Both the position numbers and the translations under genes were made by a program. The notes beneath the pieces were generated by a model that did no database searches, was not told the DNA's origin, and saw only the letters and a program-made list of their open reading frames with translations. Shown here piece after piece: positions 1 through 64,000 of a DNA stretch of 64,000 bases (within the stretch, counting starts at the first letter, position 1; the number at the start of each line of letters is the position of its first letter). Source of the DNA: Terrabacter aerolatus (GTDB lineage: Bacteria; Actinomycetota; Actinomycetes; Actinomycetales; Dermatophilaceae); the NCBI RefSeq assembly GCF_007991735.1, contig NZ_BJYX01000002.1, positions 1-64,000 of the forward strand. The letters are read 5' to 3'.

Positions 1-13
1 TGAGGGCAGGGGA

Positions 14-793
14 GTGCTCGCCCGGGCCGTGGCCCGGCTGAGGGAGAGCGACCTCGTCGACCTCGTCCTGCCGCGCGAGTGCGGCGGCTGCCTCCGCGCG
101 GGCACCCACTGGTGCCTGCGCTGCGACGGGGCGCTGGCGACGCTGGCCTTCGAGGTGGCGGGCGGGGCGGTCCGGCAGGGCCGGGCCGTCCGGCCGGCCG
201 ACCGGGGTGGCGGTCCCTGGGTGGTGCCGCACCCGCTGCCCGACGGCATGCCGCCCGTGCACTCCTGGGGGGTCTACGCCGACCCCCTGCGCGCTGCCGT
301 GTCGGCATGGAAGGACGTCGGCCGGCGCGACCTCGAGGCCGTGCTGACGCCCCTGCTCGCCGCCTCGGTGGACGGTGCGCTCTCGGGGTCCGGCTGGGTC
401 GACGGTGTGGTGCTCGTCGTCCCGGCTCCGTCGTCGCGCCGCGCCGTGCGCGAGCGGGGCGACACGCCGCTCGAGACGCTGTGTCGTGGAGCCGTCGCCC
501 GGCTGTCGGGCCGCGCGGGGCCGATCCTCCGGGTCGCGCCCGCCCTGCGCCACGTGCGCCGCGTGCAGGACCAGTCCGGGCTGGGCACGGTCGAGCGGCG
601 CGGCAACCTCGACCAGGCGCTGTCGGTGATCCCTCTGTGGGACAACGTGATCCGCGGCCGACGCGTGCTGCTCGTCGACGACGTCGTGACGACCGGTGCG
701 ACGTTCGCCGAGGCGGCGAGGGCCCTGCGGGCCGCGGGCTCAGGTCCCGTCGTGTGCGCCACGATGGCCGCCACGCAGCGCACGCGTGGGTGA
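14..793 (+). CDS. comF: ComF family phosphoribosyltransferase
   Basis: ComF-family proteins are phosphoribosyltransferase-like and are linked to DNA uptake in competent bacteria. In most actinobacteria the role is unproven. The 259-residue protein has an N-terminal zinc ribbon (Cys23, Cys26, Cys34, Cys37) and a C-terminal PRPP-binding loop VLLVDDVVTTGAT at about residues 218-230. Both are hallmarks of the family. The GTG start follows a purine-rich stretch. A TGA at positions 1-3 could be the stop of an upstream gene, which would be lpqB if the usual actinobacterial order lpqB-comF-hpf-secA holds here. The family call is firm. A transformation role is only inferred. Confidence 0.92.
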   Translation: MLARAVARLRESDLVDLVLPRECGGCLRAGTHWCLRCDGALATLAFEVAGGAVRQGRAVRPADRGGGPWVVPHPLPDGMPPVHSWGVYADPLRAAVSAWKDVGRRDLEAVLTPLLAASVDGALSGSGWVDGVVLVVPAPSSRRAVRERGDTPLETLCRGAVARLSGRAGPILRVAPALRHVRRVQDQSGLGTVERRGNLDQALSVIPLWDNVIRGRRVLLVDDVVTTGATFAEAARALRAAGSGPVVCATMAATQRTRG

Positions 794-885
794 CGTGGCC
801 GACGGGCGGAGGCAGGTGCGCGACCGGATCGCGGGTGCTCGGAGTGTCACGGCCTGCATGCCTTCCAGTGGACGCGCGGCCCAAG

Positions 886-891
886 TAGGGT
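886..891 (+). promoter_or_regulatory. Putative -10 element for hpf
   Basis: TAGGGT lies 6 nt before an ATG at 898, the spacing seen for other leaderless-type promoters in this window. Transcription starting near 898 would give hpf a leader of about 165 nt. The reading frame opened at 898 runs into hpf in another frame and does not look like a conserved protein, so I treat this only as a promoter. No good -35 is seen. Confidence 0.35.
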
Positions 892-1064
892 CGAGTCATG
901 ACCCCGTCCCACGGGGAACGACCTCCTGGTCGTGCGCCCCCAGGGACGAGCTCCACAGGAAGGGGTGGTGCCCCGTTGACCGGCGGGCCCGTCCACGGTG
1001 ACCGAGGCCCGGAACCACTCTCACTGCACCGCACGAAGAAGACGTGCGCGATCAAGGAGGAACC

Positions 1065-1718
1065 GTGGAGATCGTCGTCACTGGACGCCACGTCCAGATC
1101 CCCGACCGATTCCGTGAGCAGCTCGACGAGCGACTGGCCAAGGTGTCGGCACTCGCGCCCAAGGTGCATCGCATCGACGTCGTCGTCACCCACGAGCGGG
1201 TCGCTCGTGGGTCCGAGAAGGTCGAGATCACCTGCCACGCGAAGGGCCCCGTGATCCGGGCGGAGGCGTGTCTCGATGACAAGTACGCCGCCCTCGACGC
1301 GGCCGTGGACAAGCTCATGGACCGCCTGAGGCGGGTGCACGACAAGCGGCGCGTCAGCCGCGGGCGACGGATCCCCGAGTCGGTGGCGCAGGCGACCGCC
1401 CGCATCGACTCCACGAGCAACGGCTCGGCCCCGCAGGGCCCCGAGCCCACCGACGCCGGCGACGGCCGCGTCGACGACCTCGAGCGCTTCGGTGCGCTCG
1501 GCAACTCGCCCATCGAGGTCCGCGAGAAGATCCACACGGCGGCGCCCATGTCCCTCGAGGACGCCGTGAACGAGATGGAGCTCGTCGGGCACGACTTCTT
1601 CCTCTTCCACGACGCGGACACCGACCGCCCGAGCGTGGTCTACCGGCGGCGCGGCTGGAGCTACGGGGTGCTGCACCTCGAGACCGACGCGGACGCCGGC
1701 GTCGCCGCCACGGGCTGA
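1065..1718 (+). CDS. hpf: Long-form ribosome hibernation promoting factor (HPF)
   Basis: HPF binds the 30S decoding region and, in its long form, dimerises ribosomes into inactive 100S particles under starvation. The 217-residue product starts MEIVVTGRHVQIP, the typical start of the S30AE/YfiA domain (about residues 1-100). A variable linker follows, then the C-terminal dimerisation domain (about 155-215) with VGHDFFLFHDADT and a VVYRRRGWSYG-like strand. I chose GTG at 1065 because AAGGAGG lies 4 nt upstream. An in-frame GTG at 1044 lacks this. It lies between comF and secA, the conserved actinobacterial order. Length fits the long HPF class. Confidence 0.96.
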   Translation: MEIVVTGRHVQIPDRFREQLDERLAKVSALAPKVHRIDVVVTHERVARGSEKVEITCHAKGPVIRAEACLDDKYAALDAAVDKLMDRLRRVHDKRRVSRGRRIPESVAQATARIDSTSNGSAPQGPEPTDAGDGRVDDLERFGALGNSPIEVREKIHTAAPMSLEDAVNEMELVGHDFFLFHDADTDRPSVVYRRRGWSYGVLHLETDADAGVAATG

Positions 1719-1743
1719 CCCCTGCTCCCCGAGCGGTGACGTC

Positions 1744-1777
1744 GTCGGGGCGCTCCCTCCCGAGGGGGCGCCCCGAC
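1744..1777 (+). terminator. Rho-independent-type hairpin after hpf
   Basis: A perfect 10-bp stem (1744-1753 with 1768-1777) encloses a 14-nt loop, 26 nt after the hpf stop. There is no clear T-tract, as is common in high-GC actinobacteria. Confidence 0.6.
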
Positions 1778-1864
1778 GGTGTCCCGACGGTGTCGCGACG
1801 GTATGCCGGTAGGTGTCGTGACGCCGGTCGCCACCCGCCCCCGCGCGGTCACGACACCGCGGGA

Positions 1865-1900
1865 CCGCTCCCAGCCGCTCCCAGCCGCTCCCAGCCGCTC
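1865..1900. repeat. Tandem 10-bp repeat upstream of the LuxR-type regulator
   Basis: The unit CCGCTCCCAG is repeated perfectly 3.6 times. It lies in the intergenic stretch about 70 nt before the response regulator gene. One unit is close to one helical turn, so the copies would face the same side of the DNA. Whether it binds anything is unknown. Confidence 0.8.
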
Positions 1901-1966
1901 GAAGCCCGCCGCGCCGCGCGGTCGCCCGTCGGGCGTGCTGCCTCGGGGGTGCGCCAAGATGGGGGC

Positions 1967-2656
1967 GTGAACCCGCCGTCCCCGGATGTCATCCGCGTCC
2001 TCATCGTCGACGACCACGCCCTCTACCGCCGCGGGCTGCAGATGGTCCTGGCCGTCGAGGACGGCATCGAGATCGTCGGCGAGGCCGCGGACGGGGTCGA
2101 GGCCGTCGACCAGGCCGAGGAGATCCTGCCCGACGTCATCGTCATGGACGTCGGCATGCCCAAGCGTGGCGGCATCGACGCCTGCCGCGTCATCAAGCAG
2201 CGGGTCCCGTCCGCACGCATCATCATGCTGACGAGCTCCGACGAGGAGGCCAACCTCTTCGAGGCGGTCCGTGCCGGAGCCAACGGCTACCTCCTCAAGG
2301 ACGTGCCGCCGGAGGAGGTCGCGGCCGGCATCCGGGCCGTGTTCCACGGGCAGTCGCTGCTCTCCCCGCTCATGGCGTCCAAGCTGCTCGAGGAGTTCAA
2401 GCAGATCAGCCAGCGCGAGAGCGTGCCGGCACCGATCTCCGGGCTGGAGCTGCCGCGCCTGACCGAGCGCGAGCTCGGCATCCTGCGGCTCGTGGCGCGG
2501 GGACGGCTCAACCGCGAGATCGCGGTCGAGCTGTTCATCTCGGAGAACACCGTGCGCAACCACATCCGCAACATCCTCGACAAGCTGCAGATGCACTCGC
2601 GCATGGAGGCGGCGATGTACGCCGTGCGCCAGCGGCTCATCGACCCGGGCGAATGA
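1967..2656 (+). CDS. NarL/LuxR-family response regulator
   Basis: A two-component response regulator of 229 residues. The receiver domain (about 10-125) has the acidic pair DD15-16, phospho-acceptor Asp61 in VMDVGMPKRGG, and the conserved Lys in GYLLKDV. A LuxR/GerE helix-turn-helix follows at about 160-220, with LTERELGILRLVARG and ISENTVRNHIRNIL. The GTG at 1967 is chosen because the receiver begins right after it and a -10-like CAAGAT lies 6 nt upstream. No histidine kinase gene is adjacent, so the partner is unknown (orphan-type locus). The stop overlaps the next start by 4 nt. Confidence 0.9.
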   Translation: MNPPSPDVIRVLIVDDHALYRRGLQMVLAVEDGIEIVGEAADGVEAVDQAEEILPDVIVMDVGMPKRGGIDACRVIKQRVPSARIIMLTSSDEEANLFEAVRAGANGYLLKDVPPEEVAAGIRAVFHGQSLLSPLMASKLLEEFKQISQRESVPAPISGLELPRLTERELGILRLVARGRLNREIAVELFISENTVRNHIRNILDKLQMHSRMEAAMYAVRQRLIDPGE

Positions 2657-3885
2657 GCGCCGCCCCCCGCGTGCTGACCCGCGCCCAGGCCAGGCGGGTC
2701 GCCATCGCCGCCCAGGGCTTCCTCGACCCGAGGCCCGAGCCGTTCGAGGCCACGATGCGCCACGTCCAACGCGTCGTGGACCGCGTCGGGGTCATCCAGA
2801 TCGACAGCGTCAACGTGCTGGCCCGCAGCCAGTACCTCCCGTTCTTCTCCCGGCTCGGCCCCTACGACACGGCCCTGCTCGACCGGGCGCGGGACCGTGC
2901 ACCCCGTCGGCTGGTGGAGTACTGGGCTCACGAGGCGAGCCTCGTGCCGCCGGCGACGTGGCCCCTGCTCGACTTCCGCATGCGCGCCGCCGCCGAGAAG
3001 GCCTGGGGCGGCATGCGACGCATCCTCCAGGAGCGACCCGACTACGTCGACCTCGTGCGGGCCGAGGTCGAGCGGAGGGGCCCGATGACGGCCAGGGAGG
3101 TCGAGGTCGCCCTGGCCCACGACCAGCCGCGCCGCACCGACCACTGGGGCTGGAACTGGTCCGACGTCAAGCAGGCGCTCGAGTACCTCTTCTGGGCCGG
3201 GCAGATCAGCTCGGCCGGGCGCACGACCCAGTTCGAGCGGAGGTATGCCGCCCTCACCGCCACCGCGCCGCCGGCTCTGCGAGCCGCCTGGACCGGGCGC
3301 GCCGGGCCCGAGGCCGACCCGGACCGTCACCTCGAGCTCGTCCGCATCGCGGCGCGGGCCCACGGCGTCGGCACCGAGCTCTGCCTGGCCGACTACTTCA
3401 GGATCAGGCGCGAGGACGTGCGACCGGCGATCGCCCGACTCGTCGCCGACGGCGAGCTCATCCCCGTGACGGTGCCGGGCTGGAAGCCGGCCTGGCTGCA
3501 CGCCGAGGCCCGCCTGCCGCGTCGGGTCCACGCCGAGGCGCTCCTCAGCCCCTTCGACTCCCTCGTCTGGCAGCGGGAGCGGATCCACGCCCTCTGGGAC
3601 TTCCACTACCGGATCGAGATCTACACCCCTGTCGAGAAACGGGTCCACGGCTACTACGTGCTGCCCTTCCTCCACGGTGACGCCCTCGTGGCCCGGTGCG
3701 ACCTCAAGGCCGACCGGTCCGCCGGCGTGCTCCGCTGCCATCGCGTCACGTGGGAGCCCGGCGCGCCACCCGAGGCGCGCGCCGCCCTGCTCGCCAACCT
3801 CGAGTCCATGGCGAGCTGGCTCGGGCTCGGTCGTGTCGACCTGCCCATCGACGCGGCGCCACCGGGGCGCGCGGTCGGCGGCTGA
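2653..3885 (+). CDS. YcaQ/AlkX-like winged-helix DNA glycosylase
   Basis: Belongs to the HTH_42 family (E. coli YcaQ, AlkX), monofunctional DNA glycosylases that remove bulky alkylated bases and unhook interstrand crosslinks. The 410-residue protein shows the catalytic Gln-x-Asp of the YcaQ branch at Q49-I50-D51 in VIQIDSVNV. The family-typical EYWAHEASLVP and PFDSLVWQRER segments are also present. Typical length is about 400. It overlaps the response regulator gene by 4 nt (ATGA), so the two are probably co-transcribed. The family is clear. The exact substrate is inferred from characterised homologues. Confidence 0.85.
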   Translation: MSAAPRVLTRAQARRVAIAAQGFLDPRPEPFEATMRHVQRVVDRVGVIQIDSVNVLARSQYLPFFSRLGPYDTALLDRARDRAPRRLVEYWAHEASLVPPATWPLLDFRMRAAAEKAWGGMRRILQERPDYVDLVRAEVERRGPMTAREVEVALAHDQPRRTDHWGWNWSDVKQALEYLFWAGQISSAGRTTQFERRYAALTATAPPALRAAWTGRAGPEADPDRHLELVRIAARAHGVGTELCLADYFRIRREDVRPAIARLVADGELIPVTVPGWKPAWLHAEARLPRRVHAEALLSPFDSLVWQRERIHALWDFHYRIEIYTPVEKRVHGYYVLPFLHGDALVARCDLKADRSAGVLRCHRVTWEPGAPPEARAALLANLESMASWLGLGRVDLPIDAAPPGRAVGG

Positions 3886-3975
3886 GCGCGTCCCCGGGCA
3901 CACGGCATACGCCCTCGGTGGGGTGACGGAACCGGGCCGAGCGCCGACGCGTTGGTCGTTGTGTCCGGAAGGCGG

Positions 3976-4007
3976 CTAGCCTAGGCGGGTCCCGTGACCC
4001 ATCACGG
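3976..4007 (+). promoter_or_regulatory. secA leader: -10-like element and perfect inverted repeat
   Basis: TAGCCT (3976-3981) resembles an actinobacterial -10. It is followed by a perfect 7-bp inverted repeat, CCCGTGA-CCCA-TCACGGG (3990-4007), which would lie at or just after the transcription start. The repeat could be an operator or an RNA hairpin. Either role is inference. Confidence 0.4.
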
Positions 4008-4065
4008 GCGATGGAGCCCGCCCACCGGGCGCGTCCACACGTTCAGTCGGGAGTGAGATCACCAG

Positions 4066-6888
<2,823 letters not shown>

Positions 6889-6901
6889 CCCGCCACGTGA
6901 G

Positions 6902-6931
6902 ACGGCCCGGACCCCGAGGGGTCCGGGCCGT
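6902..6931. terminator. Bidirectional terminator between secA and the Rv3235-like gene
   Basis: A perfect 13-14 bp inverted repeat (6902-6915 with 6918-6931) lies between two convergent genes. It can terminate transcription from both sides. Confidence 0.8.
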
Positions 6932-6985
6932 TCGCGCACGCCCGGGAGGTCGGGTGCCGGCGCTCGCCGACCGTGACCTGCGCGG

Positions 6986-7507
6986 TCAGCCGATGGTGAG
7001 CGCGGTGACGAGCCAGCGCCCGTCGAGGCCCTCGAGGCGCAGCGCGAGCGCCCGGACCCTCCCGTGCGACACGACGACGGCACAGGCCTCGACGATGCCG
7101 TCGGCTGGCTCGCACACCCGGACCCGACGCACGACCGCCGGGCGCCGCTGGCCCGGGACCCGGCGCCGTCCGGCGACCATGGCCTGGCGGGCGAGGACGG
7201 AGTAGATCGTCGGCGCCGTGTGCCGGATGAGCTGCGGGGCAGGGCGCTGCCCCGAGACGACCTCGATGATCGCCTGGGCGAGGCGTCCCACGAGCGGTGC
7301 TGGCTCGGGGAGCTGGGACGAGTGGGTGGGCTGACGGCCGAACTCCTCGTCGTCGCGGGCCCCGAAGAAGTCGAGGGCGAGGGCGTCCTGGGCGTAGGGC
7401 TGCTCGCCGTGCCAGGCCTCGTCGGCACTGATGATGCGAGGCGCCGTCTGCGGGATGCGCCGCACGGTGAAGCCGTGGGACGAGCCGGTCGTGGTCGTGC
7501 GTGCCAT
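6986..7507 (-). CDS. Rv3235-like protein
   Basis: A 173-residue basic protein resembling the uncharacterised Rv3235 family, which lies close to secA in mycobacteria too. The C-terminal half is the conserved part, with RPAPQLIRHTAPTIYSVLARQ and a terminal LEGLDGRWLVTAL. No enzyme motif, signal peptide or membrane helix is visible. ATG at 7507 is preferred: AAGGAGA lies 6 nt upstream and it shares one base with the stop of the LysM gene (TGATG), so translation is probably coupled. Function unknown. Confidence 0.7.
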   Translation of the reverse strand: MARTTTTGSSHGFTVRRIPQTAPRIISADEAWHGEQPYAQDALALDFFGARDDEEFGRQPTHSSQLPEPAPLVGRLAQAIIEVVSGQRPAPQLIRHTAPTIYSVLARQAMVAGRRRVPGQRRPAVVRRVRVCEPADGIVEACAVVVSHGRVRALALRLEGLDGRWLVTALTIG

Positions 7508-8523
7508 CACTGGTCTCCTTGCGGTGCAGGGGCGCCCGTGTCGAGGCCCGTGTCGGGGCCGGCGGCGGGTGCGGAGGGGTGGTGGTCGAGGCGCGACCGG
7601 CCGGGGGAGGCCGGCGACGGTGGCCGCAGCTGCTGCCCCGGGACGAGCAGGTCGGGGTCATCGCCGACGACGTCGCGGTTCGCGGCGTACCACCGCGGCC
7701 ACTCGCGCGCGACCTCGGAGTCGCTGGCCCCCGGACCCAGGTGGCGCGCCGCGACGGACCAGAGCGAGTCGCCACGGTGGACGGTCACGAGTTCGTGGGC
7801 TGCTGCCGTCGGTCGTGGGGCCGGCGCGAGCAGGCGAGGTCGGTCGGCGTCGTGGACCGTCGGGGGCGGCGAGGGGACGTAGCCGGGACCGGCAGGCCGG
7901 GATGTCGCTGGGGCCGGGGCGGGGGTCGTCTCTGCACGCTCCGGCGTGAGCGACGGGACGAACCCCGGTGTCACGTCGCTCGGGGTGAAGCCCGGCACGA
8001 GGTCGCGCGCCGGGCTTTCCCCGCGGACCGCTGCGCGGGGGGCGGGGTCACGTGGTCCGGCGTCGCGTGGAGCTGGGTCGTCGGTGGCGAGACCCGCGGG
8101 GCCGGCGCCGCGGGTGACGGGTCCGGAACCGGCGACGGACACGAGGGCCGGTGGCAGGGCCAGTGAGCCGACGGACGCCCCGAGGACCAGGGCGAGCGCC
8201 TTGCGCACCGCGACCGGCGTGATGCGCTGGGCGAGGACTGCCGCTGCGCGTCCGGTGGCGCCGGGCAGCAGGGCGGCCACTCCGAGCAGGGAGCCGAGGG
8301 CCAGCCAGGCCGCGAGCCCCAGTCCCACCCAGCCGAGGACGACGAGGAGGACCTCGTCGGGCCGGACGCGTGCCGCCGGAGGCGGCCCGTGGCGCACGAC
8401 CGTCGCGAAGAGCACCAGCGCTGCTGCCGCAAGTGCGAGGCCGAGGAACCCCCCAGCGAGCTCTCTGGCGACGACCCTGCCTCGTCGCGGTGCGCCCTGT
8501 GGCCCACCGCCGTGTCTGCTCAT
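7507..8523 (-). CDS. Membrane-anchored LysM domain protein
   Basis: A 338-residue protein. Two or three hydrophobic segments lie in the N-terminal 140 residues (for example LAGGFLGLALAAAALVLFA and VLLVVLGWVGLGLAAWLAL). A long Pro/Ala/Thr-rich linker follows, then a C-terminal LysM motif with VHRGDSLWSVAARHLG and LVPGQQL. LysM domains bind peptidoglycan, so the protein probably tethers the membrane to the wall. ATG at 8523 is one of three close starts (also GTG 8526 and ATG at about 8544). It is the first gene of a two-gene operon with the Rv3235-like gene. Confidence 0.75.
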   Translation of the reverse strand: MSRHGGGPQGAPRRGRVVARELAGGFLGLALAAAALVLFATVVRHGPPPAARVRPDEVLLVVLGWVGLGLAAWLALGSLLGVAALLPGATGRAAAVLAQRITPVAVRKALALVLGASVGSLALPPALVSVAGSGPVTRGAGPAGLATDDPAPRDAGPRDPAPRAAVRGESPARDLVPGFTPSDVTPGFVPSLTPERAETTPAPAPATSRPAGPGYVPSPPPTVHDADRPRLLAPAPRPTAAAHELVTVHRGDSLWSVAARHLGPGASDSEVAREWPRWYAANRDVVGDDPDLLVPGQQLRPPSPASPGRSRLDHHPSAPAAGPDTGLDTGAPAPQGDQ

Positions 8524-8550
8524 CACATGCGTTCCCCTGTACATGCCTTC

Positions 8551-8580
8551 ATTTAATGCAGTTTGCGTGCGATGGGTCAA
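8551..8580 (-). promoter_or_regulatory. Promoter of the LysM gene
   Basis: On the minus strand, TTGACC (8580-8575) and TTAAAT (8556-8551) are separated by 18 nt, a good match to sigma-70-type -35 and -10 boxes. The patch is unusually AT-rich for this region and lies between divergent genes. Confidence 0.6.
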
Positions 8581-8645
8581 GTATGGTCTTGGTCAAGGAG
8601 TACTTCGGGTGGCAGGGACGACGGGGTCCGGAGAGGGTGGAGCAC

Positions 8646-9191
8646 ATGCGCTGGGACCGGCTCTTCGACGACCTCGAGGCCCAGCTCGCGCTGGACGACG
8701 CGCGCGAGCTCGCGTCCGAGGTCGCCGACCGCACCCGGCGCGAACGCGCCCTGCTCGACGTGCACACCAGACTTCTCGCCAACGTCGGGTCCCCGCGCGT
8801 CGCGTTGCGCCTGTCCGGACGCGTCGTCGCGGGCCGCCTCGCCGACGTGGGGCCGGACTGGGCGCTCGTCGAGACCGCTCCCGAGCGTCCCGTGCTCGTT
8901 GCCCTCGCGGCGGTGCGGTCGGTCTCCGGCATCGCTCCCGGGGCGCGGACACCGTCGGTCGTGGCGCGACGGTTCGGAGTGGGGTCGGCGCTGCGCGCGG
9001 TGAGCCGCGACCGGGCGGTCGTCGAGGTGGCCGACATGGACGGGCAGGTGGCGACAGGAACCATCGACGTCGTGGGGGCCGACCACCTCGAGCTGGCCGA
9101 GCACGCCGCCGACGAGACGCGCCGCACGGCGAACCTCACCGGACGGCTGCTCGTGCCGTTCTGGTCACTCGGGTCGGTGCGCCGCCTCTAG
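8646..9191 (+). CDS. Conserved hypothetical protein
   Basis: A 181-residue soluble protein, divergent from the LysM gene. The first 55 residues are strongly charged and probably helical (MRWDRLFDDLEAQLALDDAR). The rest is rich in beta-type Val/Ala/Gly repeats. I do not recognise a domain. ATG 8646 has GGAG 5 nt upstream, and an in-frame GTG at 8637 is an alternative. A weak hairpin (9194-9219) follows. The predicted shape, a helix plus small barrel-like strands, suggests binding rather than catalysis, but that is speculation. Confidence 0.6.
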   Translation: MRWDRLFDDLEAQLALDDARELASEVADRTRRERALLDVHTRLLANVGSPRVALRLSGRVVAGRLADVGPDWALVETAPERPVLVALAAVRSVSGIAPGARTPSVVARRFGVGSALRAVSRDRAVVEVADMDGQVATGTIDVVGADHLELAEHAADETRRTANLTGRLLVPFWSLGSVRRL

Positions 9192-9193
9192 AG

Positions 9194-9219
9194 CCGACGG
9201 AGTCCGCGTCCGCCGTCGG
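9194..9219. terminator. Weak hairpin between convergent genes
   Basis: CCGACGG (9194-9200) pairs with CCGTCGG (9213-9219). It lies between the stop at 9191 and the stop of the convergent BldC-like gene at 9247. Confidence 0.4.
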
Positions 9220-9246
9220 GACCGCCGAGCGCGCGGCCGGGCGAGG

Positions 9247-9474
9247 TCACTCCTCGGCGGCCCCACCGAACGGGTGGGCCTGGACGAACGACTTCGTCTC
9301 GGCGTACATCCGCTGGATGTAGCTCTCGAGCTCGGTTGCCTCGACCCGCCACTGACCCCGGCCACCGACCTTGATGGCCGGGAGCTCGCCGGAGCGCACG
9401 AGGGCGTAGGCCTGCGCGGAGGAGATGTTGAGGATCTCGGACACCTCGGTGAGCTGCAGGAACCGCTGGGCCAC
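9247..9474 (-). CDS. BldC-like MerR-type DNA-binding protein
   Basis: A 75-residue protein made almost wholly of one MerR/excisionase-type winged helix-turn-helix: FLQLTEVSEILNISSAQAYA, then VRSGELPAIKVGG and GQWRV. Streptomyces BldC, of the same size and fold, binds direct repeats and controls development, and close relatives are universal in actinobacteria. The GTG at 9474 gives the normal short length and has GGGAG 5 nt upstream. A longer in-frame reading is not supported. Its divergent neighbour is the SAF-domain gene. Regulation of that pair is possible but unproven. Confidence 0.85.
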   Translation of the reverse strand: MAQRFLQLTEVSEILNISSAQAYALVRSGELPAIKVGGRGQWRVEATELESYIQRMYAETKSFVQAHPFGGAAEE

Positions 9475-9767
9475 GTTGACTCCCTCTTCTGGCACGGCCG
9501 CGTCGACCGTCTCGACCTCACCCGTACCCCTGTCGGGGGTCCGGGCGCGTCCCGCGGCTCGGGCCCCGTCGTGAGCGACGCGGCCGTCCCGAGGACGCCC
9601 CCATCCTAGGGATTCCCGTCGCAACCCTTCACGGTTGTCCCCACCTGTGCGCCTCGACGGGCGCTCCGGCGCGGGTTGTTGCAAGATGATGCCGCGTCGT
9701 CCCGTCGTCGTCCCGTCGTCGTGACGGCCGACGTGGAGCCATTCACCGACGGACCACAGGGGGTCCC

Positions 9768-10430
9768 ATGACCGAGCTGGCCAGCCCCAGCGCCACACGC
9801 CTGCAACGCCCGTCGTGGCGCGACAGCCGCCTCGTCGTGGGCGTGCTCCTCGTCGTCGTCGCGGCGACGCTCGGGGCCAAGGCGGTCGCCAGCGCCGACG
9901 ACCGGGTGCCGGTCTGGGTGGCGGCCGGCAACCTCGTCGCAGGTGACGAGGTGGGGCAGACCTCGTTCGAGCGCGCCGACGTGCGTCTCGCCGACGGGAT
10001 GAACGCCTACCTACCCGCCGATGCGCCGCCCCCGACCGGGGCGTTCATGCTCCGCGACGTGCGGGCTGGTGAGCTCGTGCCCCTCTCTGCCGTCGGGGGC
10101 GCCGACGCCGTCGACGTGCAGCGCGTGACCGTGCGGGCCGATGCCATGTCGACGACCGGTCTGACCCGCGGCAGCCGGGTCGACGTCTTCGTCACCCCCA
10201 AGGCCTCGACGTCGAGCGCCGCCGCCTCGACGCCCACGAAGAAGGTGCTCGAGTCCGCCGCGGTGGCGGCGGTGCTGACGAGCAGTGGCGGCCTGGGCTC
10301 CGGCTCCATGACGTCGGTGCAGATCTACGTGCCGTCGGACAAGGTGCAGCCGCTCGTCGAAGCGGTGGACGGCGAGGCGAAGCTGACGCTGGTGCCGTCC
10401 GTGGGGGCGGCGACCGGCGGCGGAGCATGA
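9768..10430 (+). CDS. SAF-domain protein (CpaB/RcpC-like)
   Basis: A 220-residue protein with one N-terminal membrane helix (about residues 22-42, VVGVLLVVVAATLGAKAVA), then a SAF domain (about 48-120). CpaB/RcpC proteins of this type help assemble Flp/Tad pili in the periplasm. The start overlaps a purine-rich AGGGGG sequence. The stop overlaps the CpaE-like ATPase gene (ATGA), so the two form an operon. No other tad/flp genes lie nearby, so a pilus role is inferred from family only. Confidence 0.8.
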   Translation: MTELASPSATRLQRPSWRDSRLVVGVLLVVVAATLGAKAVASADDRVPVWVAAGNLVAGDEVGQTSFERADVRLADGMNAYLPADAPPPTGAFMLRDVRAGELVPLSAVGGADAVDVQRVTVRADAMSTTGLTRGSRVDVFVTPKASTSSAAASTPTKKVLESAAVAAVLTSSGGLGSGSMTSVQIYVPSDKVQPLVEAVDGEAKLTLVPSVGAATGGGA

Positions 10431-11956
10431 CCGAGGTCCTGACCGCCCTGAGCCACCGGTGGGAGTCGGCGGTGGCCACGGTGCTCGAGGGCGTGCGCGG
10501 TGTCACGGTGAGCCGTCGCTGCGCCGACGTGCCCGAGCTCCTGTCGGTCGCCGAGGTCGGGCTCGGCGACACCGCCGTCATCTCCTCCGACCTGCGTGGG
10601 ATCGACCTGGCGGTCGTGAACCGGCTGCGCGCCAACGGGATACGGGTGATCGGTGTCCATCCGGGCGACGACGAGGCGGGTGAGCGGAGACTTCGCCAGC
10701 TCACGGTGACCATCACGCTCCCTGTGGACGCGGATGCCGACCGGTGGGCGGAGGCGCTCGAGGAGGGCCGGGCGTCCGTCGACGAGCTCGAGGCGTCGCT
10801 GCGCGGGTCCGGGCTCCCGGTCGGGACCGACCCGTCCGGCCTCACCGACCGGTCGGGGCTCGCGGACGGGGCAGATGGCTCTACCCCGGCCGACCCGGTC
10901 CTCGAGGACTCGGGCCGGTCCGGAGACCCCGACGGCTGGCTGCCGGCCGGTTCCGAGGTGGGGCGGTCGGGCCGTGCTACCGACGACGGCACGGCCGCCG
11001 GTGTCGGCAGGAGCTCGGGCGACGTCGGGTCCGAGCCGGCACCCGACGGGTCGCGCCGCGGTCCCGAACGGGCCCCGGTCGTCGCCGTGTGGGGGCCGAC
11101 CGGTGCACCCGGACGCACGACCGTGGCGACGACGCTCGCCGCCGAGGTGGCCGGGCGCGGCGTCGAGGTGCTGCTCGTCGACGCCGACACCTACGGCGGC
11201 TGCGTGGCGCAGACCCTGGGGCTGCTCGACGAGGCGCCGGGCATCGCGGCCGCCTGCCGAGCCGCCGACCAGGGCCTGCTCGACCTGCCCGCCCTCTCGC
11301 GCATCGCCCCCTCCGTGGCGTCCGGCCTGCGCGTGCTCACGGGGCTGCCCAAGGCGGAGCGCTGGCCGGAGGTGCGTGCGGCAGCGCTCGAGCGCGTGCT
11401 CGAGCTGAGCCGGTCGCTCGTGCAGGTGGTCGTCGTCGACTGCGGCTTCTGCCTCGAGGACGACGAGGAGCTGAGCTACGACACCGTGGCCCCGCGCCGC
11501 AACGAGGCGACCCTGACCTCGCTCGCGGCCTCCGACGTGGTCGTCGCCGTGGGCGGCGCGGACCCCGTGGCGCTCCAGCGGTTCGTCCGCGGTCTCCAGG
11601 AGCTCGGCACCGTGCCGTCGGGCGAGCCGGTGCCGGTCGTCAACCGGGTCCGCAGCGCAGCCGTCGGCTCCCGGCCGGAGTCACGCATCGCCGACTCGCT
11701 GCTGCGTTTCGCCGGATTGTCGTCGGTGCGCTTCGTGCCCGACGACCCTGCGACCCTCGACGCGGCCCTGCTCGCGGGGCGCTCGGTCGTCGAGCACGCA
11801 CCCGAGTCGCCGGTGCGCGCCGCCGTGGCCGACCTCGCCACGGCGGTGCTGCCGTGGACCGTCACGCCCGCGGCTCGCCGGGACCGGCGCGAGGACCGTC
11901 GCCCGGGCCGTCGTCGGCCCCCACGCGGTGGCCGCTCGGCCCCCGTCGGGGCCTGA
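10427..11956 (+). CDS. CpaE/MinD-like ATPase
   Basis: A 509-residue protein. Residues about 1-120 look like the receiver-like N-domain of CpaE/TadZ. A Gly/Ser/Asp-rich linker follows (about 125-215), then a MinD/ParA-like P-loop domain. The P-loop reads GPTGAPGRTT, with Arg where the Walker A lysine normally sits. The signature Asp is in LLVDADTYGG, and an ATPase-type VVVDCGF follows. CpaE proteins position pilus machinery at the membrane or pole. The tail is Arg/Pro rich. It may have altered nucleotide use because of the Lys-to-Arg change. It is co-transcribed with the SAF gene. Confidence 0.8.
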   Translation: MTEVLTALSHRWESAVATVLEGVRGVTVSRRCADVPELLSVAEVGLGDTAVISSDLRGIDLAVVNRLRANGIRVIGVHPGDDEAGERRLRQLTVTITLPVDADADRWAEALEEGRASVDELEASLRGSGLPVGTDPSGLTDRSGLADGADGSTPADPVLEDSGRSGDPDGWLPAGSEVGRSGRATDDGTAAGVGRSSGDVGSEPAPDGSRRGPERAPVVAVWGPTGAPGRTTVATTLAAEVAGRGVEVLLVDADTYGGCVAQTLGLLDEAPGIAAACRAADQGLLDLPALSRIAPSVASGLRVLTGLPKAERWPEVRAAALERVLELSRSLVQVVVVDCGFCLEDDEELSYDTVAPRRNEATLTSLAASDVVVAVGGADPVALQRFVRGLQELGTVPSGEPVPVVNRVRSAAVGSRPESRIADSLLRFAGLSSVRFVPDDPATLDAALLAGRSVVEHAPESPVRAAVADLATAVLPWTVTPAARRDRREDRRPGRRRPPRGGRSAPVGA

Positions 11957-11972
11957 GGGGCGCTCGCAGGGT

Positions 11973-13343
11973 TCAGGGCGCGAAGAGGATCGTCAGGCCG
12001 CCGAGCGTGTAGAGGATCATGACGACCATGAGGGGCACCTGACCGACCACCGCGGCGCGGCGGTCGAGGACCGTGATGGCGCGCTCGTGGGCGGCGAGGA
12101 CGCCGAGCAGGTGGCCGACGACGATGCTCACCGCCTGGATCGTCGCGACGAGGGTGGGCTGGATCAGGGCGTCGTTCGGGACGAGGCCGGCGGTGCCGAG
12201 CAGGTCGGCACCGGTGCCGAGGGGGTCGGTGAGCAGCCGCCACGCGTACTGCCCCTGGTAGACCCACAGCGACCAGTAGTGCGCGACGACGTAGCCACCC
12301 GCGATCGGGATGAGCGAGGGCGCGATGTCGCTGACGAAGGTGAAGGAGCGGGCGAACGGCTCGCCCGAGAGCCGTACCGACACCACCGAGGCCAGCCAGA
12401 TCGTCACGGCCACGAGTCCGAAGAAGGTCAGCAGGGTCGCCGTCTTGAGCAGGGACGACGAGACCGGTGACGTCTGCACGAACGTCGACCACGACAGGTT
12501 GGCCGAGAAGCCGTCGTATGCCGTCCCGCCGAGCATCACGGCGACCGTGGGCACGAGCCCGCGCTGGCCGCGCAGGCCGTTGACGCCGTGCAGCGGGGTG
12601 CGCAGCACCCAGCGTCCGTCGTGCCGCCGGCCGAGGGGCGAGAGCAGGCCGAGCAGCCGGGACCACGCCTCGAAGGGGTCGGCGTGGTCGAACCACGTGC
12701 GGCCGAAGACGGCTGAGCCGAGCAGGGACACCGCGAAGAAGCCGCCGACGAGGAGCTGGAGGAAGCCGAGCGAGGTGTTGTTCTCGGCGACGAGCTCGAC
12801 CCACGTGAACGTTCCGAGGCCGAGCGCGGCGGGCCAGAGTCCCCAGCGGTAGGGCAGGGCGGCGAGGTCGGGCGAGACGCGGGCGAGGCGGAGCAGTCCG
12901 GCGTGCAGCGCGCGCACCGGGTTGATGACCCGCCAGACGGGCCCGAGCAGCATCGAGGAGAACGCCAAACCGACCCATAGCCACACGTAGACGACGTGGG
13001 GCACGGGGTTGCGGGCCGAGTCCGGTCCGAGGACGAGCGCGACGAGGGTCCACACCGTGAGCACGGCCGCGAGGGCGCGCGCCACGGCGCGGAGCGAACG
13101 CGAGTCGAGCAGCGCCGCCACGGGCCGTGGCAGCAGCACCCCGTCGGTGTCCCGCAGCCGCGGCTCGCGCCACAGGGTGCCGATGGCGACGAACGAGATC
13201 ACGAGTGCGGCGACGGCCGCGATGACGAGGGCGGTGAACGGCAGCGGGAGGTCGCCGCGGCTGCCGACCCCGTGAGCCGGAACCAGTCCCGGCGCAAGGC
13301 CCGGGATCAGGCCGGGCGCCAGCTGGGGAGCGGTGAGCGCCAC
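11973..13343 (-). CDS. Polytopic membrane protein (possibly fenitrothion hydrolase-like)
   Basis: A 456-residue protein with about nine to ten predicted transmembrane helices, for example FTALVIAAVAALVISFVAIG and TLLTFFGLVAVTIWLASVV. It carries a His-containing membrane motif, GGYVVAHYWSLWVYQGQ. Similar actinobacterial proteins are often named fenitrothion hydrolase after a Burkholderia membrane protein, but the natural function is unknown. I propose the GTG at 13343, 2 nt after the stop of the upstream lipoprotein gene. The pairing with a cupredoxin-like lipoprotein suggests a metal- or redox-linked membrane role (inference). Confidence 0.6.
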   Translation of the reverse strand: MALTAPQLAPGLIPGLAPGLVPAHGVGSRGDLPLPFTALVIAAVAALVISFVAIGTLWREPRLRDTDGVLLPRPVAALLDSRSLRAVARALAAVLTVWTLVALVLGPDSARNPVPHVVYVWLWVGLAFSSMLLGPVWRVINPVRALHAGLLRLARVSPDLAALPYRWGLWPAALGLGTFTWVELVAENNTSLGFLQLLVGGFFAVSLLGSAVFGRTWFDHADPFEAWSRLLGLLSPLGRRHDGRWVLRTPLHGVNGLRGQRGLVPTVAVMLGGTAYDGFSANLSWSTFVQTSPVSSSLLKTATLLTFFGLVAVTIWLASVVSVRLSGEPFARSFTFVSDIAPSLIPIAGGYVVAHYWSLWVYQGQYAWRLLTDPLGTGADLLGTAGLVPNDALIQPTLVATIQAVSIVVGHLLGVLAAHERAITVLDRRAAVVGQVPLMVVMILYTLGGLTILFAP

Positions 13344-13345
13344 GG

Positions 13346-13732
13346 TCAGCGGACGGCGACCGTGAGCAGGGTCAGGGCCGGCTCGTGCGTCTCGACCTCG
13401 TAGGAGCCGGGCTCCTTGCCCGTGAGCCGGAGCGTCGTCGGCACGCCGGACTTGAGGGCCTCCTCGACGTCGAAGCCGTGCGCGTGCAGCTCGTCGTCGT
13501 GGTCGCTCGTCACGACGAGCTCCAGGGTCGAGCCGAGCGGGAGGTCGACCTGCGCCGGGGCCGGCGTCACGGTCGTCCCGGTGATCGTCACGGCGAGCCG
13601 CTTGACGCTGCCGGTGGAGACCACGCCGCCGGCGCCACTGGACCCCGGGTCGGGGCTCGAGGAGGAGCAGCCCCCCGTCACCACGAGGGCGAGGACGCAC
13701 ACGGCATACGGAAGGGCTCGAAACGCACGCAT
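13346..13732 (-). CDS. Cupredoxin-like lipoprotein
   Basis: A 128-residue secreted lipoprotein. It has a signal peptide with lipobox VTGGC (Cys near residue 22), a Ser/Gly linker, then one beta-sandwich domain of the EfeO/cupredoxin type (about 45-128). That domain includes VDLPLGSTLELVVTSDHDDE and HAHGFDVE. The His residues could bind metal, but the full Cys-Met-His copper set of classical cupredoxins is not seen. ATG 13732 lies 7 nt after a TAGGAT -10 on the minus strand, so the mRNA may be leaderless. It sits 2 nt from the downstream membrane protein gene. Confidence 0.7.
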   Translation of the reverse strand: MRAFRALPYAVCVLALVVTGGCSSSSPDPGSSGAGGVVSTGSVKRLAVTITGTTVTPAPAQVDLPLGSTLELVVTSDHDDELHAHGFDVEEALKSGVPTTLRLTGKEPGSYEVETHEPALTLLTVAVR

Positions 13733-13739
13733 GGCCACG

Positions 13740-13745
13740 ATCCTA
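13740..13745 (-). promoter_or_regulatory. -10 element of the lipoprotein/membrane protein operon
   Basis: TAGGAT on the minus strand, 7 nt before the ATG at 13732. This spacing implies a leaderless transcript. Confidence 0.5.
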
Positions 13746-13772
13746 GGCAAGGCGGTCTGGCAGAGTGTGACC

Positions 13773-15194
13773 ATGTCTGACCGCCTGACCTCGCTCGACG
13801 CGTCGTTCCTCTACCTCGAGGAGTCCACCACGTCGATGCACGTCGGGTCGGTCATGGTCTTCCAGCCGCCGCGGGAGGGCTTCGACTACGACCAGCTCGT
13901 GCGGATCATCGAGGGGCGGATCGGCGCGATCCCGCGCTTCCGGCAGAAGGTCCTCGACGTGCCGGGTCGCATCGCCAACCCCGTGTGGGTCGACGACGAG
14001 GCCTTCGACCTGGGCTACCACGTGCGCCGGGCCGGCCTGCCCCGCCCCGGCAGCGACCGGCAGCTGCAGGACTTCGTCGCGCGCGTCCAGCCGCGCAAGC
14101 TCGACCGCACCCGTCCGCTGTGGGAGGTCTACCTCGTCGAGGGCCTGCACGACGGCCGCTTCGCCATCGTCACCAAGACCCACCACGCACTCATCGACGG
14201 CGTCAACGCCCTCGACATCGCCCACGTCATCGTCGACGCCGTCAAGGGCGAGGACGAGGACGACCTCGTCGCGCCCTGGGAGCCCAGCCGTCCGCCGTCG
14301 TCGGTCGAGCTGGTGACGGGAGCGGTCATCGACGCCGTGCGACGCCCGACCCAGGTCGTCGACCTGGTGCGCGGCGGCCTCAACGACGCCCTCAACGTCG
14401 GCATGCGGGCCGTGGAGTCGGCCGGACAGGTGCTCTCGACGGTCGCGCGCACGGCGGCACGCCCGGCTCCGGACTCGCCCCTCAACGCCGAGATCGGGTC
14501 GGCCCGCCGCTGGGTCATGATCGCGACCGACCTCGAGGACTACCGCCTCGTGCGCAAGCGTCTCGCCCGCGGGGCGTACGCCGAGGACGTCACCATCAAC
14601 GACGTCGTGCTCGCGACCATCGCGGGTGGCTTCCGTGCGTGGCTGCTGGGGCGGGGTGAGGCCGTGAGCCCCCACACCTCGGTGCGCGCCATGGTGCCGG
14701 TCAGCATCTACGGCGACGACCCGGCCGGGATGTACGCCAACCAGGTCATGGCGTGCGTCGTCAACCTGCCCGTGGGCGAACCCGGGGCGTCGATGCGCCT
14801 GCACCAGATCGCGTTCGCCATGCGGCAGCAGATGGAGGGTGGGCAGGCCGTCGGGGCCACCTCGCTCGCCAACCTCGCTGGCTTCGCGCCGCCGACGCTG
14901 CACGCCCTGGGCGCCCGCCTCGGCTCGGCGATGTCGCGCCGGCTCTACAACGTCATGATCACCAACGTGCCCGGCCCGCAGACCCCGCTCTACGCCGGCG
15001 ACGCGGAGATGCTCTCGACCTACCCGGTGACGCCGCTCGCCAAGGGGCAGGCGCTCTCCATCGGCATCACGTCCTACAACGGCGGCGTCTACTTCGGCCT
15101 CAACGCCGACCGGGACGCGATGCCCGACGTCGACGTGCTCGGCCAGTCCATCGTCGAGTCGCTCGCCGAGCTGACGAGCGGGAGGGAGTCCTGA
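13773..15194 (+). CDS. Wax ester synthase/diacylglycerol acyltransferase (WS/DGAT)
   Basis: WS/DGAT enzymes join acyl-CoA to diacylglycerol or long alcohols to make storage lipids. The 473-residue protein has the active-site motif HHALIDG (His137, His138, Asp142) and a C-terminal half with NVPGPQTPLYAGDAE, both diagnostic. Length is typical. ATG 13773 lies 6 nt after CAGAGT, a -10-like box. It begins a run of three closely spaced plus-strand genes. The enzyme family is certain. Which lipid is made is not visible. Confidence 0.93.
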   Translation: MSDRLTSLDASFLYLEESTTSMHVGSVMVFQPPREGFDYDQLVRIIEGRIGAIPRFRQKVLDVPGRIANPVWVDDEAFDLGYHVRRAGLPRPGSDRQLQDFVARVQPRKLDRTRPLWEVYLVEGLHDGRFAIVTKTHHALIDGVNALDIAHVIVDAVKGEDEDDLVAPWEPSRPPSSVELVTGAVIDAVRRPTQVVDLVRGGLNDALNVGMRAVESAGQVLSTVARTAARPAPDSPLNAEIGSARRWVMIATDLEDYRLVRKRLARGAYAEDVTINDVVLATIAGGFRAWLLGRGEAVSPHTSVRAMVPVSIYGDDPAGMYANQVMACVVNLPVGEPGASMRLHQIAFAMRQQMEGGQAVGATSLANLAGFAPPTLHALGARLGSAMSRRLYNVMITNVPGPQTPLYAGDAEMLSTYPVTPLAKGQALSIGITSYNGGVYFGLNADRDAMPDVDVLGQSIVESLAELTSGRES

Positions 15195-15634
15195 TGCCGG
15201 TCGTGCGCGTCTACGTGCCGCTGGGCCGGACGGGTCTCGAGGAGCTCGCCTCGACGGGCGCCCTCGCGGCCGGGCCCGGCACCCCGCGGACGGCGTATGC
15301 CGTGACGTCGGGTCTCGAGCAGGCCGCGCCGGGACTCGACGTGGAGGACCTCGAGTACGCCGCCTTCAGCGATGCCGTCGAGGCCGCGGCCGGGCTCCGG
15401 TCGACGCGTTCGGACCGGCGGGTCGTCGCGGCGGCGGACGCAGACGCCTCGTGGGTGTCCCCGCGCGAGGGCGCTCCCGTGTCGAAGGTCGTGCTCACGG
15501 CGGCCGTGCCGCTCTCGCGCGTCGCGTCGTTCCACGTCGACGACGAGGTGACGGGGAGCGTCGACGAGGAGCCCGACGAGCTGCTCTGGTACGACGTCAC
15601 CGAGCTCGACGACGTGCGCTCGTTCTTCGGCTGA
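15194..15634 (+). CDS. DUF6912-like conserved protein
   Basis: A 146-residue protein starting MPVVRVYVPLGRTGLEELA, followed by TAYAVTSGLEQAAPG and LEYAAFSDA. This pattern is seen in small conserved actinobacterial proteins of unknown function (DUF6912 type). The C-terminal part has ELLWYDVTELDDVRSFFG. No catalytic motif is evident. Its ATG overlaps the stop of the WS/DGAT gene by one base (TGATG), so the two are translationally coupled. It precedes a Nudix hydrolase by 7 nt. No function can be assigned. Confidence 0.65.
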   Translation: MPVVRVYVPLGRTGLEELASTGALAAGPGTPRTAYAVTSGLEQAAPGLDVEDLEYAAFSDAVEAAAGLRSTRSDRRVVAAADADASWVSPREGAPVSKVVLTAAVPLSRVASFHVDDEVTGSVDEEPDELLWYDVTELDDVRSFFG

Positions 15635-15641
15635 GCCGCCC

Positions 15642-16154
15642 ATGGCCGACGACGAGGTGGTCGCCCTCTACGGCGAGGCCGGAGAGGTGGTCGGGTCGGC
15701 GCCGCGCTCCGTCATGCGGGCGCGCAACCTGCGGCACGCCGCGTCGTCGGTCGTCGTGCGCGACCGGCTGGGGCGGGTCTACCTGCACCGTCGGACGACG
15801 ACGAAGGACGTCTACCCTGGCCTGCTCGACTTCGCGGCCGGCGGTGTGGTCCTGGCGGGGGAGGACCCCGGCGTGGGCGCGGTGCGTGAGCTCGAGGAGG
15901 AGCTCGGGGTCGCCGGAGTCTCGCTCGAGCCCCTCGGGGTGGCCGACTATGCCGACGCCCACACGCGGTACCGCGCCTTCCGCTTCGTCGTGACGTGGGA
16001 CGGCCCGATCCGGTGGCAGCCGGAGGAGGTGTCCTGGGGGGAGTGGGTCACGGTCGAGGAGCTCGTGCGCCGGCTCGACGACGAGCCCGACAGCATCGTG
16101 CCCGACAGCGTCGCCGTGTGGGCCGGGGCCGTGCGGGCGTGGCTGGGGACGTGA
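15642..16154 (+). CDS. Nudix hydrolase (YfcD-like)
   Basis: A 170-residue Nudix protein. The Nudix box spans about residues 66-88, with GGVVLAGEDPGVGAVRELEE then ELG, so all catalytic glutamates are present. The N-terminal part (DEVVALYGEAGEVVGSAPRS) and the LHRRTTTKDVYPGLLDFAAG segment match the YfcD/IPP-isomerase-like branch. Its members hydrolyse nucleotide-type pyrophosphates of uncertain identity. It is the last gene of the WS/DGAT-DUF6912-Nudix cluster. Substrate unknown. Confidence 0.88.
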   Translation: MADDEVVALYGEAGEVVGSAPRSVMRARNLRHAASSVVVRDRLGRVYLHRRTTTKDVYPGLLDFAAGGVVLAGEDPGVGAVRELEEELGVAGVSLEPLGVADYADAHTRYRAFRFVVTWDGPIRWQPEEVSWGEWVTVEELVRRLDDEPDSIVPDSVAVWAGAVRAWLGT

Positions 16155-16294
16155 CCGGGGGACCTGGCTGACCTGGCTGGGGACGCGGCGTGGAGACACG
16201 GCTGACGAGGGAACGTCGTCCACCTCGTCCCCGTCCGTGGAGGCCTGAGCGTCCACGGGCTGGTCCGGGGGACTCGCAGCCGATGCATCCCTTG

Positions 16295-16300
16295 TTACCT
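16295..16300 (+). promoter_or_regulatory. -10 element of the SGNH hydrolase gene
   Basis: TTACCT lies 7 nt before ATG 16308. The spacing implies a leaderless mRNA. Confidence 0.45.
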
Positions 16301-16307
16301 TGCCCGG

Positions 16308-17021
16308 ATGGACTTCACCGCTGACGAGTACGCGCGCCGCGATGCCGACCGACTCCGCGAGATCCTCGCCGGGCCTCCCGTGACCTGGGTGTTCCTCGGG
16401 GACAGCATCACGCAGGGCGTCACGCACACGCACGGTCACCGCGGCTACGTCGAGCACTTCGCCGAGCGCGTCCGCGGTGAGCTCGGCCGGCGTGGTGACG
16501 CGGTCATCAACTCCGGTGTGTCGGGAGCCACGACCGAGGACCTGCTTCCCGAGTTCCACTGGCGCGCAGGGCGGTTCGCTCCCGACGTCGTCTTCGTGAT
16601 GTTCGGCACCAACGACATCCTCGCCGGTGAGGACGGCGTGCGAGGGTTCCGCTACCGGCTCGACCAGATCGTCCAGCGCTCCCGGGACGTGGGCGCCACC
16701 GTCGTGCTCCAGACCCCGCCGCCCGTGCTCGAGGAGGGCGGCCGCAGTCCCCACCTCCTCGCCCTCTACGCCGACGCGGTGCGCGAGGTGGCCCGCGACC
16801 TCGGCGTCCTCGTCGTCGACCACTCCGGAGCGTGGGCGAGCGCGGCCGGCGACGCCGGTGACGACGTCGCGCCGGCGGGCTGGCTCGACGACGCGTTCCA
16901 CCCCGGCGCTCGCGGGCACCACGAGCTGACGCTGACGCTCCTGTCGACCCTCGGCATCTCCGACCGGACCAGCGACGTGTGCTCGCTCCAGGTCGACGAC
17001 GCCGTGGGCGCCCCCGCCTGA
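16308..17021 (+). CDS. SGNH/GDSL-type hydrolase
   Basis: A 237-residue cytoplasmic SGNH hydrolase. Block I is FLGDSITQG (nucleophile Ser33), the Gly block is NSGVSGATTEDLL, the Asn block is FGTNDI, and the catalytic Asp-x-x-His is DDAFHPG (His198). All four SGNH residues are intact. There is no signal peptide, so the substrate is probably intracellular (an ester, thioester or acetyl group). It stands alone, with its own promoter. Confidence 0.9.
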   Translation: MDFTADEYARRDADRLREILAGPPVTWVFLGDSITQGVTHTHGHRGYVEHFAERVRGELGRRGDAVINSGVSGATTEDLLPEFHWRAGRFAPDVVFVMFGTNDILAGEDGVRGFRYRLDQIVQRSRDVGATVVLQTPPPVLEEGGRSPHLLALYADAVREVARDLGVLVVDHSGAWASAAGDAGDDVAPAGWLDDAFHPGARGHHELTLTLLSTLGISDRTSDVCSLQVDDAVGAPA

Positions 17022-17034
17022 CCACCCGGCATAC

Positions 17035-17085
17035 GACCCGACCCGACCCGGCCCGACCCGGCCGACCCGGCCGACCCGGCCCGGC
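17035..17085. repeat. GACCCG/GCC simple repeat
   Basis: A low-complexity tract of repeated GACCCG and GGCC units between the SGNH gene and the DUF4870-like gene. It has no coding content, and may be slippage-prone. Confidence 0.75.
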
Positions 17086-17176
17086 TCAGCTCGCGTCGAT
17101 GGTCAGGGGCAGGTCAGGGTCGGCTCAGGGAACTCCCCAGCAGCGCGACCGGACCGGTCCGCGCGACGATGGGGTC

Positions 17177-17575
17177 ATGACATCACCGATTCCCGACCCG
17201 TCTGGCCAGTCCCTGACGCCGACGAGCGACGAGCGCACGTGGGCCGTCCTCGGGCACCTCGCCGCGATCGTCGCCGCGATCGTCTCCGTGGGCTGGCTCA
17301 GCTTTGTCGGCCCGCTCGTCATCTGGGCCATCTACAAGGACAGGAGCGCCTTCGTCCGCCAGGCAGCCGCCGGTTCGTTCAACTTCAACCTGGCCGTCTG
17401 GGTCGCGATCATCGCCGGCTGGATCATGTTCTTCACGGTCATCCTCATCCCGATCGCCCTCATCGTGTGGTTCGTCGCCGTCGTGGCCGCGCTGTGGTAC
17501 CACGTGCGCGCCGCGATGGCCGCTGGACGCGGTGAGTCCTTCCTCTACCCGTGGGGCATCCCGGTCCTGCACTGA
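17177..17575 (+). CDS. DUF4870-like small membrane protein
   Basis: A 132-residue protein with a short polar N-terminus, then TWAVLGHLAAIVAAIVSVGW, and three membrane helices. The middle part WAIYKDRSAFVRQAAAGSFNF is the family signature: helix, a KD-x-S-x-FVR loop, helix. The C-terminal part is WYHVRAAMAAGRGESFLYPW. Such proteins are widespread and uncharacterised. ATG 17177 follows a -10-like GACGAT by 6 nt. Confidence 0.8.
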   Translation: MTSPIPDPSGQSLTPTSDERTWAVLGHLAAIVAAIVSVGWLSFVGPLVIWAIYKDRSAFVRQAAAGSFNFNLAVWVAIIAGWIMFFTVILIPIALIVWFVAVVAALWYHVRAAMAAGRGESFLYPWGIPVLH

Positions 17576-17650
17576 CGGGTCAGGGCTCCCGAGGGCTCCT
17601 GCAGGCATGGAACGATGGGGTGGCTCCGCCCACGAGGCGGGCCATCCCGC

Positions 17651-17666
17651 TCGCCCGGTCGGGCGA
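17651..17666 (+). promoter_or_regulatory. Small hairpin in the pruA leader
   Basis: TCGCCCG-GT-CGGGCGA is a perfect 7-bp inverted repeat about 27 nt before the pruA start. It may act in DNA or RNA. Confidence 0.35.
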
Positions 17667-17693
17667 GACCCCGTGCCAACCGCAGGAGACTTG

Positions 17694-19322
<1,629 letters not shown>

Positions 19323-19340
19323 TCGCCCGACCAGGTATGC

Positions 19341-19376
19341 CGCAGGGCCCGTCTCCGAGTGGAGGCGGGCCCTGCG
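19341..19376. terminator. Strong bidirectional terminator after pruA
   Basis: A 16-bp stem with one G-T pair (19341-19356 with 19361-19376) and a 4-nt loop lies between convergent pruA and the DUF2505 gene. Confidence 0.8.
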
Positions 19377-19455
19377 GCGTGAGGGGCGTCAGGTCGTGAA
19401 GACGGCTCGGCGGGCAGTGGGGTGGTGTGGTCGAGCGTCGAGCCGGGCCGAGGGG

Positions 19456-19953
19456 TCAGGCGTGCTCGGCGAGCCAGGCGTTGCCGGTGCGCTGCTCGCT
19501 GCGGATCGCGTCGATGACGGCCGGGGCCGCGGCCTTCTCGACCTTCCCGCCGAAGAGCGGGATCGAGGCCTTGAGGTCGCCGTCGATGGTGATCTGCGTG
19601 CCGCCCCCGGTGGGCGCGAGCCGGATCGTCGACCGCATCGCGACCGGGGCCCCGGCCACCTCGACGGTGAGCGTGCCGGTGCGGGTGCCGTCACCGGCGG
19701 CGCCACCCCACTCGTACGTCTCCGTCACCGAGAGGGTCGGGCCGACGATCGACTTGGCGAAGTCGGGCAGGTCGTCGGCAGGCAGGTCGCGCTTGGTGAC
19801 GACGCGGGCGCCGTCGCCGGCGGGGCTGACCGCGGCCTCGTGCCGCTGCGCGCCGGCCTCGACGCACTTGCGCTCCTGGAACGCCCGGTCGGTGACCATG
19901 GCGTAGACGGCCTCTGGCGGCGCGGCATACGTGATCGTCTCGGAGATCTTCAT
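19456..19953 (-). CDS. DUF2505 (SRPBCC-like) protein
   Basis: A 165-residue protein starting MKISETITYAAPPEAVYAMV, the strand/helix start of a START/SRPBCC-like lipid-binding fold. It continues with TETYEWGG and GGGTQITIDGDLKASIPLFG, typical of DUF2505 proteins of actinobacteria. The longer in-frame reading upstream runs through a simple repeat and is not used. ATG 19953 lies 7 nt after TAGCGT on the minus strand. Function unknown; ligand binding is inferred from the fold. Confidence 0.8.
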   Translation of the reverse strand: MKISETITYAAPPEAVYAMVTDRAFQERKCVEAGAQRHEAAVSPAGDGARVVTKRDLPADDLPDFAKSIVGPTLSVTETYEWGGAAGDGTRTGTLTVEVAGAPVAMRSTIRLAPTGGGTQITIDGDLKASIPLFGGKVEKAAAPAVIDAIRSEQRTGNAWLAEHA

Positions 19954-19996
19954 GGTCGCAACGCTATTGCACGCGAGCCCGCGGGCGAGGACGTGT

Positions 19997-20029
19997 GTCG
20001 AGCAGGTCGAGCAGGTCGAGCAGGTCGAG
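19997..20029. repeat. Tandem 9-bp repeat
   Basis: GTCGAGCAG is repeated perfectly 3.7 times in the gap between the DUF2505 gene and the next minus-strand gene. It may be a slippage product or a binding array. Confidence 0.8.
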
Positions 20030-20077
20030 TCGGCCGTCGAAGCGCACGACGAGGGCCGCACGCTCCCGGCGGGGTGC

Positions 20078-20569
20078 TCAGGCGCCCGAGCGGGCCCGGT
20101 CCGAGAGCGCTGCGAGCGTGGCCGTCGACGCCTCTAGCTCGCGGCGCAGCCGGGCCTGCTCCCGTGAACGCACCGCCGTCACCCGGTTGAGCAGCTCCTG
20201 GAGCCGCTCGCGCTCGGCGAGCCGCTCGGCCGGCTCCACCCGGCTCGGGCCGGAGCGTTCGACGACGAGCTGGCCGTCGATGACGAGGTCACAGCGGGTC
20301 AGCGCCGGCTCGAGGGTGCGCACGCGCGCCGCCGACTCGACCGCGGTCGTCGTCCACGACTGGAGCAGTCCACCGACGCGGTCGAGCTCCGTCGCGGCCC
20401 GGGCCACGAGGTCGCGTTCGGTCCCCGTGGCGTCGGGGGAGCCGGTACGTCCGGCGCGTCGTGCGGTCGCGTCGAGGTCGACGACGAGGTCTGCCAGCCG
20501 CCGTGCCTGCGTGCGCAGCGCTCCTCCGAGGGCCGAGGTGGAGCCGACGTCGCCCGGGGAGAACGTCAT
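20078..20569 (-). CDS. Hypothetical helical protein
   Basis: A 163-residue protein with long charged helices, such as LRTQARRLADLVVDLDATAR and RLQELLNRVTAVRSREQAR. It is probably a coiled-coil or helical bundle. There is no signal peptide or membrane segment. It is second in a two-gene minus-strand operon (4-nt ATGA overlap with the gene at 20566). The size and helical-hairpin look recall small secreted WXG100-type proteins, but no clear WXG motif pair is present, so I do not assign a family. Confidence 0.55.
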   Translation of the reverse strand: MTFSPGDVGSTSALGGALRTQARRLADLVVDLDATARRAGRTGSPDATGTERDLVARAATELDRVGGLLQSWTTTAVESAARVRTLEPALTRCDLVIDGQLVVERSGPSRVEPAERLAERERLQELLNRVTAVRSREQARLRRELEASTATLAALSDRARSGA

Positions 20570-20886
20570 CGGACACCACCGTGCCGCGCCGTGGAACCGG
20601 CTGCGGCGGAGGGGGACCCGTCACCCTGCGACGGTGGGCTGTGCCGGCCCGGCCGCCCGGAACCGAGCTCGAGCAGCCGTTCCTCGAGCGCCTCCGACAG
20701 GGCACGCAGGGTGTCGGCCGCCTGCTCGACCCACGTGTCGAGGACACGCTGGGTCGGGAGGTCGCCGAGGTCGGGCAGGTGCGTCAGCAGCTCGTCCGAC
20801 ATGGTCCGGGTCGCCGAGCGGGCGGTCGTGAGCGTCCGGAGGACCGCTGGGTCCGCAGCACCCGCCCCCGGGCTCCCGTCGGTCAT
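20566..20886 (-). CDS. Hypothetical small protein
   Basis: A 106-residue acidic protein with a central helical region (residues about 15-70, with WVEQAADTLRALSEALEER) and a Gly/Ser/Pro-rich tail. No family recognised. ATG 20886 lies 6 nt after TAGAGT on the minus strand, so the operon with the 163-residue gene is probably leaderless. The pair is divergent from the NAD-GDH gene. Confidence 0.55.
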   Translation of the reverse strand: MTDGSPGAGAADPAVLRTLTTARSATRTMSDELLTHLPDLGDLPTQRVLDTWVEQAADTLRALSEALEERLLELGSGRPGRHSPPSQGDGSPSAAAGSTARHGGVR

Positions 20887-20892
20887 GCCACC

Positions 20893-20898
20893 ACTCTA
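20893..20898 (-). promoter_or_regulatory. -10 element of the two-gene hypothetical operon
   Basis: TAGAGT on the minus strand, 6 nt before ATG 20886. Confidence 0.45.
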
Positions 20899-21005
20899 GG
20901 GACTCCCCGTCACCTCGCCCCGAGTTCTCCACCGGCGTCGCGGCGGCCTCCCCGACGTGTCGGTGCCCGGCGGCGGGCCGGTTCGGGCGTGCCGACGGAC
21001 GGCGA

Positions 21006-21065
21006 TAGGCTCACATCGTGAGATGCGCGGCACAACGACGTGTCGCCGCACAGGCCGCACGGTGA
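21006..21065 (+). promoter_or_regulatory. Promoter and possible leaderless upstream ORF of NAD-GDH
   Basis: TAGGCT (21006-21011) is followed 6 nt later by GTG (21018). This opens a 15-codon frame (MRCAAQRRVAAQAAR) ending at TGA 21063-21065, just before the gdh start region. If transcription starts at 21018, this short peptide would be translated first and could couple to or attenuate gdh. The promoter is plausible. The peptide is speculative. Confidence 0.4.
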
Positions 21066-21081
21066 GGAATCCGACTACCGC

Positions 21082-24000
21082 ATGTCAGCGTCACTCGAAC
21101 AGTCTCGAATCGACGTCATGAAGGCCGCCGCGGCGGCCGTGGCGCCCGTCCCCCGCCGTGGGCGGGGCCGATCCGGAGGTGCGGCGCCCGGCGAGCTGGA
21201 GGAGTTCCTCCGCGCCTACTACCGCCTCGTGGCCACCGAGGACCTGCTGGCCCGTCCGGCTCGTGAGCTCGCGACGATCGCCACCGAGCACCGCGCCTTC
21301 GCGCAGCAGCGTCAGGTGGGCACCTTCAACGTGCGGGCCTTCAACCCCAAGGCCGACGACGAGGGCTGGTCCACGGGTCACTCCGTCGTGCAGGTCGTCG
21401 TCGACGACATGCCCTTCCTCGTCGACTCGGTCGTCGCGGCGCTCGGCGGCTTCGACCGCGGCGTGCACCTCATCGTCCACCCGCAGATGACGGTCTCCCG
21501 TGACATCACGGGCGAGCTCAAGTCGGTCATCACCGACGGCTCGACCACCGTGCGGTCGAGCTCGGTGGGCCTCGTCCGCGAGTCGTGGATGCACCTCGAG
21601 ATCGACCGCCTCCCGGACGACGGGCTGCCCGACGTCGAGGCGCGTCTGCACCACGTCCTCGAGAACGTCCGCGACTCGGTCGAGGACTGGCCCAAGATGC
21701 GGGCCCACGCCCTGACCATCGCGAGCGAGCTGCGGTCGGCGACCCCGCCCGGCACCGACCCCCACCACGCCCGCGAGGCCGGACGCTTCCTCGAGTGGCT
21801 CGCGCACAACAACTTCACCTTCCTCGGCTACCGCGAGTACTCCCTGGCGCACGAGAACGGCAAGGACGTCTCGCGCCAGGTGCCCGGCACCGGCCTCGGC
21901 CTGCTGCGCTACGACCGGCCTTCCGCCGGAAAGGGGCTCGTGCTCACCCCGGCGGCCAGCCGGGCTGCGCGCGACTCGAGCATCCTCATCATCACCAAGG
22001 CGAACTCGCGGGCCACGGTCCACCGCGACGTCTACCTCGACTACATCTCGGTCAAGCGCTTCGACGCGCGCGGCGAGTGCGTCGGCGAACAGCGCTTCCT
22101 CGGCCTTTACGCCTCGGCCGCCTACAACGACACGATCCACGACATCCCGCTGCTCGACGTGCGCGCCCAGGAGGTGCTGCGCCTGACCGGCCTGTCCGCC
22201 GACAGCCACTCGGGCAAGGACATCCTGCAGATCCTCGAGACCTACCCGCGCGACGAGCTCTTCCAGACGAGCCCGACACAGCTGGCCGAGATCGCGACGA
22301 GCGTCCTGCACCTGCAGGAGCGCCGCAAGACCAAGCTCTTCCTGCGCCGCGACGAGTTCGGGCGTTTCGTCTCGTGCCTCGTCTACCTGCCGCGCGACCG
22401 CTACAACACGACGGTGCGCCTGCGCATCGAGGCCATCCTCCTCGACGCGTTCGGCGGCGAGAACATCGACAACACGACCCGGGTCAGCGAGTCCACGCTC
22501 GCCCGCCTGCACTTCGTCGTGCGTATGCCGGCCGGTACCGACATCCCCGAGGTCGACGAGGTGGCCCTCGAGCAGCGCGTCATCGACGCGACCCGCACGT
22601 GGGACGAGGACCTCTCCGAGGCGCTCGGTGAGGCGCGTGGGCTCGAGGGGGCGGCGCGCACCATGGCGGCCTACGCCAAGGCCCTGCCCGAGGCGTACAA
22701 GGAGGACTTCGACGTCGCCACGGCGGTCGACGACCTCGACCGCATCGACGCGCTCGGTGACGGTGACCGCACGACGGGGCTCCACCTCTACGACGACCCG
22801 GTCTCCGACGACCCGCGGGAGCGGCGCTTCAAGCTCTACCGCCGGGCCGACCTCTCCCTCACCCAGGTGCTGCCGCTCTTCACGCACCTCGGCGTCGAGG
22901 TCACCGACGAGCGTCCCTACGAGGTGCCCGGGCCCGACGGCCGCACCCTGCACATCTTCGACTTCGGCCTGTGCGCCGACGTGCAGACCTGGGGCTCCGG
23001 CGACGCCGCCGTGGCCGAGGACGTCCGCGGGCGTTTCGAGGAGGCCTTCCGGGCCGTCTGGGACGGCCGCGCCGAGTCCGACGGCTTCAACGCCCTCGTG
23101 CTGGCAGCGGGTCTGACCTGGCGCCAGGTCGTCATCCTGCGCACCGTCGCGAAGTACCTCCGCCAGACGGGCTCGACGTTCTCGCAGGACTACGTCGAGT
23201 CGGCTCTCGCGGCCAACACCGGCATCGCGCGCAGCCTCGTCGAGCTCTTCGAGGCGCGCTTCGACCCCGACGCGTTCCCCGACACCGACTCGGGCCACGA
23301 CAAGCGTGCGGCGCGCCAGAAGCACATCGTGAGCGGCATCCGGGAGGCCCTCGACGACGTCGCGAGCCTCGACCACGACCGCATCGTCCGGGCGCTGCTC
23401 GGGGTCATCCTCGCCAGCCTGCGCACGAACTTCTACCAGCCCGACGAGGCGGGGCACGACAAGCCGTACGTGTCCCTCAAGCTGAACCCCAAGAAGGTCC
23501 CCGACCTGCCCGCGCCCCGCCCGATGTTCGAGATCTGGGTCTACAGCCCCCGCGTCGAGGGTGTCCACCTGCGGTTCGGCAAGGTCGCCCGCGGCGGTCT
23601 GCGCTGGTCCGACCGGCGCGAGGACTTCCGCACCGAGGTCCTCGGCCTCGTCAAGGCCCAGATGGTCAAGAACGCCGTCATCGTGCCGACCGGCAGCAAG
23701 GGCGGCTTCTACGCCAAGCAGCTGCCCGACCCCGCCGTCGACCGGGCAGCGTGGCTGGACGAGGGCATCGCCTCGTACAAGCTCTTCATCTCGGGCCTGC
23801 TCGACGTCACCGACAACCTCGTGTCGGGCCAGGCCGTGCCGCCGCGCCGGGTCGTGCGCCACGACGAGGACGACACCTACCTCGTCGTCGCCGCCGACAA
23901 GGGCACCGCGAAGTTCTCCGACATCGCCAACGGGCTCTCGGCCGACTACGGCTTCTGGCTCGACGACGCCTTCGCCTCGGGCGGCTCGGCGGGCTACGAC

Positions 24001-26229
24001 CACAAGGGCATGGGCATCACGGCCCGCGGTGCCTGGGAGTCGGTCAAGCGCCACTTCCGCGAGCTCGGCGTCGACACGCAGACGCAGGAGTTCACCGTCG
24101 TCGGCGTCGGCGACATGAGCGGCGACGTCTTCGGCAACGGCATGCTCCTGTCCGAGCACATCCGTCTCGTGGCCGCCTTCGACCACCGGCACATCTTCGT
24201 CGACCCCACCCCCGACGCCGCGACCTCGTACGCCGAGCGCCGACGGATGTTCGACCTGCCGGGGTCGTCGTGGGCCGACTACGACGCGTCGCTCATCAGC
24301 AGGGGCGGCGGCATCTTCCCCCGGTCGGCGAAGTCGGTGCCCGTCAGCCCGCAGATGGTCGCGGCGCTGGGCCTGCGGGCCAACACCAAGAGCCTGACGC
24401 CGGCCGAGCTGATGAAGGCGATCCTGCTCGCGCCGGTCGACCTGCTGTGGAACGGCGGCATCGGCACCTACGTCAAGGCGGCCACCGAGACCAACGGCGA
24501 GATCGGTGACCGGGCCAACGACGCCATCCGCGTCAACGGCGGCGACCTGCGCTGCAAGGTCGTCGGTGAGGGTGGCAACCTCGGGGCGAGCCAGCTCGGC
24601 CGCATCGAGGCCGCGCTCGCGGGCGTGCGGGTCAACACCGACGCCATCGACAACAGCGCCGGGGTCGACACCTCCGACCACGAGGTCAACATCAAGATCC
24701 TGCTCACCGAGCTGACCCGCTCGGGCGAGCTGACGACGAAGCGCCGCAACACCCTGCTCGCGTCGATGACCGACGAGGTCGCCGAGCAGGTGCTGCGCGA
24801 CAACTACGAGCAGAACGTCCTGCTCGGCAACGCCCGCGCGCAGCAGCACGGGATGCTCGGGGTGCACGAGCGGCTCATCCAGTTCCTCGAGGCCGAGGGC
24901 GACCTCGACCGTTCGCTCGAGTTCCTGCCGAGCGACGCCGTCATCGCCCGTCGCCAGAAGGACGGTCTCGGCCTGACGTCGCCGGAGTTCTCGGTGCTCG
25001 TCGCCTACGCCAAGCTCTACCTCAAGAACCAGCTCATCACCACGTCGCTGCCCGACGACCCCTGGTTCGAGACGACGCTGGCGGAGTACTTCCCGAAGCC
25101 GTTGCGGGGCAAGTACGCCGAGCAGATCGCGGCCCACCCGCTGCGGCGCGAGATCATCACGAACGCGGTCGCCAACTCGATGGTCAACCGTGGCGGCATC
25201 ACGTTCGCCTACCGGGCCGGCGAGGAGACCGGGGCGTCGCCGGAGCAGGTGGCGCGCGCCTACGTCGTGTGCCGGGAGGTGTTCGACCTCGCAGGGTTCG
25301 TGCGCCGCGTGGAGGAGACCGACAACGTCGTGAGCACCGCGGCGCAGACCGCGCTCTACCTCGAGTTCCGCCGGCTCATCGACCGGTCGGTGCGCTGGTT
25401 CCTCACCTCGCGTCCCGCCTCGCTCGACATCGCGGCGGAGGTCGCCCGCTTCCGCCCCGGCATCCAGGCGTTCTCCGGTCGCATCGGGGAGCTGCTCCAG
25501 GGCAGCGAGCGCACCCGCCTCACCCGTCGGGCGCGAGAGCTCGAGGGCAAGGGGGTGCCGGAGGAGCTCGCCCTCGGCGCCGCGTCCCTGCTCGACCTCT
25601 ACTCGCTGCTCGACTGCATCGAGATCGCCGAGGACACCGGCGAGAAGCTCGACGACGTCGTCGGGGTCTACTTCCTGACCTCCGAGACCTTCTCGATCGA
25701 CGCCATGCTCACGAGGGTCACGATGCTGCCCCGCGACGACCGCTGGGACGCCATGGCCCGAGGCGCCCTGCGTGACGACCTCTACGCCGTGCTCGAGATC
25801 CTGACGCGCTCGGTGCTCGAGGTCAGCAGCGCCGACCACGACGCAGCGGCTCGCCTCGCCGAGTGGTCCGACCTCAACGCCGACGCGCTGGGTCGGGCTC
25901 GGGCGGCGCTCGGCGGGATCGAGCGGATGAGCCATGCCGGCATCGCCGCTCTCTCGGTCGCCCTGCGCACCCTGCGCACCGTGACGAAGCCCGCCTCGTC
26001 GGGGGCTCCGGCTCCCGCGCCGACGGCCTCGCCGGACCAGCCCGCACCGACGACCACGGCGGCGCCGACGTCGGCGCCGGCGAAGAAGACCCCGGCCAGG
26101 AAGACAGCGGCCAGGAAGACAGCGGCCAAGAAGACAGCGACGACTCAGGCTGCTGCGACGAAGAAGGCAGCCACGAAGAAGGCAGCCACGAAGAAGGCAG
26201 CCACGAAGACCGCGGGCTCACGCACCTGA
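21082..26229 (+). CDS. gdh: NAD-specific glutamate dehydrogenase, giant (180-kDa) class
   Basis: Catalyses oxidative deamination of glutamate to 2-oxoglutarate with NAD+. The 1715-residue product matches the large GDH class (Streptomyces, Mycobacterium). N-terminal regulatory ACT-like parts come first. The catalytic core has LRWSDRREDFRTEVLGLVKA, GSKGGFYAKQLPD and VGVGDMSGDVFGNG. Typical length is about 1600-1650. The extra is a Lys/Ala/Thr tail of about 75 residues built of KKA-AT repeats, like histone H1. ATG 21082 is chosen, though its AGGA lies 13 nt away. GTG 21040 is an alternative. Confidence 0.93.
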   Translation: MSASLEQSRIDVMKAAAAAVAPVPRRGRGRSGGAAPGELEEFLRAYYRLVATEDLLARPARELATIATEHRAFAQQRQVGTFNVRAFNPKADDEGWSTGHSVVQVVVDDMPFLVDSVVAALGGFDRGVHLIVHPQMTVSRDITGELKSVITDGSTTVRSSSVGLVRESWMHLEIDRLPDDGLPDVEARLHHVLENVRDSVEDWPKMRAHALTIASELRSATPPGTDPHHAREAGRFLEWLAHNNFTFLGYREYSLAHENGKDVSRQVPGTGLGLLRYDRPSAGKGLVLTPAASRAARDSSILIITKANSRATVHRDVYLDYISVKRFDARGECVGEQRFLGLYASAAYNDTIHDIPLLDVRAQEVLRLTGLSADSHSGKDILQILETYPRDELFQTSPTQLAEIATSVLHLQERRKTKLFLRRDEFGRFVSCLVYLPRDRYNTTVRLRIEAILLDAFGGENIDNTTRVSESTLARLHFVVRMPAGTDIPEVDEVALEQRVIDATRTWDEDLSEALGEARGLEGAARTMAAYAKALPEAYKEDFDVATAVDDLDRIDALGDGDRTTGLHLYDDPVSDDPRERRFKLYRRADLSLTQVLPLFTHLGVEVTDERPYEVPGPDGRTLHIFDFGLCADVQTWGSGDAAVAEDVRGRFEEAFRAVWDGRAESDGFNALVLAAGLTWRQVVILRTVAKYLRQTGSTFSQDYVESALAANTGIARSLVELFEARFDPDAFPDTDSGHDKRAARQKHIVSGIREALDDVASLDHDRIVRALLGVILASLRTNFYQPDEAGHDKPYVSLKLNPKKVPDLPAPRPMFEIWVYSPRVEGVHLRFGKVARGGLRWSDRREDFRTEVLGLVKAQMVKNAVIVPTGSKGGFYAKQLPDPAVDRAAWLDEGIASYKLFISGLLDVTDNLVSGQAVPPRRVVRHDEDDTYLVVAADKGTAKFSDIANGLSADYGFWLDDAFASGGSAGYDHKGMGITARGAWESVKRHFRELGVDTQTQEFTVVGVGDMSGDVFGNGMLLSEHIRLVAAFDHRHIFVDPTPDAATSYAERRRMFDLPGSSWADYDASLISRGGGIFPRSAKSVPVSPQMVAALGLRANTKSLTPAELMKAILLAPVDLLWNGGIGTYVKAATETNGEIGDRANDAIRVNGGDLRCKVVGEGGNLGASQLGRIEAALAGVRVNTDAIDNSAGVDTSDHEVNIKILLTELTRSGELTTKRRNTLLASMTDEVAEQVLRDNYEQNVLLGNARAQQHGMLGVHERLIQFLEAEGDLDRSLEFLPSDAVIARRQKDGLGLTSPEFSVLVAYAKLYLKNQLITTSLPDDPWFETTLAEYFPKPLRGKYAEQIAAHPLRREIITNAVANSMVNRGGITFAYRAGEETGASPEQVARAYVVCREVFDLAGFVRRVEETDNVVSTAAQTALYLEFRRLIDRSVRWFLTSRPASLDIAAEVARFRPGIQAFSGRIGELLQGSERTRLTRRARELEGKGVPEELALGAASLLDLYSLLDCIEIAEDTGEKLDDVVGVYFLTSETFSIDAMLTRVTMLPRDDRWDAMARGALRDDLYAVLEILTRSVLEVSSADHDAAARLAEWSDLNADALGRARAALGGIERMSHAGIAALSVALRTLRTVTKPASSGAPAPAPTASPDQPAPTTTAAPTSAPAKKTPARKTAARKTAAKKTATTQAAATKKAATKKAATKKAATKTAGSRT
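26098..26219 (+). repeat. Tandem repeats encoding the basic tail of NAD-GDH
   Basis: Two repeat families lie at the 3' end of gdh. AGGAAGACAGCGGCC-type units occur at 26098-26140, and near-perfect 15-bp GAAGGCAGCCACGAA units at about 26160-26210. They encode PARKTAARKTAAKKT and ATKKAATKKAATKKA. The repeats stay in frame, so length can change without breaking the protein. Confidence 0.85.
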
Positions 26230-26244
26230 CCCGATGATTGGCTT

Positions 26245-26298
26245 GCCGGGTCGAGGTGCGCCGTCGCGCAACGCCACGACGCACCACCTCGACCCGGC
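26245..26298 (+). terminator. Terminator after gdh
   Basis: A perfect 14-bp inverted repeat (26245-26258 with 26285-26298) with a 26-nt, partly self-pairing loop lies 16 nt after the gdh stop. Confidence 0.7.
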
Positions 26299-26371
26299 GA
26301 TCTCGTCGTGAGGGAGCCGGGCAGCCCTTCGGATGGCGGGGGTGCCCACCCGTGGTCGGCGTGAGTCTCAC

Positions 26372-26377
26372 TAGGCT
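26372..26377 (+). promoter_or_regulatory. -10 element of pdtaS (leaderless)
   Basis: TAGGCT lies exactly 6 nt before GTG 26384. The same TAGGCT-N6-GTG layout occurs at 28587. Confidence 0.6.
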
Positions 26378-26383
26378 CGTGGC

Positions 26384-27871
26384 GTGGCGACCCTGAGCGA
26401 GCTCCTGCGCGGCCGGACGAACCTGCCCGACCACGACGTCGAGTGGCTGCAGCTGCTCGTCGGCGACTGGCAGCTCGTGGCCGACCTCTCGTTCGCCGAC
26501 CTCGTGCTCTGGGTCAGGTCGACGGGCGAGCGGTGGGAGGCCGTGGCCCACGTGCGACCCACCACCGGACAGCTCGTCTTCGTCGACGACCAGGTCGGCC
26601 GGGTCGCCGACCCGGGACGCACGCGGGACCTACTCGACGAGGCCGCGTCCGAGCAGCGCATCCTGCGGGTGCGGCAGGTCGTCGTGACCCACGAGCAGGG
26701 CCCGGACCAGTCGGTCCGCGAGGAGTACATCCCGGTCGTCCGCGGGGGCCACGTCGTCGCCGTCATGACGCGCCACACGAACCTCTGGACGACGCGGACG
26801 CCCAGCCGGCTCGAGCTGACCTACCTGGCCACGGCCGACGCGCTCTGCCGGATGGTGACCGGGGGAGAGTTCCCGCACAGCGGCGCCCCGACCGGGCTGC
26901 GACGCGGTGCGCCCCGCGTCGGTGACGGTGTCATCCGGCTCGACGTCGACGGGGTCGTCACCTACGCGAGCCCGAATGCCGTCTCGGCGCTCCACCGTCT
27001 CGGGCACCTCGGCGAGGTCGTCGGTGCGAGCCTCGCGCAGATTGTCACCGACAACGTCCGGGAGTCCTCCCCGGTCGACGAGGGGCTGCCGCTCGTCGTG
27101 ACCGGGCGCCAGCCCTGGCGCACCGAGGTCGTGGCCGGTGGGACGACGGTGTCGATGCGGGCCATCCCGCTCACCGAGGCGGGCCAGCGTTTCGGAGCCA
27201 TCGTGCTCATGCGTGACGTCGGTGAGCTGCGGCGCCGGGAGCGCGAGCTGATGACCAAGGACGCGACGATCAGGGAGATCCACCACCGCGTCAAGAACAA
27301 CCTCCAGTCGGTCGCCGCGCTGCTGCGCCTGCAGTCACGTCGCCTGCCCGACGGCGAGGCCAAGCTCGCGCTGGCGGAGGCCGAGCGCCGGGTCGGGACC
27401 ATCGCCATGGTCCACGAGCAGCTGAGCCAGGGATTCGACGAGACGGTCGACTTCGACACCATCGCCCAGCGGGGCCTCAACGCCGTCGTCGAGGTGTCGG
27501 CCAACGGCGCACCGGTCCACACGGTCACCCGCGGCTCGTTCGGGCGGCTGCGGGCCGAGGACGCGACGTCGCTCGCGATGATCATGAGCGAGCTCGTCCA
27601 GAACGCCATCGAGCACGGTCTCGGGGACGCCGGCGGCGAGGTCCGCATCGCCATCGAGCGCGTCACCGACGACCGGGGTCAGACGAGGCTCACCGTCTCG
27701 ATCGAGGACGAGGGCAAGGGCATCGACCCGGCACGGCGACCCGGGTCGGGCCTGGGCACGCAGATCGTCCAGTCTCTCGTCGGCGACCTCGGGGGCCGCA
27801 TCACGTGGGAGCCGCTCGTGCCGCACGGCACCCGGGCCCGCTTCACCGCGACGCTGCGTCCCGTCAGCTGA
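26384..27871 (+). CDS. pdtaS: PdtaS-like cytosolic sensor histidine kinase
   Basis: A 495-residue soluble kinase. The N-terminal sensor (about 5-130, H_kinase_N/GAF-like) begins LSELLRGRTNLPDHDVEWLQ. A PAS-like domain follows (about 175-285). The HisKA_2 dimer helix has phospho-His in EIHHRVKNNLQSVAALLRLQ (His300/301). The HATPase_c domain (about 395-490) has ELVQNAIEHG and DEGKGIDPARR. This order matches mycobacterial PdtaS, which signals to the RNA-binding regulator PdtaR. PdtaR is not in this window. The adjacency to whiB1 is also conserved. GTG 26384 is supported by the promoter position. Confidence 0.9.
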   Translation: MATLSELLRGRTNLPDHDVEWLQLLVGDWQLVADLSFADLVLWVRSTGERWEAVAHVRPTTGQLVFVDDQVGRVADPGRTRDLLDEAASEQRILRVRQVVVTHEQGPDQSVREEYIPVVRGGHVVAVMTRHTNLWTTRTPSRLELTYLATADALCRMVTGGEFPHSGAPTGLRRGAPRVGDGVIRLDVDGVVTYASPNAVSALHRLGHLGEVVGASLAQIVTDNVRESSPVDEGLPLVVTGRQPWRTEVVAGGTTVSMRAIPLTEAGQRFGAIVLMRDVGELRRRERELMTKDATIREIHHRVKNNLQSVAALLRLQSRRLPDGEAKLALAEAERRVGTIAMVHEQLSQGFDETVDFDTIAQRGLNAVVEVSANGAPVHTVTRGSFGRLRAEDATSLAMIMSELVQNAIEHGLGDAGGEVRIAIERVTDDRGQTRLTVSIEDEGKGIDPARRPGSGLGTQIVQSLVGDLGGRITWEPLVPHGTRARFTATLRPVS

Positions 27872-27936
27872 GGGGCGGCCACCCACGGGCCCGGAGCCAT
27901 CACGTGGGACCGCGGCGCGCAGCGTGCGCGGGCACC

Positions 27937-27969
27937 CAAAAGCCCGGCGACCGTGACGGTCACCGGGCT
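27937..27969 (-). terminator. Terminator of whiB1
   Basis: A 12-bp stem with one mismatch (27941-27952 with 27958-27969). On the minus strand it is followed by a run of T residues (the AAAA at 27938-27941 on the plus strand). It fits an intrinsic terminator for whiB1. Confidence 0.75.
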
Positions 27970-28005
27970 CGCGGACGGTTGTCGTGCGGAGGGGTGGTCG
28001 AGAGG

Positions 28006-28254
28006 TCAGCCGGCGCGGCGGGCGCGGGCGTTGCGACGCTTCAGGGCGCGTCGCTCGTCCTCGGAGAGGCCGCCCCAGACGCCGGCGTCCTGGCCGGTCT
28101 CGATGGCCCACTTGAGGCAGGTGTCCATGACCGGGCAGGTCCGGCACACGGCCTTCGCCTCCTCGATCTGCAGGATGGCCGGGCCGGTGTTCCCGATGGG
28201 GAAGAACAGCTCCGGATCGGCCTCGAGGCAGGCAGCGCGGTCGCGCCAATCCAT
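28006..28254 (-). CDS. whiB1: WhiB1-like iron-sulfur transcription factor
   Basis: WhiB1 carries an NO-sensitive [4Fe-4S] cluster, binds the main sigma factor and is essential in mycobacteria. The 82-residue protein has the four cluster ligands Cys9, Cys37, Cys40 and Cys46, the GVWGGLSEDERR turn, and a basic C-terminal KRRNARARR tail for DNA. Length and Cys spacing match WhiB1 (84 residues in M. tuberculosis). ATG 28254 has AAGGAGC 7 nt upstream. It lies beside pdtaS as in mycobacteria. A longer in-frame extension upstream is not conserved-looking and is rejected. Confidence 0.95.
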   Translation of the reverse strand: MDWRDRAACLEADPELFFPIGNTGPAILQIEEAKAVCRTCPVMDTCLKWAIETGQDAGVWGGLSEDERRALKRRNARARRAG

Positions 28255-28586
28255 GTGGCGTGCTCCTTCATGTATGTCGGTTCGCACCGGCGTCCGGGTG
28301 TCGGTCGCGGTGCATGTGCGGGGCGCCAGCGTCGTTGTCGGAGCCAAGTCATGGTGTCGTCGTGTCCTGGGGGATGACCCCCTGACCAACGGAAACGCGC
28401 ACGAAGATGTTCCGTACGCGTTGCGGGCCATGATCCAGTGTGACCAGAGACCATGTCCGTGTTCAACGCCTTGGGCGCCGATCACACCAAGGACTGAGTC
28501 TATCGGCAGTCGGCTCCCAGTTCCATACCTCGAGGCTGCGAGCCGCCCGTCAGCCCGGCCGCGACGGGTCACGACGACGGCATCGC
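28255..28586 (-). promoter_or_regulatory. Long upstream region of whiB1
   Basis: About 330 nt with no gene that I can support. It holds the whiB1 Shine-Dalgarno (AAGGAGC) and a short G5/C5 hairpin (28369-28382). The stretch 28395-28510 is less GC-rich and probably contains the whiB1 promoter. One TGTGA half-site (28439-28443) is present, but no full CRP site is seen. A long regulatory region is normal for whiB1 in actinobacteria. Confidence 0.5.
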
Positions 28587-28592
28587 TAGGCT
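28587..28592 (+). promoter_or_regulatory. -10 element of the 153-residue membrane protein gene
   Basis: TAGGCT lies 6 nt before GTG 28599. The sequence around it nearly repeats that at pdtaS. A leaderless transcript is implied. Confidence 0.6.
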
Positions 28593-28598
28593 GGTGGC

Positions 28599-29060
28599 GT
28601 GACCGAATCGACGTCCTCGACCCGCGTGGTTCGCGGATCCCACCGCGCGGCAGGGTTGCTCACGCTGGTCGAGGCCGTGGCGGTGCTCGGCTTCACCGGC
28701 TTCTACGTCTACGAGATGGTGACGGGCGCCACAGAGGACCTGACCCGCGCAGCCACCTCCGGCGCCCTGATCCTCGTCTTCGGGGTGGGCCTGCTCGCCC
28801 TGGCCCGCGGCTGGGCGCGCGCCGCCGACTGGCCCCGGACGCCGACGGTGCTCTGGAACGCGCTCCTGCTGCCGGTGGCGTGGTCGCTGCAGGAGTCCGG
28901 TCGCACGCCGGTCGCGCTCGCCGTGGCGGTCGTCGCGGTCGCGAGCATCGCGGCCGCGGTGTCGGCCCCCGGCCGCCGCGACGCGACGGACGACGCTGCC
29001 GAGCGGACCGGAGACCCTGACGACGCCCAGGGCCGTGGCCCCGGCGGCCGGATCAGCTGA
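28599..29060 (+). CDS. Small integral membrane protein (Rv3217c-like position)
   Basis: A 153-residue protein with four predicted membrane helices, including LLTLVEAVAVLGFTGFYVYE, GALILVFGVGLLALARGW and ALAVAVVAVASIAAAVSA, and an acidic Gly-rich tail. A similar small membrane protein lies near whiB1 in mycobacteria. Function unknown. Its last 8 bases overlap the convergent SGNH hydrolase gene. Confidence 0.7.
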   Translation: MTESTSSTRVVRGSHRAAGLLTLVEAVAVLGFTGFYVYEMVTGATEDLTRAATSGALILVFGVGLLALARGWARAADWPRTPTVLWNALLLPVAWSLQESGRTPVALAVAVVAVASIAAAVSAPGRRDATDDAAERTGDPDDAQGRGPGGRIS

Positions 29061-29922
29061 GCGAGAGCCAGTCGTTCCACCCGTTGTGGAGCACGAGCCA
29101 GGCAATGAGGCCGTACCCGGCCTGTCCCGGATGGGCGCGGTCGGGGCTCGCGGCGAGATCTGCCATCCACTGGTCGTGGGTGGCGAGCGGGCGGAAGCAG
29201 TCGACGTAGGTGATGCCACGGCGTGAGCACACGTCGGCCTGCGCCTCGGCGAGGGCCTCGATCTTGCGGTTCATCTCGACGTCGAGGGTCGGCGTCAGGC
29301 CGACGACGAAGACGCCGATCCCGGCGTTGGTCGCCTCGTCGAGGACGTTGGCGAGGTTGAGCCGGGAACGGGCCATCGTCATGCCGGTGAGGACGTCGTT
29401 GGTGCCGACGTTGAGCACGAGCCGACGCTCCGTGCGGCCCTTCCAGCGGGGGTGGCACTCGGACGCCCAGCGCGACACGATGTCGCCCGAGGTGTTGCCG
29501 CGCACGCCGAGGTTGTAGGCGGTGAGGTCGAGGTCGGGATGCTGCGTGCGGGCGACGACGCGACCGACCCAGCCCAGGCCCTTGGGGTCGCCGTAGCCGG
29601 CCGTCAGGGAGGCGCCGAGGAAGACCATGCCGACGTCGCGGATGCCCTCGGCGACGGTGAACTCGGCACTCGGGGCGTAGTAGGGGTCCTCGGCGGGCCC
29701 TGCCGGGGAGGACGCCGAGTCCGCGGGGCCCGACCCCTCGGCGGGGGCGACGGGAGCGCTCGGCGCGGGAGCGGGCGTCACGGCATACCGCCCCGGGGTG
29801 TCGTTGGTGAAGCGGGTGTGGGACGAGGGGTAGGCGGGCCCCACGCCGTAGGGCTCCCTCGGGCCGTCGGGGTTCGTCTCGGCGGTGTGGCCTCGGTCGC
29901 CTCGGTCGCTGCGGTCGCTCAC
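29053..29922 (-). CDS. SGNH/GDSL hydrolase with Pro/Ala-rich N-terminus
   Basis: A 289-residue protein. The first 90 residues are disordered (Pro, Ala, Ser). The SGNH domain (about 95-289) follows, with FLGASLTAGYGDPKG (GAS in place of GDS), GVRGNTSGDIV, LNVGTNDVLTG and catalytic DRAHPGQAG. There is no signal peptide, so it is probably cytoplasmic. GTG 29922 is 4 nt after the stop of the small DUF6104-like gene, so the two form an operon. It is distinct from the SGNH protein at 16.3 kb. Confidence 0.85.
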   Translation of the reverse strand: MSDRSDRGDRGHTAETNPDGPREPYGVGPAYPSSHTRFTNDTPGRYAVTPAPAPSAPVAPAEGSGPADSASSPAGPAEDPYYAPSAEFTVAEGIRDVGMVFLGASLTAGYGDPKGLGWVGRVVARTQHPDLDLTAYNLGVRGNTSGDIVSRWASECHPRWKGRTERRLVLNVGTNDVLTGMTMARSRLNLANVLDEATNAGIGVFVVGLTPTLDVEMNRKIEALAEAQADVCSRRGITYVDCFRPLATHDQWMADLAASPDRAHPGQAGYGLIAWLVLHNGWNDWLSLS

Positions 29923-29926
29923 GTGC

Positions 29927-30103
29927 TCAGTCCTCGTCGTCGTCCAGTCGGGCGAGCCACGTCGCGAGTCGCTCGACCGGCACCTCGAACTCGGGGTTGA
30001 GGTCGACGAACGTGCGCAGCTGCTCGGCGAGCCACTCGAAGGTGACGTCCTCCTCGCCGCGCCGGGCCGCCAGCTCCTCGATGCCCCTGTCGGTGAAGTA
30101 CAC
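29927..30103 (-). CDS. DUF6104-like 58-residue acidic protein
   Basis: A 58-codon gene starting (V)YFTDRGIEELAARRGEEDV and including FEWLAEQLRTFVDLNPEFEV. It ends in an acidic DDDED tail. This matches a small, highly conserved actinobacterial family (DUF6104) of unknown function. GTG 30103 lies 6 nt after TAACCT on the minus strand, so the mRNA is probably leaderless, and no Shine-Dalgarno is present. It is followed by the SGNH gene after 4 nt. Confidence 0.85.
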   Translation of the reverse strand: MYFTDRGIEELAARRGEEDVTFEWLAEQLRTFVDLNPEFEVPVERLATWLARLDDDED

Positions 30104-30109
30104 GATGGG

Positions 30110-30115
30110 AGGTTA
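30110..30115 (-). promoter_or_regulatory. -10 element of the DUF6104-like/SGNH operon
   Basis: TAACCT on the minus strand, 6 nt before GTG 30103. Confidence 0.5.
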
Positions 30116-30209
30116 TCGCGTGGCGGGGTGGGGCTCGTGGAGGCGGGCCGGGGAGGTGCCCCCGATCTCGGGCCGGGGACGACGAGCAGGTATGCCGTCA
30201 CGGCCGAAC

Positions 30210-30250
30210 GCAGCGAGGGACCCCACCGTCGTGGTGGGGTCCCTCGCTGC
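30210..30250 (-). terminator. Terminator of kgd
   Basis: A perfect 18-bp stem (30210-30227 with 30233-30250) with a 5-nt loop lies 30 nt after the kgd stop. It is the strongest hairpin in the window. Confidence 0.85.
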
Positions 30251-30280
30251 GATGGGGGGCGCCGGTGACGCCGCCCGCGG

Positions 30281-33200
30281 TCAGCGCCCGAAGGCGCGTT
30301 CCATGAGCTCGGCCTGCTCGGCGGCGTGCTTCTTCGACGAGCCGGTGGCGGGCGACGCCGCGGCCTTGCGTGCCACGACGCGCCACGGCCGGGTCTCGCC
30401 GAGGTCGCAGAGGTCCTCGTGCAGCCACTGGGCCATGAGCGGCCACGCGCCCTGGTTGCGGGGCTCGTCCTGCACCCACACGAGCTCGGCGCCGGGGTAC
30501 TTCGCTGCGGCGTCGACGATCTCCTGCTCGGGGATCGGGTAGAGCTGCTCGACGCGGACGACGGCCGTCGAGGTGTCGCCGCGCTTCTCCCGCTCGGCGT
30601 CGAGCTCGTGCACGATCTTGCCGCTCGCGAAGAGCACGCGTGTGACGTCCTTGGTGACGCCGTCGTGGTCGGGCAGGACCGGGCGGAAGCCGCCAGCGGT
30701 GAAGTCCTCGACCGAGCTCGCGGCCGCCTTGCTGCGCAGCATCGACTTCGGGGTGAAGACGACGAGCGGCGTGCGCGGGCGGGCGTAGGCCTGACGACGC
30801 AGCAGGTGGAAGTAGCTCGCCGCGGTGGAGGGGTAGGCGACCGTCATGTTGTTCTCGGCGCACAGCTGGAGGTAGCGCTCGATGCGCGCCGAGCTGTGGT
30901 CGGGACCCTGGCCCTCGTAGCCGTGGGGGAGGAGCAGCACGACCGAGCTGCGCTGGCCCCACTTCTGCTCGGAGCTGGAGATGAACTCGTCGACGATCGT
31001 CTGTGCCCCGTTGCCGAAGTCGCCGAACTGGGCCTCCCAGAGCACGAGGGCGTCGGGACGCTCGACGGAGTAGCCGTACTCGAAGCCCATCGCGGCGTAC
31101 TCGGACAGGAGCGAGTCGTAGACCCAGAAGCGGGCCTGGCCCTCCCCGAGGTAGAGCAGCGGGGTCCACTCCTCCGCGTTGTTCTTGTCGATGAGCACCG
31201 CGTGCCGCTGGACGAACGTGCCCCGGCGGCTGTCCTGACCTGCGAGGCGGATCGGGGTGCCCTCCTTGAGGAGGGTGCCGAAGGCGAGCAGCTCGGCCAT
31301 GGGCCAGTCGATGCCGCCCTCGTGGACCATCTGGGCCCGCTTGTCCATGAGCTGCTTGAGCTTCGGGTGGATCGTGAAGCCCTCGGGCGGGTTCGCGAAC
31401 GTCTCGCCGATGTGGACGATCTCGCTGGCCGGGACACCGGTCTCGGTGGCCGAGCGCACCGGCGCCTCGTCGTCCTGGACCTGCGCGGTCGGACGCTCGA
31501 GACCGGCGTTGTCCGGGGCGTCCGAGTCACGGTCGCCGACGGTCGCCGCCGGGGCGGTCTGGGCCTTCTTGGCCTCCCGCGTCTCGACGAAGACCCGCTC
31601 CAGCTGCTGCTGGTAGTCCCGCAGCGCGGCCTCGGCGTCCTCGACGCTGATGTCGCCGCGGCCGATGAGCGACTCGGTGTAGAGCTTGCGGACCGATCGC
31701 TTGGCCTCGATGAGGTTGTACATGAGTGGCTGCGTCATCGACGGGTCGTCACCCTCGTTGTGACCACGGCGGCGGTAGCACACCATGTCGATGACGACGT
31801 CCTTGTTGAACTCCTGGCGGAACTCGTAGGCCAGCTCGGCCACGCGCACGCAGGCCTCGGGGTCGTCGCCGTTGACGTGGAAGATCGGCGCCTGGATCAT
31901 CCGGGCGACGTCCGTCGAGTACACCGACGAGCGCGAGCTGCTCGGCGAGGTCGTGAACCCGACCTGGTTGTTGATGACGACGTGGATCGTGCCGCCCGTG
32001 CGGTAGCCGCGCAGCTGCGAGAGGTTGAGCGTCTCGGCGACGACGCCCTGGCCGGCGAAGGCCGCGTCGCCGTGCAGGAGCACGGGCAGCACGGTGAAGG
32101 ACTCGCCGGCGAGGTTGAGGCGGTCCTGCTTGGCCCGGACGATGCCCTCGAGCACCGGGTTGACGGCCTCGAGGTGGCTCGGGTTGGCGGCGAGGTAGAC
32201 CTTCGTCTTGCTGCCGTCCTCGGAGACGAACTCGCCCTCGGTGCCGAGGTGGTACTTGACGTCGCCGGAGCCCTGGACCGACTTCGGGTCCTGGGTGCCC
32301 TCGAACTCGCGGAAGATCTGGCCGTAGGACTTGCCTGCGATGTTGGCGAGCACGTTGAGCCGGCCGCGGTGCGGCATGCCGATGCAGACCTCGTCGAGGT
32401 TCTCGCCCGCGGCGCGGCACAGGATGCGGTCGAGCAGGGCGATGACCGACTCGCCGCCCTCGAGCGAGAAGCGCTTCTGCCCGACGAACTTCGTCTGGAG
32501 GAACGTCTCGAAGGCCTCGGCGGCGTTGAGCCGGCGCATGATCCGCATCTGCTCGTCGCGGTTGGCCTTCTCGTAGGGCCGCTCGACCTTGTTCTGGATC
32601 CACTTGCGCTGCTCGGGGTCCTGGATGTGCATGTACTCGATGCCGACGGTGCGGCAGTACGAGTCACGCAGGATGCCGAGGATCTTGCGCAGCTTGAGGA
32701 ACGGGTAGCCCCCGAAGCCGCCGGTGGCGAACGTCCGGTCGAGGTCCCACAGCGTCAGGCCGTGCGTCGTGACGTCGAGGTCGTGGTGACGGCGCTGCTT
32801 GTACTCCAGCGGGTCGGTGTCGGCCATGAGGTGGCCGCGCACGCGGTACGCGTGGATGAGCTCCTGCACCCGGGCGACCTTGTTGATGTCGTCGTCGTGC
32901 GAGGAGTCGATGTCCTGGATCCAGCGGACCGGCTCGTAGGGGATGCGCAGCGACTCGAAGATCTCGTCGTAGAAGCGGTTGTCGCCGAGGAGCAGCTGGT
33001 GGATGATCCGCAGGTAGTCGCCGCTCTGGGCGCCCTGGATGATCCGGTGGTCGTACGTCGAGGTGAGCGTGAGGATCTTGCTCACGGCGTTCTTGTTGAG
33101 GGTCTCGTTGCTCGCGCCCTGCCACTCGGCGGGGTAGTCGAGGGCGCCGACGCCGATGATGGCGCCCTGCCCCTTCATGAGGCGGGGCACCGAGTGGACG

Positions 33201-34225
33201 GTGCCGATGCCGCCGGGGTTGGTCAGCGAGATCGTCGTGCCCTGGAAGTCCTCGACCGTCAGCTTGTTGGCGCGGGCCTTGCGGACGATGTCCTCGTAGG
33301 CGGTCCAGAAGTGGACGAAGTCCATCTCCTCCGCCGACTTGATCGAGGGGACGACGAGGGTGCGGGTGCCGTCGTCCTTCTGCAGGTCGATGGCCAGACC
33401 GAAGTTGACGTGGGCGGGCCGCACCAGGGCGGGCTTGCCGCCGACCTCGGTGAAGCCGTTGTTCATCTCGGGCATGAGCGCCAGGGCCTTGACCATGGCG
33501 TAGCCGATGAGGTGGGTGAAGCTGACCTTGCCGCCACGCGAACGGGCCAGGTGGTTGTTGATGACGACGCGGTTGTCGATGAGCAGCTTGGCCGGGACGG
33601 CGCGCACGCTCGTCGCGGTCGGGACGGTGAGGGAGACCTCCATGTTGGCCACGACGCGCGAGGGCGCGCCGCGCAGCGGGGTCACGACGTCCTCGTTGAC
33701 CGGTCCCGTGCCCTTGACGGCCGGCATGTCGCGCGGCTTCGGCGCCTCGGCGGCCGGCTCGCCCTTCGGCTCGGTCCTGGGCTCGACCTTCGCCGCCGGG
33801 GGTGTGGCCGCAGGAGCGGCGGCAGCAGTCGTTGCCGCAGGCGCGGTCTGGGGAGCAGCCGCAGCCGCGACCGCGGGGGCGACGTGCACCTTCGCCGCGG
33901 GAGTGGCGGCGGCGCCACCGTTCGAGGCCCCGTTCGAGGCCCCGTTCGAGGCCCCGTTCGAGGCCCCGTTCGAGCCGTTGGACGGGGCGCTCGTCGCCGG
34001 TGCCTTCGTCGTGGTCGCGGCACCCGTGGCACCCGTCGCACCCGTTGCCCGGCGCGCAGCCGCGCCCGTGTCGCCGTCGCCCGGCCGGTAGTCCTCGAAG
34101 AACCCCCACCAGGCCTTGTCGACCGAGGTCTTGTCGGTCAGGAACTGCTGGTAGAGCTCGTCGACGAGCCATTCGTTCGGCCCGAATGCTGCAATCGGGT
34201 CACCGGACGTGGACTGATCGGACAC
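30281..34225 (-). CDS. kgd: Multifunctional 2-oxoglutarate decarboxylase/dehydrogenase E1-E2 fusion
   Basis: Kgd (SucA/OdhA) combines the ThDP-dependent E1 of 2-oxoglutarate dehydrogenase with an E2-like acyltransferase domain. The 1314-residue product starts with the E1 targeting segment [16 protein letters not shown] (about 14-29). A Gly/Asn/Ala/Pro linker follows (about 50-155), then the acyltransferase (about 165-400) with [15 protein letters not shown], then E1 with [13 protein letters not shown] and [18 protein letters not shown]. This layout is specific to actinobacteria, where the small protein GarA/OdhI inhibits the enzyme. GTG 34225. Confidence 0.97.
33920..33974 (-). repeat. 12-bp tandem repeat in the kgd linker
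   Basis: GTTCGAGGCCCC (plus strand) is repeated 4.6 times and encodes Asn-Gly-Ala-Ser repeats in the linker before the acyltransferase domain. In-frame units mean the linker length can vary between strains. Confidence 0.9.
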
Positions 34226-34264
34226 GACGAATGCGCCTCTTTCGTTGGCTGGGGTGCGTCTTTG

Positions 34265-34270
34265 CCTATA
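34265..34270 (-). promoter_or_regulatory. Putative -10 of kgd
   Basis: TATAGG on the minus strand, preceded by TG, lies about 40 nt before the kgd start in a locally AT-rich patch. Confidence 0.45.
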
Positions 34271-34380
34271 CAGGGGTCAAGCCTAGCCCCGAAGACACGG
34301 ATACCCGCCGTGGGCCCGGATGTCGATCCGGGTGTCCGGAGAGGCGTTCGTCACGTCGGCCGCCGCCGGTCCGTCACGGC

Positions 34381-35184
34381 TCAGGTGATGTCGGCGCGCA
34401 GCGTCCGCCACGTGCCCAGACCGGCCATGACCGCGGCATACGCCATGAGCACGAGGGCGCCGGCCCACCACGACAGCTGGTGGACCGGCTGCCCGTCGAA
34501 GCCGCTGCTCGTGGACTCGAGCATGGCGCTCGTGGCGCGGCTGGGCAGGTAGGGGGAGATGCTCTTGCCCCAGTCGGTCAGCGCGAGCACGAGGCCGAGC
34601 AGCGGCTCGACGATCCAGGCCACGGCGACCGAGATGAGCAGCGCGGCGACCTGGTTCGGGATGAGGATGCCGGCGCCGAGGCCGATGAGGGCCCAGAGCC
34701 CCAGGACGAGGAGCGACAGGGCGAGGGTGCGCCAGATCGAGGTGTCGGCGAACGGCGCGACGCCCTTGGAGGTCAGCACGACCGTGCCCGCTCCGACGGC
34801 CCCGGCGAGCGAGAGCACGCCGTAGAGGGCGCCGACGACGAGGAGCGAGACGACCTTGGCCGCCATGACCCGCCCGCGCCGGGGGAGGGCGAGGAAGGTC
34901 GCGGTGATCGTCTGGTGGCGGTACTCCGAGCCGATCGTCATGACCCCGATCGCCAGGGTGAGCAGGTAGCCGACCTGGAGGCCGCCGGTGAAGACGGCCT
35001 TGGCCAGGGCGGCGTCGGTGCGAGGTGCGGCGGCAGCCTGTGGCCCGCGCACCGCGTCGCTCGTGAAGACGAAGGCGAAGAGGACCGCGAAGGCCGCGCC
35101 GCTGACGAGCACGGCGATGGCCATGCCCCACCAGAGGCGCGTCGTGAAGAGCTTGCGCAGCTCGGCGCGCACCGCGGCGGTCAT
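34381..35184 (-). CDS. ABC-2 type transporter permease
   Basis: A 267-residue membrane protein. It opens with MTAAVRAELRKLFTTRLWWG, the usual cytoplasmic start of ABC-2 permeases, followed by six membrane helices. The conserved loop TIGSEYRHQTITATFLALPR is typical of drug/bacteriocin-type exporters. It overlaps its ATPase gene by 4 nt. Substrate not predictable. Confidence 0.9.
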   Translation of the reverse strand: MTAAVRAELRKLFTTRLWWGMAIAVLVSGAAFAVLFAFVFTSDAVRGPQAAAAPRTDAALAKAVFTGGLQVGYLLTLAIGVMTIGSEYRHQTITATFLALPRRGRVMAAKVVSLLVVGALYGVLSLAGAVGAGTVVLTSKGVAPFADTSIWRTLALSLLVLGLWALIGLGAGILIPNQVAALLISVAVAWIVEPLLGLVLALTDWGKSISPYLPSRATSAMLESTSSGFDGQPVHQLSWWAGALVLMAYAAVMAGLGTWRTLRADIT

Positions 35185-36284
35185 CGGGGCCTTCCGTCGT
35201 CGTCGGGCCGGCCGGCCGGCATCGCGGGCGTGGTCGACGCGCGGCGCTCGACGCGTTCGCCGGGCTCGCCGGACTCGACGGGCTCCGCGAGCAGCGCGGG
35301 GTCGATCGGTGGTCCGCTCGGGGGCGGCAGGTCGACGGGGAGGCCCCCCGACGGGCGGGCGTCGAGGTTGCGGTTGCGGTGCTCGTCCCTGTCCGTGAGG
35401 TTGAAGAAGAGCTCCTCGAGGTGCGTCTGCTCGCTGCGCAGCTCGTGGATGGCGACGTCGCTGGCGTGGGCCGCGTCGCCGACGACCGCGAGGTCCTCGG
35501 TCGTGACCTGTAGCCCGCGCCCCTTCGGGGCGACGCTCAGCCCGCGGTCCCGGAGCGCCTGCGTCAGGCGTTCGGGGTCGGACGTGCGGACGTACGCCGT
35601 GGGCTCGCCGCGCAGGTCGGCGACGGTGCCCTGGGCGACCCGCCGGCCGTTGGCGATGATGACGACGTCGTCGACGGTCTGCTCGACCTCGGAGAGCATG
35701 TGGCTCGAGATGAGCAGGGTGCGGCCCTCGTCGGCGAGGTGGCGCAGGAAGCCGCGCAGCCAGCGGATGCCCTCGGGGTCCAGGCCGTTGGCGGGCTCGT
35801 CGAGGATGATGACCCGGGGGTCGCCGAGCAGCGCGGCGGCGAGGCCGAGGCGCTGCCGCATGCCCATCGAGTAGCCTCCGGCCCGCTTGCGTGCGGCTGC
35901 CGGTATGCCGACGAGCTCGAGCAGCTCGTCGACCCTGGAGTCGGGGACCCCGGCCACGGCCGCCTGCACGCGCAGGTGGTTGCGCCCGGTGCGCCCCGGG
36001 TGGAAGTTCGTCGCCTCGAGCGCGGACCCGACGACGGTGAGGGGGTTGGCGATCTCGGCGTAGCGGTGCCCGTCGATGGTCGCGGTGCCGTGCGTGGCGC
36101 GCACGAGCCCGAGCAGCATGCGCAGGGTCGTGGTCTTGCCGCTGCCGTTGGGGCCGAGGAAGCCGGTGATGCGCCCCGGCTCGACGTCGAAGTCGAGCCC
36201 GTCGACGGCGGTGAAGGAGCCGAACCGCTTCGTCAGCCCGCGCACCTCGATGCGCCCGGTGAACTCCGGTCGTCCGTGCACCAC
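35181..36284 (-). CDS. ABC transporter ATP-binding protein
   Basis: A 367-residue ATPase. Walker A is GFLGPNGSGKTTTL, the signature is GYSMGMRQRLGLA, Walker B is VIILDEPANGLDPEG, and the switch His is in LLISSHML. The domain covers about residues 8-240. A DUF4162-like part follows (to about 305), then a 60-residue Pro/Arg/Asp tail. It forms an exporter with the permease encoded 4 nt overlapping downstream. GTG 36284 is chosen because GGAGGG lies 6 nt upstream. Antibiotic or lipid export is common in the family but not shown here. Confidence 0.9.
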   Translation of the reverse strand: MVHGRPEFTGRIEVRGLTKRFGSFTAVDGLDFDVEPGRITGFLGPNGSGKTTTLRMLLGLVRATHGTATIDGHRYAEIANPLTVVGSALEATNFHPGRTGRNHLRVQAAVAGVPDSRVDELLELVGIPAAARKRAGGYSMGMRQRLGLAAALLGDPRVIILDEPANGLDPEGIRWLRGFLRHLADEGRTLLISSHMLSEVEQTVDDVVIIANGRRVAQGTVADLRGEPTAYVRTSDPERLTQALRDRGLSVAPKGRGLQVTTEDLAVVGDAAHASDVAIHELRSEQTHLEELFFNLTDRDEHRNRNLDARPSGGLPVDLPPPSGPPIDPALLAEPVESGEPGERVERRASTTPAMPAGRPDDDGRPR

Positions 36285-36417
36285 CGTGATCCCTCCCTCG
36301 TCCCGCGCGCGGGCCGCAGGCCCCCGCCGTGATGCGCTCAACTCAACCACACGGCATACCCCGTCCACACGCAGGTGGCGAAGGTGGCCCGGACCGCCGT
36401 GGACTCGAGGTTCTCCT

Positions 36418-36423
36418 TATAGT
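36418..36423 (+). promoter_or_regulatory. -10 element of the CNNM operon
   Basis: TATAGT is the closest match to the TATAAT consensus in this region. It lies 9 nt before the ATG of a 25-codon leader ORF. A clear -35 is not seen. Confidence 0.55.
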
Positions 36424-36432
36424 TGGGCCACC

Positions 36433-36510
36433 ATGACCTTCCCTCGCGACCAGGTCCCGACCGCCACGGTCGGCTCTGCCGTCCCGGCCCGACGGGCGGT
36501 CCTCCGGTGA
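36433..36510 (+). CDS. Possible 25-residue leader peptide upstream of the CNNM genes
   Basis: ATG 36433 opens a 25-codon frame (starts MTFPRDQVPTAT, ends ARRAVLR). Its TGA overlaps the GTG start of the first CNNM gene (GTGA). It would begin at or near the transcription start. It is rich in Pro and Arg. Leader peptides with Pro codons control Mg2+ transporter genes in enterobacteria, and CNNM/CorC proteins are linked to Mg2+. The ORF and its coupling are visible. A sensing role is speculation. Confidence 0.4.
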   Translation: MTFPRDQVPTATVGSAVPARRAVLR

Positions 36511-37910
36511 CCGAATGGCTGCTCGTCCTCGGTGCGGTGCTGCTCACCGCGGGCACGGCGCTGTTCGTCGCCGCCGAGTTCTCGCTCGTCGCCATCGACC
36601 GGCCCACGGTCCAGCGCGCGATCGACGAGGGCGACGCGCGGGCGCGGGTCGTGCTCCAGTCGCTCAAGCAGCTCTCGACCCAGCTGTCGGCCGCCCAGGT
36701 CGGCATCACCCTGACGACCCTCGTCGTCGGCTACCTCGCGCAGCCCTCGATCGGTGTGCTCGTGGCAGGTCCGCTCACGAGTCTCGGGCTCGGGGCCGGA
36801 GCCGTCGACGCGCTCTCGAGCGGGCTGGCCCTGCTCATCGCGACGATCTTCTCCATGGTCTTCGGGGAGCTGCTCCCTCAGTTCCTCGGCATCTCGGCGC
36901 CGCTCGCCACCGCGAAGGTCGTGGCCCTGCCGGTCCGCGTCTTCGCCGTCATCGCCAAGCCGCTCATCGTCGTGCTCAACGGCTCGGCCAACGGGTTCCT
37001 CCGTGCGCTCGGCATCGAGCCGCAGGAGGAGCTGTCGGGCGCACGCACCCCGCAGGAGCTCGCGAGCCTCGTCCAGCGGTCGGCCGAGGCCGGGACGCTC
37101 GACGTCACGACCGCGCGCATGCTGACCCGGTCGCTCGGCTTCGGGGAGCGCACGGCCGACGACGTCATGACGCCCCGGGTGCGCTGCACCGGCATCCACC
37201 GCGACGAGTCGGCCGACGACGTGCTGCGGCTGTCGCGGCGCACCGGTCACTCGCGCTTCCCGGTCCTCGGGGAGGACTGGGACGACATCGACGGCGTCGT
37301 CCACGTCAAGAAGGCGATGGCGGTCCCGCACGAGCGGCGCAAGGACGTGCCGGTCTCGGCGCTGATGTCCGACCGCCTCGTCGTGCCCGAGACGATCCGG
37401 CTCGACCCGCTGCTGCGCGAGCTGCGCGAGGGCGGTTTCCAGATGGCCGTCGTCGTCGACGAGTACGGCGGCACGTCGGGCATCGTCACCCTCGAGGACG
37501 TCGTCGAGGAGATCGTCGGCGAGGTCTCCGACGAGCACGATCGCAGTCGTCAGGGCGGACGGGAGCTCATCGACGGGTCGTGGACGGTGCCCGGTCTCTG
37601 GCGCCCGGACGAGGTGCGTGACGCCTTCGACGCGGACGTGCCGGACGGGACGACGTACGAGACGATGGGCGGCTTCGTCATGACGAGCCTCGGCCGGGTC
37701 CCCGTCGTCGGCGATGTCGTGCGCGTGCCCGGCTGGCGCATCAACGTCGTCGGCATGGAGGGCCGCCGGGTGGACCGCCTGCGCTTCGTGCCCGACCCGG
37801 AGTCCTTGCCGCCCGGGTCCGCCGACGACCGAGACGGCGTGCCGGCCTCGGCGTCCGCCGGACCGGGTGGGCGTGTGCCGTCGGCCGAGCGGTCGGGGGA
37901 GCCCTCGTGA
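36507..37910 (+). CDS. CNNM/CorC family (hemolysin-like) membrane protein
   Basis: A 467-residue protein of the CNNM/CorC/TlyC family, tied to Mg2+ or Co2+ export. The DUF21 membrane domain (about 1-185) includes LFVAAEFSLVAIDR and AQVGITLTTLVVGYL. A CBS pair (about 205-335) ends near VVVDEYGGTSGIVTLEDVVE, and a CorC_HlyC domain (about 350-430) follows. GTG 36507 places the first helix right at the N-terminus, as usual, and overlaps a short leader ORF. The next gene, a paralogue, overlaps by 4 nt (GTGA). Confidence 0.93.
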   Translation: MTEWLLVLGAVLLTAGTALFVAAEFSLVAIDRPTVQRAIDEGDARARVVLQSLKQLSTQLSAAQVGITLTTLVVGYLAQPSIGVLVAGPLTSLGLGAGAVDALSSGLALLIATIFSMVFGELLPQFLGISAPLATAKVVALPVRVFAVIAKPLIVVLNGSANGFLRALGIEPQEELSGARTPQELASLVQRSAEAGTLDVTTARMLTRSLGFGERTADDVMTPRVRCTGIHRDESADDVLRLSRRTGHSRFPVLGEDWDDIDGVVHVKKAMAVPHERRKDVPVSALMSDRLVVPETIRLDPLLRELREGGFQMAVVVDEYGGTSGIVTLEDVVEEIVGEVSDEHDRSRQGGRELIDGSWTVPGLWRPDEVRDAFDADVPDGTTYETMGGFVMTSLGRVPVVGDVVRVPGWRINVVGMEGRRVDRLRFVPDPESLPPGSADDRDGVPASASAGPGGRVPSAERSGEPS

Positions 37911-38944
37911 GCGGCCCCTGGGTCTACGTCGTCTCGGTGTTCCTCCTGCTCGGCAATGCCTTCTTCGTCGGTGCGGAGTTCGCTGCCATGGCGGTGCGGC
38001 GCTCGACCCTCGAACCGCTCGCCGACGCCGGGAGCAAGCGGGCGCAGTCGTGCCTGCTCGCCCTGGAGCGTCTGGGATCCATGCTCGCGACGGCGCAGCT
38101 CGGGATCACCGTCTGCTCGGTGGGGCTCGGCGCGCTCGCCGAAGCGGCCCTGCACCACCTGCTCGAGCCGGTCTTCGCCGGGTGGGGACTGTCCGACGCG
38201 TGGGCGAGCGGCGTGGCCCTCGCGCTCGCGCTGCTCATCGTGTCGTACCTGCACGTCGTCGTCGGGGAGATGATCCCCAAGAACCTCGCCATCGCAGGCC
38301 CGGACCGCGCCGCGCTCGTGCTCGTGCCGCCGCTCTTCTTCATCGCCAGCGCCCTGCGCCCGATCATCCATGCCATGGAGACCGTCGCGAAGTCGCTCGT
38401 GCGCCTCTTCCGCGTCGAGCCCAAGGACGAGATCACCTCGGCCTTCACGGTCGAGGAGGTGGCCCACATCGTCGGCGAGTCGAGGCGTGAGGGGCTCATC
38501 GAGGAGGAGCGCCACGGTCTCGTCGCCAAGACGCTCGAGTTCTCCGACAAGCGCGCCCGCGAGGTCGCCGTCGACGTGCGGTCGCTGACGACGGTCGGAC
38601 TCGGCGCCACCCCCGCCGACATCGAGCGTCTCGTCGCCAAGCAGGGGTTCTCGCGCTACCCCGTCCGCGACGCCGCCGGTGAGATCGCCGGCTACCTCCA
38701 CCTCAAGGACATCCTCTACGCCGACGACGAGCGGCACGAGCAGCCGATCCCGCCCAAGCGGGTGCGGCGCCTCGCCACGGTCCGCGAGGACGACGACATC
38801 GAGGACGTGCTCGCCACGATGCAGCTGACCGGCGCCCACCTGGCCCGCGTCATCGACGGAGACGCCACGGTGACGGGCGTCGTCTTCCTCGAGGACGTCC
38901 TCGAGGAGCTCGTCGGCGAGGTCACGGACACGACGCAGCGCTGA
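37907..38944 (+). CDS. CNNM family membrane protein lacking the CorC domain
   Basis: A 345-residue paralogue of the preceding protein. The DUF21 domain (about 1-180) has NAFFVGAEFAAMAVRRSTLE and QLGITVCSVGLGALAE. Two CBS motifs follow (about 205-335), ending VVFLEDVLEELVGEVTD. It stops right after the second CBS, so the CorC_HlyC domain seen in its partner is absent. The pair is in one operon, and the two may form heterodimers, since CNNM proteins are dimers (inference). Confidence 0.92.
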   Translation: MSGPWVYVVSVFLLLGNAFFVGAEFAAMAVRRSTLEPLADAGSKRAQSCLLALERLGSMLATAQLGITVCSVGLGALAEAALHHLLEPVFAGWGLSDAWASGVALALALLIVSYLHVVVGEMIPKNLAIAGPDRAALVLVPPLFFIASALRPIIHAMETVAKSLVRLFRVEPKDEITSAFTVEEVAHIVGESRREGLIEEERHGLVAKTLEFSDKRAREVAVDVRSLTTVGLGATPADIERLVAKQGFSRYPVRDAAGEIAGYLHLKDILYADDERHEQPIPPKRVRRLATVREDDDIEDVLATMQLTGAHLARVIDGDATVTGVVFLEDVLEELVGEVTDTTQR

Positions 38945-38977
38945 GCCGCCGTCGCGCGATGGAGCAGCACGTCGCGC

Positions 38978-39595
38978 TCAGCCGGGCTGTCGCCCCAGCC
39001 ACTCGAGGTATGCCGTCCCGCGCGGTGAGAGCTCGTAGCCCACGTCGTGGCTGATCGTCAGCCCGAGGGCCTTGAGCTTGCGGATGTCGACCTTCATCGG
39101 GAGCAGCTCCACGCCGCGCAGGGCAGCCAGCTCCTTGCTGACCACCTGAGGGTTGTCCCGGATCCACTCGAGGATCTCGCGCGTCCACGGGCCGGTCGGT
39201 CGCGCATCGAGCTGCTCGAGCCGGGTGGCGATACCGGCGAGGGTCTCGTCGTCGGGAAGGCTCTCGCGCAGGGCGATCCGCGGGTCCTCACCGGCCCAGC
39301 TGAGGGTGATCCGGTAGACCGTGTCGCCGCCCCGTCCGCCGCGCGGGGACGGTCTGCGCACCGTCGGCGCGAGGAACCGCTGGAGGGTGGCGAGGTCCTT
39401 GAGGCCGGCCCGGCGCGCGTCGCGCTCCGTGAGCTTCTCGGGGTCCCGGACCCGGCTGACGCGGTCGAAGCGGACGAGGCCGGCGGAGGTCAGCTGGAGA
39501 CCGCCGACCTTGACGCGTGGGGCGTCCCACCGGCGGAAGGCCTGCGTGACGGTGCCGGCGCGGATGGCCTCGGCGACGGGCTTGGAGATGAGCAC
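38978..39595 (-). CDS. Hypothetical protein with ASCH-like N-terminus
   Basis: A 205-residue basic protein. The N-terminal part (about 1-110), with AGTVTQAFRRWDAPRVKVGG, resembles ASCH/PUA-like RNA-binding domains. The C-terminal part (about 130-205), with WTREILEWIRDNPQVVSKEL and RKLKALGLTISHDVGYELSP, looks like a winged helix. No enzyme motif. GTG 39595 is the only sensible start. The next minus-strand gene begins after its own start region, and both share the CACGAT-N6-GTG layout upstream. Role in RNA or DNA binding is inferred. Confidence 0.6.
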   Translation of the reverse strand: MLISKPVAEAIRAGTVTQAFRRWDAPRVKVGGLQLTSAGLVRFDRVSRVRDPEKLTERDARRAGLKDLATLQRFLAPTVRRPSPRGGRGGDTVYRITLSWAGEDPRIALRESLPDDETLAGIATRLEQLDARPTGPWTREILEWIRDNPQVVSKELAALRGVELLPMKVDIRKLKALGLTISHDVGYELSPRGTAYLEWLGRQPG

Positions 39596-39599
39596 GACC

Positions 39600-40457
39600 T
39601 CATCGTGGCACGGGCCGGCTGTCCGGCGGCTGGGGGCGCACGGCCGTCACACAGGCCATCGGAACCGTGAGCTCGAGCGCCCCCTGCTCGTCTGCGAGCG
39701 CGTCGAGACGGTCCGCGACGCGCTCGAGGACGCGGTCGGCGTCGTCCGCGGGGACGACGGAGCGCCAGCCCGGGACGAAGGCGAGCCTGACGAACCAGTG
39801 GGCGAGCAGCGCACGCCCGTCGGCGAAACGCATCCGGAAGGTGTCGGTGGCGACGTCGACGACCTCCAGGCCGGCATCGGTCAACCGGGCGGTGACCGAG
39901 CCGACCGTCGCCCGGTGCTGCTCCTGCGCCTCCAGTGCGGGGAGGTGCCGGGCCTGACCGAGCTCGGTCAGGGCGAGGCGGTAGGCGGCATACACCTGTC
40001 CCATGTGGCCGACGAGGTTCGTCGTCGTCACGAGACGCCCACCGGGGCGCAGGACGCGGGCGCACTCCCGCAGCACGGCGGCCGGGTCCTCGAGGTTGTT
40101 GACGCCGAGGTTGGAGACGACGAGGTCGACCGACGCGTCCGGCATCGGCAGGTGCTCCGCGGAGCCGACGACCAGCTCGACGTTGGGCAGGCCCAGGTGG
40201 GCCACCTTGTCGGCCAGGCGGTCCATCGCCGCCGCCCACGGGTCGACGGCCGTCACCCGCGACTCGGGCCCACAGCGCTGTGCGAGCTCGACGGTGAGGA
40301 ACCCCGTGCCGGCGCCGACGTCGACGACCCTCTGCCCGCGCCGCAGCGGCACCCGGTCGAGCAGCATGAGCCCGAACGGCGCCGACCAGAGCGGGAGCTC
40401 GTCGTAGTGGGCCGCCACTGCCGGTGCGGACCAGTCGATGTCCTCGGGGGTCGTCAC
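39600..40457 (-). CDS. SAM-dependent methyltransferase (class I)
   Basis: A 285-residue methyltransferase. Motif I is VVDVGAGTGFLTVELAQ (about 45-61). The acidic residue binding SAM is in VTAVDPW, motif IV is VVSNLGVNNLEDP, and motif V is ECARVLRPGGRLV. This is the UbiE/Methyltransf_11 pattern. A C-terminal domain of about 110 residues adds substrate specificity. GTG 40457 starts just before the first helix. It is followed 4 nt later by the ASCH-like gene. Substrate unknown. Confidence 0.85.
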   Translation of the reverse strand: MTTPEDIDWSAPAVAAHYDELPLWSAPFGLMLLDRVPLRRGQRVVDVGAGTGFLTVELAQRCGPESRVTAVDPWAAAMDRLADKVAHLGLPNVELVVGSAEHLPMPDASVDLVVSNLGVNNLEDPAAVLRECARVLRPGGRLVTTTNLVGHMGQVYAAYRLALTELGQARHLPALEAQEQHRATVGSVTARLTDAGLEVVDVATDTFRMRFADGRALLAHWFVRLAFVPGWRSVVPADDADRVLERVADRLDALADEQGALELTVPMACVTAVRPQPPDSRPVPR

Positions 40458-40565
40458 CTCGCCATCGTGGCAGCCGTCGGCCGTCCGCCTCCACGGCCCG
40501 GGGGGTGCATTCCGCGTCGAGCGCCGTCTGCTGCTAATCTCACCGGGCGCACGAAAGTGCGTGCC

Positions 40566-40637
40566 GCCCCCGTAGCTCAGGGGATAGAGCACCGCCCTCC
40601 GGAGGCGGGAGCGCAGGTTCGAATCCTGCCGGGGGCA
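40566..40637 (+). tRNA. tRNA-Arg (anticodon CCG)
   Basis: The cloverleaf folds fully. The acceptor stem GCCCCCG pairs with CGGGGGC. The D-arm is GCTC/GAGC, the anticodon stem is CCGCC/GGCGG around loop CTCCGGA (anticodon CCG), and the T-arm is GCAGG-TTCGAAT-CCTGC. The discriminator is A. CCA is not encoded. It reads CGG, a major Arg codon in this high-GC genome. It stands alone and is followed by its own terminator and an ArgS-fragment gene. Confidence 0.98.
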
Positions 40638-40647
40638 CGCACACGAA

Positions 40648-40688
40648 CGAGGCCCTGAGAACGCGCGACGCGCCCTCTCAGGGCCTCG
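40648..40688 (+). terminator. Terminator of tRNA-Arg
   Basis: A perfect 13-bp stem (40648-40660 with 40676-40688) with a 15-nt loop lies 10 nt after the tRNA. Confidence 0.75.
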
Positions 40689-40760
40689 TGTCGTCCGCGC
40701 CCCACGTCGGGAGCCGCGACGCCGCCGGACCTCTCGTCCAGCCTGTCGGCCGGCCCCTCG

Positions 40761-40766
40761 TAGACT
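40761..40766 (+). promoter_or_regulatory. -10 of the DALR-lysA-hom-thrCB operon
   Basis: TAGACT lies 8 nt before ATG 40775. The spacing implies a leaderless or near-leaderless mRNA for the whole amino-acid operon. Confidence 0.55.
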
Positions 40767-40774
40767 CGGGCCCC

Positions 40775-41569
40775 ATGACGCCGGAGCAGCTGCGCGCCCT
40801 CCTGCAGGAGGTTGCCGCCCTGGCGGCCCGCACCGGCGAGCTGCCCGACGAGGCCGAGGCCGGTCCGCCCGCGGGGCCGGTCTTCCGTCCCGCCGACCGT
40901 CGCGCGGCCGGGGTCGTCGCCGACTGGGTGACACCCGTCGCCCAGCGCTGGGCGCCCCGGCTCGACCTGGATCCTCGCGACCTCGCTCGCGTGCTCGCCA
41001 GGGGACTGACGCTCCAGAAGCCCGTCGCCGCGGTCGAGGTCGCGCCGAGCGGGCTCATCGCCCTCACGCTGGAGGACTCGGTCCGGTCCGCCATCGTCAC
41101 CCGGGTCCTCGAGGAGCAGGACCGCTACGCCCTGGACGAGGGTGGTCCCCGACGCGAGATCGTCGAGACTCCCGGCAGCCGCGGCCCCGACGACCCCCTG
41201 CGTCCCGCCCAGATCGCCCACGCGCGCCTGTGCCGGATCATCCGCAACGCCGAGGTGGCCGGCGTCGAACGACGCACATCGGCCCGTCTCGGTGAGCTGA
41301 CCCACGTCGCCGAGCGACACCTGCTCGTGGCCCTGGCGGACCTGCCCGAGCGACTCGAGAGGCACGCCGGCGACGAGACCCAGCAACGTCGCGCCGTCAC
41401 CGACCTGGCCGCGTCGGCCGACGCCTGGGACCATCCGGTCAGACCCCTCGTCGTGGGCAGCCCCCCCGAGCCCGTCCACGTCGCCCGGCTGCTCCTCGCC
41501 GACGCCGCCCGGGTCGTCTTGCGCAATGGACTCGCGCGCCTGGGCGCGGCGGCCCCGGAGAGGATGTAG
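40775..41569 (+). CDS. ArgS-like DALR anticodon-binding domain protein, catalytic domain missing
   Basis: A 264-residue protein equivalent to the C-terminal part of arginyl-tRNA synthetase. The DALR domain lies at about 130-264 (AQIAHARLCRIIRNAEVAG, and ending ARLLLADAARVVLRNGLARL). There is no HIGH or KMSKS motif, so it cannot charge tRNA alone. In many actinobacteria a full argS precedes lysA, so this is probably a decayed or re-purposed argS at its ancestral place. It lies just downstream of tRNA-Arg. A full argS is expected elsewhere. Possible tRNA-Arg binder (inference). Confidence 0.8.
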   Translation: MTPEQLRALLQEVAALAARTGELPDEAEAGPPAGPVFRPADRRAAGVVADWVTPVAQRWAPRLDLDPRDLARVLARGLTLQKPVAAVEVAPSGLIALTLEDSVRSAIVTRVLEEQDRYALDEGGPRREIVETPGSRGPDDPLRPAQIAHARLCRIIRNAEVAGVERRTSARLGELTHVAERHLLVALADLPERLERHAGDETQQRRAVTDLAASADAWDHPVRPLVVGSPPEPVHVARLLLADAARVVLRNGLARLGAAAPERM

Positions 41570-41571
41570 GC

Positions 41572-42990
41572 ATGCGCGCACACGAAGCAGGAGCGCTGCA
41601 CGCGGAGGGCTACCGGGGCCCCGCGTGGCTCCAGACACCCGTCGACGTCAACGCCCTCGTCCCGACCCTCTGGGCGACGTCCGTTGGTCGGGGGAGCGAC
41701 GGCGTGCTCACGGTCGGTGGGGTGAGCGTGACCGAGCTGGCCCGCGAGTTCGGCACCCCGGCATACGTCATCGACGAGGACGACTTCCGTTCGCGCGCAA
41801 GGGATTTCAAGAACACGTATGCCGAGGTCTTCGACGACCTGTCGGGTGGCGCCGACGTCTTCTACGCCGGCAAGGCGTTCCTCTGCACCGAGGTCGCGCG
41901 CTGGGTCCACGACGAAGGGCTCCACCTCGACGTGTGCACCGGTGGTGAGCTGGCGGTGGCGAGGCGCGCGGGTGTCCCGGGTGACCGGATCGGGCTGCAC
42001 GGCAACAACAAGAGCGTCGCCGAGATCCGCGACGCCCTCGAGTACGGCGTGAGCCGCATCGTCGTCGACTCCCTCGACGAGATCGAGCGCGTGGCCGGCG
42101 TCGCCACCGACCTGGGCGTGGTCGCTCCCGTCCTCATCCGCGTCACGGTCGGCGTCGAGGCCCACACCCACGAGTTCATCGCCACCGCGCACGAGGACCA
42201 GAAGTTCGGCCTGTCCCTGGCTGGAGGCCACGCGTTCGAGGCGGCCCGGCGCATCCTCGACAAGCCCGAGTCACTGCGCCTGCTCGGCCTCCACAGCCAC
42301 ATCGGCTCCCAGATCTTCGACACGGCCGGCTTCGAGGTGTCGGCCCGGCGCATCGTCGGCCTGCACACGAAGATCGCCCGTGAGCTCGGCGTCGAGCTGC
42401 CCGAGCTCGACCTCGGCGGCGGGTTCGGCATCGCCTACACGACCGAGCACGACCCGCTCCCGCCGAAGAACCTCGCCGCGGGCATGGCCGAGATCATCGG
42501 CCGCGAGTGCCGAGCCGAGCAGGTGGCCGTGCCCCGGATCTCCGTCGAGCCCGGCCGAGCCATCGCCGGCCCGAGCACCTTCACCCTCTACGAGGTCGGC
42601 ACCGTCAAGCCCGTCGACCTCGACGGCGGGGCCCGGAGGGTCTACGTCTCGGTCGACGGCGGCATGAGCGACAACGTCCGCACCGCCCTCTACGACGCCG
42701 ACTACTCGTGCACGGTGGCCAACCGGGCCTCGGAGGCCGCTCCCGTGCTGGCCCGCGTCGTCGGCCGCCACTGCGAGAGCGGCGACATCGTCGTCAAGGA
42801 CGAGTTCCTCCCCGGCGACGTCGGGGCCGGCGACCTCATCGCCGTGCCGGGCACCGGCGCCTACTGTCGGTCCCTGTCGAGCCAGTACAACCACACGCCC
42901 CGGCCGCCGGTCGTCGCCGTCCGCGACGGCGTGGCCCGTGTGATCGTCCGCCGCGAGACCATCGACGACCTGCTCGCCCTCGACGTCTGA
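41572..42990 (+). CDS. lysA: Diaminopimelate decarboxylase
   Basis: Last step of lysine synthesis: meso-diaminopimelate to lysine and CO2, using PLP. The 472-residue protein has PLP-lysine Lys101 in FYAGKAFLC, the substrate/PLP residues HSHIGSQI and GGGFGIAY, and CESGDIVVKD with the catalytic Cys. The last is the Cys-Glu-Ser-Gly-Asp signature of the enzyme. Length is normal. It starts 2 nt after the DALR gene, with which it is co-transcribed. Confidence 0.97.
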   Translation: MRAHEAGALHAEGYRGPAWLQTPVDVNALVPTLWATSVGRGSDGVLTVGGVSVTELAREFGTPAYVIDEDDFRSRARDFKNTYAEVFDDLSGGADVFYAGKAFLCTEVARWVHDEGLHLDVCTGGELAVARRAGVPGDRIGLHGNNKSVAEIRDALEYGVSRIVVDSLDEIERVAGVATDLGVVAPVLIRVTVGVEAHTHEFIATAHEDQKFGLSLAGGHAFEAARRILDKPESLRLLGLHSHIGSQIFDTAGFEVSARRIVGLHTKIARELGVELPELDLGGGFGIAYTTEHDPLPPKNLAAGMAEIIGRECRAEQVAVPRISVEPGRAIAGPSTFTLYEVGTVKPVDLDGGARRVYVSVDGGMSDNVRTALYDADYSCTVANRASEAAPVLARVVGRHCESGDIVVKDEFLPGDVGAGDLIAVPGTGAYCRSLSSQYNHTPRPPVVAVRDGVARVIVRRETIDDLLALDV

Positions 42991-43056
42991 TGGGCCTGCA
43001 GATCCTGCGTCACGGATGTCCGGATCGCGAAACAATGACCGTCCACCACCCGGACA

Positions 43057-43074
43057 GGCGGCAGGATTGCCGCC
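43057..43074 (+). promoter_or_regulatory. Hairpin touching the hom start codon
   Basis: GGCGGCA-GGAT-TGCCGCC is a perfect 7-bp stem ending at the base before GTG 43075. It leaves no free Shine-Dalgarno and could control hom translation. Alternatively CAGGAT within it could be a -10 for a leaderless hom mRNA. Confidence 0.4.
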
Positions 43075-44391
43075 GTGGACAGCGCCGTGAGTGACCCCCA
43101 GCCGTTGCGCGTCGCCCTGCTCGGGGCGGGTGTCGTCGGCGGAGCCGTGGCGCGCCTGCTCGTCGAGCACGCCGACGACATGGCCGCGCGGGTCGGTGCG
43201 CCGCTCCAGATCGTCGGCATCGCGGTCCGTCGCGCCGGGCGCGACCGTGCCGCCCTCGGCGTCGACCCGGCGCTCTTCACGACGGACGCGGACGAGCTCG
43301 TCACCCGCGCCGACGTCGTCGTCGAGGTCATCGGCGGCATCGAGCCCGCCCGGTCGCTCATCCTGCGTGCGATGGAGCACGGCGCGTCGGTCGTCACCGC
43401 CAACAAGGCGCTGCTCGCCGAGGACGGGCCGACGCTCTACGCAGCCGCGGCCCGGCACGGCGTCGACCTCTACTACGAGGCCGCGGTCGCCGGCGCGATC
43501 CCGCTGCTGCGGCCGCTGCGCGAGTCGCTCGCCGGCGACGAGGTGCGCCGCGTGCTCGGCATCGTCAACGGCACCACCAACTACGTCCTCGACAAGATGG
43601 ACACGACCGGGGCGGGCTTCGACGACGCGGTCGAGCAGGCCCAGGCGCTCGGCTATGCCGAGGCCGACCCGACCGCCGACGTCGAGGGCTTCGACGCCGC
43701 CGCCAAGGCGGCCATCCTCGCCTCGCTCGCCTTCCACACCCGGGTCTCGGGCACCGACGTCTACCGCGAGGGCATCACCGAGGTGTCGGCGGCCGACGTC
43801 GCGGCGGCACGGGAGATGGACTCCATCGTCAAGCTCCTCGCGATCTGTGAGCGCAGCGACAAGGGGGTCAGCGTCCGCGTGCACCCGGCGATGATCCCGC
43901 GGTCGCACCCGCTGGCCGGGGTCCGCGAGGCCTTCAACGCGGTCTTCGTCGAGGCCGACGCCGCCGGGGAGCTGATGTTCTACGGCAAGGGGGCCGGTGG
44001 CGACCCCACGGCCTCCGCGGTCCTCGGCGACCTCGTCGCCGTGGCCCGTCACCGCGTGGGCGGAGGCCTCGGCCCGGGGGAGTCCACCTACGCCGACCTG
44101 CCCGTGCTGACCATGGGCGACGCCCAGACGAGGTACCACATCAGCCTCGACGTCGAGGACCGCTCGGGCGTCCTGGCGCAGGTCGCCGCGGCGTTCGCCG
44201 ACCACGACGTGTCGATCGAGACGGTGCGCCAGCAGCTCGTCCCCGCCGGCGACGGCCGGGCCGCCCGGGCCAACCTCATCATCGTCACGCACTCCGCGAG
44301 CGATGCGGCCCTGTCCTCCACGGTCGAGCGCCTGCGCACGCTCGACGTCGTCCGTGGCGTCAACTCCGTCATGCGCGTGGAAGGTTCGTGA
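43075..44391 (+). CDS. hom: Homoserine dehydrogenase
   Basis: Reduces aspartate-semialdehyde to homoserine with NAD(P)H, the branch to threonine and methionine. The 438-residue protein has the Rossmann motif [15 protein letters not shown], the catalytic region [24 protein letters not shown], and a C-terminal ACT domain (about 350-430, [20 protein letters not shown]) for threonine feedback. GTG 43075 sits next to a hairpin. GTG 43087 is an in-frame alternative. Its stop overlaps the thrC start (TGATG). Confidence 0.96.
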
Positions 44392-45485
44392 TGGCCCACC
44401 AGTGGCGCGGAGTCATCCGCGAGTACGCCGACCGCCTCCCCATGCTCGAGGGGGCGCCCGTCGTGACCCTGCACGAGGGTGGCACGCCCCTGATCCACGC
44501 CGAGAAGCTCTCCGCCCTCGTCGGCGCCGAGGTGCACCTCAAGTACGAAGGGCTCAACCCCACGGGCTCGTTCAAGGACCGCGGCATGACGACCGCGATG
44601 AGCGTCGCGGCGCGCAAGGGCGCCAAGGCCGTCATCTGCGCGAGCACGGGCAACACGAGCGCGTCGGCGGCGGCCTACGCCACCAAGGCCGGCATGGCGT
44701 GCGGTGTCCTCGTGCCCGACGGAAAGATCGCCATGAGCAAGCTGAGCCAGGCCATCGCCCACGGCGCCACGCTGCTGCAGGTCGACGGCAACTTCGACGA
44801 CTGCCTCACCCTCGCGCGCAAGCTCGCCGAGGCCTATCCCGTCGAGCTCGTCAACTCGGTCAACCCGGCCCGCATCGAGGGGCAGAAGACCGCGAGCTTC
44901 GAGGTCGTCGACGCTCTCGGCGACGCCCCCGACATCCACTGCCTGCCGGTCGGCAACGCCGGCAACATCACCGCCTACTGGCGCGGATACCGCGAGTACT
45001 CCGCCGACCCGTCCGTCAGCGACCAGCCCGGACCGGCCACGCACCTGCCGCAGATGTGGGGCTTCCAGGCGGCCGGCGCCGCGCCGATCGTCCTCGGCCA
45101 CCCCGTGGACCACCCCGAGACCATCGCCACCGCCATCCGCATCGGCAACCCGGCGTCGTGGGAGCAGGCCGTCGCCGCCCGCGACGAGTCCGGCGGCCGC
45201 ATCGACGCGGTCACCGACGACCAGATCCTCGAGGCGCACCGCTTCCTGTCGGCGCAGGAGGGGGTCTTCGTCGAGCCCGGTTCGGCCGCGTCCGTCGCCG
45301 GCCTGCTGGCCAGCCACGCGGCGGGCCTCGTTCCCTCCGGGGCGCGCATCGTGTGCACCGTCACCGGCCACGGACTCAAGGACCCGCAGTGGGCGCTGCG
45401 CACGGCTGACGGGGGAGAGGTCGTGCCGACCCGCGTCTCGGTTGACGCCTTCTCGGCGGCCCAGGCGCTCGGTCTCGAGGGTTGA
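44391..45485 (+). CDS. thrC: Threonine synthase
   Basis: PLP enzyme that converts O-phosphohomoserine to threonine. The 364-residue protein has the PLP lysine in [11 protein letters not shown] (Lys62), the phosphate loop [10 protein letters not shown], and [14 protein letters not shown]. Short-form (actinobacterial) ThrC length. ATG 44391 overlaps the hom stop by one base. thrB follows after 4 nt, so flux enzymes are made together. Confidence 0.97.
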
Positions 45486-45489
45486 CCGC

Positions 45490-46467
45490 GTGAACCGGGT
45501 GCCTGCGGGCCGGTCCGTCCACGTGCGCGTGCCCGCGAGCAGCGCCAACCTCGGCCCGGGCTTCGACTCGATCGGCCTGGCGCTCGGGCTGTGGGACGAC
45601 TACGTCGTCACGACCTCCGACACCCCGGGCCTCGTCATCGAGGTCACGGGGGAGGGGGCCGGTGAGGTCCCGACCGACGAGCGTCACCTCGTCCACGCGA
45701 CGCTGGAGCACACCTGGGGCGTGCTCGGCGTCGAGCCGCCGACCGGCCTGCGTCTCGAGGCCGTCAACGGTGTCCCGCACAGTCGTGGCCTCGGCTCGTC
45801 CGCCACTGCCATCGTCGCGGGCGTCGTTGCGGCACAGGCACTCTCGTGTGATGTGCTCCAGGGCGCGTATGCCGGTTGGCCCGCTCCCGGTGACGTCGTG
45901 CCGGTCGACCTCGGGCTGGCGACACATCTGGCGAGCCTGCTCGAGGGGCATCCGGACAACGCCTCGGCGAGCGTGCTGGGAGGCCTCACCGTCAGCTGGA
46001 TGCCCGACGGCACCGGGCTCGACGAGGGCGAGCGCACCGTGACCGCGCGCCTCGACCTGCACCCCGACGTCGAGGTGGTCGTCTTCGTCCCCGAGACCCA
46101 GCTCGCGACGCGCACGGCCCGTGCCGTGCTGCCGGCCACCGTGCCGCTGGCCTCGGCCGCGGCGGGCGCCGGGCGGGCGGCACTGCTCGTCCATGCCCTC
46201 ACGGCCGACCCCGCGCACCTGCACGCCGCGACCCGCGACTGGCTGCACCAGGAGGCGCGCCGGCCCTCGTATCCCGACACCATGGAGCTCGTCGACCTGC
46301 TGCGCTCGCAGGGCCGGGCGGCCGTCGTCTCGGGAGCCGGTCCGAGCGTGCTCGTGCTGACGACGCGGGACGCCGCCGACGACGTCCGGGCGGGCCACCT
46401 GGCCTCGCGCTGGGAGCGCCTCGTGCCGACGGTCCCGACGCATGGTGCGACGGTGCGGGCTCGCTGA
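45490..46467 (+). CDS. thrB: Homoserine kinase
   Basis: GHMP kinase that phosphorylates homoserine with ATP. The 325-residue product has PASSANLGPGFDSIGLALGL at the N-terminus and the ATP loop PHSRGLGSSATAIVAGV. Its C-terminal motif VVSGAGPSVLVLT is intact. GTG 45490 lies 4 nt after thrC. It ends the lysA-hom-thrC-thrB run. The next gene, rho, has its own promoter. Confidence 0.97.
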   Translation: MNRVPAGRSVHVRVPASSANLGPGFDSIGLALGLWDDYVVTTSDTPGLVIEVTGEGAGEVPTDERHLVHATLEHTWGVLGVEPPTGLRLEAVNGVPHSRGLGSSATAIVAGVVAAQALSCDVLQGAYAGWPAPGDVVPVDLGLATHLASLLEGHPDNASASVLGGLTVSWMPDGTGLDEGERTVTARLDLHPDVEVVVFVPETQLATRTARAVLPATVPLASAAAGAGRAALLVHALTADPAHLHAATRDWLHQEARRPSYPDTMELVDLLRSQGRAAVVSGAGPSVLVLTTRDAADDVRAGHLASRWERLVPTVPTHGATVRAR

Positions 46468-46514
46468 CCTTCGAAGGCGCGCCCGTCTTCGCCCGACCGG
46501 AGGTGGCCGGGTGG

Positions 46515-46520
46515 TATCCT
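46515..46520 (+). promoter_or_regulatory. -10 element of rho
   Basis: TATCCT, a good actinobacterial -10, lies about 175 nt before the rho start. Confidence 0.55.
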
Positions 46521-46526
46521 GACCTC

Positions 46527-46695
46527 GCACCACAATCCGCGACATCGCAGGCGGTGCACCACCCCCACACTGAGGCGAACTCCTGTGCCTCTGGGCGCGT
46601 TCTGCGCTGACGTGGATCTCAGACGGCCAGCTCTCCTGGCCCAAGTCCGGCCCGCTGGAATGTCCCGGGTCGCCAACGAGGGGGAAGGATCCTTC
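46527..46695 (+). promoter_or_regulatory. Long 5' leader of rho
   Basis: About 170 nt of untranslated RNA is predicted between the TATCCT promoter and the rho GTG. rho is autoregulated through its leader in several bacteria, so this segment is a likely control region. An in-frame ATG at 46585 would extend Rho by 37 residues that are unlike other Rho N-termini. Confidence 0.45.
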
Positions 46696-48831
46696 GTGTC
46701 AGAAACAACCACTCGTCCGCTGTCCGGCCTGTCGGCCATGAAGCTGGACGAGCTCAAGGGCGTCGCGTCGTCGATGGGCATCACCGGCACGGCGAAGATG
46801 CGCAAGAGCGACCTCGTCGAGGCGATCAAGGCCCGCCAGTCCGGTGGTTCGTCCGCGCCGGCCGCGAGCGCTGCATCCGCCACGACCGCCCCGGCAGCGA
46901 CCGCGGCGTCGACCGCTTCTGGAGAGGCCGCTCCCGCCCAGGCCGCTCCGGCCCGCGCATCGCGTCGGGTCAGCCGCCCGGCGGGCTCCGCCGCCACCCC
47001 GGAGACCACCACCGAGGCCACCAGCGAGGCCACCACCGAGGCACCTGCCGCCGCACCGACAACGGGAGCCGGCCCGGAGCGCAACGACGCCCCGACCGCC
47101 GAGCGTGCCCCGCGGTCCGAGCGGGGCTCCCGGGGTTCGCGCGAGGCGCGAGCCGCCCGGGACGAGGACCAGGAGAACGCCACCGGCCAGCGTGCCGAGG
47201 GCCGCGAACCGTCGGCTCCCGAGGGCGAGGACCGGGCCGGGCGCCAGCGCGATCGGGCTCAGCAGGGTGGCCGTCAGGACGAGCGGCAGCAGGGTGGCCG
47301 TCAGGACGAGCGCCACCAGGGTGGGCGTCAGGACGAGCGCCAGCCGGGCAGCCGGGCTCAGCAGGGTGAGCGCCAGGGCGACCGCGACCAGCACTCCGAC
47401 CGGCAGCAGGGCAACCGGAACGACCGTCAGCAGGCGCGCCAGCAGGACCGTCAGAACGAGCGCCAGAACGACCGTCAGAACGAGCGTCAGAACGACCGTC
47501 AGCAGCAGGGCGAGGCGAACGACCAGAACCGCGGCCAGCAGCCGGGCTACGACGACGACGGTGGCAGCCGCCGCAGCCGCAACCGCCAGCGCAGCCGGGA
47601 CCGCAAGCGTGGCCGCGGCCGCGAGGGTGGCCAGGACTGGAACGACCAGGACCTCCAGGTCGGTGACGACGACGTGCTCGTGCCCGTCGGCGGCATCCTC
47701 GACGTGCTCGACAACTACGCCTTCGTCCGCACGTCCGGCTACCTCGCCGGCCCGAACGACGTCTACGTGCCGCTCGGCATCGTCAAGACGAACGGCCTGC
47801 GCAAGGGTGACGCCGTCACCGGCGCGGTCAAGGCGCTGCGGGACGGCGAGCAGCCCTCGGGCAACGTCGGCCGCCAGAAGTTCAACGCGCTCGTGCGCCT
47901 CGACACGGTCAACGGGCAGACGCCCGAGGAGGCCGCGAAGCGTGTCGAGTTCGGCAAGCTCACCCCGCTCTACCCGCAGCAGCGGCTGCGGCTCGAGACC
48001 GAGCCGAACGTGCTCACGACGCGCATCATCGACCTCGTCGCCCCGATCGGCAAGGGCCAGCGCGGCCTCATCGTCGCCCCGGCCAAGGCCGGCAAGACGA
48101 TGATCATGCAGACCCTCGCCAACGCCATCACGACGAACAACCCCGAGTGCCACCTCATGGTCGTCCTCGTCGACGAGCGTCCCGAGGAGGTCACCGACAT
48201 GCAGCGGGCCGTCAAGGGCGAGGTCATCTCCTCGACCTTCGACCGGCCGGCCGAGGACCACACGACCGTCGCCGAGCTCGCCATCGAGCGCGCCAAGCGA
48301 CTCGTCGAGCTCGGTCACGACGTCGTCGTGCTCCTCGACTCGATCACCAAGCTGGGTCGCGCCTACAACCTCGCCGCGCCGGCGAGCGGGCGCATCCTCT
48401 CCGGCGGTGTCGACTCGGCCGCGCTCTACCCGCCGAAGAAGTTCTTCGGCGCCGCGCGCAACATCGAGAACGGCGGCTCGCTGACGATCCTCGCGACGGC
48501 CCTCGTCGAGACCGGCTCGAAGATGGACGAGGTGATCTTCGAGGAGTTCAAGGGCACCGGCAACATGGAGCTGCGCCTGAGCCGGGACCTCGCCAACCGC
48601 CGGATCTTCCCGGCGGTCGACATCAACAGCTCGGGCACGCGGCGCGAGGAGATCCTCCTCGCGAGCGAGGAGCTGAAGATCATGTGGAAGCTGCGCCGGG
48701 TGCTCGGGGGTCTCGACGCCCAGCAGGCCATCGAGCTGCTCATCGACCGGCTCAAGAAGACCCGGACGAACTACGAGTTCCTCACCCAGGTGCAGGCGAC
48801 GAGCGGTTCCAGGCTCGGCGACGAGTCCTGA
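46696..48831 (+). CDS. rho: Transcription termination factor Rho with Arg/Gln/Asn-rich insert
   Basis: Rho is an RNA-dependent hexameric helicase that ends transcription. The 711-residue protein (E. coli 419) has the N-terminal helix domain LSGLSAMKLDELKGVASSMG (about 10-50). A disordered insert of about 260 residues follows, rich in Arg, Gln, Asp, Asn and Gly with GGRQDER and DRQNERQN repeats. Then come the S1-like RNA-binding domain (about 320-400), Walker A PAKAGKTMIMQ and Walker B VVVLLDSITKLGRAYN. Such inserts are typical of actinobacteria. GTG 46696 has GGAAGGA 6 nt upstream. Confidence 0.95.
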   Translation: MSETTTRPLSGLSAMKLDELKGVASSMGITGTAKMRKSDLVEAIKARQSGGSSAPAASAASATTAPAATAASTASGEAAPAQAAPARASRRVSRPAGSAATPETTTEATSEATTEAPAAAPTTGAGPERNDAPTAERAPRSERGSRGSREARAARDEDQENATGQRAEGREPSAPEGEDRAGRQRDRAQQGGRQDERQQGGRQDERHQGGRQDERQPGSRAQQGERQGDRDQHSDRQQGNRNDRQQARQQDRQNERQNDRQNERQNDRQQQGEANDQNRGQQPGYDDDGGSRRSRNRQRSRDRKRGRGREGGQDWNDQDLQVGDDDVLVPVGGILDVLDNYAFVRTSGYLAGPNDVYVPLGIVKTNGLRKGDAVTGAVKALRDGEQPSGNVGRQKFNALVRLDTVNGQTPEEAAKRVEFGKLTPLYPQQRLRLETEPNVLTTRIIDLVAPIGKGQRGLIVAPAKAGKTMIMQTLANAITTNNPECHLMVVLVDERPEEVTDMQRAVKGEVISSTFDRPAEDHTTVAELAIERAKRLVELGHDVVVLLDSITKLGRAYNLAAPASGRILSGGVDSAALYPPKKFFGAARNIENGGSLTILATALVETGSKMDEVIFEEFKGTGNMELRLSRDLANRRIFPAVDINSSGTRREEILLASEELKIMWKLRRVLGGLDAQQAIELLIDRLKKTRTNYEFLTQVQATSGSRLGDES
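47265..47510 (+). repeat. Repeats encoding the Rho insert
   Basis: Imperfect 24- to 27-bp units (CAGGGTGGCCGTCAGGACGA type) occur at 47265-47345, and 12- to 24-bp CGTCAGAACGAGCGCCAGA-type units at about 47420-47510. They encode the GGRQDER and RQNERQND repeats. They stay in frame. Confidence 0.85.
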
Positions 48832-48846
48832 CGGACCACAGCGGGA

Positions 48847-48877
48847 GGGGACGGCGCCAGGTGGCGCCGTCCCCTTT
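48847..48877 (+). terminator. Terminator of rho
   Basis: A perfect 12-bp stem (48847-48858 with 48863-48874), a 4-nt loop and a TTT tail. It is the most classic intrinsic terminator in the window. Confidence 0.9.
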
Positions 48878-48882
48878 CGGCG

Positions 48883-48917
48883 TTTCACGCGGCATTGGTG
48901 TGAAATGTCCATAAAAT
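48883..48917 (+). promoter_or_regulatory. Promoter and dyad operator of the RR-HEAT-GT2-kinase operon
   Basis: TTTCAC-N11-GTGAAA (48883-48905) is a perfect dyad. It is followed by a -10-like TAAAAT (48912-48917) and the Shine-Dalgarno of the response regulator gene. The dyad covers the -35 zone, so a protein bound there would control the operon. Confidence 0.55.
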
Positions 48918-48951
48918 GGGGCTCATCACCCGTTCCTCATCATGGAGTGCC

Positions 48952-49353
48952 ATGTCTGCGCCTGCCGGCGAACCCGATGCCAGCCCCGTCCGCGTCCTCG
49001 TGGCCGATGACGACGCCGACATCCGCGACCTCGTCGAGTTCAAGCTGACCCAGGCTGGGTATGCCGTCGAGGCCGTCCCGGACGGCATCAGCGCGTGGGA
49101 GGCCTTCGAGGCCAACCCTCCCCAGCTGGCCGTCCTCGACGTGATGATGCCCGGCCTGTCGGGGATCGACGTCCTGCGCAAGATCCGTGAGAGCGAGTTC
49201 CCCTCCGTGCCGGTGCTGCTGCTCAGCGCCAAGTCGCGCGACTCCGACGTCGACACCGGCTTCGCGGTGGGCGCGGACGACTACGTCATCAAGCCGTTCA
49301 GCCCGCGGGAGCTGCTCCACCGCGTCAACGGCATGCTCGCCAGGGCCCGATGA
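48952..49353 (+). CDS. Single-domain (CheY-like) response regulator
   Basis: A 133-residue receiver domain with no output domain. It has the acidic pair DDD19-21, phospho-acceptor Asp63 in VLDVMMPGLSG, the conserved Ser in LLLSAKSRD, and Lys in DYVIKPFSPREL (PhoB/OmpR-type receiver). ATG 48952 has GGAG 6 nt upstream. It starts a four-gene operon that ends with a histidine kinase, its likely partner. It probably acts by protein-protein contact, for example on the HEAT protein or the glycosyltransferase (inference). Confidence 0.9.
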   Translation: MSAPAGEPDASPVRVLVADDDADIRDLVEFKLTQAGYAVEAVPDGISAWEAFEANPPQLAVLDVMMPGLSGIDVLRKIRESEFPSVPVLLLSAKSRDSDVDTGFAVGADDYVIKPFSPRELLHRVNGMLARAR

Positions 49354-49366
49354 GCGCCAGGGTCTC

Positions 49367-50425
49367 GTGATCATCGGAGCGGCGCTGCTCGTCGGCGCCA
49401 CGGTGGTCATCCTCGGCGCGTGCGTCCTGCTCGTCATCCTGGTCGTCGCCGTCCGGGCCAGGCGCCACAGCCGCAACCAGCGCGACGAGATGCTGATGTC
49501 CCCGCTGCGCTCCGCGCTCATCACGGTGGCGTCGGGTGAGGACGACGACGGGGCGGCCGCCGAGCAGCTGACCTGGGCCACGGGCGTCTCCCGCGTCGTC
49601 CTCGACCGCAACATCGTCGAGATGCTCGGCAAGATCCGGGGCGTCCCCGCCGACCAGCTCGTCCACGTCCTCGAGGTCCACGGGGCGGTCGACGCCGCGG
49701 TCGAGGACCTGACGAGCCGGTCCTCGGTGCGACGGGCGCGGGCTGCCCAGCTCCTCGGCCTCGCCCGGGCCAAGGACACCGTCCCGCTCCTCGTCACCGC
49801 TCTGGGGGACGAGTCCGTGGAGGTCCGCAACAGCGCCGCCTACGCCCTCGGGCTCATCGGCGACCCCGCCGCAGCAGGTCCCGTCCTGGCCGCGATCGGC
49901 GCGCCCGAGCGTGGCCTGCCCGCCGCCACCGCGGCCGAGGCCCTGCAGTCGATGGGCGTGGGCATCTCCGAGGTGCTGCGCGACGGCATGGCCGACGACA
50001 ACGCGCGCACCCGCATGGTCGCCGCCCACCTCAGCGCCGAGCGCAGCTTCACGTTGGGGCTGCCCCAGCTGCGTCGTCTGCTGAGCGACGACCCGGACCT
50101 CACCGTGCGGGAGACGAGCGCGACCGCCATCGGGCGGCTCGGACGGGGAGAGGACGCCGACACCCTCGTGCGCCACACCGCCGACACCGAGCCGCTGTCG
50201 CTGCGCCGGGCCTGCGTCGTCGCGCTGGGCGAGCTCGGTGACACGCGAGCGGTGCCGGCGCTGGCCGAGATCCTCGACGACTCCGACCCCCGTCTGGCAG
50301 AGCTGGCCGCGACCGCCCTGCTCTCCATGGGCGCCGAGGGCAGTGCCGCCCTCGCCGGGCACGAGGACGATCCCGCCGTCCGCACCGCGCGGCTGCTCGT
50401 GAGCCTCCAGAGGGCGTCTGCATGA
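49367..50425 (+). CDS. Membrane-anchored HEAT-repeat protein
   Basis: A 352-residue protein with one N-terminal membrane helix (about 2-26, GAALLVGATVVILGACVLLV), a basic stop-transfer (RARRHSR), then a cytoplasmic domain. That domain contains at least five HEAT/PBS-like helical repeats (about 120-345), such as LVTALGDESVEVRNSAAYAL and RRLLSDDPDLTVRETSATAI. HEAT arrays are docking scaffolds. It begins 13 nt after the response regulator and overlaps the glycosyltransferase start (ATGA). It is a plausible bridge between the regulator and the synthase. Confidence 0.82.
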   Translation: MIIGAALLVGATVVILGACVLLVILVVAVRARRHSRNQRDEMLMSPLRSALITVASGEDDDGAAAEQLTWATGVSRVVLDRNIVEMLGKIRGVPADQLVHVLEVHGAVDAAVEDLTSRSSVRRARAAQLLGLARAKDTVPLLVTALGDESVEVRNSAAYALGLIGDPAAAGPVLAAIGAPERGLPAATAAEALQSMGVGISEVLRDGMADDNARTRMVAAHLSAERSFTLGLPQLRRLLSDDPDLTVRETSATAIGRLGRGEDADTLVRHTADTEPLSLRRACVVALGELGDTRAVPALAEILDDSDPRLAELAATALLSMGAEGSAALAGHEDDPAVRTARLLVSLQRASA

Positions 50426-51870
50426 GCTGGGACGGCGTCACGGAGGGACTGCGGTCCCTCGTCGTGTGGAGCATGGACGTCACCGCCGTGCCAGTCATCA
50501 TCTACTTCCTCCTCATCAACACCTCCCTCCTGCTCCTCATCGCGCTGGCCTACCTCGAGTTCCGGGCGCAGCAGCGTCGGCGCGCGACGGCGGTGTCCTG
50601 GCAGGGCGCTGGCCTTGCCCCGGGGGTGTCACTGCTCGTCCCGGCCTACAACGAGGAGGCCGGGATCGTCATGGCGGTCAAGTCCTTCCTCACGCTGCGC
50701 TACCCGCGGCACGAGGTCGTCGTCGTCGACGACGGCAGCAGTGACGAGACCTTCGCGCGCCTCGAGGCCGCCTTCGACCTGGTCCAGGTGCCGCGCGAGC
50801 TGCCGCACGAGATCCCGATCCGGGCCAAGGTCCTCGGCATCTGGGTGCCGCGCGACGGCCGCACCCGCCTCGTCGTGGTCCGCAAGGAGAACTCTGGCAA
50901 GACCGAGGCGCTCAACGTCGGGGTCAACGCGGCGAACGAGCCGCTCGTGGCCATGCTCGACGGTGATTCCATCCTCGAGCCCGACGGCCTGCTGCACGTG
51001 ACGCGCCCCTTCGCCGACGACCCGACGCGCATGGTGGCGACGGGCGGGGCCATCCGCCCCGTCAACGGCAGCCGGGTCGTCTCGGGCCGTATCGTGCGGG
51101 TCGAGATGCCGCAGACGTGGATGCCGCGCATCCAGCTCGTCGAGTACCTCCGCGCCTTCCTCCTCGGCCGCACCGGCTGGTCGCGTCTGGGTGGTCTCAT
51201 CCTCATCAGCGGCGCCTTCGGGCTCTTCCGACGCGACGTTGTCGTCGAGGTGGGTGGGCTCGAGCCCAACAGCATCGGCGAGGACTTCGAGCTCGTCATG
51301 CGCATCCACAAGAAGCTGCTCGACGAGGGGCGCGACTACCGCATCGAGTTCGTCCCGGAGCCCGTCTCGTGGACCGAGGTCCCGATCACCGCCAAGGTCC
51401 TGCGCAACCAGCGCCGTCGTTGGCACCGCGGCCTGTGGGAGACCCTGTGGGCCTACCGCTCCATGCTCTTCCGCCCGAAGTACGGCCGCATCGGCTCGCT
51501 CGCCCTGCCCTACTACTGGCTCTTCGAGCTCATCGCCCCGCTGCTAGAGCTCTTCGGCATCCTCATCGTGCCGCTCGCGCTGCTCCTCGGCGTCGTCAAC
51601 GTGCCCTTCGCGATCCTCTTCCTCGTCCTGGCCTACGGGTATGCCGTGCTCGTGACGCTGTCCGCGATGGTCGTCGACGAGTGGGCCTTCCACAAGCACG
51701 ACCGGTGGCGTGCCATCTGGCAGACCATCGCCGCCTCCGTCCTCGAGAACATCGGCTACCGCCAGGCCACCGTGTGGTGGCGCCTCGAGGGGTGGTGGTC
51801 CAGCCTGCGCGGGAAGAAGCACGTCTGGGGTGTCATGACCCGCACGGGCTTCGACGAGGAGCAGGCGTGA
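50422..51870 (+). CDS. Family 2 processive-type membrane glycosyltransferase
   Basis: A 482-residue GT2 enzyme resembling cellulose, hyaluronan or poly-GlcNAc synthases. There is a membrane helix at about 20-42, then the catalytic domain. The domain has LLVPAYNEEAGIVMAVKSFL, the UDP-sugar motif VVDDGSSDE, the metal motif LDGDSIL, the acceptor acidic motif IGEDFELVMR, and QRRRWHRG (Q-x-x-R-W). Two or three membrane helices follow at about 365-425. These are the D, DxD, ED and QxxRW motifs of a processive synthase. No PilZ domain is present. The polymer is unknown. Confidence 0.9.
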   Translation: MSWDGVTEGLRSLVVWSMDVTAVPVIIYFLLINTSLLLLIALAYLEFRAQQRRRATAVSWQGAGLAPGVSLLVPAYNEEAGIVMAVKSFLTLRYPRHEVVVVDDGSSDETFARLEAAFDLVQVPRELPHEIPIRAKVLGIWVPRDGRTRLVVVRKENSGKTEALNVGVNAANEPLVAMLDGDSILEPDGLLHVTRPFADDPTRMVATGGAIRPVNGSRVVSGRIVRVEMPQTWMPRIQLVEYLRAFLLGRTGWSRLGGLILISGAFGLFRRDVVVEVGGLEPNSIGEDFELVMRIHKKLLDEGRDYRIEFVPEPVSWTEVPITAKVLRNQRRRWHRGLWETLWAYRSMLFRPKYGRIGSLALPYYWLFELIAPLLELFGILIVPLALLLGVVNVPFAILFLVLAYGYAVLVTLSAMVVDEWAFHKHDRWRAIWQTIAASVLENIGYRQATVWWRLEGWWSSLRGKKHVWGVMTRTGFDEEQA

Positions 51871-53954
51871 GCGGCGGCCTCCCCGTGGTCTCGAGGCGTT
51901 CGGTGGGCAGTCAGATCCGCCTGCTCATCACCATCCTCGTCATCCTCGTGCCCGTCGGGGCGATCGTCTCCGTGGCCACGATCCACTCGCAGGGGGCGGC
52001 GGTTCGCGCCCTGACGCTCGCGCTCGGCCCGGCACGCGAGTTCAACAGCAGCGTGCTGCTCGACATGACCCGGGCCGAGGGGGCGTGGCGGCAGCTGGCC
52101 TCCGGTGTCCCTTCCGCGCTCGACCCGCTCAGCCTCCAGCCGACCGTCGACACCGAGCTCGAGCGGGTCAGCGCGGCGACGACGAGCGAGGAGCTCTCGG
52201 CCGCTGATCGGGCGCGCTACGCGGTGCTCGTGGCCCAGGAGCGCTCAGCCGTGGACGCCTGGTTCGAGGCCGCCCGCACCTCGCTCCAGGGGCTGGCTCC
52301 GGGCGCCTCGGCGACCGCGCCCGCCCGCGCCCGCGCAGTCGCGGCCTACGCCGCCTTCCGTTCGGCCAACGACGCCCTGGGGTCGAGCATCCAGACCCAG
52401 CGCGACGCCGCCAGGGTCGACTCGCGCGAGGCCACGGCCGTCACGTCCGGCGTCATCATCGTCGTCGCGGCCCTGGTGCTGCTCGTGCTCGTCGCCGCGG
52501 GTTTCGGCATGGACCGGGCCGTCGGTCGCCCGCTCGCCCGGTTGCGCGAGGTCGTGCGCCGGCAGGCGGAGGAGGACGTCATCGCGATGGCCAACCAGGA
52601 GGAGGGGGCCCTCGAGGTCCGCATGCTGGCGCGCGACTTCAACGACCTCACGCGCGCGAACGCGCGGCTCGTCGACCAGCAGGCCGCCGTCCTCGAGATG
52701 CAGGAGCTCGTGCTCGACGTCGGGCGCACCGTCCGCTCGGCCGTCGACGTCCACGAGGCCCTCCAGCGGGTCGCGACCAAGCTCGGCGCAGGTCTCGGTG
52801 CCGACCGGGTGCTGCTCTACACCCTCGCGGACGACGGCCAGACCATCGAGGACCGCCTCCAGTGGCACACCGACGACCTGCCCGACCTGCCGCCGCTTCC
52901 GAGGTCGCTGGCGCAGCAGGTCGGTGCCGTCAACGACGAGCTGCGCCGCGACGTCGGCTTCTTCGACCTCGGTGACCTGCTCGCCCACCGGGCCTACGAC
53001 GACGAGCGAGCCCGGGCCTTCCACCGGGCCACCGGCGCACGGTCGCTGCTCATGCTGCCGGTCGGCACCGGTGGCCGGGGCCTGGGCATCCTGTCGGTGA
53101 TGATGGTCAGCGCCCCGCGGCGCTGGCACCGCCACGAGATCCAGGCCGCCCAGCAGTGCTCCGCCATGGCGGCCCAGTCCATCGTCGCGCTGCGGCTGGC
53201 CCAGATGCAGGACGAGCAGGTCCGGCGTCTGACCGAGCTCGACCGCCAGAAGACCGACTTCATGGCGACGGTGAGCCACGAGCTGCGCACGCCGCTCACC
53301 TCCATCAGCGGCTACCTCGAGCTGCTCGTCGACGGGGACTTCGGCGACGTCAGCGACGGGCAGCACGTGGCCCTCGACATCATCGGCCGCAACGCCACCC
53401 GCCTGCGCGGGCTCATCGAGGACCTCCTCGTGCTCAACAAGATCGAGATCAGCGGTCTGCAGTCGGTCTCCGAGGACGTGGCCGTGCGTGACCTCCTGCG
53501 CACCGTCACCGAGACGATGGAGCCGGTCGCCGCCACCGGCGGGGTCGAGCTCGTCTGCACCGACGTCCCCGACGACCTCCTCGTCAGGGTCGACCGCGGC
53601 CAGGTGGAGCGGGCCCTGATCAACCTCGGGTCCAACGCCGTGAAGTTCACGCCGGCCGGCGGTCAGGTCCTGCTGTCGGCCGAGCGGTCGGGAGGGTCGA
53701 CGATCATCTCGGTGCACGACACGGGGATCGGCATCCCGGCTGCCGACCTCGCGCGGTTGTCGGAGCGGTTCTTCCGCGCCGGCAACGCGACCGCCGCGGC
53801 GATCCCCGGCACGGGACTGGGCCTCGCCATCGTGCGCGCCATCGTCGAGGGCCACGGCGGCGAGCTCGTCATCGCCTCGGTCGAGGGGGAGGGCACGACC
53901 ATGCAGGTGGTGCTCCCCGTCGCCCAGCCGGCGGCGGTCGCCGCGCGCCGCTGA
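51867..53954 (+). CDS. Membrane sensor histidine kinase with GAF domain
   Basis: A 695-residue kinase. TM1 (about 13-35) and TM2 (about 193-213) flank an extracellular, mostly helical CHASE3-like sensor. HAMP, GAF (about 285-440), HisKA with VSHELRTPLTSISGYLEL (His471) and HATPase_c (about 575-685, with HDTGIGIPAADL and GTGLGLAIV) follow. GTG 51867 overlaps the glycosyltransferase stop. The longer upstream frame overlaps that gene and is rejected. It is probably the sensor for the CheY-like regulator four genes upstream. It ends 1 nt from the convergent lipoprotein gene. Confidence 0.92.
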   Translation: MSGGLPVVSRRSVGSQIRLLITILVILVPVGAIVSVATIHSQGAAVRALTLALGPAREFNSSVLLDMTRAEGAWRQLASGVPSALDPLSLQPTVDTELERVSAATTSEELSAADRARYAVLVAQERSAVDAWFEAARTSLQGLAPGASATAPARARAVAAYAAFRSANDALGSSIQTQRDAARVDSREATAVTSGVIIVVAALVLLVLVAAGFGMDRAVGRPLARLREVVRRQAEEDVIAMANQEEGALEVRMLARDFNDLTRANARLVDQQAAVLEMQELVLDVGRTVRSAVDVHEALQRVATKLGAGLGADRVLLYTLADDGQTIEDRLQWHTDDLPDLPPLPRSLAQQVGAVNDELRRDVGFFDLGDLLAHRAYDDERARAFHRATGARSLLMLPVGTGGRGLGILSVMMVSAPRRWHRHEIQAAQQCSAMAAQSIVALRLAQMQDEQVRRLTELDRQKTDFMATVSHELRTPLTSISGYLELLVDGDFGDVSDGQHVALDIIGRNATRLRGLIEDLLVLNKIEISGLQSVSEDVAVRDLLRTVTETMEPVAATGGVELVCTDVPDDLLVRVDRGQVERALINLGSNAVKFTPAGGQVLLSAERSGGSTIISVHDTGIGIPAADLARLSERFFRAGNATAAAIPGTGLGLAIVRAIVEGHGGELVIASVEGEGTTMQVVLPVAQPAAVAARR

Positions 53955-53955
53955 G

Positions 53956-54936
53956 TCAGAAGCAGCCGCCGCGGGGCTGCTCCCGCAGCCGAGGCGTCAC
54001 GGTCCAGCCGGTCACCGGGTCGAGCAGGGCGTGGGGTGTCGGGCTCGTCCGGTCGGACCGGGGTCCGGTGCTGGTCACGCGGGGCGAGCGCGGCCGGCCG
54101 GTCCGGGCGTCGAGCGACCAGCGCTCGGTGACCCAGACGGCCTCGCCGGTGACGGCTGCGTCGGACGTCCGGGGGTACCAGACCTCGACCGTGACGTCGC
54201 GACCGGCGTCGCGCAGGCGCACCCCGGCGGGCGCGTCCGGTCGCGTCGGCAGGACACGCCAGGTCACCGACCGGTTCGCGAGGTCGACCCCGAGCACGGA
54301 CCCGTCCGACCCCGGGACGACGACGTGGGTCGAGTCCGACCCCACGAGCGGCTCCCGTGGCCACGCGCCCACGGGCAGGGGGACCTCGGTGGAGACCCAC
54401 GAGCCGGAGGCCGGCGACCAGGCGACGAGGGCCCGACCGCGCACGCCGACGACTCCGGTCGAGGTCGCGACGAGCGACGCGCGGTAGGCCCGGTCGGCGT
54501 CCAAGTCCACCGGCGACTCCTGCCACGACCAGGCGCCCGCGCCACCGTCGAGCCGCTCGGCGGCGAGCCCCGCCTCGCCCACCGCCGGCGCCCCCACGGC
54601 ATAGCCGTCCACGACGCCGAGCACGTCGGCGAGGCCCGTCGGGGTCGAGACGGACCCCATCGCGACGTCGACGACGTGGGTGGCGTGGCACCCGACGACG
54701 ACGGCGTGCCCGTTGCTCAGGCGCACCGGCTCGGCGAGCAGGTCGGCCACGGTGGCGGTCCAGCGCACGGTGCCCGAGGGGTCGGCGGCCGTCACGTGTC
54801 CGGCCTCGGCAGGAGACACGTCGGGACAGCCGTCGAAGGAGCAGCCGGCGCCCGAGCACGCTGCAGCGGCGAGCAGCACGGCGATCGCACCGCAGGCCGC
54901 GGCGTGGCGTCGACCCTCCCGGTCCAGGACTCCCAT
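53956..54936 (-). CDS. Putative lipoprotein with PQQ-like beta-propeller
   Basis: A 326-residue exported protein. The signal peptide AIAVLLAAAACSG has a possible lipobox Cys. Three more Cys follow in CSFDGCP. The rest is made of beta strands with periodic Trp and DLANRSVTWRVLPTR-like repeats, consistent with a PQQ/quinoprotein-like propeller of about 300 residues. No quinone-enzyme motif is seen, so a binding or scaffold role is likelier. ATG 54936 has AAGGGG 8 nt upstream. Function unknown. Confidence 0.7.
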   Translation of the reverse strand: MGVLDREGRRHAAACGAIAVLLAAAACSGAGCSFDGCPDVSPAEAGHVTAADPSGTVRWTATVADLLAEPVRLSNGHAVVVGCHATHVVDVAMGSVSTPTGLADVLGVVDGYAVGAPAVGEAGLAAERLDGGAGAWSWQESPVDLDADRAYRASLVATSTGVVGVRGRALVAWSPASGSWVSTEVPLPVGAWPREPLVGSDSTHVVVPGSDGSVLGVDLANRSVTWRVLPTRPDAPAGVRLRDAGRDVTVEVWYPRTSDAAVTGEAVWVTERWSLDARTGRPRSPRVTSTGPRSDRTSPTPHALLDPVTGWTVTPRLREQPRGGCF

Positions 54937-55006
54937 GGTCGACCCCTTCGTCGTGCGGCCGGCGAGGTCGGCCCGTCGAGGAGGGAGACACCCCGCGGCC
55001 CCGGAA

Positions 55007-55034
55007 CGATGCACCCGGGACGATGCACCCGGGA
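55007..55034. repeat. Tandem 14-bp repeat upstream of the lipoprotein gene
   Basis: CGATGCACCCGGGA is repeated perfectly twice, with a degenerate third copy just downstream. It lies in the divergent intergenic region between the lipoprotein gene and rpmE and may be an operator array. Confidence 0.6.
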
Positions 55035-55214
55035 CGCACCTCGGGATGCGCGCCGGGTACCGCTGCGGGAGGGAATGCGGAGGCGCAGCCGCGCGTTTGG
55101 GAGGAGGTGCGCCTTTCTGGCACACTCTTCCTCTGGACCGGTTCACGGGAGAGCAGCTCCCCGAGCGTGAGCAGCGATGACACCGACCCGGCCGACCACA
55201 TCTAGGAGACCACG

Positions 55215-55430
55215 TTGAAGAAGGACCTTCACCCCGAGTACGTCGAGACCACGGTGACCTGCACCTGTGGCAACACGTTCACCACCCGTAGCACCGAGAC
55301 GTCCGGCAAGATCTCTGCCGACGTGTGCTCGCAGTGCCACCCGTTCTACACGGGCAAGCAGAAGATCCTCGACACCGGTGGCCGCGTGGCCCGGTTCGAG
55401 GCCCGTTACGGCAAGAAGGCCGCCAAGTAG
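55215..55430 (+). CDS. rpmE: 50S ribosomal protein L31, zinc-binding form
   Basis: A 71-residue L31 of the C+ type, with zinc ligands Cys16, Cys18, Cys38 and Cys41 (TCTCGN and [13 protein letters not shown]). It starts at TTG 55215, with GGAG 7 nt upstream. The C+ form is usually expressed when zinc is plentiful, and a C- paralogue, if any, is elsewhere. It ends at a strong hairpin, then prfA. Confidence 0.97.
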
Positions 55431-55439
55431 GTCTCCCGC

Positions 55440-55478
55440 ACGCCGGCTCCCACGACTTCGGTCGTCGGGGGCCGGCGT
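55440..55478 (+). terminator. Terminator or attenuator between rpmE and prfA
   Basis: A 17-bp inverted repeat with a few mismatches and a TTCG loop (55457-55460). It lies between two genes that are often co-transcribed. Confidence 0.7.
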
Positions 55479-55519
55479 TCGTATTACCCCGCCCCGTCCC
55501 CTGAGCCGAAGGGCCTGCC

Positions 55520-56608
55520 GTGCTCGATTCCGTCCAGTCGATCCTCGACGAGTACGCCGAGCTCGAGCTGCAGCTCGCCGACCCGGCCGTGCACGGTGAC
55601 CAGGACCTCGTGCGCACGCTGAACAAGCGGTATGCCGCCCTGGCGCCCACCGTGGCCGCTGCTCGTGAGTGGACCGCCGCAGGTGACGACCTCGCCGCAG
55701 CGCAGGAGCTCGCGGCCGACGACGCGTCGTTCGCGGCGGAGGTGCCCTCGCTCGAGGTGCGCCTGGCCGCCGCCGAGGAGCACCTGCGCCGCATGCTCGT
55801 GCCGCGCGATCCCGACGACGACCGCGACGTCATCCTCGAGGTCAAGGCCGGCGAGGGCGGTGACGAGTCGGCACTCTTCGCCGGTGACCTGCTGCGGATG
55901 TACCTGCGCTACGCCGAGCAGCGCGGCTGGCGCACGGCGATCGAGGATGCCACCGAGAGCGACCTGGGCGGCTACAAGGACGTCCGGGTCTCGGTGCGCG
56001 CCAAGGGCGCTCCGGGCCTGGGCGAGGGCCCGTGGGCGCGCCTCAAGTACGAGGGCGGGGTCCACCGGGTCCAGCGGGTGCCCGTGACGGAGAGCCAGGG
56101 GCGCATCCACACCTCGGCCGCCGGCGTGCTCGTCATGCCCGAGGCCGAGGAGGTCGAGGTCACCATCGACCCCAACGACCTGCGCATCGACGTCTACCGC
56201 AGCAGCGGTCCCGGCGGCCAGAGCGTCAACACGACCGACTCGGCCGTGCGCATCACCCACCTGCCCTCGGGCCTGGTCGTGTCGTGCCAGAACGAGAAGT
56301 CGCAGCTGCAGAACAAGGAGGCCGCGATGCGCGTGCTCCGGGCCCGCCTGCACCAGATGGCCAAGGACGAGGCGGACGCGGAGGCCAGCGCCGCGCGCCG
56401 CTCCCAGGTCCGCACCGTCGACCGCTCCGAACGCATCCGCACGTACAACTTCCCCGAGAACCGCATCTCCGACCACCGCACGGGCTACAAGTCCTACAAC
56501 CTCGACTCCGTGCTCGACGGCGACCTCGACCCCGTCGTGCAGTCGGCCCTCGACGCCGACGAGGCGGCCAAGCTCGCGGCTCTCGCCGACGACGGGGCCG
56601 GCGCGTGA
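55520..56608 (+). CDS. prfA: Peptide chain release factor 1
   Basis: Releases proteins at UAA and UAG. The 362-residue protein has the peptidyl-tRNA hydrolysis motif GGQ (Gln234 in [16 protein letters not shown]) and the start-codon-side helices of RF1. Its PxT-type recognition region is present. GTG 55520 gives the family length. It overlaps prmC by 4 nt (GTGA), the gene for the enzyme that methylates Gln of GGQ. Confidence 0.97.
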
Positions 56609-57522
56609 CCGACGACCTGACCGACGGCGTGACCGACCTGCGCGACGGCGTGCGCGCGGCCACGGTCCGCCTGCGCGAGGCGGGCGTCGCCTCGGCCGAC
56701 GTCGATGCCGTCGAGCTCGCCTCCCACGTCCTCGGCGTGGAGGCCCCCGAGGTGCGTCGCCTCATGGTGCTCGGCGGACGGACGCTCCCGGGGTCGTATG
56801 CCGCCCTCGTCGACGAGCGCGCCCGACGCGTCCCGCTCCAGCACCTCACCGGTCGGGCCCACTTCCGCCGGCTGACCCTGTCGGTGGGCCCGGGGGTCTT
56901 CGTCCCGCGTCCCGAGACCGAGGTGCTCGTGGAGCTGGCGCTCGCCGAGGTGGACCGCGTCGCCGCGGCGCGCGCCGACGACCGGGTGCACGTCGAGCAC
57001 CCGGTGCGGGTCGTCGACCTGTGCTCGGGGTCCGGAGCGATCGCGCTGTCGGTCAAGGTCGAGCGGCCGGGCGCGGAGGTGCGCGGCCTCGAGATCTCGC
57101 CCGACGCCCACGCCTGGGCGGTCGCCAACCGTGACCGCCTCGGCGTCGAGGTCGACCTCGTGCAGGGTGACGCCACGCGACGGTGCTTCGAGGACTGGTC
57201 CGGCCTCGTCGACGTCGTGACCGTCAACCCGCCCTACATCCCCGTCGGCGCCGTCCCGGTCGACCCGGAGGTGCGCGACCACGACCCCGAGCTCGCGCTC
57301 TACGGCGGCAGTGACGACGGCTTGGCGATACCGCTCGCGGTCGCGCGCGTTGCCGCGACCCTGCTCCGCCCGGGGGGACTCGTCCTCGTGGAGCACGCGG
57401 ACTCGCAGGGGGAGAGCCTGCCCCGGCGGCTCACCGCGACGGGGGAGTGGGTCGAGGTGGGCGACCGTACGGACCTCAGCGGCCGGCCGCGGGTGACGGT
57501 CGCCCGGCGAGCGCGGCGCTGA
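56605..57522 (+). CDS. prmC: Release factor glutamine methyltransferase
   Basis: Methylates the GGQ glutamine of RF1 and RF2 with SAM. The 305-residue protein has SAM motif [15 protein letters not shown] and active-site NPPYIP (Asn208), the N5-glutamine MTase signature. The N-terminal helical domain (about 10-95) binds release factor. Its last 47 nt overlap the convergent TetR gene. It is co-transcribed with prfA, its substrate's gene. Confidence 0.96.
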
Positions 57523-58084
57523 CGAGCGCGTCGGCACACTCCCGCGCCACACGGGGTGCCTCCGGGCTCGCGTCGAGCGAGCCGCTCGCGAGACCGCCGT
57601 CGAGCAGCAGGGTCAACGACCGGGCCAGCCCCCCCGGGTCACGGGCCCCCGCCTGCGTGGCGAGGTCGCTGACCCACGACAGCACTGCCGTCTTGTGCGC
57701 CACGGTGCGGTCGTGGACCGGCGTCCCCGGCTGCGACTCGGCGGCAGCGTTGATGAACGCGCATCCGCGGTAGCCGTCGCGTCGGCACGCCGTGCCGAGA
57801 GCGTCGAAGAGGCCGACGAGCTGGACCGCCGGTGCATCGCCCGCCGCCGTGGCGGCCTGCTTCAGCTGTGCCGTCCAGACGTCGTCGACCCGGTCGAGGT
57901 AGGCCACGACGAGGTCGTCCTTGGACGGGAAGTGCTTGTAGAAGGTCGCCTTGGCCACGCCCGACTCGGCGATGATCAGGTCGACGCCCACGGCGCGGAT
58001 GCCGCGGGCGTAGAAGAGGGAGAAGGCCGTCTCGACGATGCGCTCGCGCGCCGCGCTCGCGCGCGTGGACGTGGTGGTGGACAT
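57476..58084 (-). CDS. TetR/AcrR family repressor
   Basis: A 202-residue TetR protein. The helix-turn-helix (about 10-55) has RERIVETAFSLFYARGIRAV and ESGVAKATFYKHFPSKDDLV. The C-terminal helical domain, with CRRDGYRGCAFINAAAE, is of the AcrR/YcdC-like type. ATG 58084 has GGAGA 5 nt upstream. It is divergent from an NAD(P)-reductase gene, and two identical palindromes (58155, 58192) lie between. It probably represses both. The inducer is unknown. Confidence 0.93.
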   Translation of the reverse strand: MSTTTSTRASAARERIVETAFSLFYARGIRAVGVDLIIAESGVAKATFYKHFPSKDDLVVAYLDRVDDVWTAQLKQAATAAGDAPAVQLVGLFDALGTACRRDGYRGCAFINAAAESQPGTPVHDRTVAHKTAVLSWVSDLATQAGARDPGGLARSLTLLLDGGLASGSLDASPEAPRVARECADALVSAALAGRPSPAAGR

Positions 58085-58138
58085 CCGTCTCCTCGGGACT
58101 CTCGCGGCCTCGGCCGGGGGCTGTGTCGGCTCGGGTCG

Positions 58139-58144
58139 AGCATA
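58139..58144 (-). promoter_or_regulatory. -10 of the TetR gene
   Basis: TATGCT on the minus strand. Its -35 zone falls inside palindrome 1 (58155-58168), so binding there would block the repressor's own promoter. Confidence 0.5.
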
Positions 58145-58154
58145 CCTTGCACAT

Positions 58155-58168
58155 AGACAGATCTGTCT
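58155..58168. promoter_or_regulatory. TetR operator 1
   Basis: AGACAGATCTGTCT is a perfect 14-bp palindrome. The same 14 bp recur at 58192. It lies on the shared promoter between the TetR and reductase genes. Confidence 0.85.
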
Positions 58169-58191
58169 GTTAGCGTCCCGATCCACGGGGT

Positions 58192-58205
58192 AGACAGATC
58201 TGTCT
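58192..58205. promoter_or_regulatory. TetR operator 2
   Basis: A second perfect AGACAGATCTGTCT palindrome, 37 bp centre-to-centre from the first (about 3.5 helical turns). It lies 33 nt before the reductase start. Confidence 0.85.
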
Positions 58206-58238
58206 GCCCCCACCTCTTCGCCCGCACCAGGAGACACC

Positions 58239-58916
58239 ATGAAGATCGCAGTCCTCGGCACCGGCATGGTCGGTCAGGCCATCGCGGGTCGGCTCGACGC
58301 CCTCGGCCACGACGTCACGCTCGGCACGCGCGACCCGCAGGGCACCATCTCGCGCACCGAGCGGGACGGCATGGGCAACGCGCCCTTCGCCGCGTGGGCC
58401 TCGGGGCACGACTCGGTGCGCCTCACCACGTTCGCCGACGCCGCGGCCGGCGCCGAGCTCGTCGTCAACGCCACGAGCGGCCACGGCGCCCTCCCGGCCC
58501 TGCAGGCGGCCGGCGCCGAGAACCTCGCCGGCAAGGTCGTCATCGACATCGCCAACCCGCTCGACTTCTCGAACGGCTTCCCGCCCACCCTGTTCGTCAA
58601 GGACACCGACTCGCTGGGGGAGCAGGTCCAGCGCGCGTTCCCGGACGCCCTCGTCGTCAAGGCTCTCAACACGCTCAACGCCGACCTCATGGTCGACCCG
58701 ACGACCCTCGGCGAGGCCTCGACCGTCTTCGTCTCGGGCAACGACGCGACGGCCAAGGCGACGGTGACCGAGCTGCTGACCTCGTTCGGGCACACGGACG
58801 TCATCGACCTCGGTGACATCTCGACGGCGCGCGGCACCGAGATGCTGCTCCCGGTGTGGCTGCGGCTGATGGGCGCGCTCGGCACGTCGGCCTTCAACTT
58901 CAAGATCGTGCGCTGA
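58239..58916 (+). CDS. NADP-dependent oxidoreductase (F420-NADP reductase-like fold)
   Basis: A 225-residue Rossmann protein of the F420H2:NADP reductase-like family. It starts MKIAVLGTGMVGQAIAGRLD (dinucleotide motif) and has LGTRDPQG after strand 2. VIDIANPLDF and VVKALNTLNADLM are family-typical. ATG 58239 has GGAG 7 nt upstream. It is controlled by the divergent TetR gene. Many such proteins are uncharacterised, so the cofactor and substrate are not certain. Confidence 0.87.
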   Translation: MKIAVLGTGMVGQAIAGRLDALGHDVTLGTRDPQGTISRTERDGMGNAPFAAWASGHDSVRLTTFADAAAGAELVVNATSGHGALPALQAAGAENLAGKVVIDIANPLDFSNGFPPTLFVKDTDSLGEQVQRAFPDALVVKALNTLNADLMVDPTTLGEASTVFVSGNDATAKATVTELLTSFGHTDVIDLGDISTARGTEMLLPVWLRLMGALGTSAFNFKIVR

Positions 58917-58943
58917 CGTCGTAGGGCTCCGGGCCCGCGGGAC

Positions 58944-58961
58944 GGGCGGTCATGGCCGCCC
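58944..58961. terminator. Hairpin between convergent genes
   Basis: GGGCGG-TCATGG-CCGCCC is a 6-bp stem between the reductase stop (58916) and the convergent small membrane gene (59045). Confidence 0.45.
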
Positions 58962-59044
58962 GCACCGCGGCGCCCGGGACACGCGTCGGCCGCACCACAG
59001 CGGGCCGAGCGCCTCGCGGCGGCCCTGGCTCTGGCCGGGGTGTC

Positions 59045-59365
59045 CTACGTGGTCGCGGCGCCCGGCTCGATGTCCGTCTTGCGGATCAGCAGGTCCACGA
59101 CCTGCTCGGGCACGTCGTGCTGCCGGGCCTGCTGGGCCTCCTCCTGCTGCTTGACCTCCACCCGGGCGGCCTGCCATGCCGACCAGTGGCCCGACACGAG
59201 GGCCCACAGCGAGAGCGCGGAGACGTACACGACGGAGTTGAGCCACCCGAAGACCATCGAGATCGGGATCATGGCGATCCAGAAGACGGCGAGCCAGCCG
59301 TTGACCTTGCGCATGAAGACGGGGTCGCCCTGCACGCTGGCCCACAACGACTTGATGGGACCCAT
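59045..59365 (-). CDS. Small membrane protein
   Basis: A 106-residue protein with two membrane helices (about 21-41, GWLAVFWIAMIPISMVFGWL, and 45-62). A Gln/Glu-rich cytoplasmic segment follows with VEVKQQEEAQQARQHD. No family recognised. ATG 59365 has a strong AGGAGGA 6 nt upstream. It stands alone on the minus strand, convergent with the reductase gene. Confidence 0.7.
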   Translation of the reverse strand: MGPIKSLWASVQGDPVFMRKVNGWLAVFWIAMIPISMVFGWLNSVVYVSALSLWALVSGHWSAWQAARVEVKQQEEAQQARQHDVPEQVVDLLIRKTDIEPGAATT

Positions 59366-59563
59366 CTCGTTCCTCCTCGTATCCGGTGCGACTCTGCTGC
59401 GATGTGGGGCCGATTCCTACCGGCCGTGCCTGTGAGCGCGCTGGACGACACGGCGAGGGCCATGTCGATGACCACGGCGAGGGCAGTGGCGAGGGGACCA
59501 GCTCCACGACGGCGGTACGCGCCGTAGGTCCCGGCTGGCAGCGGCACCGCCTTGGTGGCCCAG

Positions 59564-59569
59564 TAGGCT
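59564..59569 (+). promoter_or_regulatory. -10 of the tsaC-like gene
   Basis: TAGGCT lies 7 nt before GTG 59577, another leaderless-type layout. Confidence 0.55.
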
Positions 59570-59576
59570 CGGCCCC

Positions 59577-60326
59577 GTGAGCGAGCGCTACGACTGCACC
59601 GACCCCGAGGGCCGCGCCGAGGGCATCCCGGCCGCGGCCTCCGCCGTCCGCCGCGGCGAGATCGTCGTCCTGCCGACCGACACGGTCTACGGCATCGGCT
59701 GCGACGCCTTCGACGCCACTGCCGTCGCGTCCGTCCTGGCGGCCAAGGGTCGTGGGCGTGACATGCCGCCCCCGGTCCTCATCCCGACGGCGCGCACGGC
59801 GCAGGGCCTCGCCACCGCGGTGCCCGACTACGCGCAGCGGCTCATGGAGAAGTTCTGGCCCGGCCCGCTGACCCTCGTGCTCAAGGCGCAGACCTCCCTG
59901 CACTGGGACCTCGGCGAGACCAACGGCACGGTCGCGCTGCGCGTGCCCGACCACGAGATCACCCTCGAGCTGCTCGGGGACATCGGCCCGATGGCCGTGA
60001 CGAGCGCCAACACCACCGGTGACCCGGCGGCGCGCACCGTCGACGAGGCGCAGGGCATGCTGGGCGAGTCGGTCGGGGTCTATCTCGACGCAGGCCCCGC
60101 CGGAGAGGGCCTGCCCTCGACGATCGTCGACTGCACGGGCGAGGCGCCCGTGACCCTGCGGGTCGGCGCCCTCTCGCAGCACGACATCGACGCGGCCCTC
60201 GAGCCGGAACCCGAGCTCGAGGCGCCGGCACCCGACCCGGTCGCAGACGACCCCGACACCGTGGGGGAGTGGCGCGACGTCTCCACCCCCGAGCAGCCGT
60301 CCGACGGTCCCAGCCCCACCCCCTAG
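59577..60326 (+). CDS. L-threonylcarbamoyladenylate synthase (Sua5/YciO/YrdC family)
   Basis: Makes threonylcarbamoyl-AMP for t6A37 of ANN-reading tRNAs. The 249-residue protein has the YrdC fold with GEIVVLPTDTVYGIGCDAFD, KFWPGPLTLVLKAQ and VTSANTTGDPAA, and an acidic Pro-rich tail of about 45 residues beyond the domain. The normal domain length is about 205. GTG 59577 is set by the promoter. It lies between prmC and glyA, as in many actinobacteria. Confidence 0.93.
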   Translation: MSERYDCTDPEGRAEGIPAAASAVRRGEIVVLPTDTVYGIGCDAFDATAVASVLAAKGRGRDMPPPVLIPTARTAQGLATAVPDYAQRLMEKFWPGPLTLVLKAQTSLHWDLGETNGTVALRVPDHEITLELLGDIGPMAVTSANTTGDPAARTVDEAQGMLGESVGVYLDAGPAGEGLPSTIVDCTGEAPVTLRVGALSQHDIDAALEPEPELEAPAPDPVADDPDTVGEWRDVSTPEQPSDGPSPTP

Positions 60327-60374
60327 AGTTGGCTCGCGCTCGCGCCCCACTCCCGACCCACCCGGAGAACCCAC

Positions 60375-61652
60375 ATGGCTGACGACACGTTCTACGGCTC
60401 CGACTTCGGCGCCCTGAAGTCCTTCGACCCCGACATCGCCGGCGTGCTCCTGTCCGAGCTCGACCGCATCCGCGGCGGACTGCAGCTGATCGCGAGCGAG
60501 AACATCAGCTCGCCCGCCGTGCTGACCGCCCTGGGCTCGACGCTGTCGAACAAGTACGCCGAGGGCTACCCCGGGCGTCGCTACTACGGCGGGTGCTCCG
60601 AGGTCGACAAGGCCGAGACCATCGCCATCGAGCGTGCCAAGGCCCTCTTCGGCGCCGACCACGCCAACGTCCAGGCGCACTCCGGTGCGAGCGCCAACCA
60701 GGCCGTCTACGGGGCGTTCATGTCTCCCGGAGACACGATCCTCGCCATGGCGCTGCCCATGGGTGGTCACCTGACCCACGGCACCAAGGTCTCCTTCTCC
60801 GGCAAGTGGTTCAACGCCGTGCACTACGGCGTCGACGCCACCTCCGAGGACATCGACTACGACCAGGTGGAGGCGCTCGCCAAGGAGCACCGCCCCAAGG
60901 TCATCTGCGCCGGCGGTTCCGCGATCCCGCGGCTCATCGACTTCGAGCGCTTCCGCGCCATCGCCGACGAGGTCGGCGCGATCCTCTGGGTCGACGCCGC
61001 CCACTTCATCGGTCTCGTCGCCGGCAAGGCCATCCCCTCGCCCGTGCCGTATGCCGACGTCGTCACCTTCACGACGCACAAGGTGCTCCGCGGCCCGCGC
61101 TCCGGCGCGCTCGTCTGCAAGGCCGAGCACGCGGCCGCCATGGACAAGGCGATCTTCCCGATGATGCAGGGCGGTCCCCAGATGCACACCATCGCGGCCA
61201 AGGCGGTCAACTTCAAGGAGGCCGCGACCCCCGAGTACGCCCAGTACGCGAAGGACGTCATCGCCAACAGCCAGCAGCTCGCCTCGAGCCTGCTCGAGCT
61301 CGGCATCCGCCCGACGACGGGCGGCACCGACACGCACCTCTCGCTCCTGGACCTGCAGGGTGTCGGGGTCACGGGCAAGGAGGCCGAGGAGCGCGCCGAC
61401 GCTGCCGGCATCGTGCTCAACAAGAACGCGATCCCCTTCGACCCGCAGAAGCCCAACATCGCCTCCGGCATCCGCGTGGGCACGCCGTCCGTGACGACGC
61501 AGGGCATGGGCCTGGAGGAGATGAAGCAGATCGCCACGCTCATCCACCAGGCCGTCACGCAGGGTGACGCCGACCCCGACCACGCCGTCAGCAAGCAGGT
61601 CCGCGCGGAGGTCACCGACCTCGTGACGCGCTTCCCGGCATACCCTCGCTGA
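60375..61652 (+). CDS. glyA: Serine hydroxymethyltransferase
   Basis: Interconverts serine and glycine and supplies one-carbon units on tetrahydrofolate. The 425-residue protein has the PLP lysine (Lys236) in TTHKVLRGPRSG, IASENISSPAVL near the N-terminus, and GGTDTHLSLLDLQ. It starts 48 nt after the tsaC-like gene. The leader is too short for a glycine riboswitch. Confidence 0.98.
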   Translation: MADDTFYGSDFGALKSFDPDIAGVLLSELDRIRGGLQLIASENISSPAVLTALGSTLSNKYAEGYPGRRYYGGCSEVDKAETIAIERAKALFGADHANVQAHSGASANQAVYGAFMSPGDTILAMALPMGGHLTHGTKVSFSGKWFNAVHYGVDATSEDIDYDQVEALAKEHRPKVICAGGSAIPRLIDFERFRAIADEVGAILWVDAAHFIGLVAGKAIPSPVPYADVVTFTTHKVLRGPRSGALVCKAEHAAAMDKAIFPMMQGGPQMHTIAAKAVNFKEAATPEYAQYAKDVIANSQQLASSLLELGIRPTTGGTDTHLSLLDLQGVGVTGKEAEERADAAGIVLNKNAIPFDPQKPNIASGIRVGTPSVTTQGMGLEEMKQIATLIHQAVTQGDADPDHAVSKQVRAEVTDLVTRFPAYPR

Positions 61653-61695
61653 GTCATCCCACGTCACGACGTCGGCGTCGAGCGAAGGTCGGTAG

Positions 61696-62793
61696 GTGCA
61701 CGAGTACGTCCTCGTCCTCATCGTGGCCGCAGCGGTCACGTACCTCGCCACACCCTTCGTCCGGAGCCTGGCCGTGGCGACGGGTGCCTTCACCCCCGTC
61801 CGCGAGCGCGACGTCCACAAGACGCCGATCCCGCGGCTCGGGGGAGTGGGGATCTACATCGGGTTCGTCGCGGCCGCCCTCGTGGCGCGAGCGCTGCCGT
61901 ACCTCGGCTCGCTCTTCTCCACGAAGCAGATCATCGGCGTCGTCGTGGCCGGTGGGATCGTCTGCCTCGTCGGGGCCTTCGACGACATCCGGGAGCTCGA
62001 CTGGCTGACCAAGCTGGCCGGGCAGATGCTCGCCGCGGGGCTGATGGCCTACACGGGGGTGCAGCTGCTCTCGCTCCCGATCTTCGGGACGACGATCCTG
62101 CCGACACCGGTGCTCGTGCTCTTCACGGTGCTCGTCGTCATCGCCTCGACCAACGCCGTCAACTTCATCGACGGCCTCGACGGGCTCGCGGCCGGGGTCG
62201 TCGGCATCGCGGCGTTCGCCTTCTTCATCTACAGCTACCTCGTGTCGAGGTCGTTCGTGCCGGCCAACGTCTTCTCCACCGCCACCTTCATCTGCGCGGC
62301 CCTCGTCGGGTGCTGTGCCGGCTTCCTGCCCCACAACTTCCATCCCGCACGGCTGTTCATGGGTGACTCGGGGGCGCTGACCCTGGGCCTGCTGCTCTCG
62401 GCCGCGACGATCACCCTGACCGGCAACGTCGACCCCGGCCAGGTCAGCGCCAACGAGGTCTCGGCTGCGTTCCTGCCGATCCTCGTACCGCTGGCCGTGC
62501 TGCTGCTGCCGTTCCTCGACATGCTCCTCGCCGTCGTACGTCGCACCCGTGCGGGCCAGCGGCCGTGGCAGCCGGACGCGATGCACCTGCACCACCGCAT
62601 GCTGCGCATCGGGCACGGCCACCGCCGAGCCGTGCTGATCCTCTACCTGTGGGCGGCCATCGTGGCCCTGGGGTCGGTGTCCTTCGTCATCTGGGACGGC
62701 CTGCGCCCCCTGGCGGTCGTGGGCGCGACCGCGGCCATGGGTGTCGTGCTCACCGTGTGGCTTCCGCGGTGGAGGCCCTCGGAGCGCTTGTGA
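61696..62793 (+). CDS. Undecaprenyl-phosphate sugar-1-phosphate transferase (WecA/MraY family)
   Basis: A polyprenyl-phosphate N-acetylhexosamine-1-phosphate transferase of about 365 residues, with 10-11 membrane helices. Conserved cytoplasmic loops are FDDIRELDW (Asp-Asp), NAVNFIDGLDGLAAG, HPARLFMGDSGAL, and DAMHLHHRMLRIGHGHR (HxHH-type). The mycobacterial WecA (Rfe) starts arabinogalactan linker synthesis and lies just upstream of atpI-atpB, as here. GTG 61696. The stop lies inside a perfect CRP-type site. Confidence 0.93.
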   Translation: MHEYVLVLIVAAAVTYLATPFVRSLAVATGAFTPVRERDVHKTPIPRLGGVGIYIGFVAAALVARALPYLGSLFSTKQIIGVVVAGGIVCLVGAFDDIRELDWLTKLAGQMLAAGLMAYTGVQLLSLPIFGTTILPTPVLVLFTVLVVIASTNAVNFIDGLDGLAAGVVGIAAFAFFIYSYLVSRSFVPANVFSTATFICAALVGCCAGFLPHNFHPARLFMGDSGALTLGLLLSAATITLTGNVDPGQVSANEVSAAFLPILVPLAVLLLPFLDMLLAVVRRTRAGQRPWQPDAMHLHHRMLRIGHGHRRAVLILYLWAAIVALGSVSFVIWDGLRPLAVVGATAAMGVVLTVWLPRWRPSERL

Positions 62794-62806
62794 TAGCATT
62801 CACAAG
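62787..62806. promoter_or_regulatory. Perfect CRP/GlxR-type site before the ATP synthase operon
   Basis: CTTGTGA-TAGCAT-TCACAAG contains TGTGA-N6-TCACA, the exact consensus of CRP/GlxR proteins, with 7-bp arms. It covers the wecA-like stop and lies about 130 nt before the first atp-operon gene. TAGCAT in the centre also resembles a -10. Confidence 0.75.
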
Positions 62807-62937
62807 CACCTGAGGGCAGTCTGACAAGGCCGCTGCGGGAGCCGATCCACCTCTTCTCACCCCCGTTCCGGGCCTGTCCCGGACGGGCCCGAACCCCGCC
62901 CGCACTACGCCTCCACGACGCACCCAGGCAGGTTTTC

Positions 62938-63423
62938 TTGAGCGCCACACCGGCACCGAGCGCATCACAGTCCGATGCGTTCGCCCAGCTCCTCCGGGGC
63001 TCGCTGCTGCCGACCGCGCTCACCGGTCTCCTGTGCGTCGTCGTCGGGCTGTTCTCCAGCCCCAAGGCCGCGTGGTCGGCCGCTCTGGGAGCGGCCCTCG
63101 TCATCTTCTTCTTCAGCCTGACGCTGCTCGTCATGAAGCGCACGGCCGACCTGCCGCCCACCACGACGATGATGATCGTCATGGCCACCTACACCTTCAA
63201 GGTGCTGGTCCTCGGCGTCGTCATGTTCGCCCTGCGCGACGTCACGTGGGCCTCCGGCTACGCCATCGGGCTGTCCGTCACCATCTGCGCCGTCGTGTGG
63301 CTCTTCTTCGAGATGCGCGCCTACAAGCACCTGCGCATCTTCGCCTACGACCCCGACGGTGCCGCGTCCCTCGACTCCGCTGACCGTGACCAGGACGAGC
63401 GCGAGCCGCGTGATGAGCCGTGA
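62938..63423 (+). CDS. ATP synthase-associated membrane protein (AtpI/Rv1303-like)
   Basis: A 161-residue protein with four membrane helices (for example LLPTALTGLLCVVVGLFSS and VLVLGVVMFALRDVTWASGY). It occupies the atpI position ahead of atpB. AtpI proteins assist c-ring assembly. TTG 62938 has GGCAGG 6 nt upstream. The tail is acidic. Its stop overlaps an alternative start of the next gene. The role is inferred from place and topology. Confidence 0.75.
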   Translation: MSATPAPSASQSDAFAQLLRGSLLPTALTGLLCVVVGLFSSPKAAWSAALGAALVIFFFSLTLLVMKRTADLPPTTTMMIVMATYTFKVLVLGVVMFALRDVTWASGYAIGLSVTICAVVWLFFEMRAYKHLRIFAYDPDGAASLDSADRDQDEREPRDEP

Positions 63424-63437
63424 CACCGGAGGTCGAG

Positions 63438-63758
63438 ATGACGACGCCACCCACTCCCGGCACCCCCGAGCCATCCGCGGGGTCGACGGGCCCGACGGAG
63501 CCCACGACCGAGCCCACGATCGAGCCCACGGAGCCCACGGAGGCCGAGCGGGACGAGGAGCTGCGCGCCTTCAACATCCGCGAGCAGGACTCGGCCTGGA
63601 GGGCCGTGGCCTACCTGCTCACCGGGCCCCTCATCTACGGCGGCCTCGGTGCCCTCGCCGACCACTGGCTCGGCACGGGCTGGCTCGTCGGAGCGGGGAT
63701 CGTGGGTGGAATGGCCCTGTCGCTCTACCTCATCTGGTTCCGATACGGTACCCAGTGA
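63438..63758 (+). CDS. AtpZ/AtpI family protein
   Basis: A 106-residue protein. The first 45 residues are a Pro/Thr/Glu repeat tail (EPTTEPTIEPTEPTEA). Two membrane helices follow with the AtpZ/AtpI pattern YLLTGPLIYGGLGALADHWL and GAGIVGGMALSLYLIW. AtpZ-type proteins work with AtpI in F-type ATP synthase assembly or Mg2+ supply. ATG 63438 is chosen (GGAGG 5 nt upstream) over GTG 63420, which overlaps the previous gene. Confidence 0.85.
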   Translation: MTTPPTPGTPEPSAGSTGPTEPTTEPTIEPTEPTEAERDEELRAFNIREQDSAWRAVAYLLTGPLIYGGLGALADHWLGTGWLVGAGIVGGMALSLYLIWFRYGTQ

Positions 63759-63918
63759 GCCCGCAGACCAGCCCGACGGCCACCGCGCCGCCCGCCAGCG
63801 CGTCGCCTGCCGGCCCGCAGACCCGGGGCCTCGTCGGGAGCACGCACCCGAGCACCGCCCCTGCACCCCTGACGCCCGCCGTCAGTCGAAGCGCCCAGAA
63901 CCTACGAAGGAGTAACCC

Positions 63919-64000
63919 GTGAGCATCGTGGCCGCCGCCCCGACGGACTACACCGCCCCCGGTGTCGAGGAGTTCTGGCAGCCCCTCATCGGTGACGGCG
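63919..64000 (+). CDS. atpB: F0F1 ATP synthase subunit a, 5' part (runs off the window)
   Basis: GTG 63919 has AAGGAG 7 nt upstream. It opens a frame starting (V)SIVAAAPTDYTAPGVEEFWQ that continues past the window end. This N-terminus and the position after wecA-like and two AtpI-type genes fit subunit a, the first core gene of the atp operon. Only 27 codons are visible, so the call rests mainly on gene order. Confidence 0.8.
   Translation, partial: MSIVAAAPTDYTAPGVEEFWQPLIGDG

What the first reader, a model, noticed from the sequence alone, without database searches (positions are those of the whole stretch)
1802..61642. A dispersed GTATGCCG word under apparent DNA-level selection
TATGCCG/CGGCATA occurs 29 times, in 26 cases as GTATGCCG, about once per 2.2 kb. 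It is present in both orientations, in and between genes. Within genes it sits in different frames and recruits codons otherwise avoided here: TAT-GCC (Tyr-Ala, although Tyr is normally TAC), GCA-TAC (Ala-Tyr), ATA in the ABC ATPase at 35904, and CGT-ATG-CCG in gdh at 22524. My rough base-composition expectation is about six. This points to a protein-recognised chromosomal word, such as a DNA uptake signal (comF is present), a modification site, or a chromosome-organisation site. None of these is shown.
Basis: partly seen in the sequence, partly recalled or inferred. Interest (0 to 1): 0.8.

Follow-up and report, generated by a model that had tools for sequence, protein, structure and literature searches.

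The report
Genome-wide repeated DNA word in Terrabacter
A soil bacterium and many of its relatives carry the same eight-letter DNA word about every two thousand letters, kept at the DNA level and spelled differently in different lineages; it looks like a self-recognition tag, perhaps for DNA uptake, of a sort known from two unrelated bacterial families, but its function is untested.

Summary
GTATGCCG occurs 26 times in the window (order-3 Markov expectation 1.2) and 2163 times in the 4.42 Mb genome (word read backwards: 195). The genome is Terrabacter-like. The word is abundant (>=900 copies) in 22 of 36 sampled genomes of its family and in 0 of 22 other-family genomes; the 290 non-family genomes of a class-wide sample all stay below 400. 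Sister lineages use dialects: GTATGNCG and GGATGCCG. It is maintained as DNA: 161 coding copies against 8 after synonymous shuffling; TAT codons inside words kept in 143 of 175 comparisons, outside in 17 of 138. New: neighbouring words alternate strand, because same-strand words repel within about 1 kb and opposite-strand words do not (seen in most but not all genomes sampled), and a G/C sits at +5. Best reading: a DNA-uptake-sequence-like self word, apparently read with orientation, in a Gram-positive family. Rivals: a Chi-like or an organisation site. No reader protein was found; function is inferred, not shown.

The parts
1801..1808 (+). GTATGCCG, intergenic
3243..3250 (+). GTATGCCG in AlkZ-like glycosylase gene
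3903..3910 (-). GTATGCCG, intergenic
12516..12523 (+). GTATGCCG, antisense in predicted gene 11976-13343(-)
13702..13709 (-). GTATGCCG at the start of predicted gene 13349-13702(-)
15295..15302 (+). GTATGCCG in predicted gene 15194-15631
15947..15954 (+). CTATGCCG variant (the only clearly enriched one-mismatch form)
17027..17034 (-). GTATGCCG, intergenic
19335..19342 (+). GTATGCCG, intergenic
19923..19930 (-). GTATGCCG in DUF2505 gene
22523..22530 (+). GTATGCCG in NAD-glutamate dehydrogenase gene
29781..29788 (-). GTATGCCG in predicted gene 29056-29922(-)
30190..30197 (+). GTATGCCG, intergenic
34434..34441 (-). GTATGCCG in ABC-2 membrane-like gene
35903..35910 (+). GTATGCCG, antisense in ABC ATPase gene
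36352..36359 (-). GTATGCCG, intergenic
39008..39015 (+). GTATGCCG, antisense in predicted gene 38981-39595(-)
39986..39993 (-). GTATGCCG in predicted gene 39603-40457(-)
41759..41766 (-). GTATGCCG, antisense in predicted gene 41572-42987; inverted pair with 41817
41817..41824 (+). GTATGCCG in predicted gene 41572-42987
43653..43660 (+). CTATGCCG variant
45867..45874 (+). GTATGCCG in GHMP kinase gene
49059..49066 (+). GTATGCCG in predicted gene 49000-49350
51639..51646 (+). GTATGCCG in predicted gene 50422-51867
54597..54604 (-). CTATGCCG variant
55630..55637 (+). GTATGCCG in peptide release factor gene
56796..56803 (+). GTATGCCG in predicted gene 56605-57519
61049..61056 (+). GTATGCCG in SHMT gene
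61636..61643 (-). GTATGCCG, antisense near the end of the SHMT gene

Best explanation
GTATGCCG (longer form, by preference: C GTATGCCG T/C/G S N N S) is the self-recognition word of this Terrabacter-like bacterium, working like a DNA uptake sequence. A surface or membrane protein of the competence machinery prefers DNA that carries the word; fragments of kin, which carry it about every 2 kb, are taken up and recombined, and this biased exchange keeps and spreads the word (molecular drive). Because same-strand copies repel over about 1 kb and opposite-strand copies ignore each other, I infer that the word is read with orientation: a copy serves DNA on one side of it, for instance as the start of single-strand import through ComEC. 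SHOWN: abundance, family restriction, dialects, DNA-level maintenance, sharp core plus the +5 contact, no replication-strand polarity in the stretches sampled, strand-specific spacing in most sampled genomes.
For: 2163 copies, 1072 and 1091 per strand. Family-specific and patchy. Dialects GTATGNCG (G012: coding 142 against 13.6 shuffled; whole-genome counts) and GGATGCCG (G034 3949, G024 3816), which follow the ComEC tree in part (7 changes of the word label against 14.4 shuffled; the GG dialect needs 2). Intergenic density about twice coding in the five GTATGCCG genomes sampled. One orientation favoured in reading frames (112 against 49 in G000), as for known uptake sequences (PMC2346458). 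Even spacing: 99 forward gaps, CV 0.63, random 0.99. Synonymous TAT kept inside words 143 of 175, outside 17 of 138. Words turn over between genera: 1 of 10 shared with I. calvum. Low-GC bins poor in words: 0.38 against 2.02 per 4 kb in G000. ComEC in 57 of 58, with ComEA beside it in all 36 family genomes, and Tad/T2SSE ATPases in 58 of 58; the actinobacterium M. luteus transforms with Flp/Tad pili and has comEA and comEC (PMC6370729, passages).
Against: No uptake was measured and I found no report of competence in this family. ComEC, ComEA and Tad ATPases are just as present in wordless relatives, so presence of the machinery does not explain the word. The halo of one-mismatch forms that known uptake sequences have (947 against 86 expected in A. 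pleuropneumoniae; PMC1939737) is missing: 1.31-fold here, 1.13-fold in wordless controls. In H. influenzae uptake does not depend on orientation, while here spacing does. Strand alternation is absent in G024 (41 of 79 pairs same-strand) and not significant in G015 (31 of 79, P=0.085), nor in the weak or unrelated words of G009 and G014. In the low-GC conjugative-element contig L019 the first 12 kb hold 1 word but the 20 kb hold 6.
Confidence: 0.5

Rival explanations
1. A Chi-like site: a helicase-nuclease that resects broken DNA ends (AdnAB-like here) stops degrading when it meets the word on the strand it follows. Each strand then needs its own regularly spaced copies, and dialects follow the enzyme's taste.
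For: Strand-specific repulsion without opposite-strand repulsion is just what a strand-reading translocase would select. Paired large PDDEXK_1 proteins, AdnAB-like by recall, occur in the genome. Chi differs among lineages: five related motifs in Proteobacteria (PMC8022716, passages).
Against: Known Chi sites are polarised to the leading strand, with consecutive sites on the same strand more than chance (PMC8022716); here strands are balanced in each stretch and alternate. PDDEXK_1 proteins are in 37 of 38 genomes, wordless ones too. That mycobacterial AdnAB has no Chi is recalled.
Confidence: 0.2
2. A binding site for a chromosome-organising or segregation protein.
For: Thousands of evenly spaced copies; DNA-level maintenance; Karlin and colleagues read even spacing of USS that way (cited in PMC1939737).
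Against: No polarity as for FtsK-type sites (that such sites are polarised is recalled). Turnover between genera, dialects, and total absence in many close relatives are odd for a housekeeping function. Same-strand-only repulsion is not expected of a passive binding site.
Confidence: 0.13
3. A restriction-modification, BREX-like or other self-marking methylation word.
For: Short, asymmetric, sharp core; patchy by genus; +5 base gives a bipartite look.
Against: Such sites are usually avoided or neutral, not enriched 20-fold (recalled); methylation does not explain even strand-specific spacing; no methylation data at hand.
Confidence: 0.08
4. Codon-pair, Tyr-Ala usage or mutation bias.
For: The commonest frame is G-TAT-GCC-G (99 of 161 coding copies).
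Against: Synonymous shuffling gives 8.1, not 161; antisense frames and intergenic DNA are enriched too; TAT is otherwise lost; relatives of like GC lack it.
Confidence: 0.02

Closest known systems
DUS of Neisseriaceae (12-mer 5'-ATGCCGTCTGAA-3' and seven other dialects)
   Same: Thousands of copies, in and between genes, no overall strand bias, one orientation favoured in frames, dialects by clade, patchy in the wider family. It even shares the letters ATGCCGT with the commonest extended form here.
   Different: Gram-positive host; the DUS core CTG is not part of this word and GCCGTCTGAA is not enriched (2 in 458 kb); no ComP-like receptor identified; same-strand repulsion; no uptake data.
USS of Pasteurellaceae (Hin-USS, Apl-USS)
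   Same: 8-10 bp core, even spacing, two spellings by clade, some inverted pairs.
   Different: USS has a large halo of one-mismatch forms and AT-rich flanks; here no halo and GC-preferring flanks.
Chi sites (RecBCD/AddAB)
   Same: Short, asymmetric, abundant, read on one strand by a translocase, differs among lineages.
   Different: Chi is polarised along the chromosome; this word alternates; RecC missing from most word-rich genomes.
HIP1 of cyanobacteria (GCGATCGC)
   Same: Abundant 8-mer kept genome-wide in many members of a lineage.
   Different: HIP1 is a palindrome tied to methylases (PMC4390886, abstract start in listing); this word is asymmetric.

Membership tests
DNA uptake sequence (DUS/USS) | hundreds to thousands of copies far above chance | tested here: met
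   2163 against control 195; 161 against 8.1
DNA uptake sequence (DUS/USS) | no general strand bias along the chromosome | tested here: met
   1072/1091; heterogeneity p=0.97 over 20 stretches; full ori-ter map not possible on contigs
DNA uptake sequence (DUS/USS) | one orientation commoner in reading frames | tested here: met
   112 sense, 49 antisense in G000; G012 32/35 and the GG genomes 24/39, 26/41 differ in direction
DNA uptake sequence (DUS/USS) | clade-wise dialects | tested here: met
DNA uptake sequence (DUS/USS) | halo of over-represented one-mismatch forms | tested here: not met
   1.31-fold against 1.13 in wordless controls; only CTATGCCG clearly enriched, 10 against 1.6
DNA uptake sequence (DUS/USS) | raises uptake or transformation by the species | not testable with these tools
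   needs a bench assay
DNA uptake sequence (DUS/USS) | recognised by a pilin-type receptor | tested here: inconclusive
   ComEC, ComEA, Tad ATPases present with and without word; no receptor singled out
Chi site | leading-strand polarity, consecutive sites on the same strand | tested here: not met
   same-strand neighbours 61 of 196 in G000, permuted mean 92.5
Chi site | read by RecBCD | tested here: not met
   RecC absent from G000 and 18 of 22 word-rich genomes; AddAB/AdnAB reading not tested
HIP1 | palindromic octamer | tested here: not met
   GTATGCCG is asymmetric
Restriction-modification site | methylated in the word | not testable with these tools
   no raw signal data

The most novel reading that the evidence does not exclude
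A DNA 'language' of self-recognition in a Gram-positive family, the first outside Neisseriaceae and Pasteurellaceae as far as my searches reach, in which each word is an oriented entry point: it commits the DNA on one side to single-strand import and recombination. The strand-alternating grammar would be the genomic footprint of that one-sidedness, and dialect switches would be recombination barriers between lineages.
Probability: 0.3. Interest if true: 0.95.

Novelty: new variant of a known kind. Interest (0 to 1): 0.85.

Why it matters
Uptake words are described in the papers I saw only for two Gram-negative families. A third, independent case in a monoderm phylum, with spellings that change between lineages, would let the drive-or-selection question about such words be tested by comparison, would point to a sequence-specific DNA receptor in Gram-positive bacteria, and would offer a practical handle for transforming soil actinobacteria. 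If it is Chi-like instead, it would be a strand-balanced Chi in a lineage lacking RecBCD, which is also new to me. Either way strand-specific repulsion is a measurable signature that other genome words can be tested for.

Tried and rejected
Codon or composition artefact: rejected by synonymous shuffling and matched codons. RecBCD as reader: rejected. Presence of ComEC, ComEA, Tad ATPases or PDDEXK_1 proteins as explanation of word presence: not discriminating. Replication-strand polarity: not seen (the one nominal GC-skew correlation, G034, rests on 5 stretches). Transcription-terminator role: few inverted pairs, 5 within 60 bp among 217 words in G000; intergenic density is highest between convergent genes (1.68/kb) but 1.0 and 0.79 elsewhere. 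Intragenic position bias: weak and inconsistent (sense copies 104 of 245 in the downstream half pooled over five genomes, p=0.02, carried by G000). Neisserial DUS itself: absent. GTACGYCG as a dialect in G031/G032/G027: excess 2-3-fold in coding, no intergenic enrichment for GTACGCCG; left open. Plain site conservation between species, without codon matching, is only a little above controls (for example 6 of 10 against 0.59).

Sampling limits: dialect discovery used about 75-200 kb per genome from 18 other genomes, not whole genomes; in the first listing the output was cut and one search repeated six genomes. Gene calls are from my own simple caller (coding fraction 0.56-0.90). Pairs are not independent.
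Full report
What was checked. The window holds TATGCCG 29 times and GTATGCCG 26 times, the most over-represented 7- and 8-mer of the window under an order-3 Markov model (1.7 and 1.2 expected). In 458,044 bases of the genome (window plus 20 stretches) it is 217 against 10.7 at order 3; orders 4 to 6 give 54, 158 and 213 because the model then contains the word. In the whole assembly (4,420,518 bases, 62 contigs) there are 1072 forward and 1091 reverse copies, one per 2.04 kb, against 195 for the word read backwards.

Who has it. Of 58 relatives, 36 belong to the family: all 9 genomes of the genus have 1423-2358 copies, 13 of 27 others have 939-4724 (some with raised controls, for example G023 1142 against 453), and the other 14 have 11-293. 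The 22 other-family genomes have at most 167. In a class-wide draw of 296 genomes, 6 of them family members, counts above 1000 occur only in 4 family members; no non-family genome reaches 400. In 15-25 kb gdh loci of named organisms the word is seen in Terrabacter (10 each in 4), Terracoccus 10, Humibacillus 13, Nostocoides jenkinsii 24, Metallococcus 26, and 22 times in 930 kb of 40 outgroup loci.

Dialects. Sampled stretches of word-poor relatives (about 75-200 kb each) show other spellings. GGATGCCG: G034 106 against 10.6, G024 84 against 10.4, G009 46 against 11.7; whole genomes 3949, 3816 and 1336, controls 289, 392, 310. GTATGNCG: G012 has GTATGACG 43 against 4.8 and GTATGGCG 38 against 4.7 beside GTATGCCG 92 against 7.9; whole-genome counts of the three non-C forms are high in G035 4011, G011 3747, G012 2147, G019 1641, lower in G026 926 and G013 909 (controls 617, 884, 765, 638, 549, 342), while G000 has 36 against a control of 148. 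Synonymous shuffling supports both: GGATGCCG 63 against 13.5 (G034) and 67 against 15.4 (G024); GTATGNCG 142 against 13.6. G009 is weaker (41 against 12.9, no intergenic enrichment). G014 has an unrelated word, GGAGNCGGT (69 against 19.2). G010, G016, G017, G018, G021 and G022 show no form clearly. Janibacter gdh loci fit GGATGCCG (8 and 9 copies; GTATGCCG 0 and 1). On a ComEC tree of all 36 family genomes the word label needs 7 changes (shuffled mean 14.4), the GG dialect 2; several inner branches are poorly supported.

DNA-level maintenance. Coding copies exceed synonymous shuffles about 20-fold in G000, G015, G025, G030 and G012, in sense and antisense frames, and intergenic DNA is about twice as dense as coding. 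Among seven sequences of Terrabacter, Terracoccus and Humibacillus (gdh region, 42 ordered pairs, not independent), TAT codons inside a word stay TAT in 143 of 175 comparisons, outside in 17 of 138; A/T-ending codons 179 of 234 against 2753 of 11647. Yet sites turn over: 5-7 of 7-11 aligned window words are present in each of six close relatives (5-GC 8-mers: 0.39-0.59), 1 of 10 in Intrasporangium calvum (0.29).

Fine anatomy. One-mismatch forms are 271 against 206.7 (1.31-fold; wordless controls 1.13); only CTATGCCG stands out, 10 against 1.6. Flanks, tested between genes (n=110, four genomes) to avoid codon effects: position +5 is G or C in 94% (background 69%, p=3e-10), +9 in 89%, -1 C in 58%, +1 T in 51% and A in 2%. 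In G000 211 of 217 copies have G/C at +5, in the window 26 of 26.

Strand grammar. Neighbouring words lie on opposite strands more than chance: same-strand neighbours are 61 of 196 in G000 (label-permuted mean 92.5, P<0.0005), 22 of 77 in G025 (P=0.0005), 21 of 68 in G030 (0.0055), 70 of 188 in G012 with all four spellings (0.001), 34 of 101 in G034 (0.006), 31 of 79 in G015 (0.085) and 41 of 79 in G024 (no effect). Of 200 random 8-mers of like abundance in G000 the mean same-strand fraction is 0.518 (sd 0.047, minimum 0.388) against 0.311 for the word; among nine chosen control words one, GTACGTCG, was also low (4 of 16, P=0.02). The cause is same-strand repulsion: pairs closer than 1 kb on one strand are 14 against 46.0 expected in G000, 10 against 29.6 in G025, 10 against 23.5 in G030, 30 against 51.2 in G034, 34 against 46.8 in G015, 130 against 175.5 in G012, 32 against 32.3 in G024, while opposite-strand pairs in G000 are 32 against 26.2 and 24 against 25.4. 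The first 99 forward gaps on contig 1 have mean 3743 and CV 0.63 (random 0.99). Strand counts per stretch are balanced, without heterogeneity (p=0.97).

Machinery. ComEC is in 57 of 58 relatives, ComEA lies beside it in the loci read, T2SSE/Tad-type ATPases in 58 of 58, in G014 only weakly, PDDEXK_1 proteins in 37 of 38. None tracks the word. RecC is in 19 of 58: 4 of 22 word-rich, 0 of 3 GGATGCCG, 7 of 11 other family genomes.

Reading. Abundance, dialects, family restriction, turnover under maintenance, balance of strands, preference for one orientation in frames and even spacing are the hallmarks listed for uptake sequences in the passages I saw (PMC1939737; PMC12616744; PMC7811141; PMC3630211) and in the main text part I read of PMC2346458. 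Two features differ: no mismatch halo and strand-specific repulsion. The second suggests one-sided action from the word. [quoted passage not shown] A Chi-like role explains the repulsion equally well but not the lack of polarity. I therefore give uptake 0.5, Chi-like 0.2, organisation 0.13, modification 0.08.

Print. Searches of an open-licence library showed no paper on such a word in Actinobacteria among the rows listed (643 papers hold the string, 30 listed; 109 papers, 25 listed). Subscription journals are mostly not held, so novelty is provisional.

Noticed in passing
G014 stretches L046-L050: A different dispersed word, GGAGNCGGT (77 against 9.5 by order-3 Markov, 69 coding against 19.2 shuffled), in a relative with only one weak T2SSE match; no strand alternation.
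   Followed up: partly
G055 (another family of the order): GGATGCCG 1548 times against 184 for the reversed word, out of line with other non-family genomes; may be a separate case or codon usage.
   Followed up: no
G031, G032, G027; Allobranchiibius locus L177: Excess of GTACGCCG/GTACGTCG (L177: 20 and 7 in 25 kb); may be a further dialect or Tyr-Ala codon usage.
   Followed up: partly
L012:6696-6729, L038, L027, L028: Some words form perfect inverted pairs with extended stems (up to 17 bp) like the hairpin pairs of USS.
   Followed up: partly
L019 (own genome, contig 30, 1-16 kb): Low-GC conjugative-element genes (TraG/TraD-like, DnaG-like primase); 1 word in the first 12 kb, 6 in 20 kb.
   Followed up: partly
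family genomes: RecC is patchy: present in 11 of 36 family genomes and in 1 of 9 of the window's genus.
   Followed up: no
G021 stretches: Palindromic GAGGNCCTC over-represented (96 against 33.8).
   Followed up: no
word and flank: The commonest extended form GTATGCCGT shares ATGCCGT with the neisserial DUS 12-mer (letters); probably coincidence, as the rest of the DUS is absent.
   Followed up: yes
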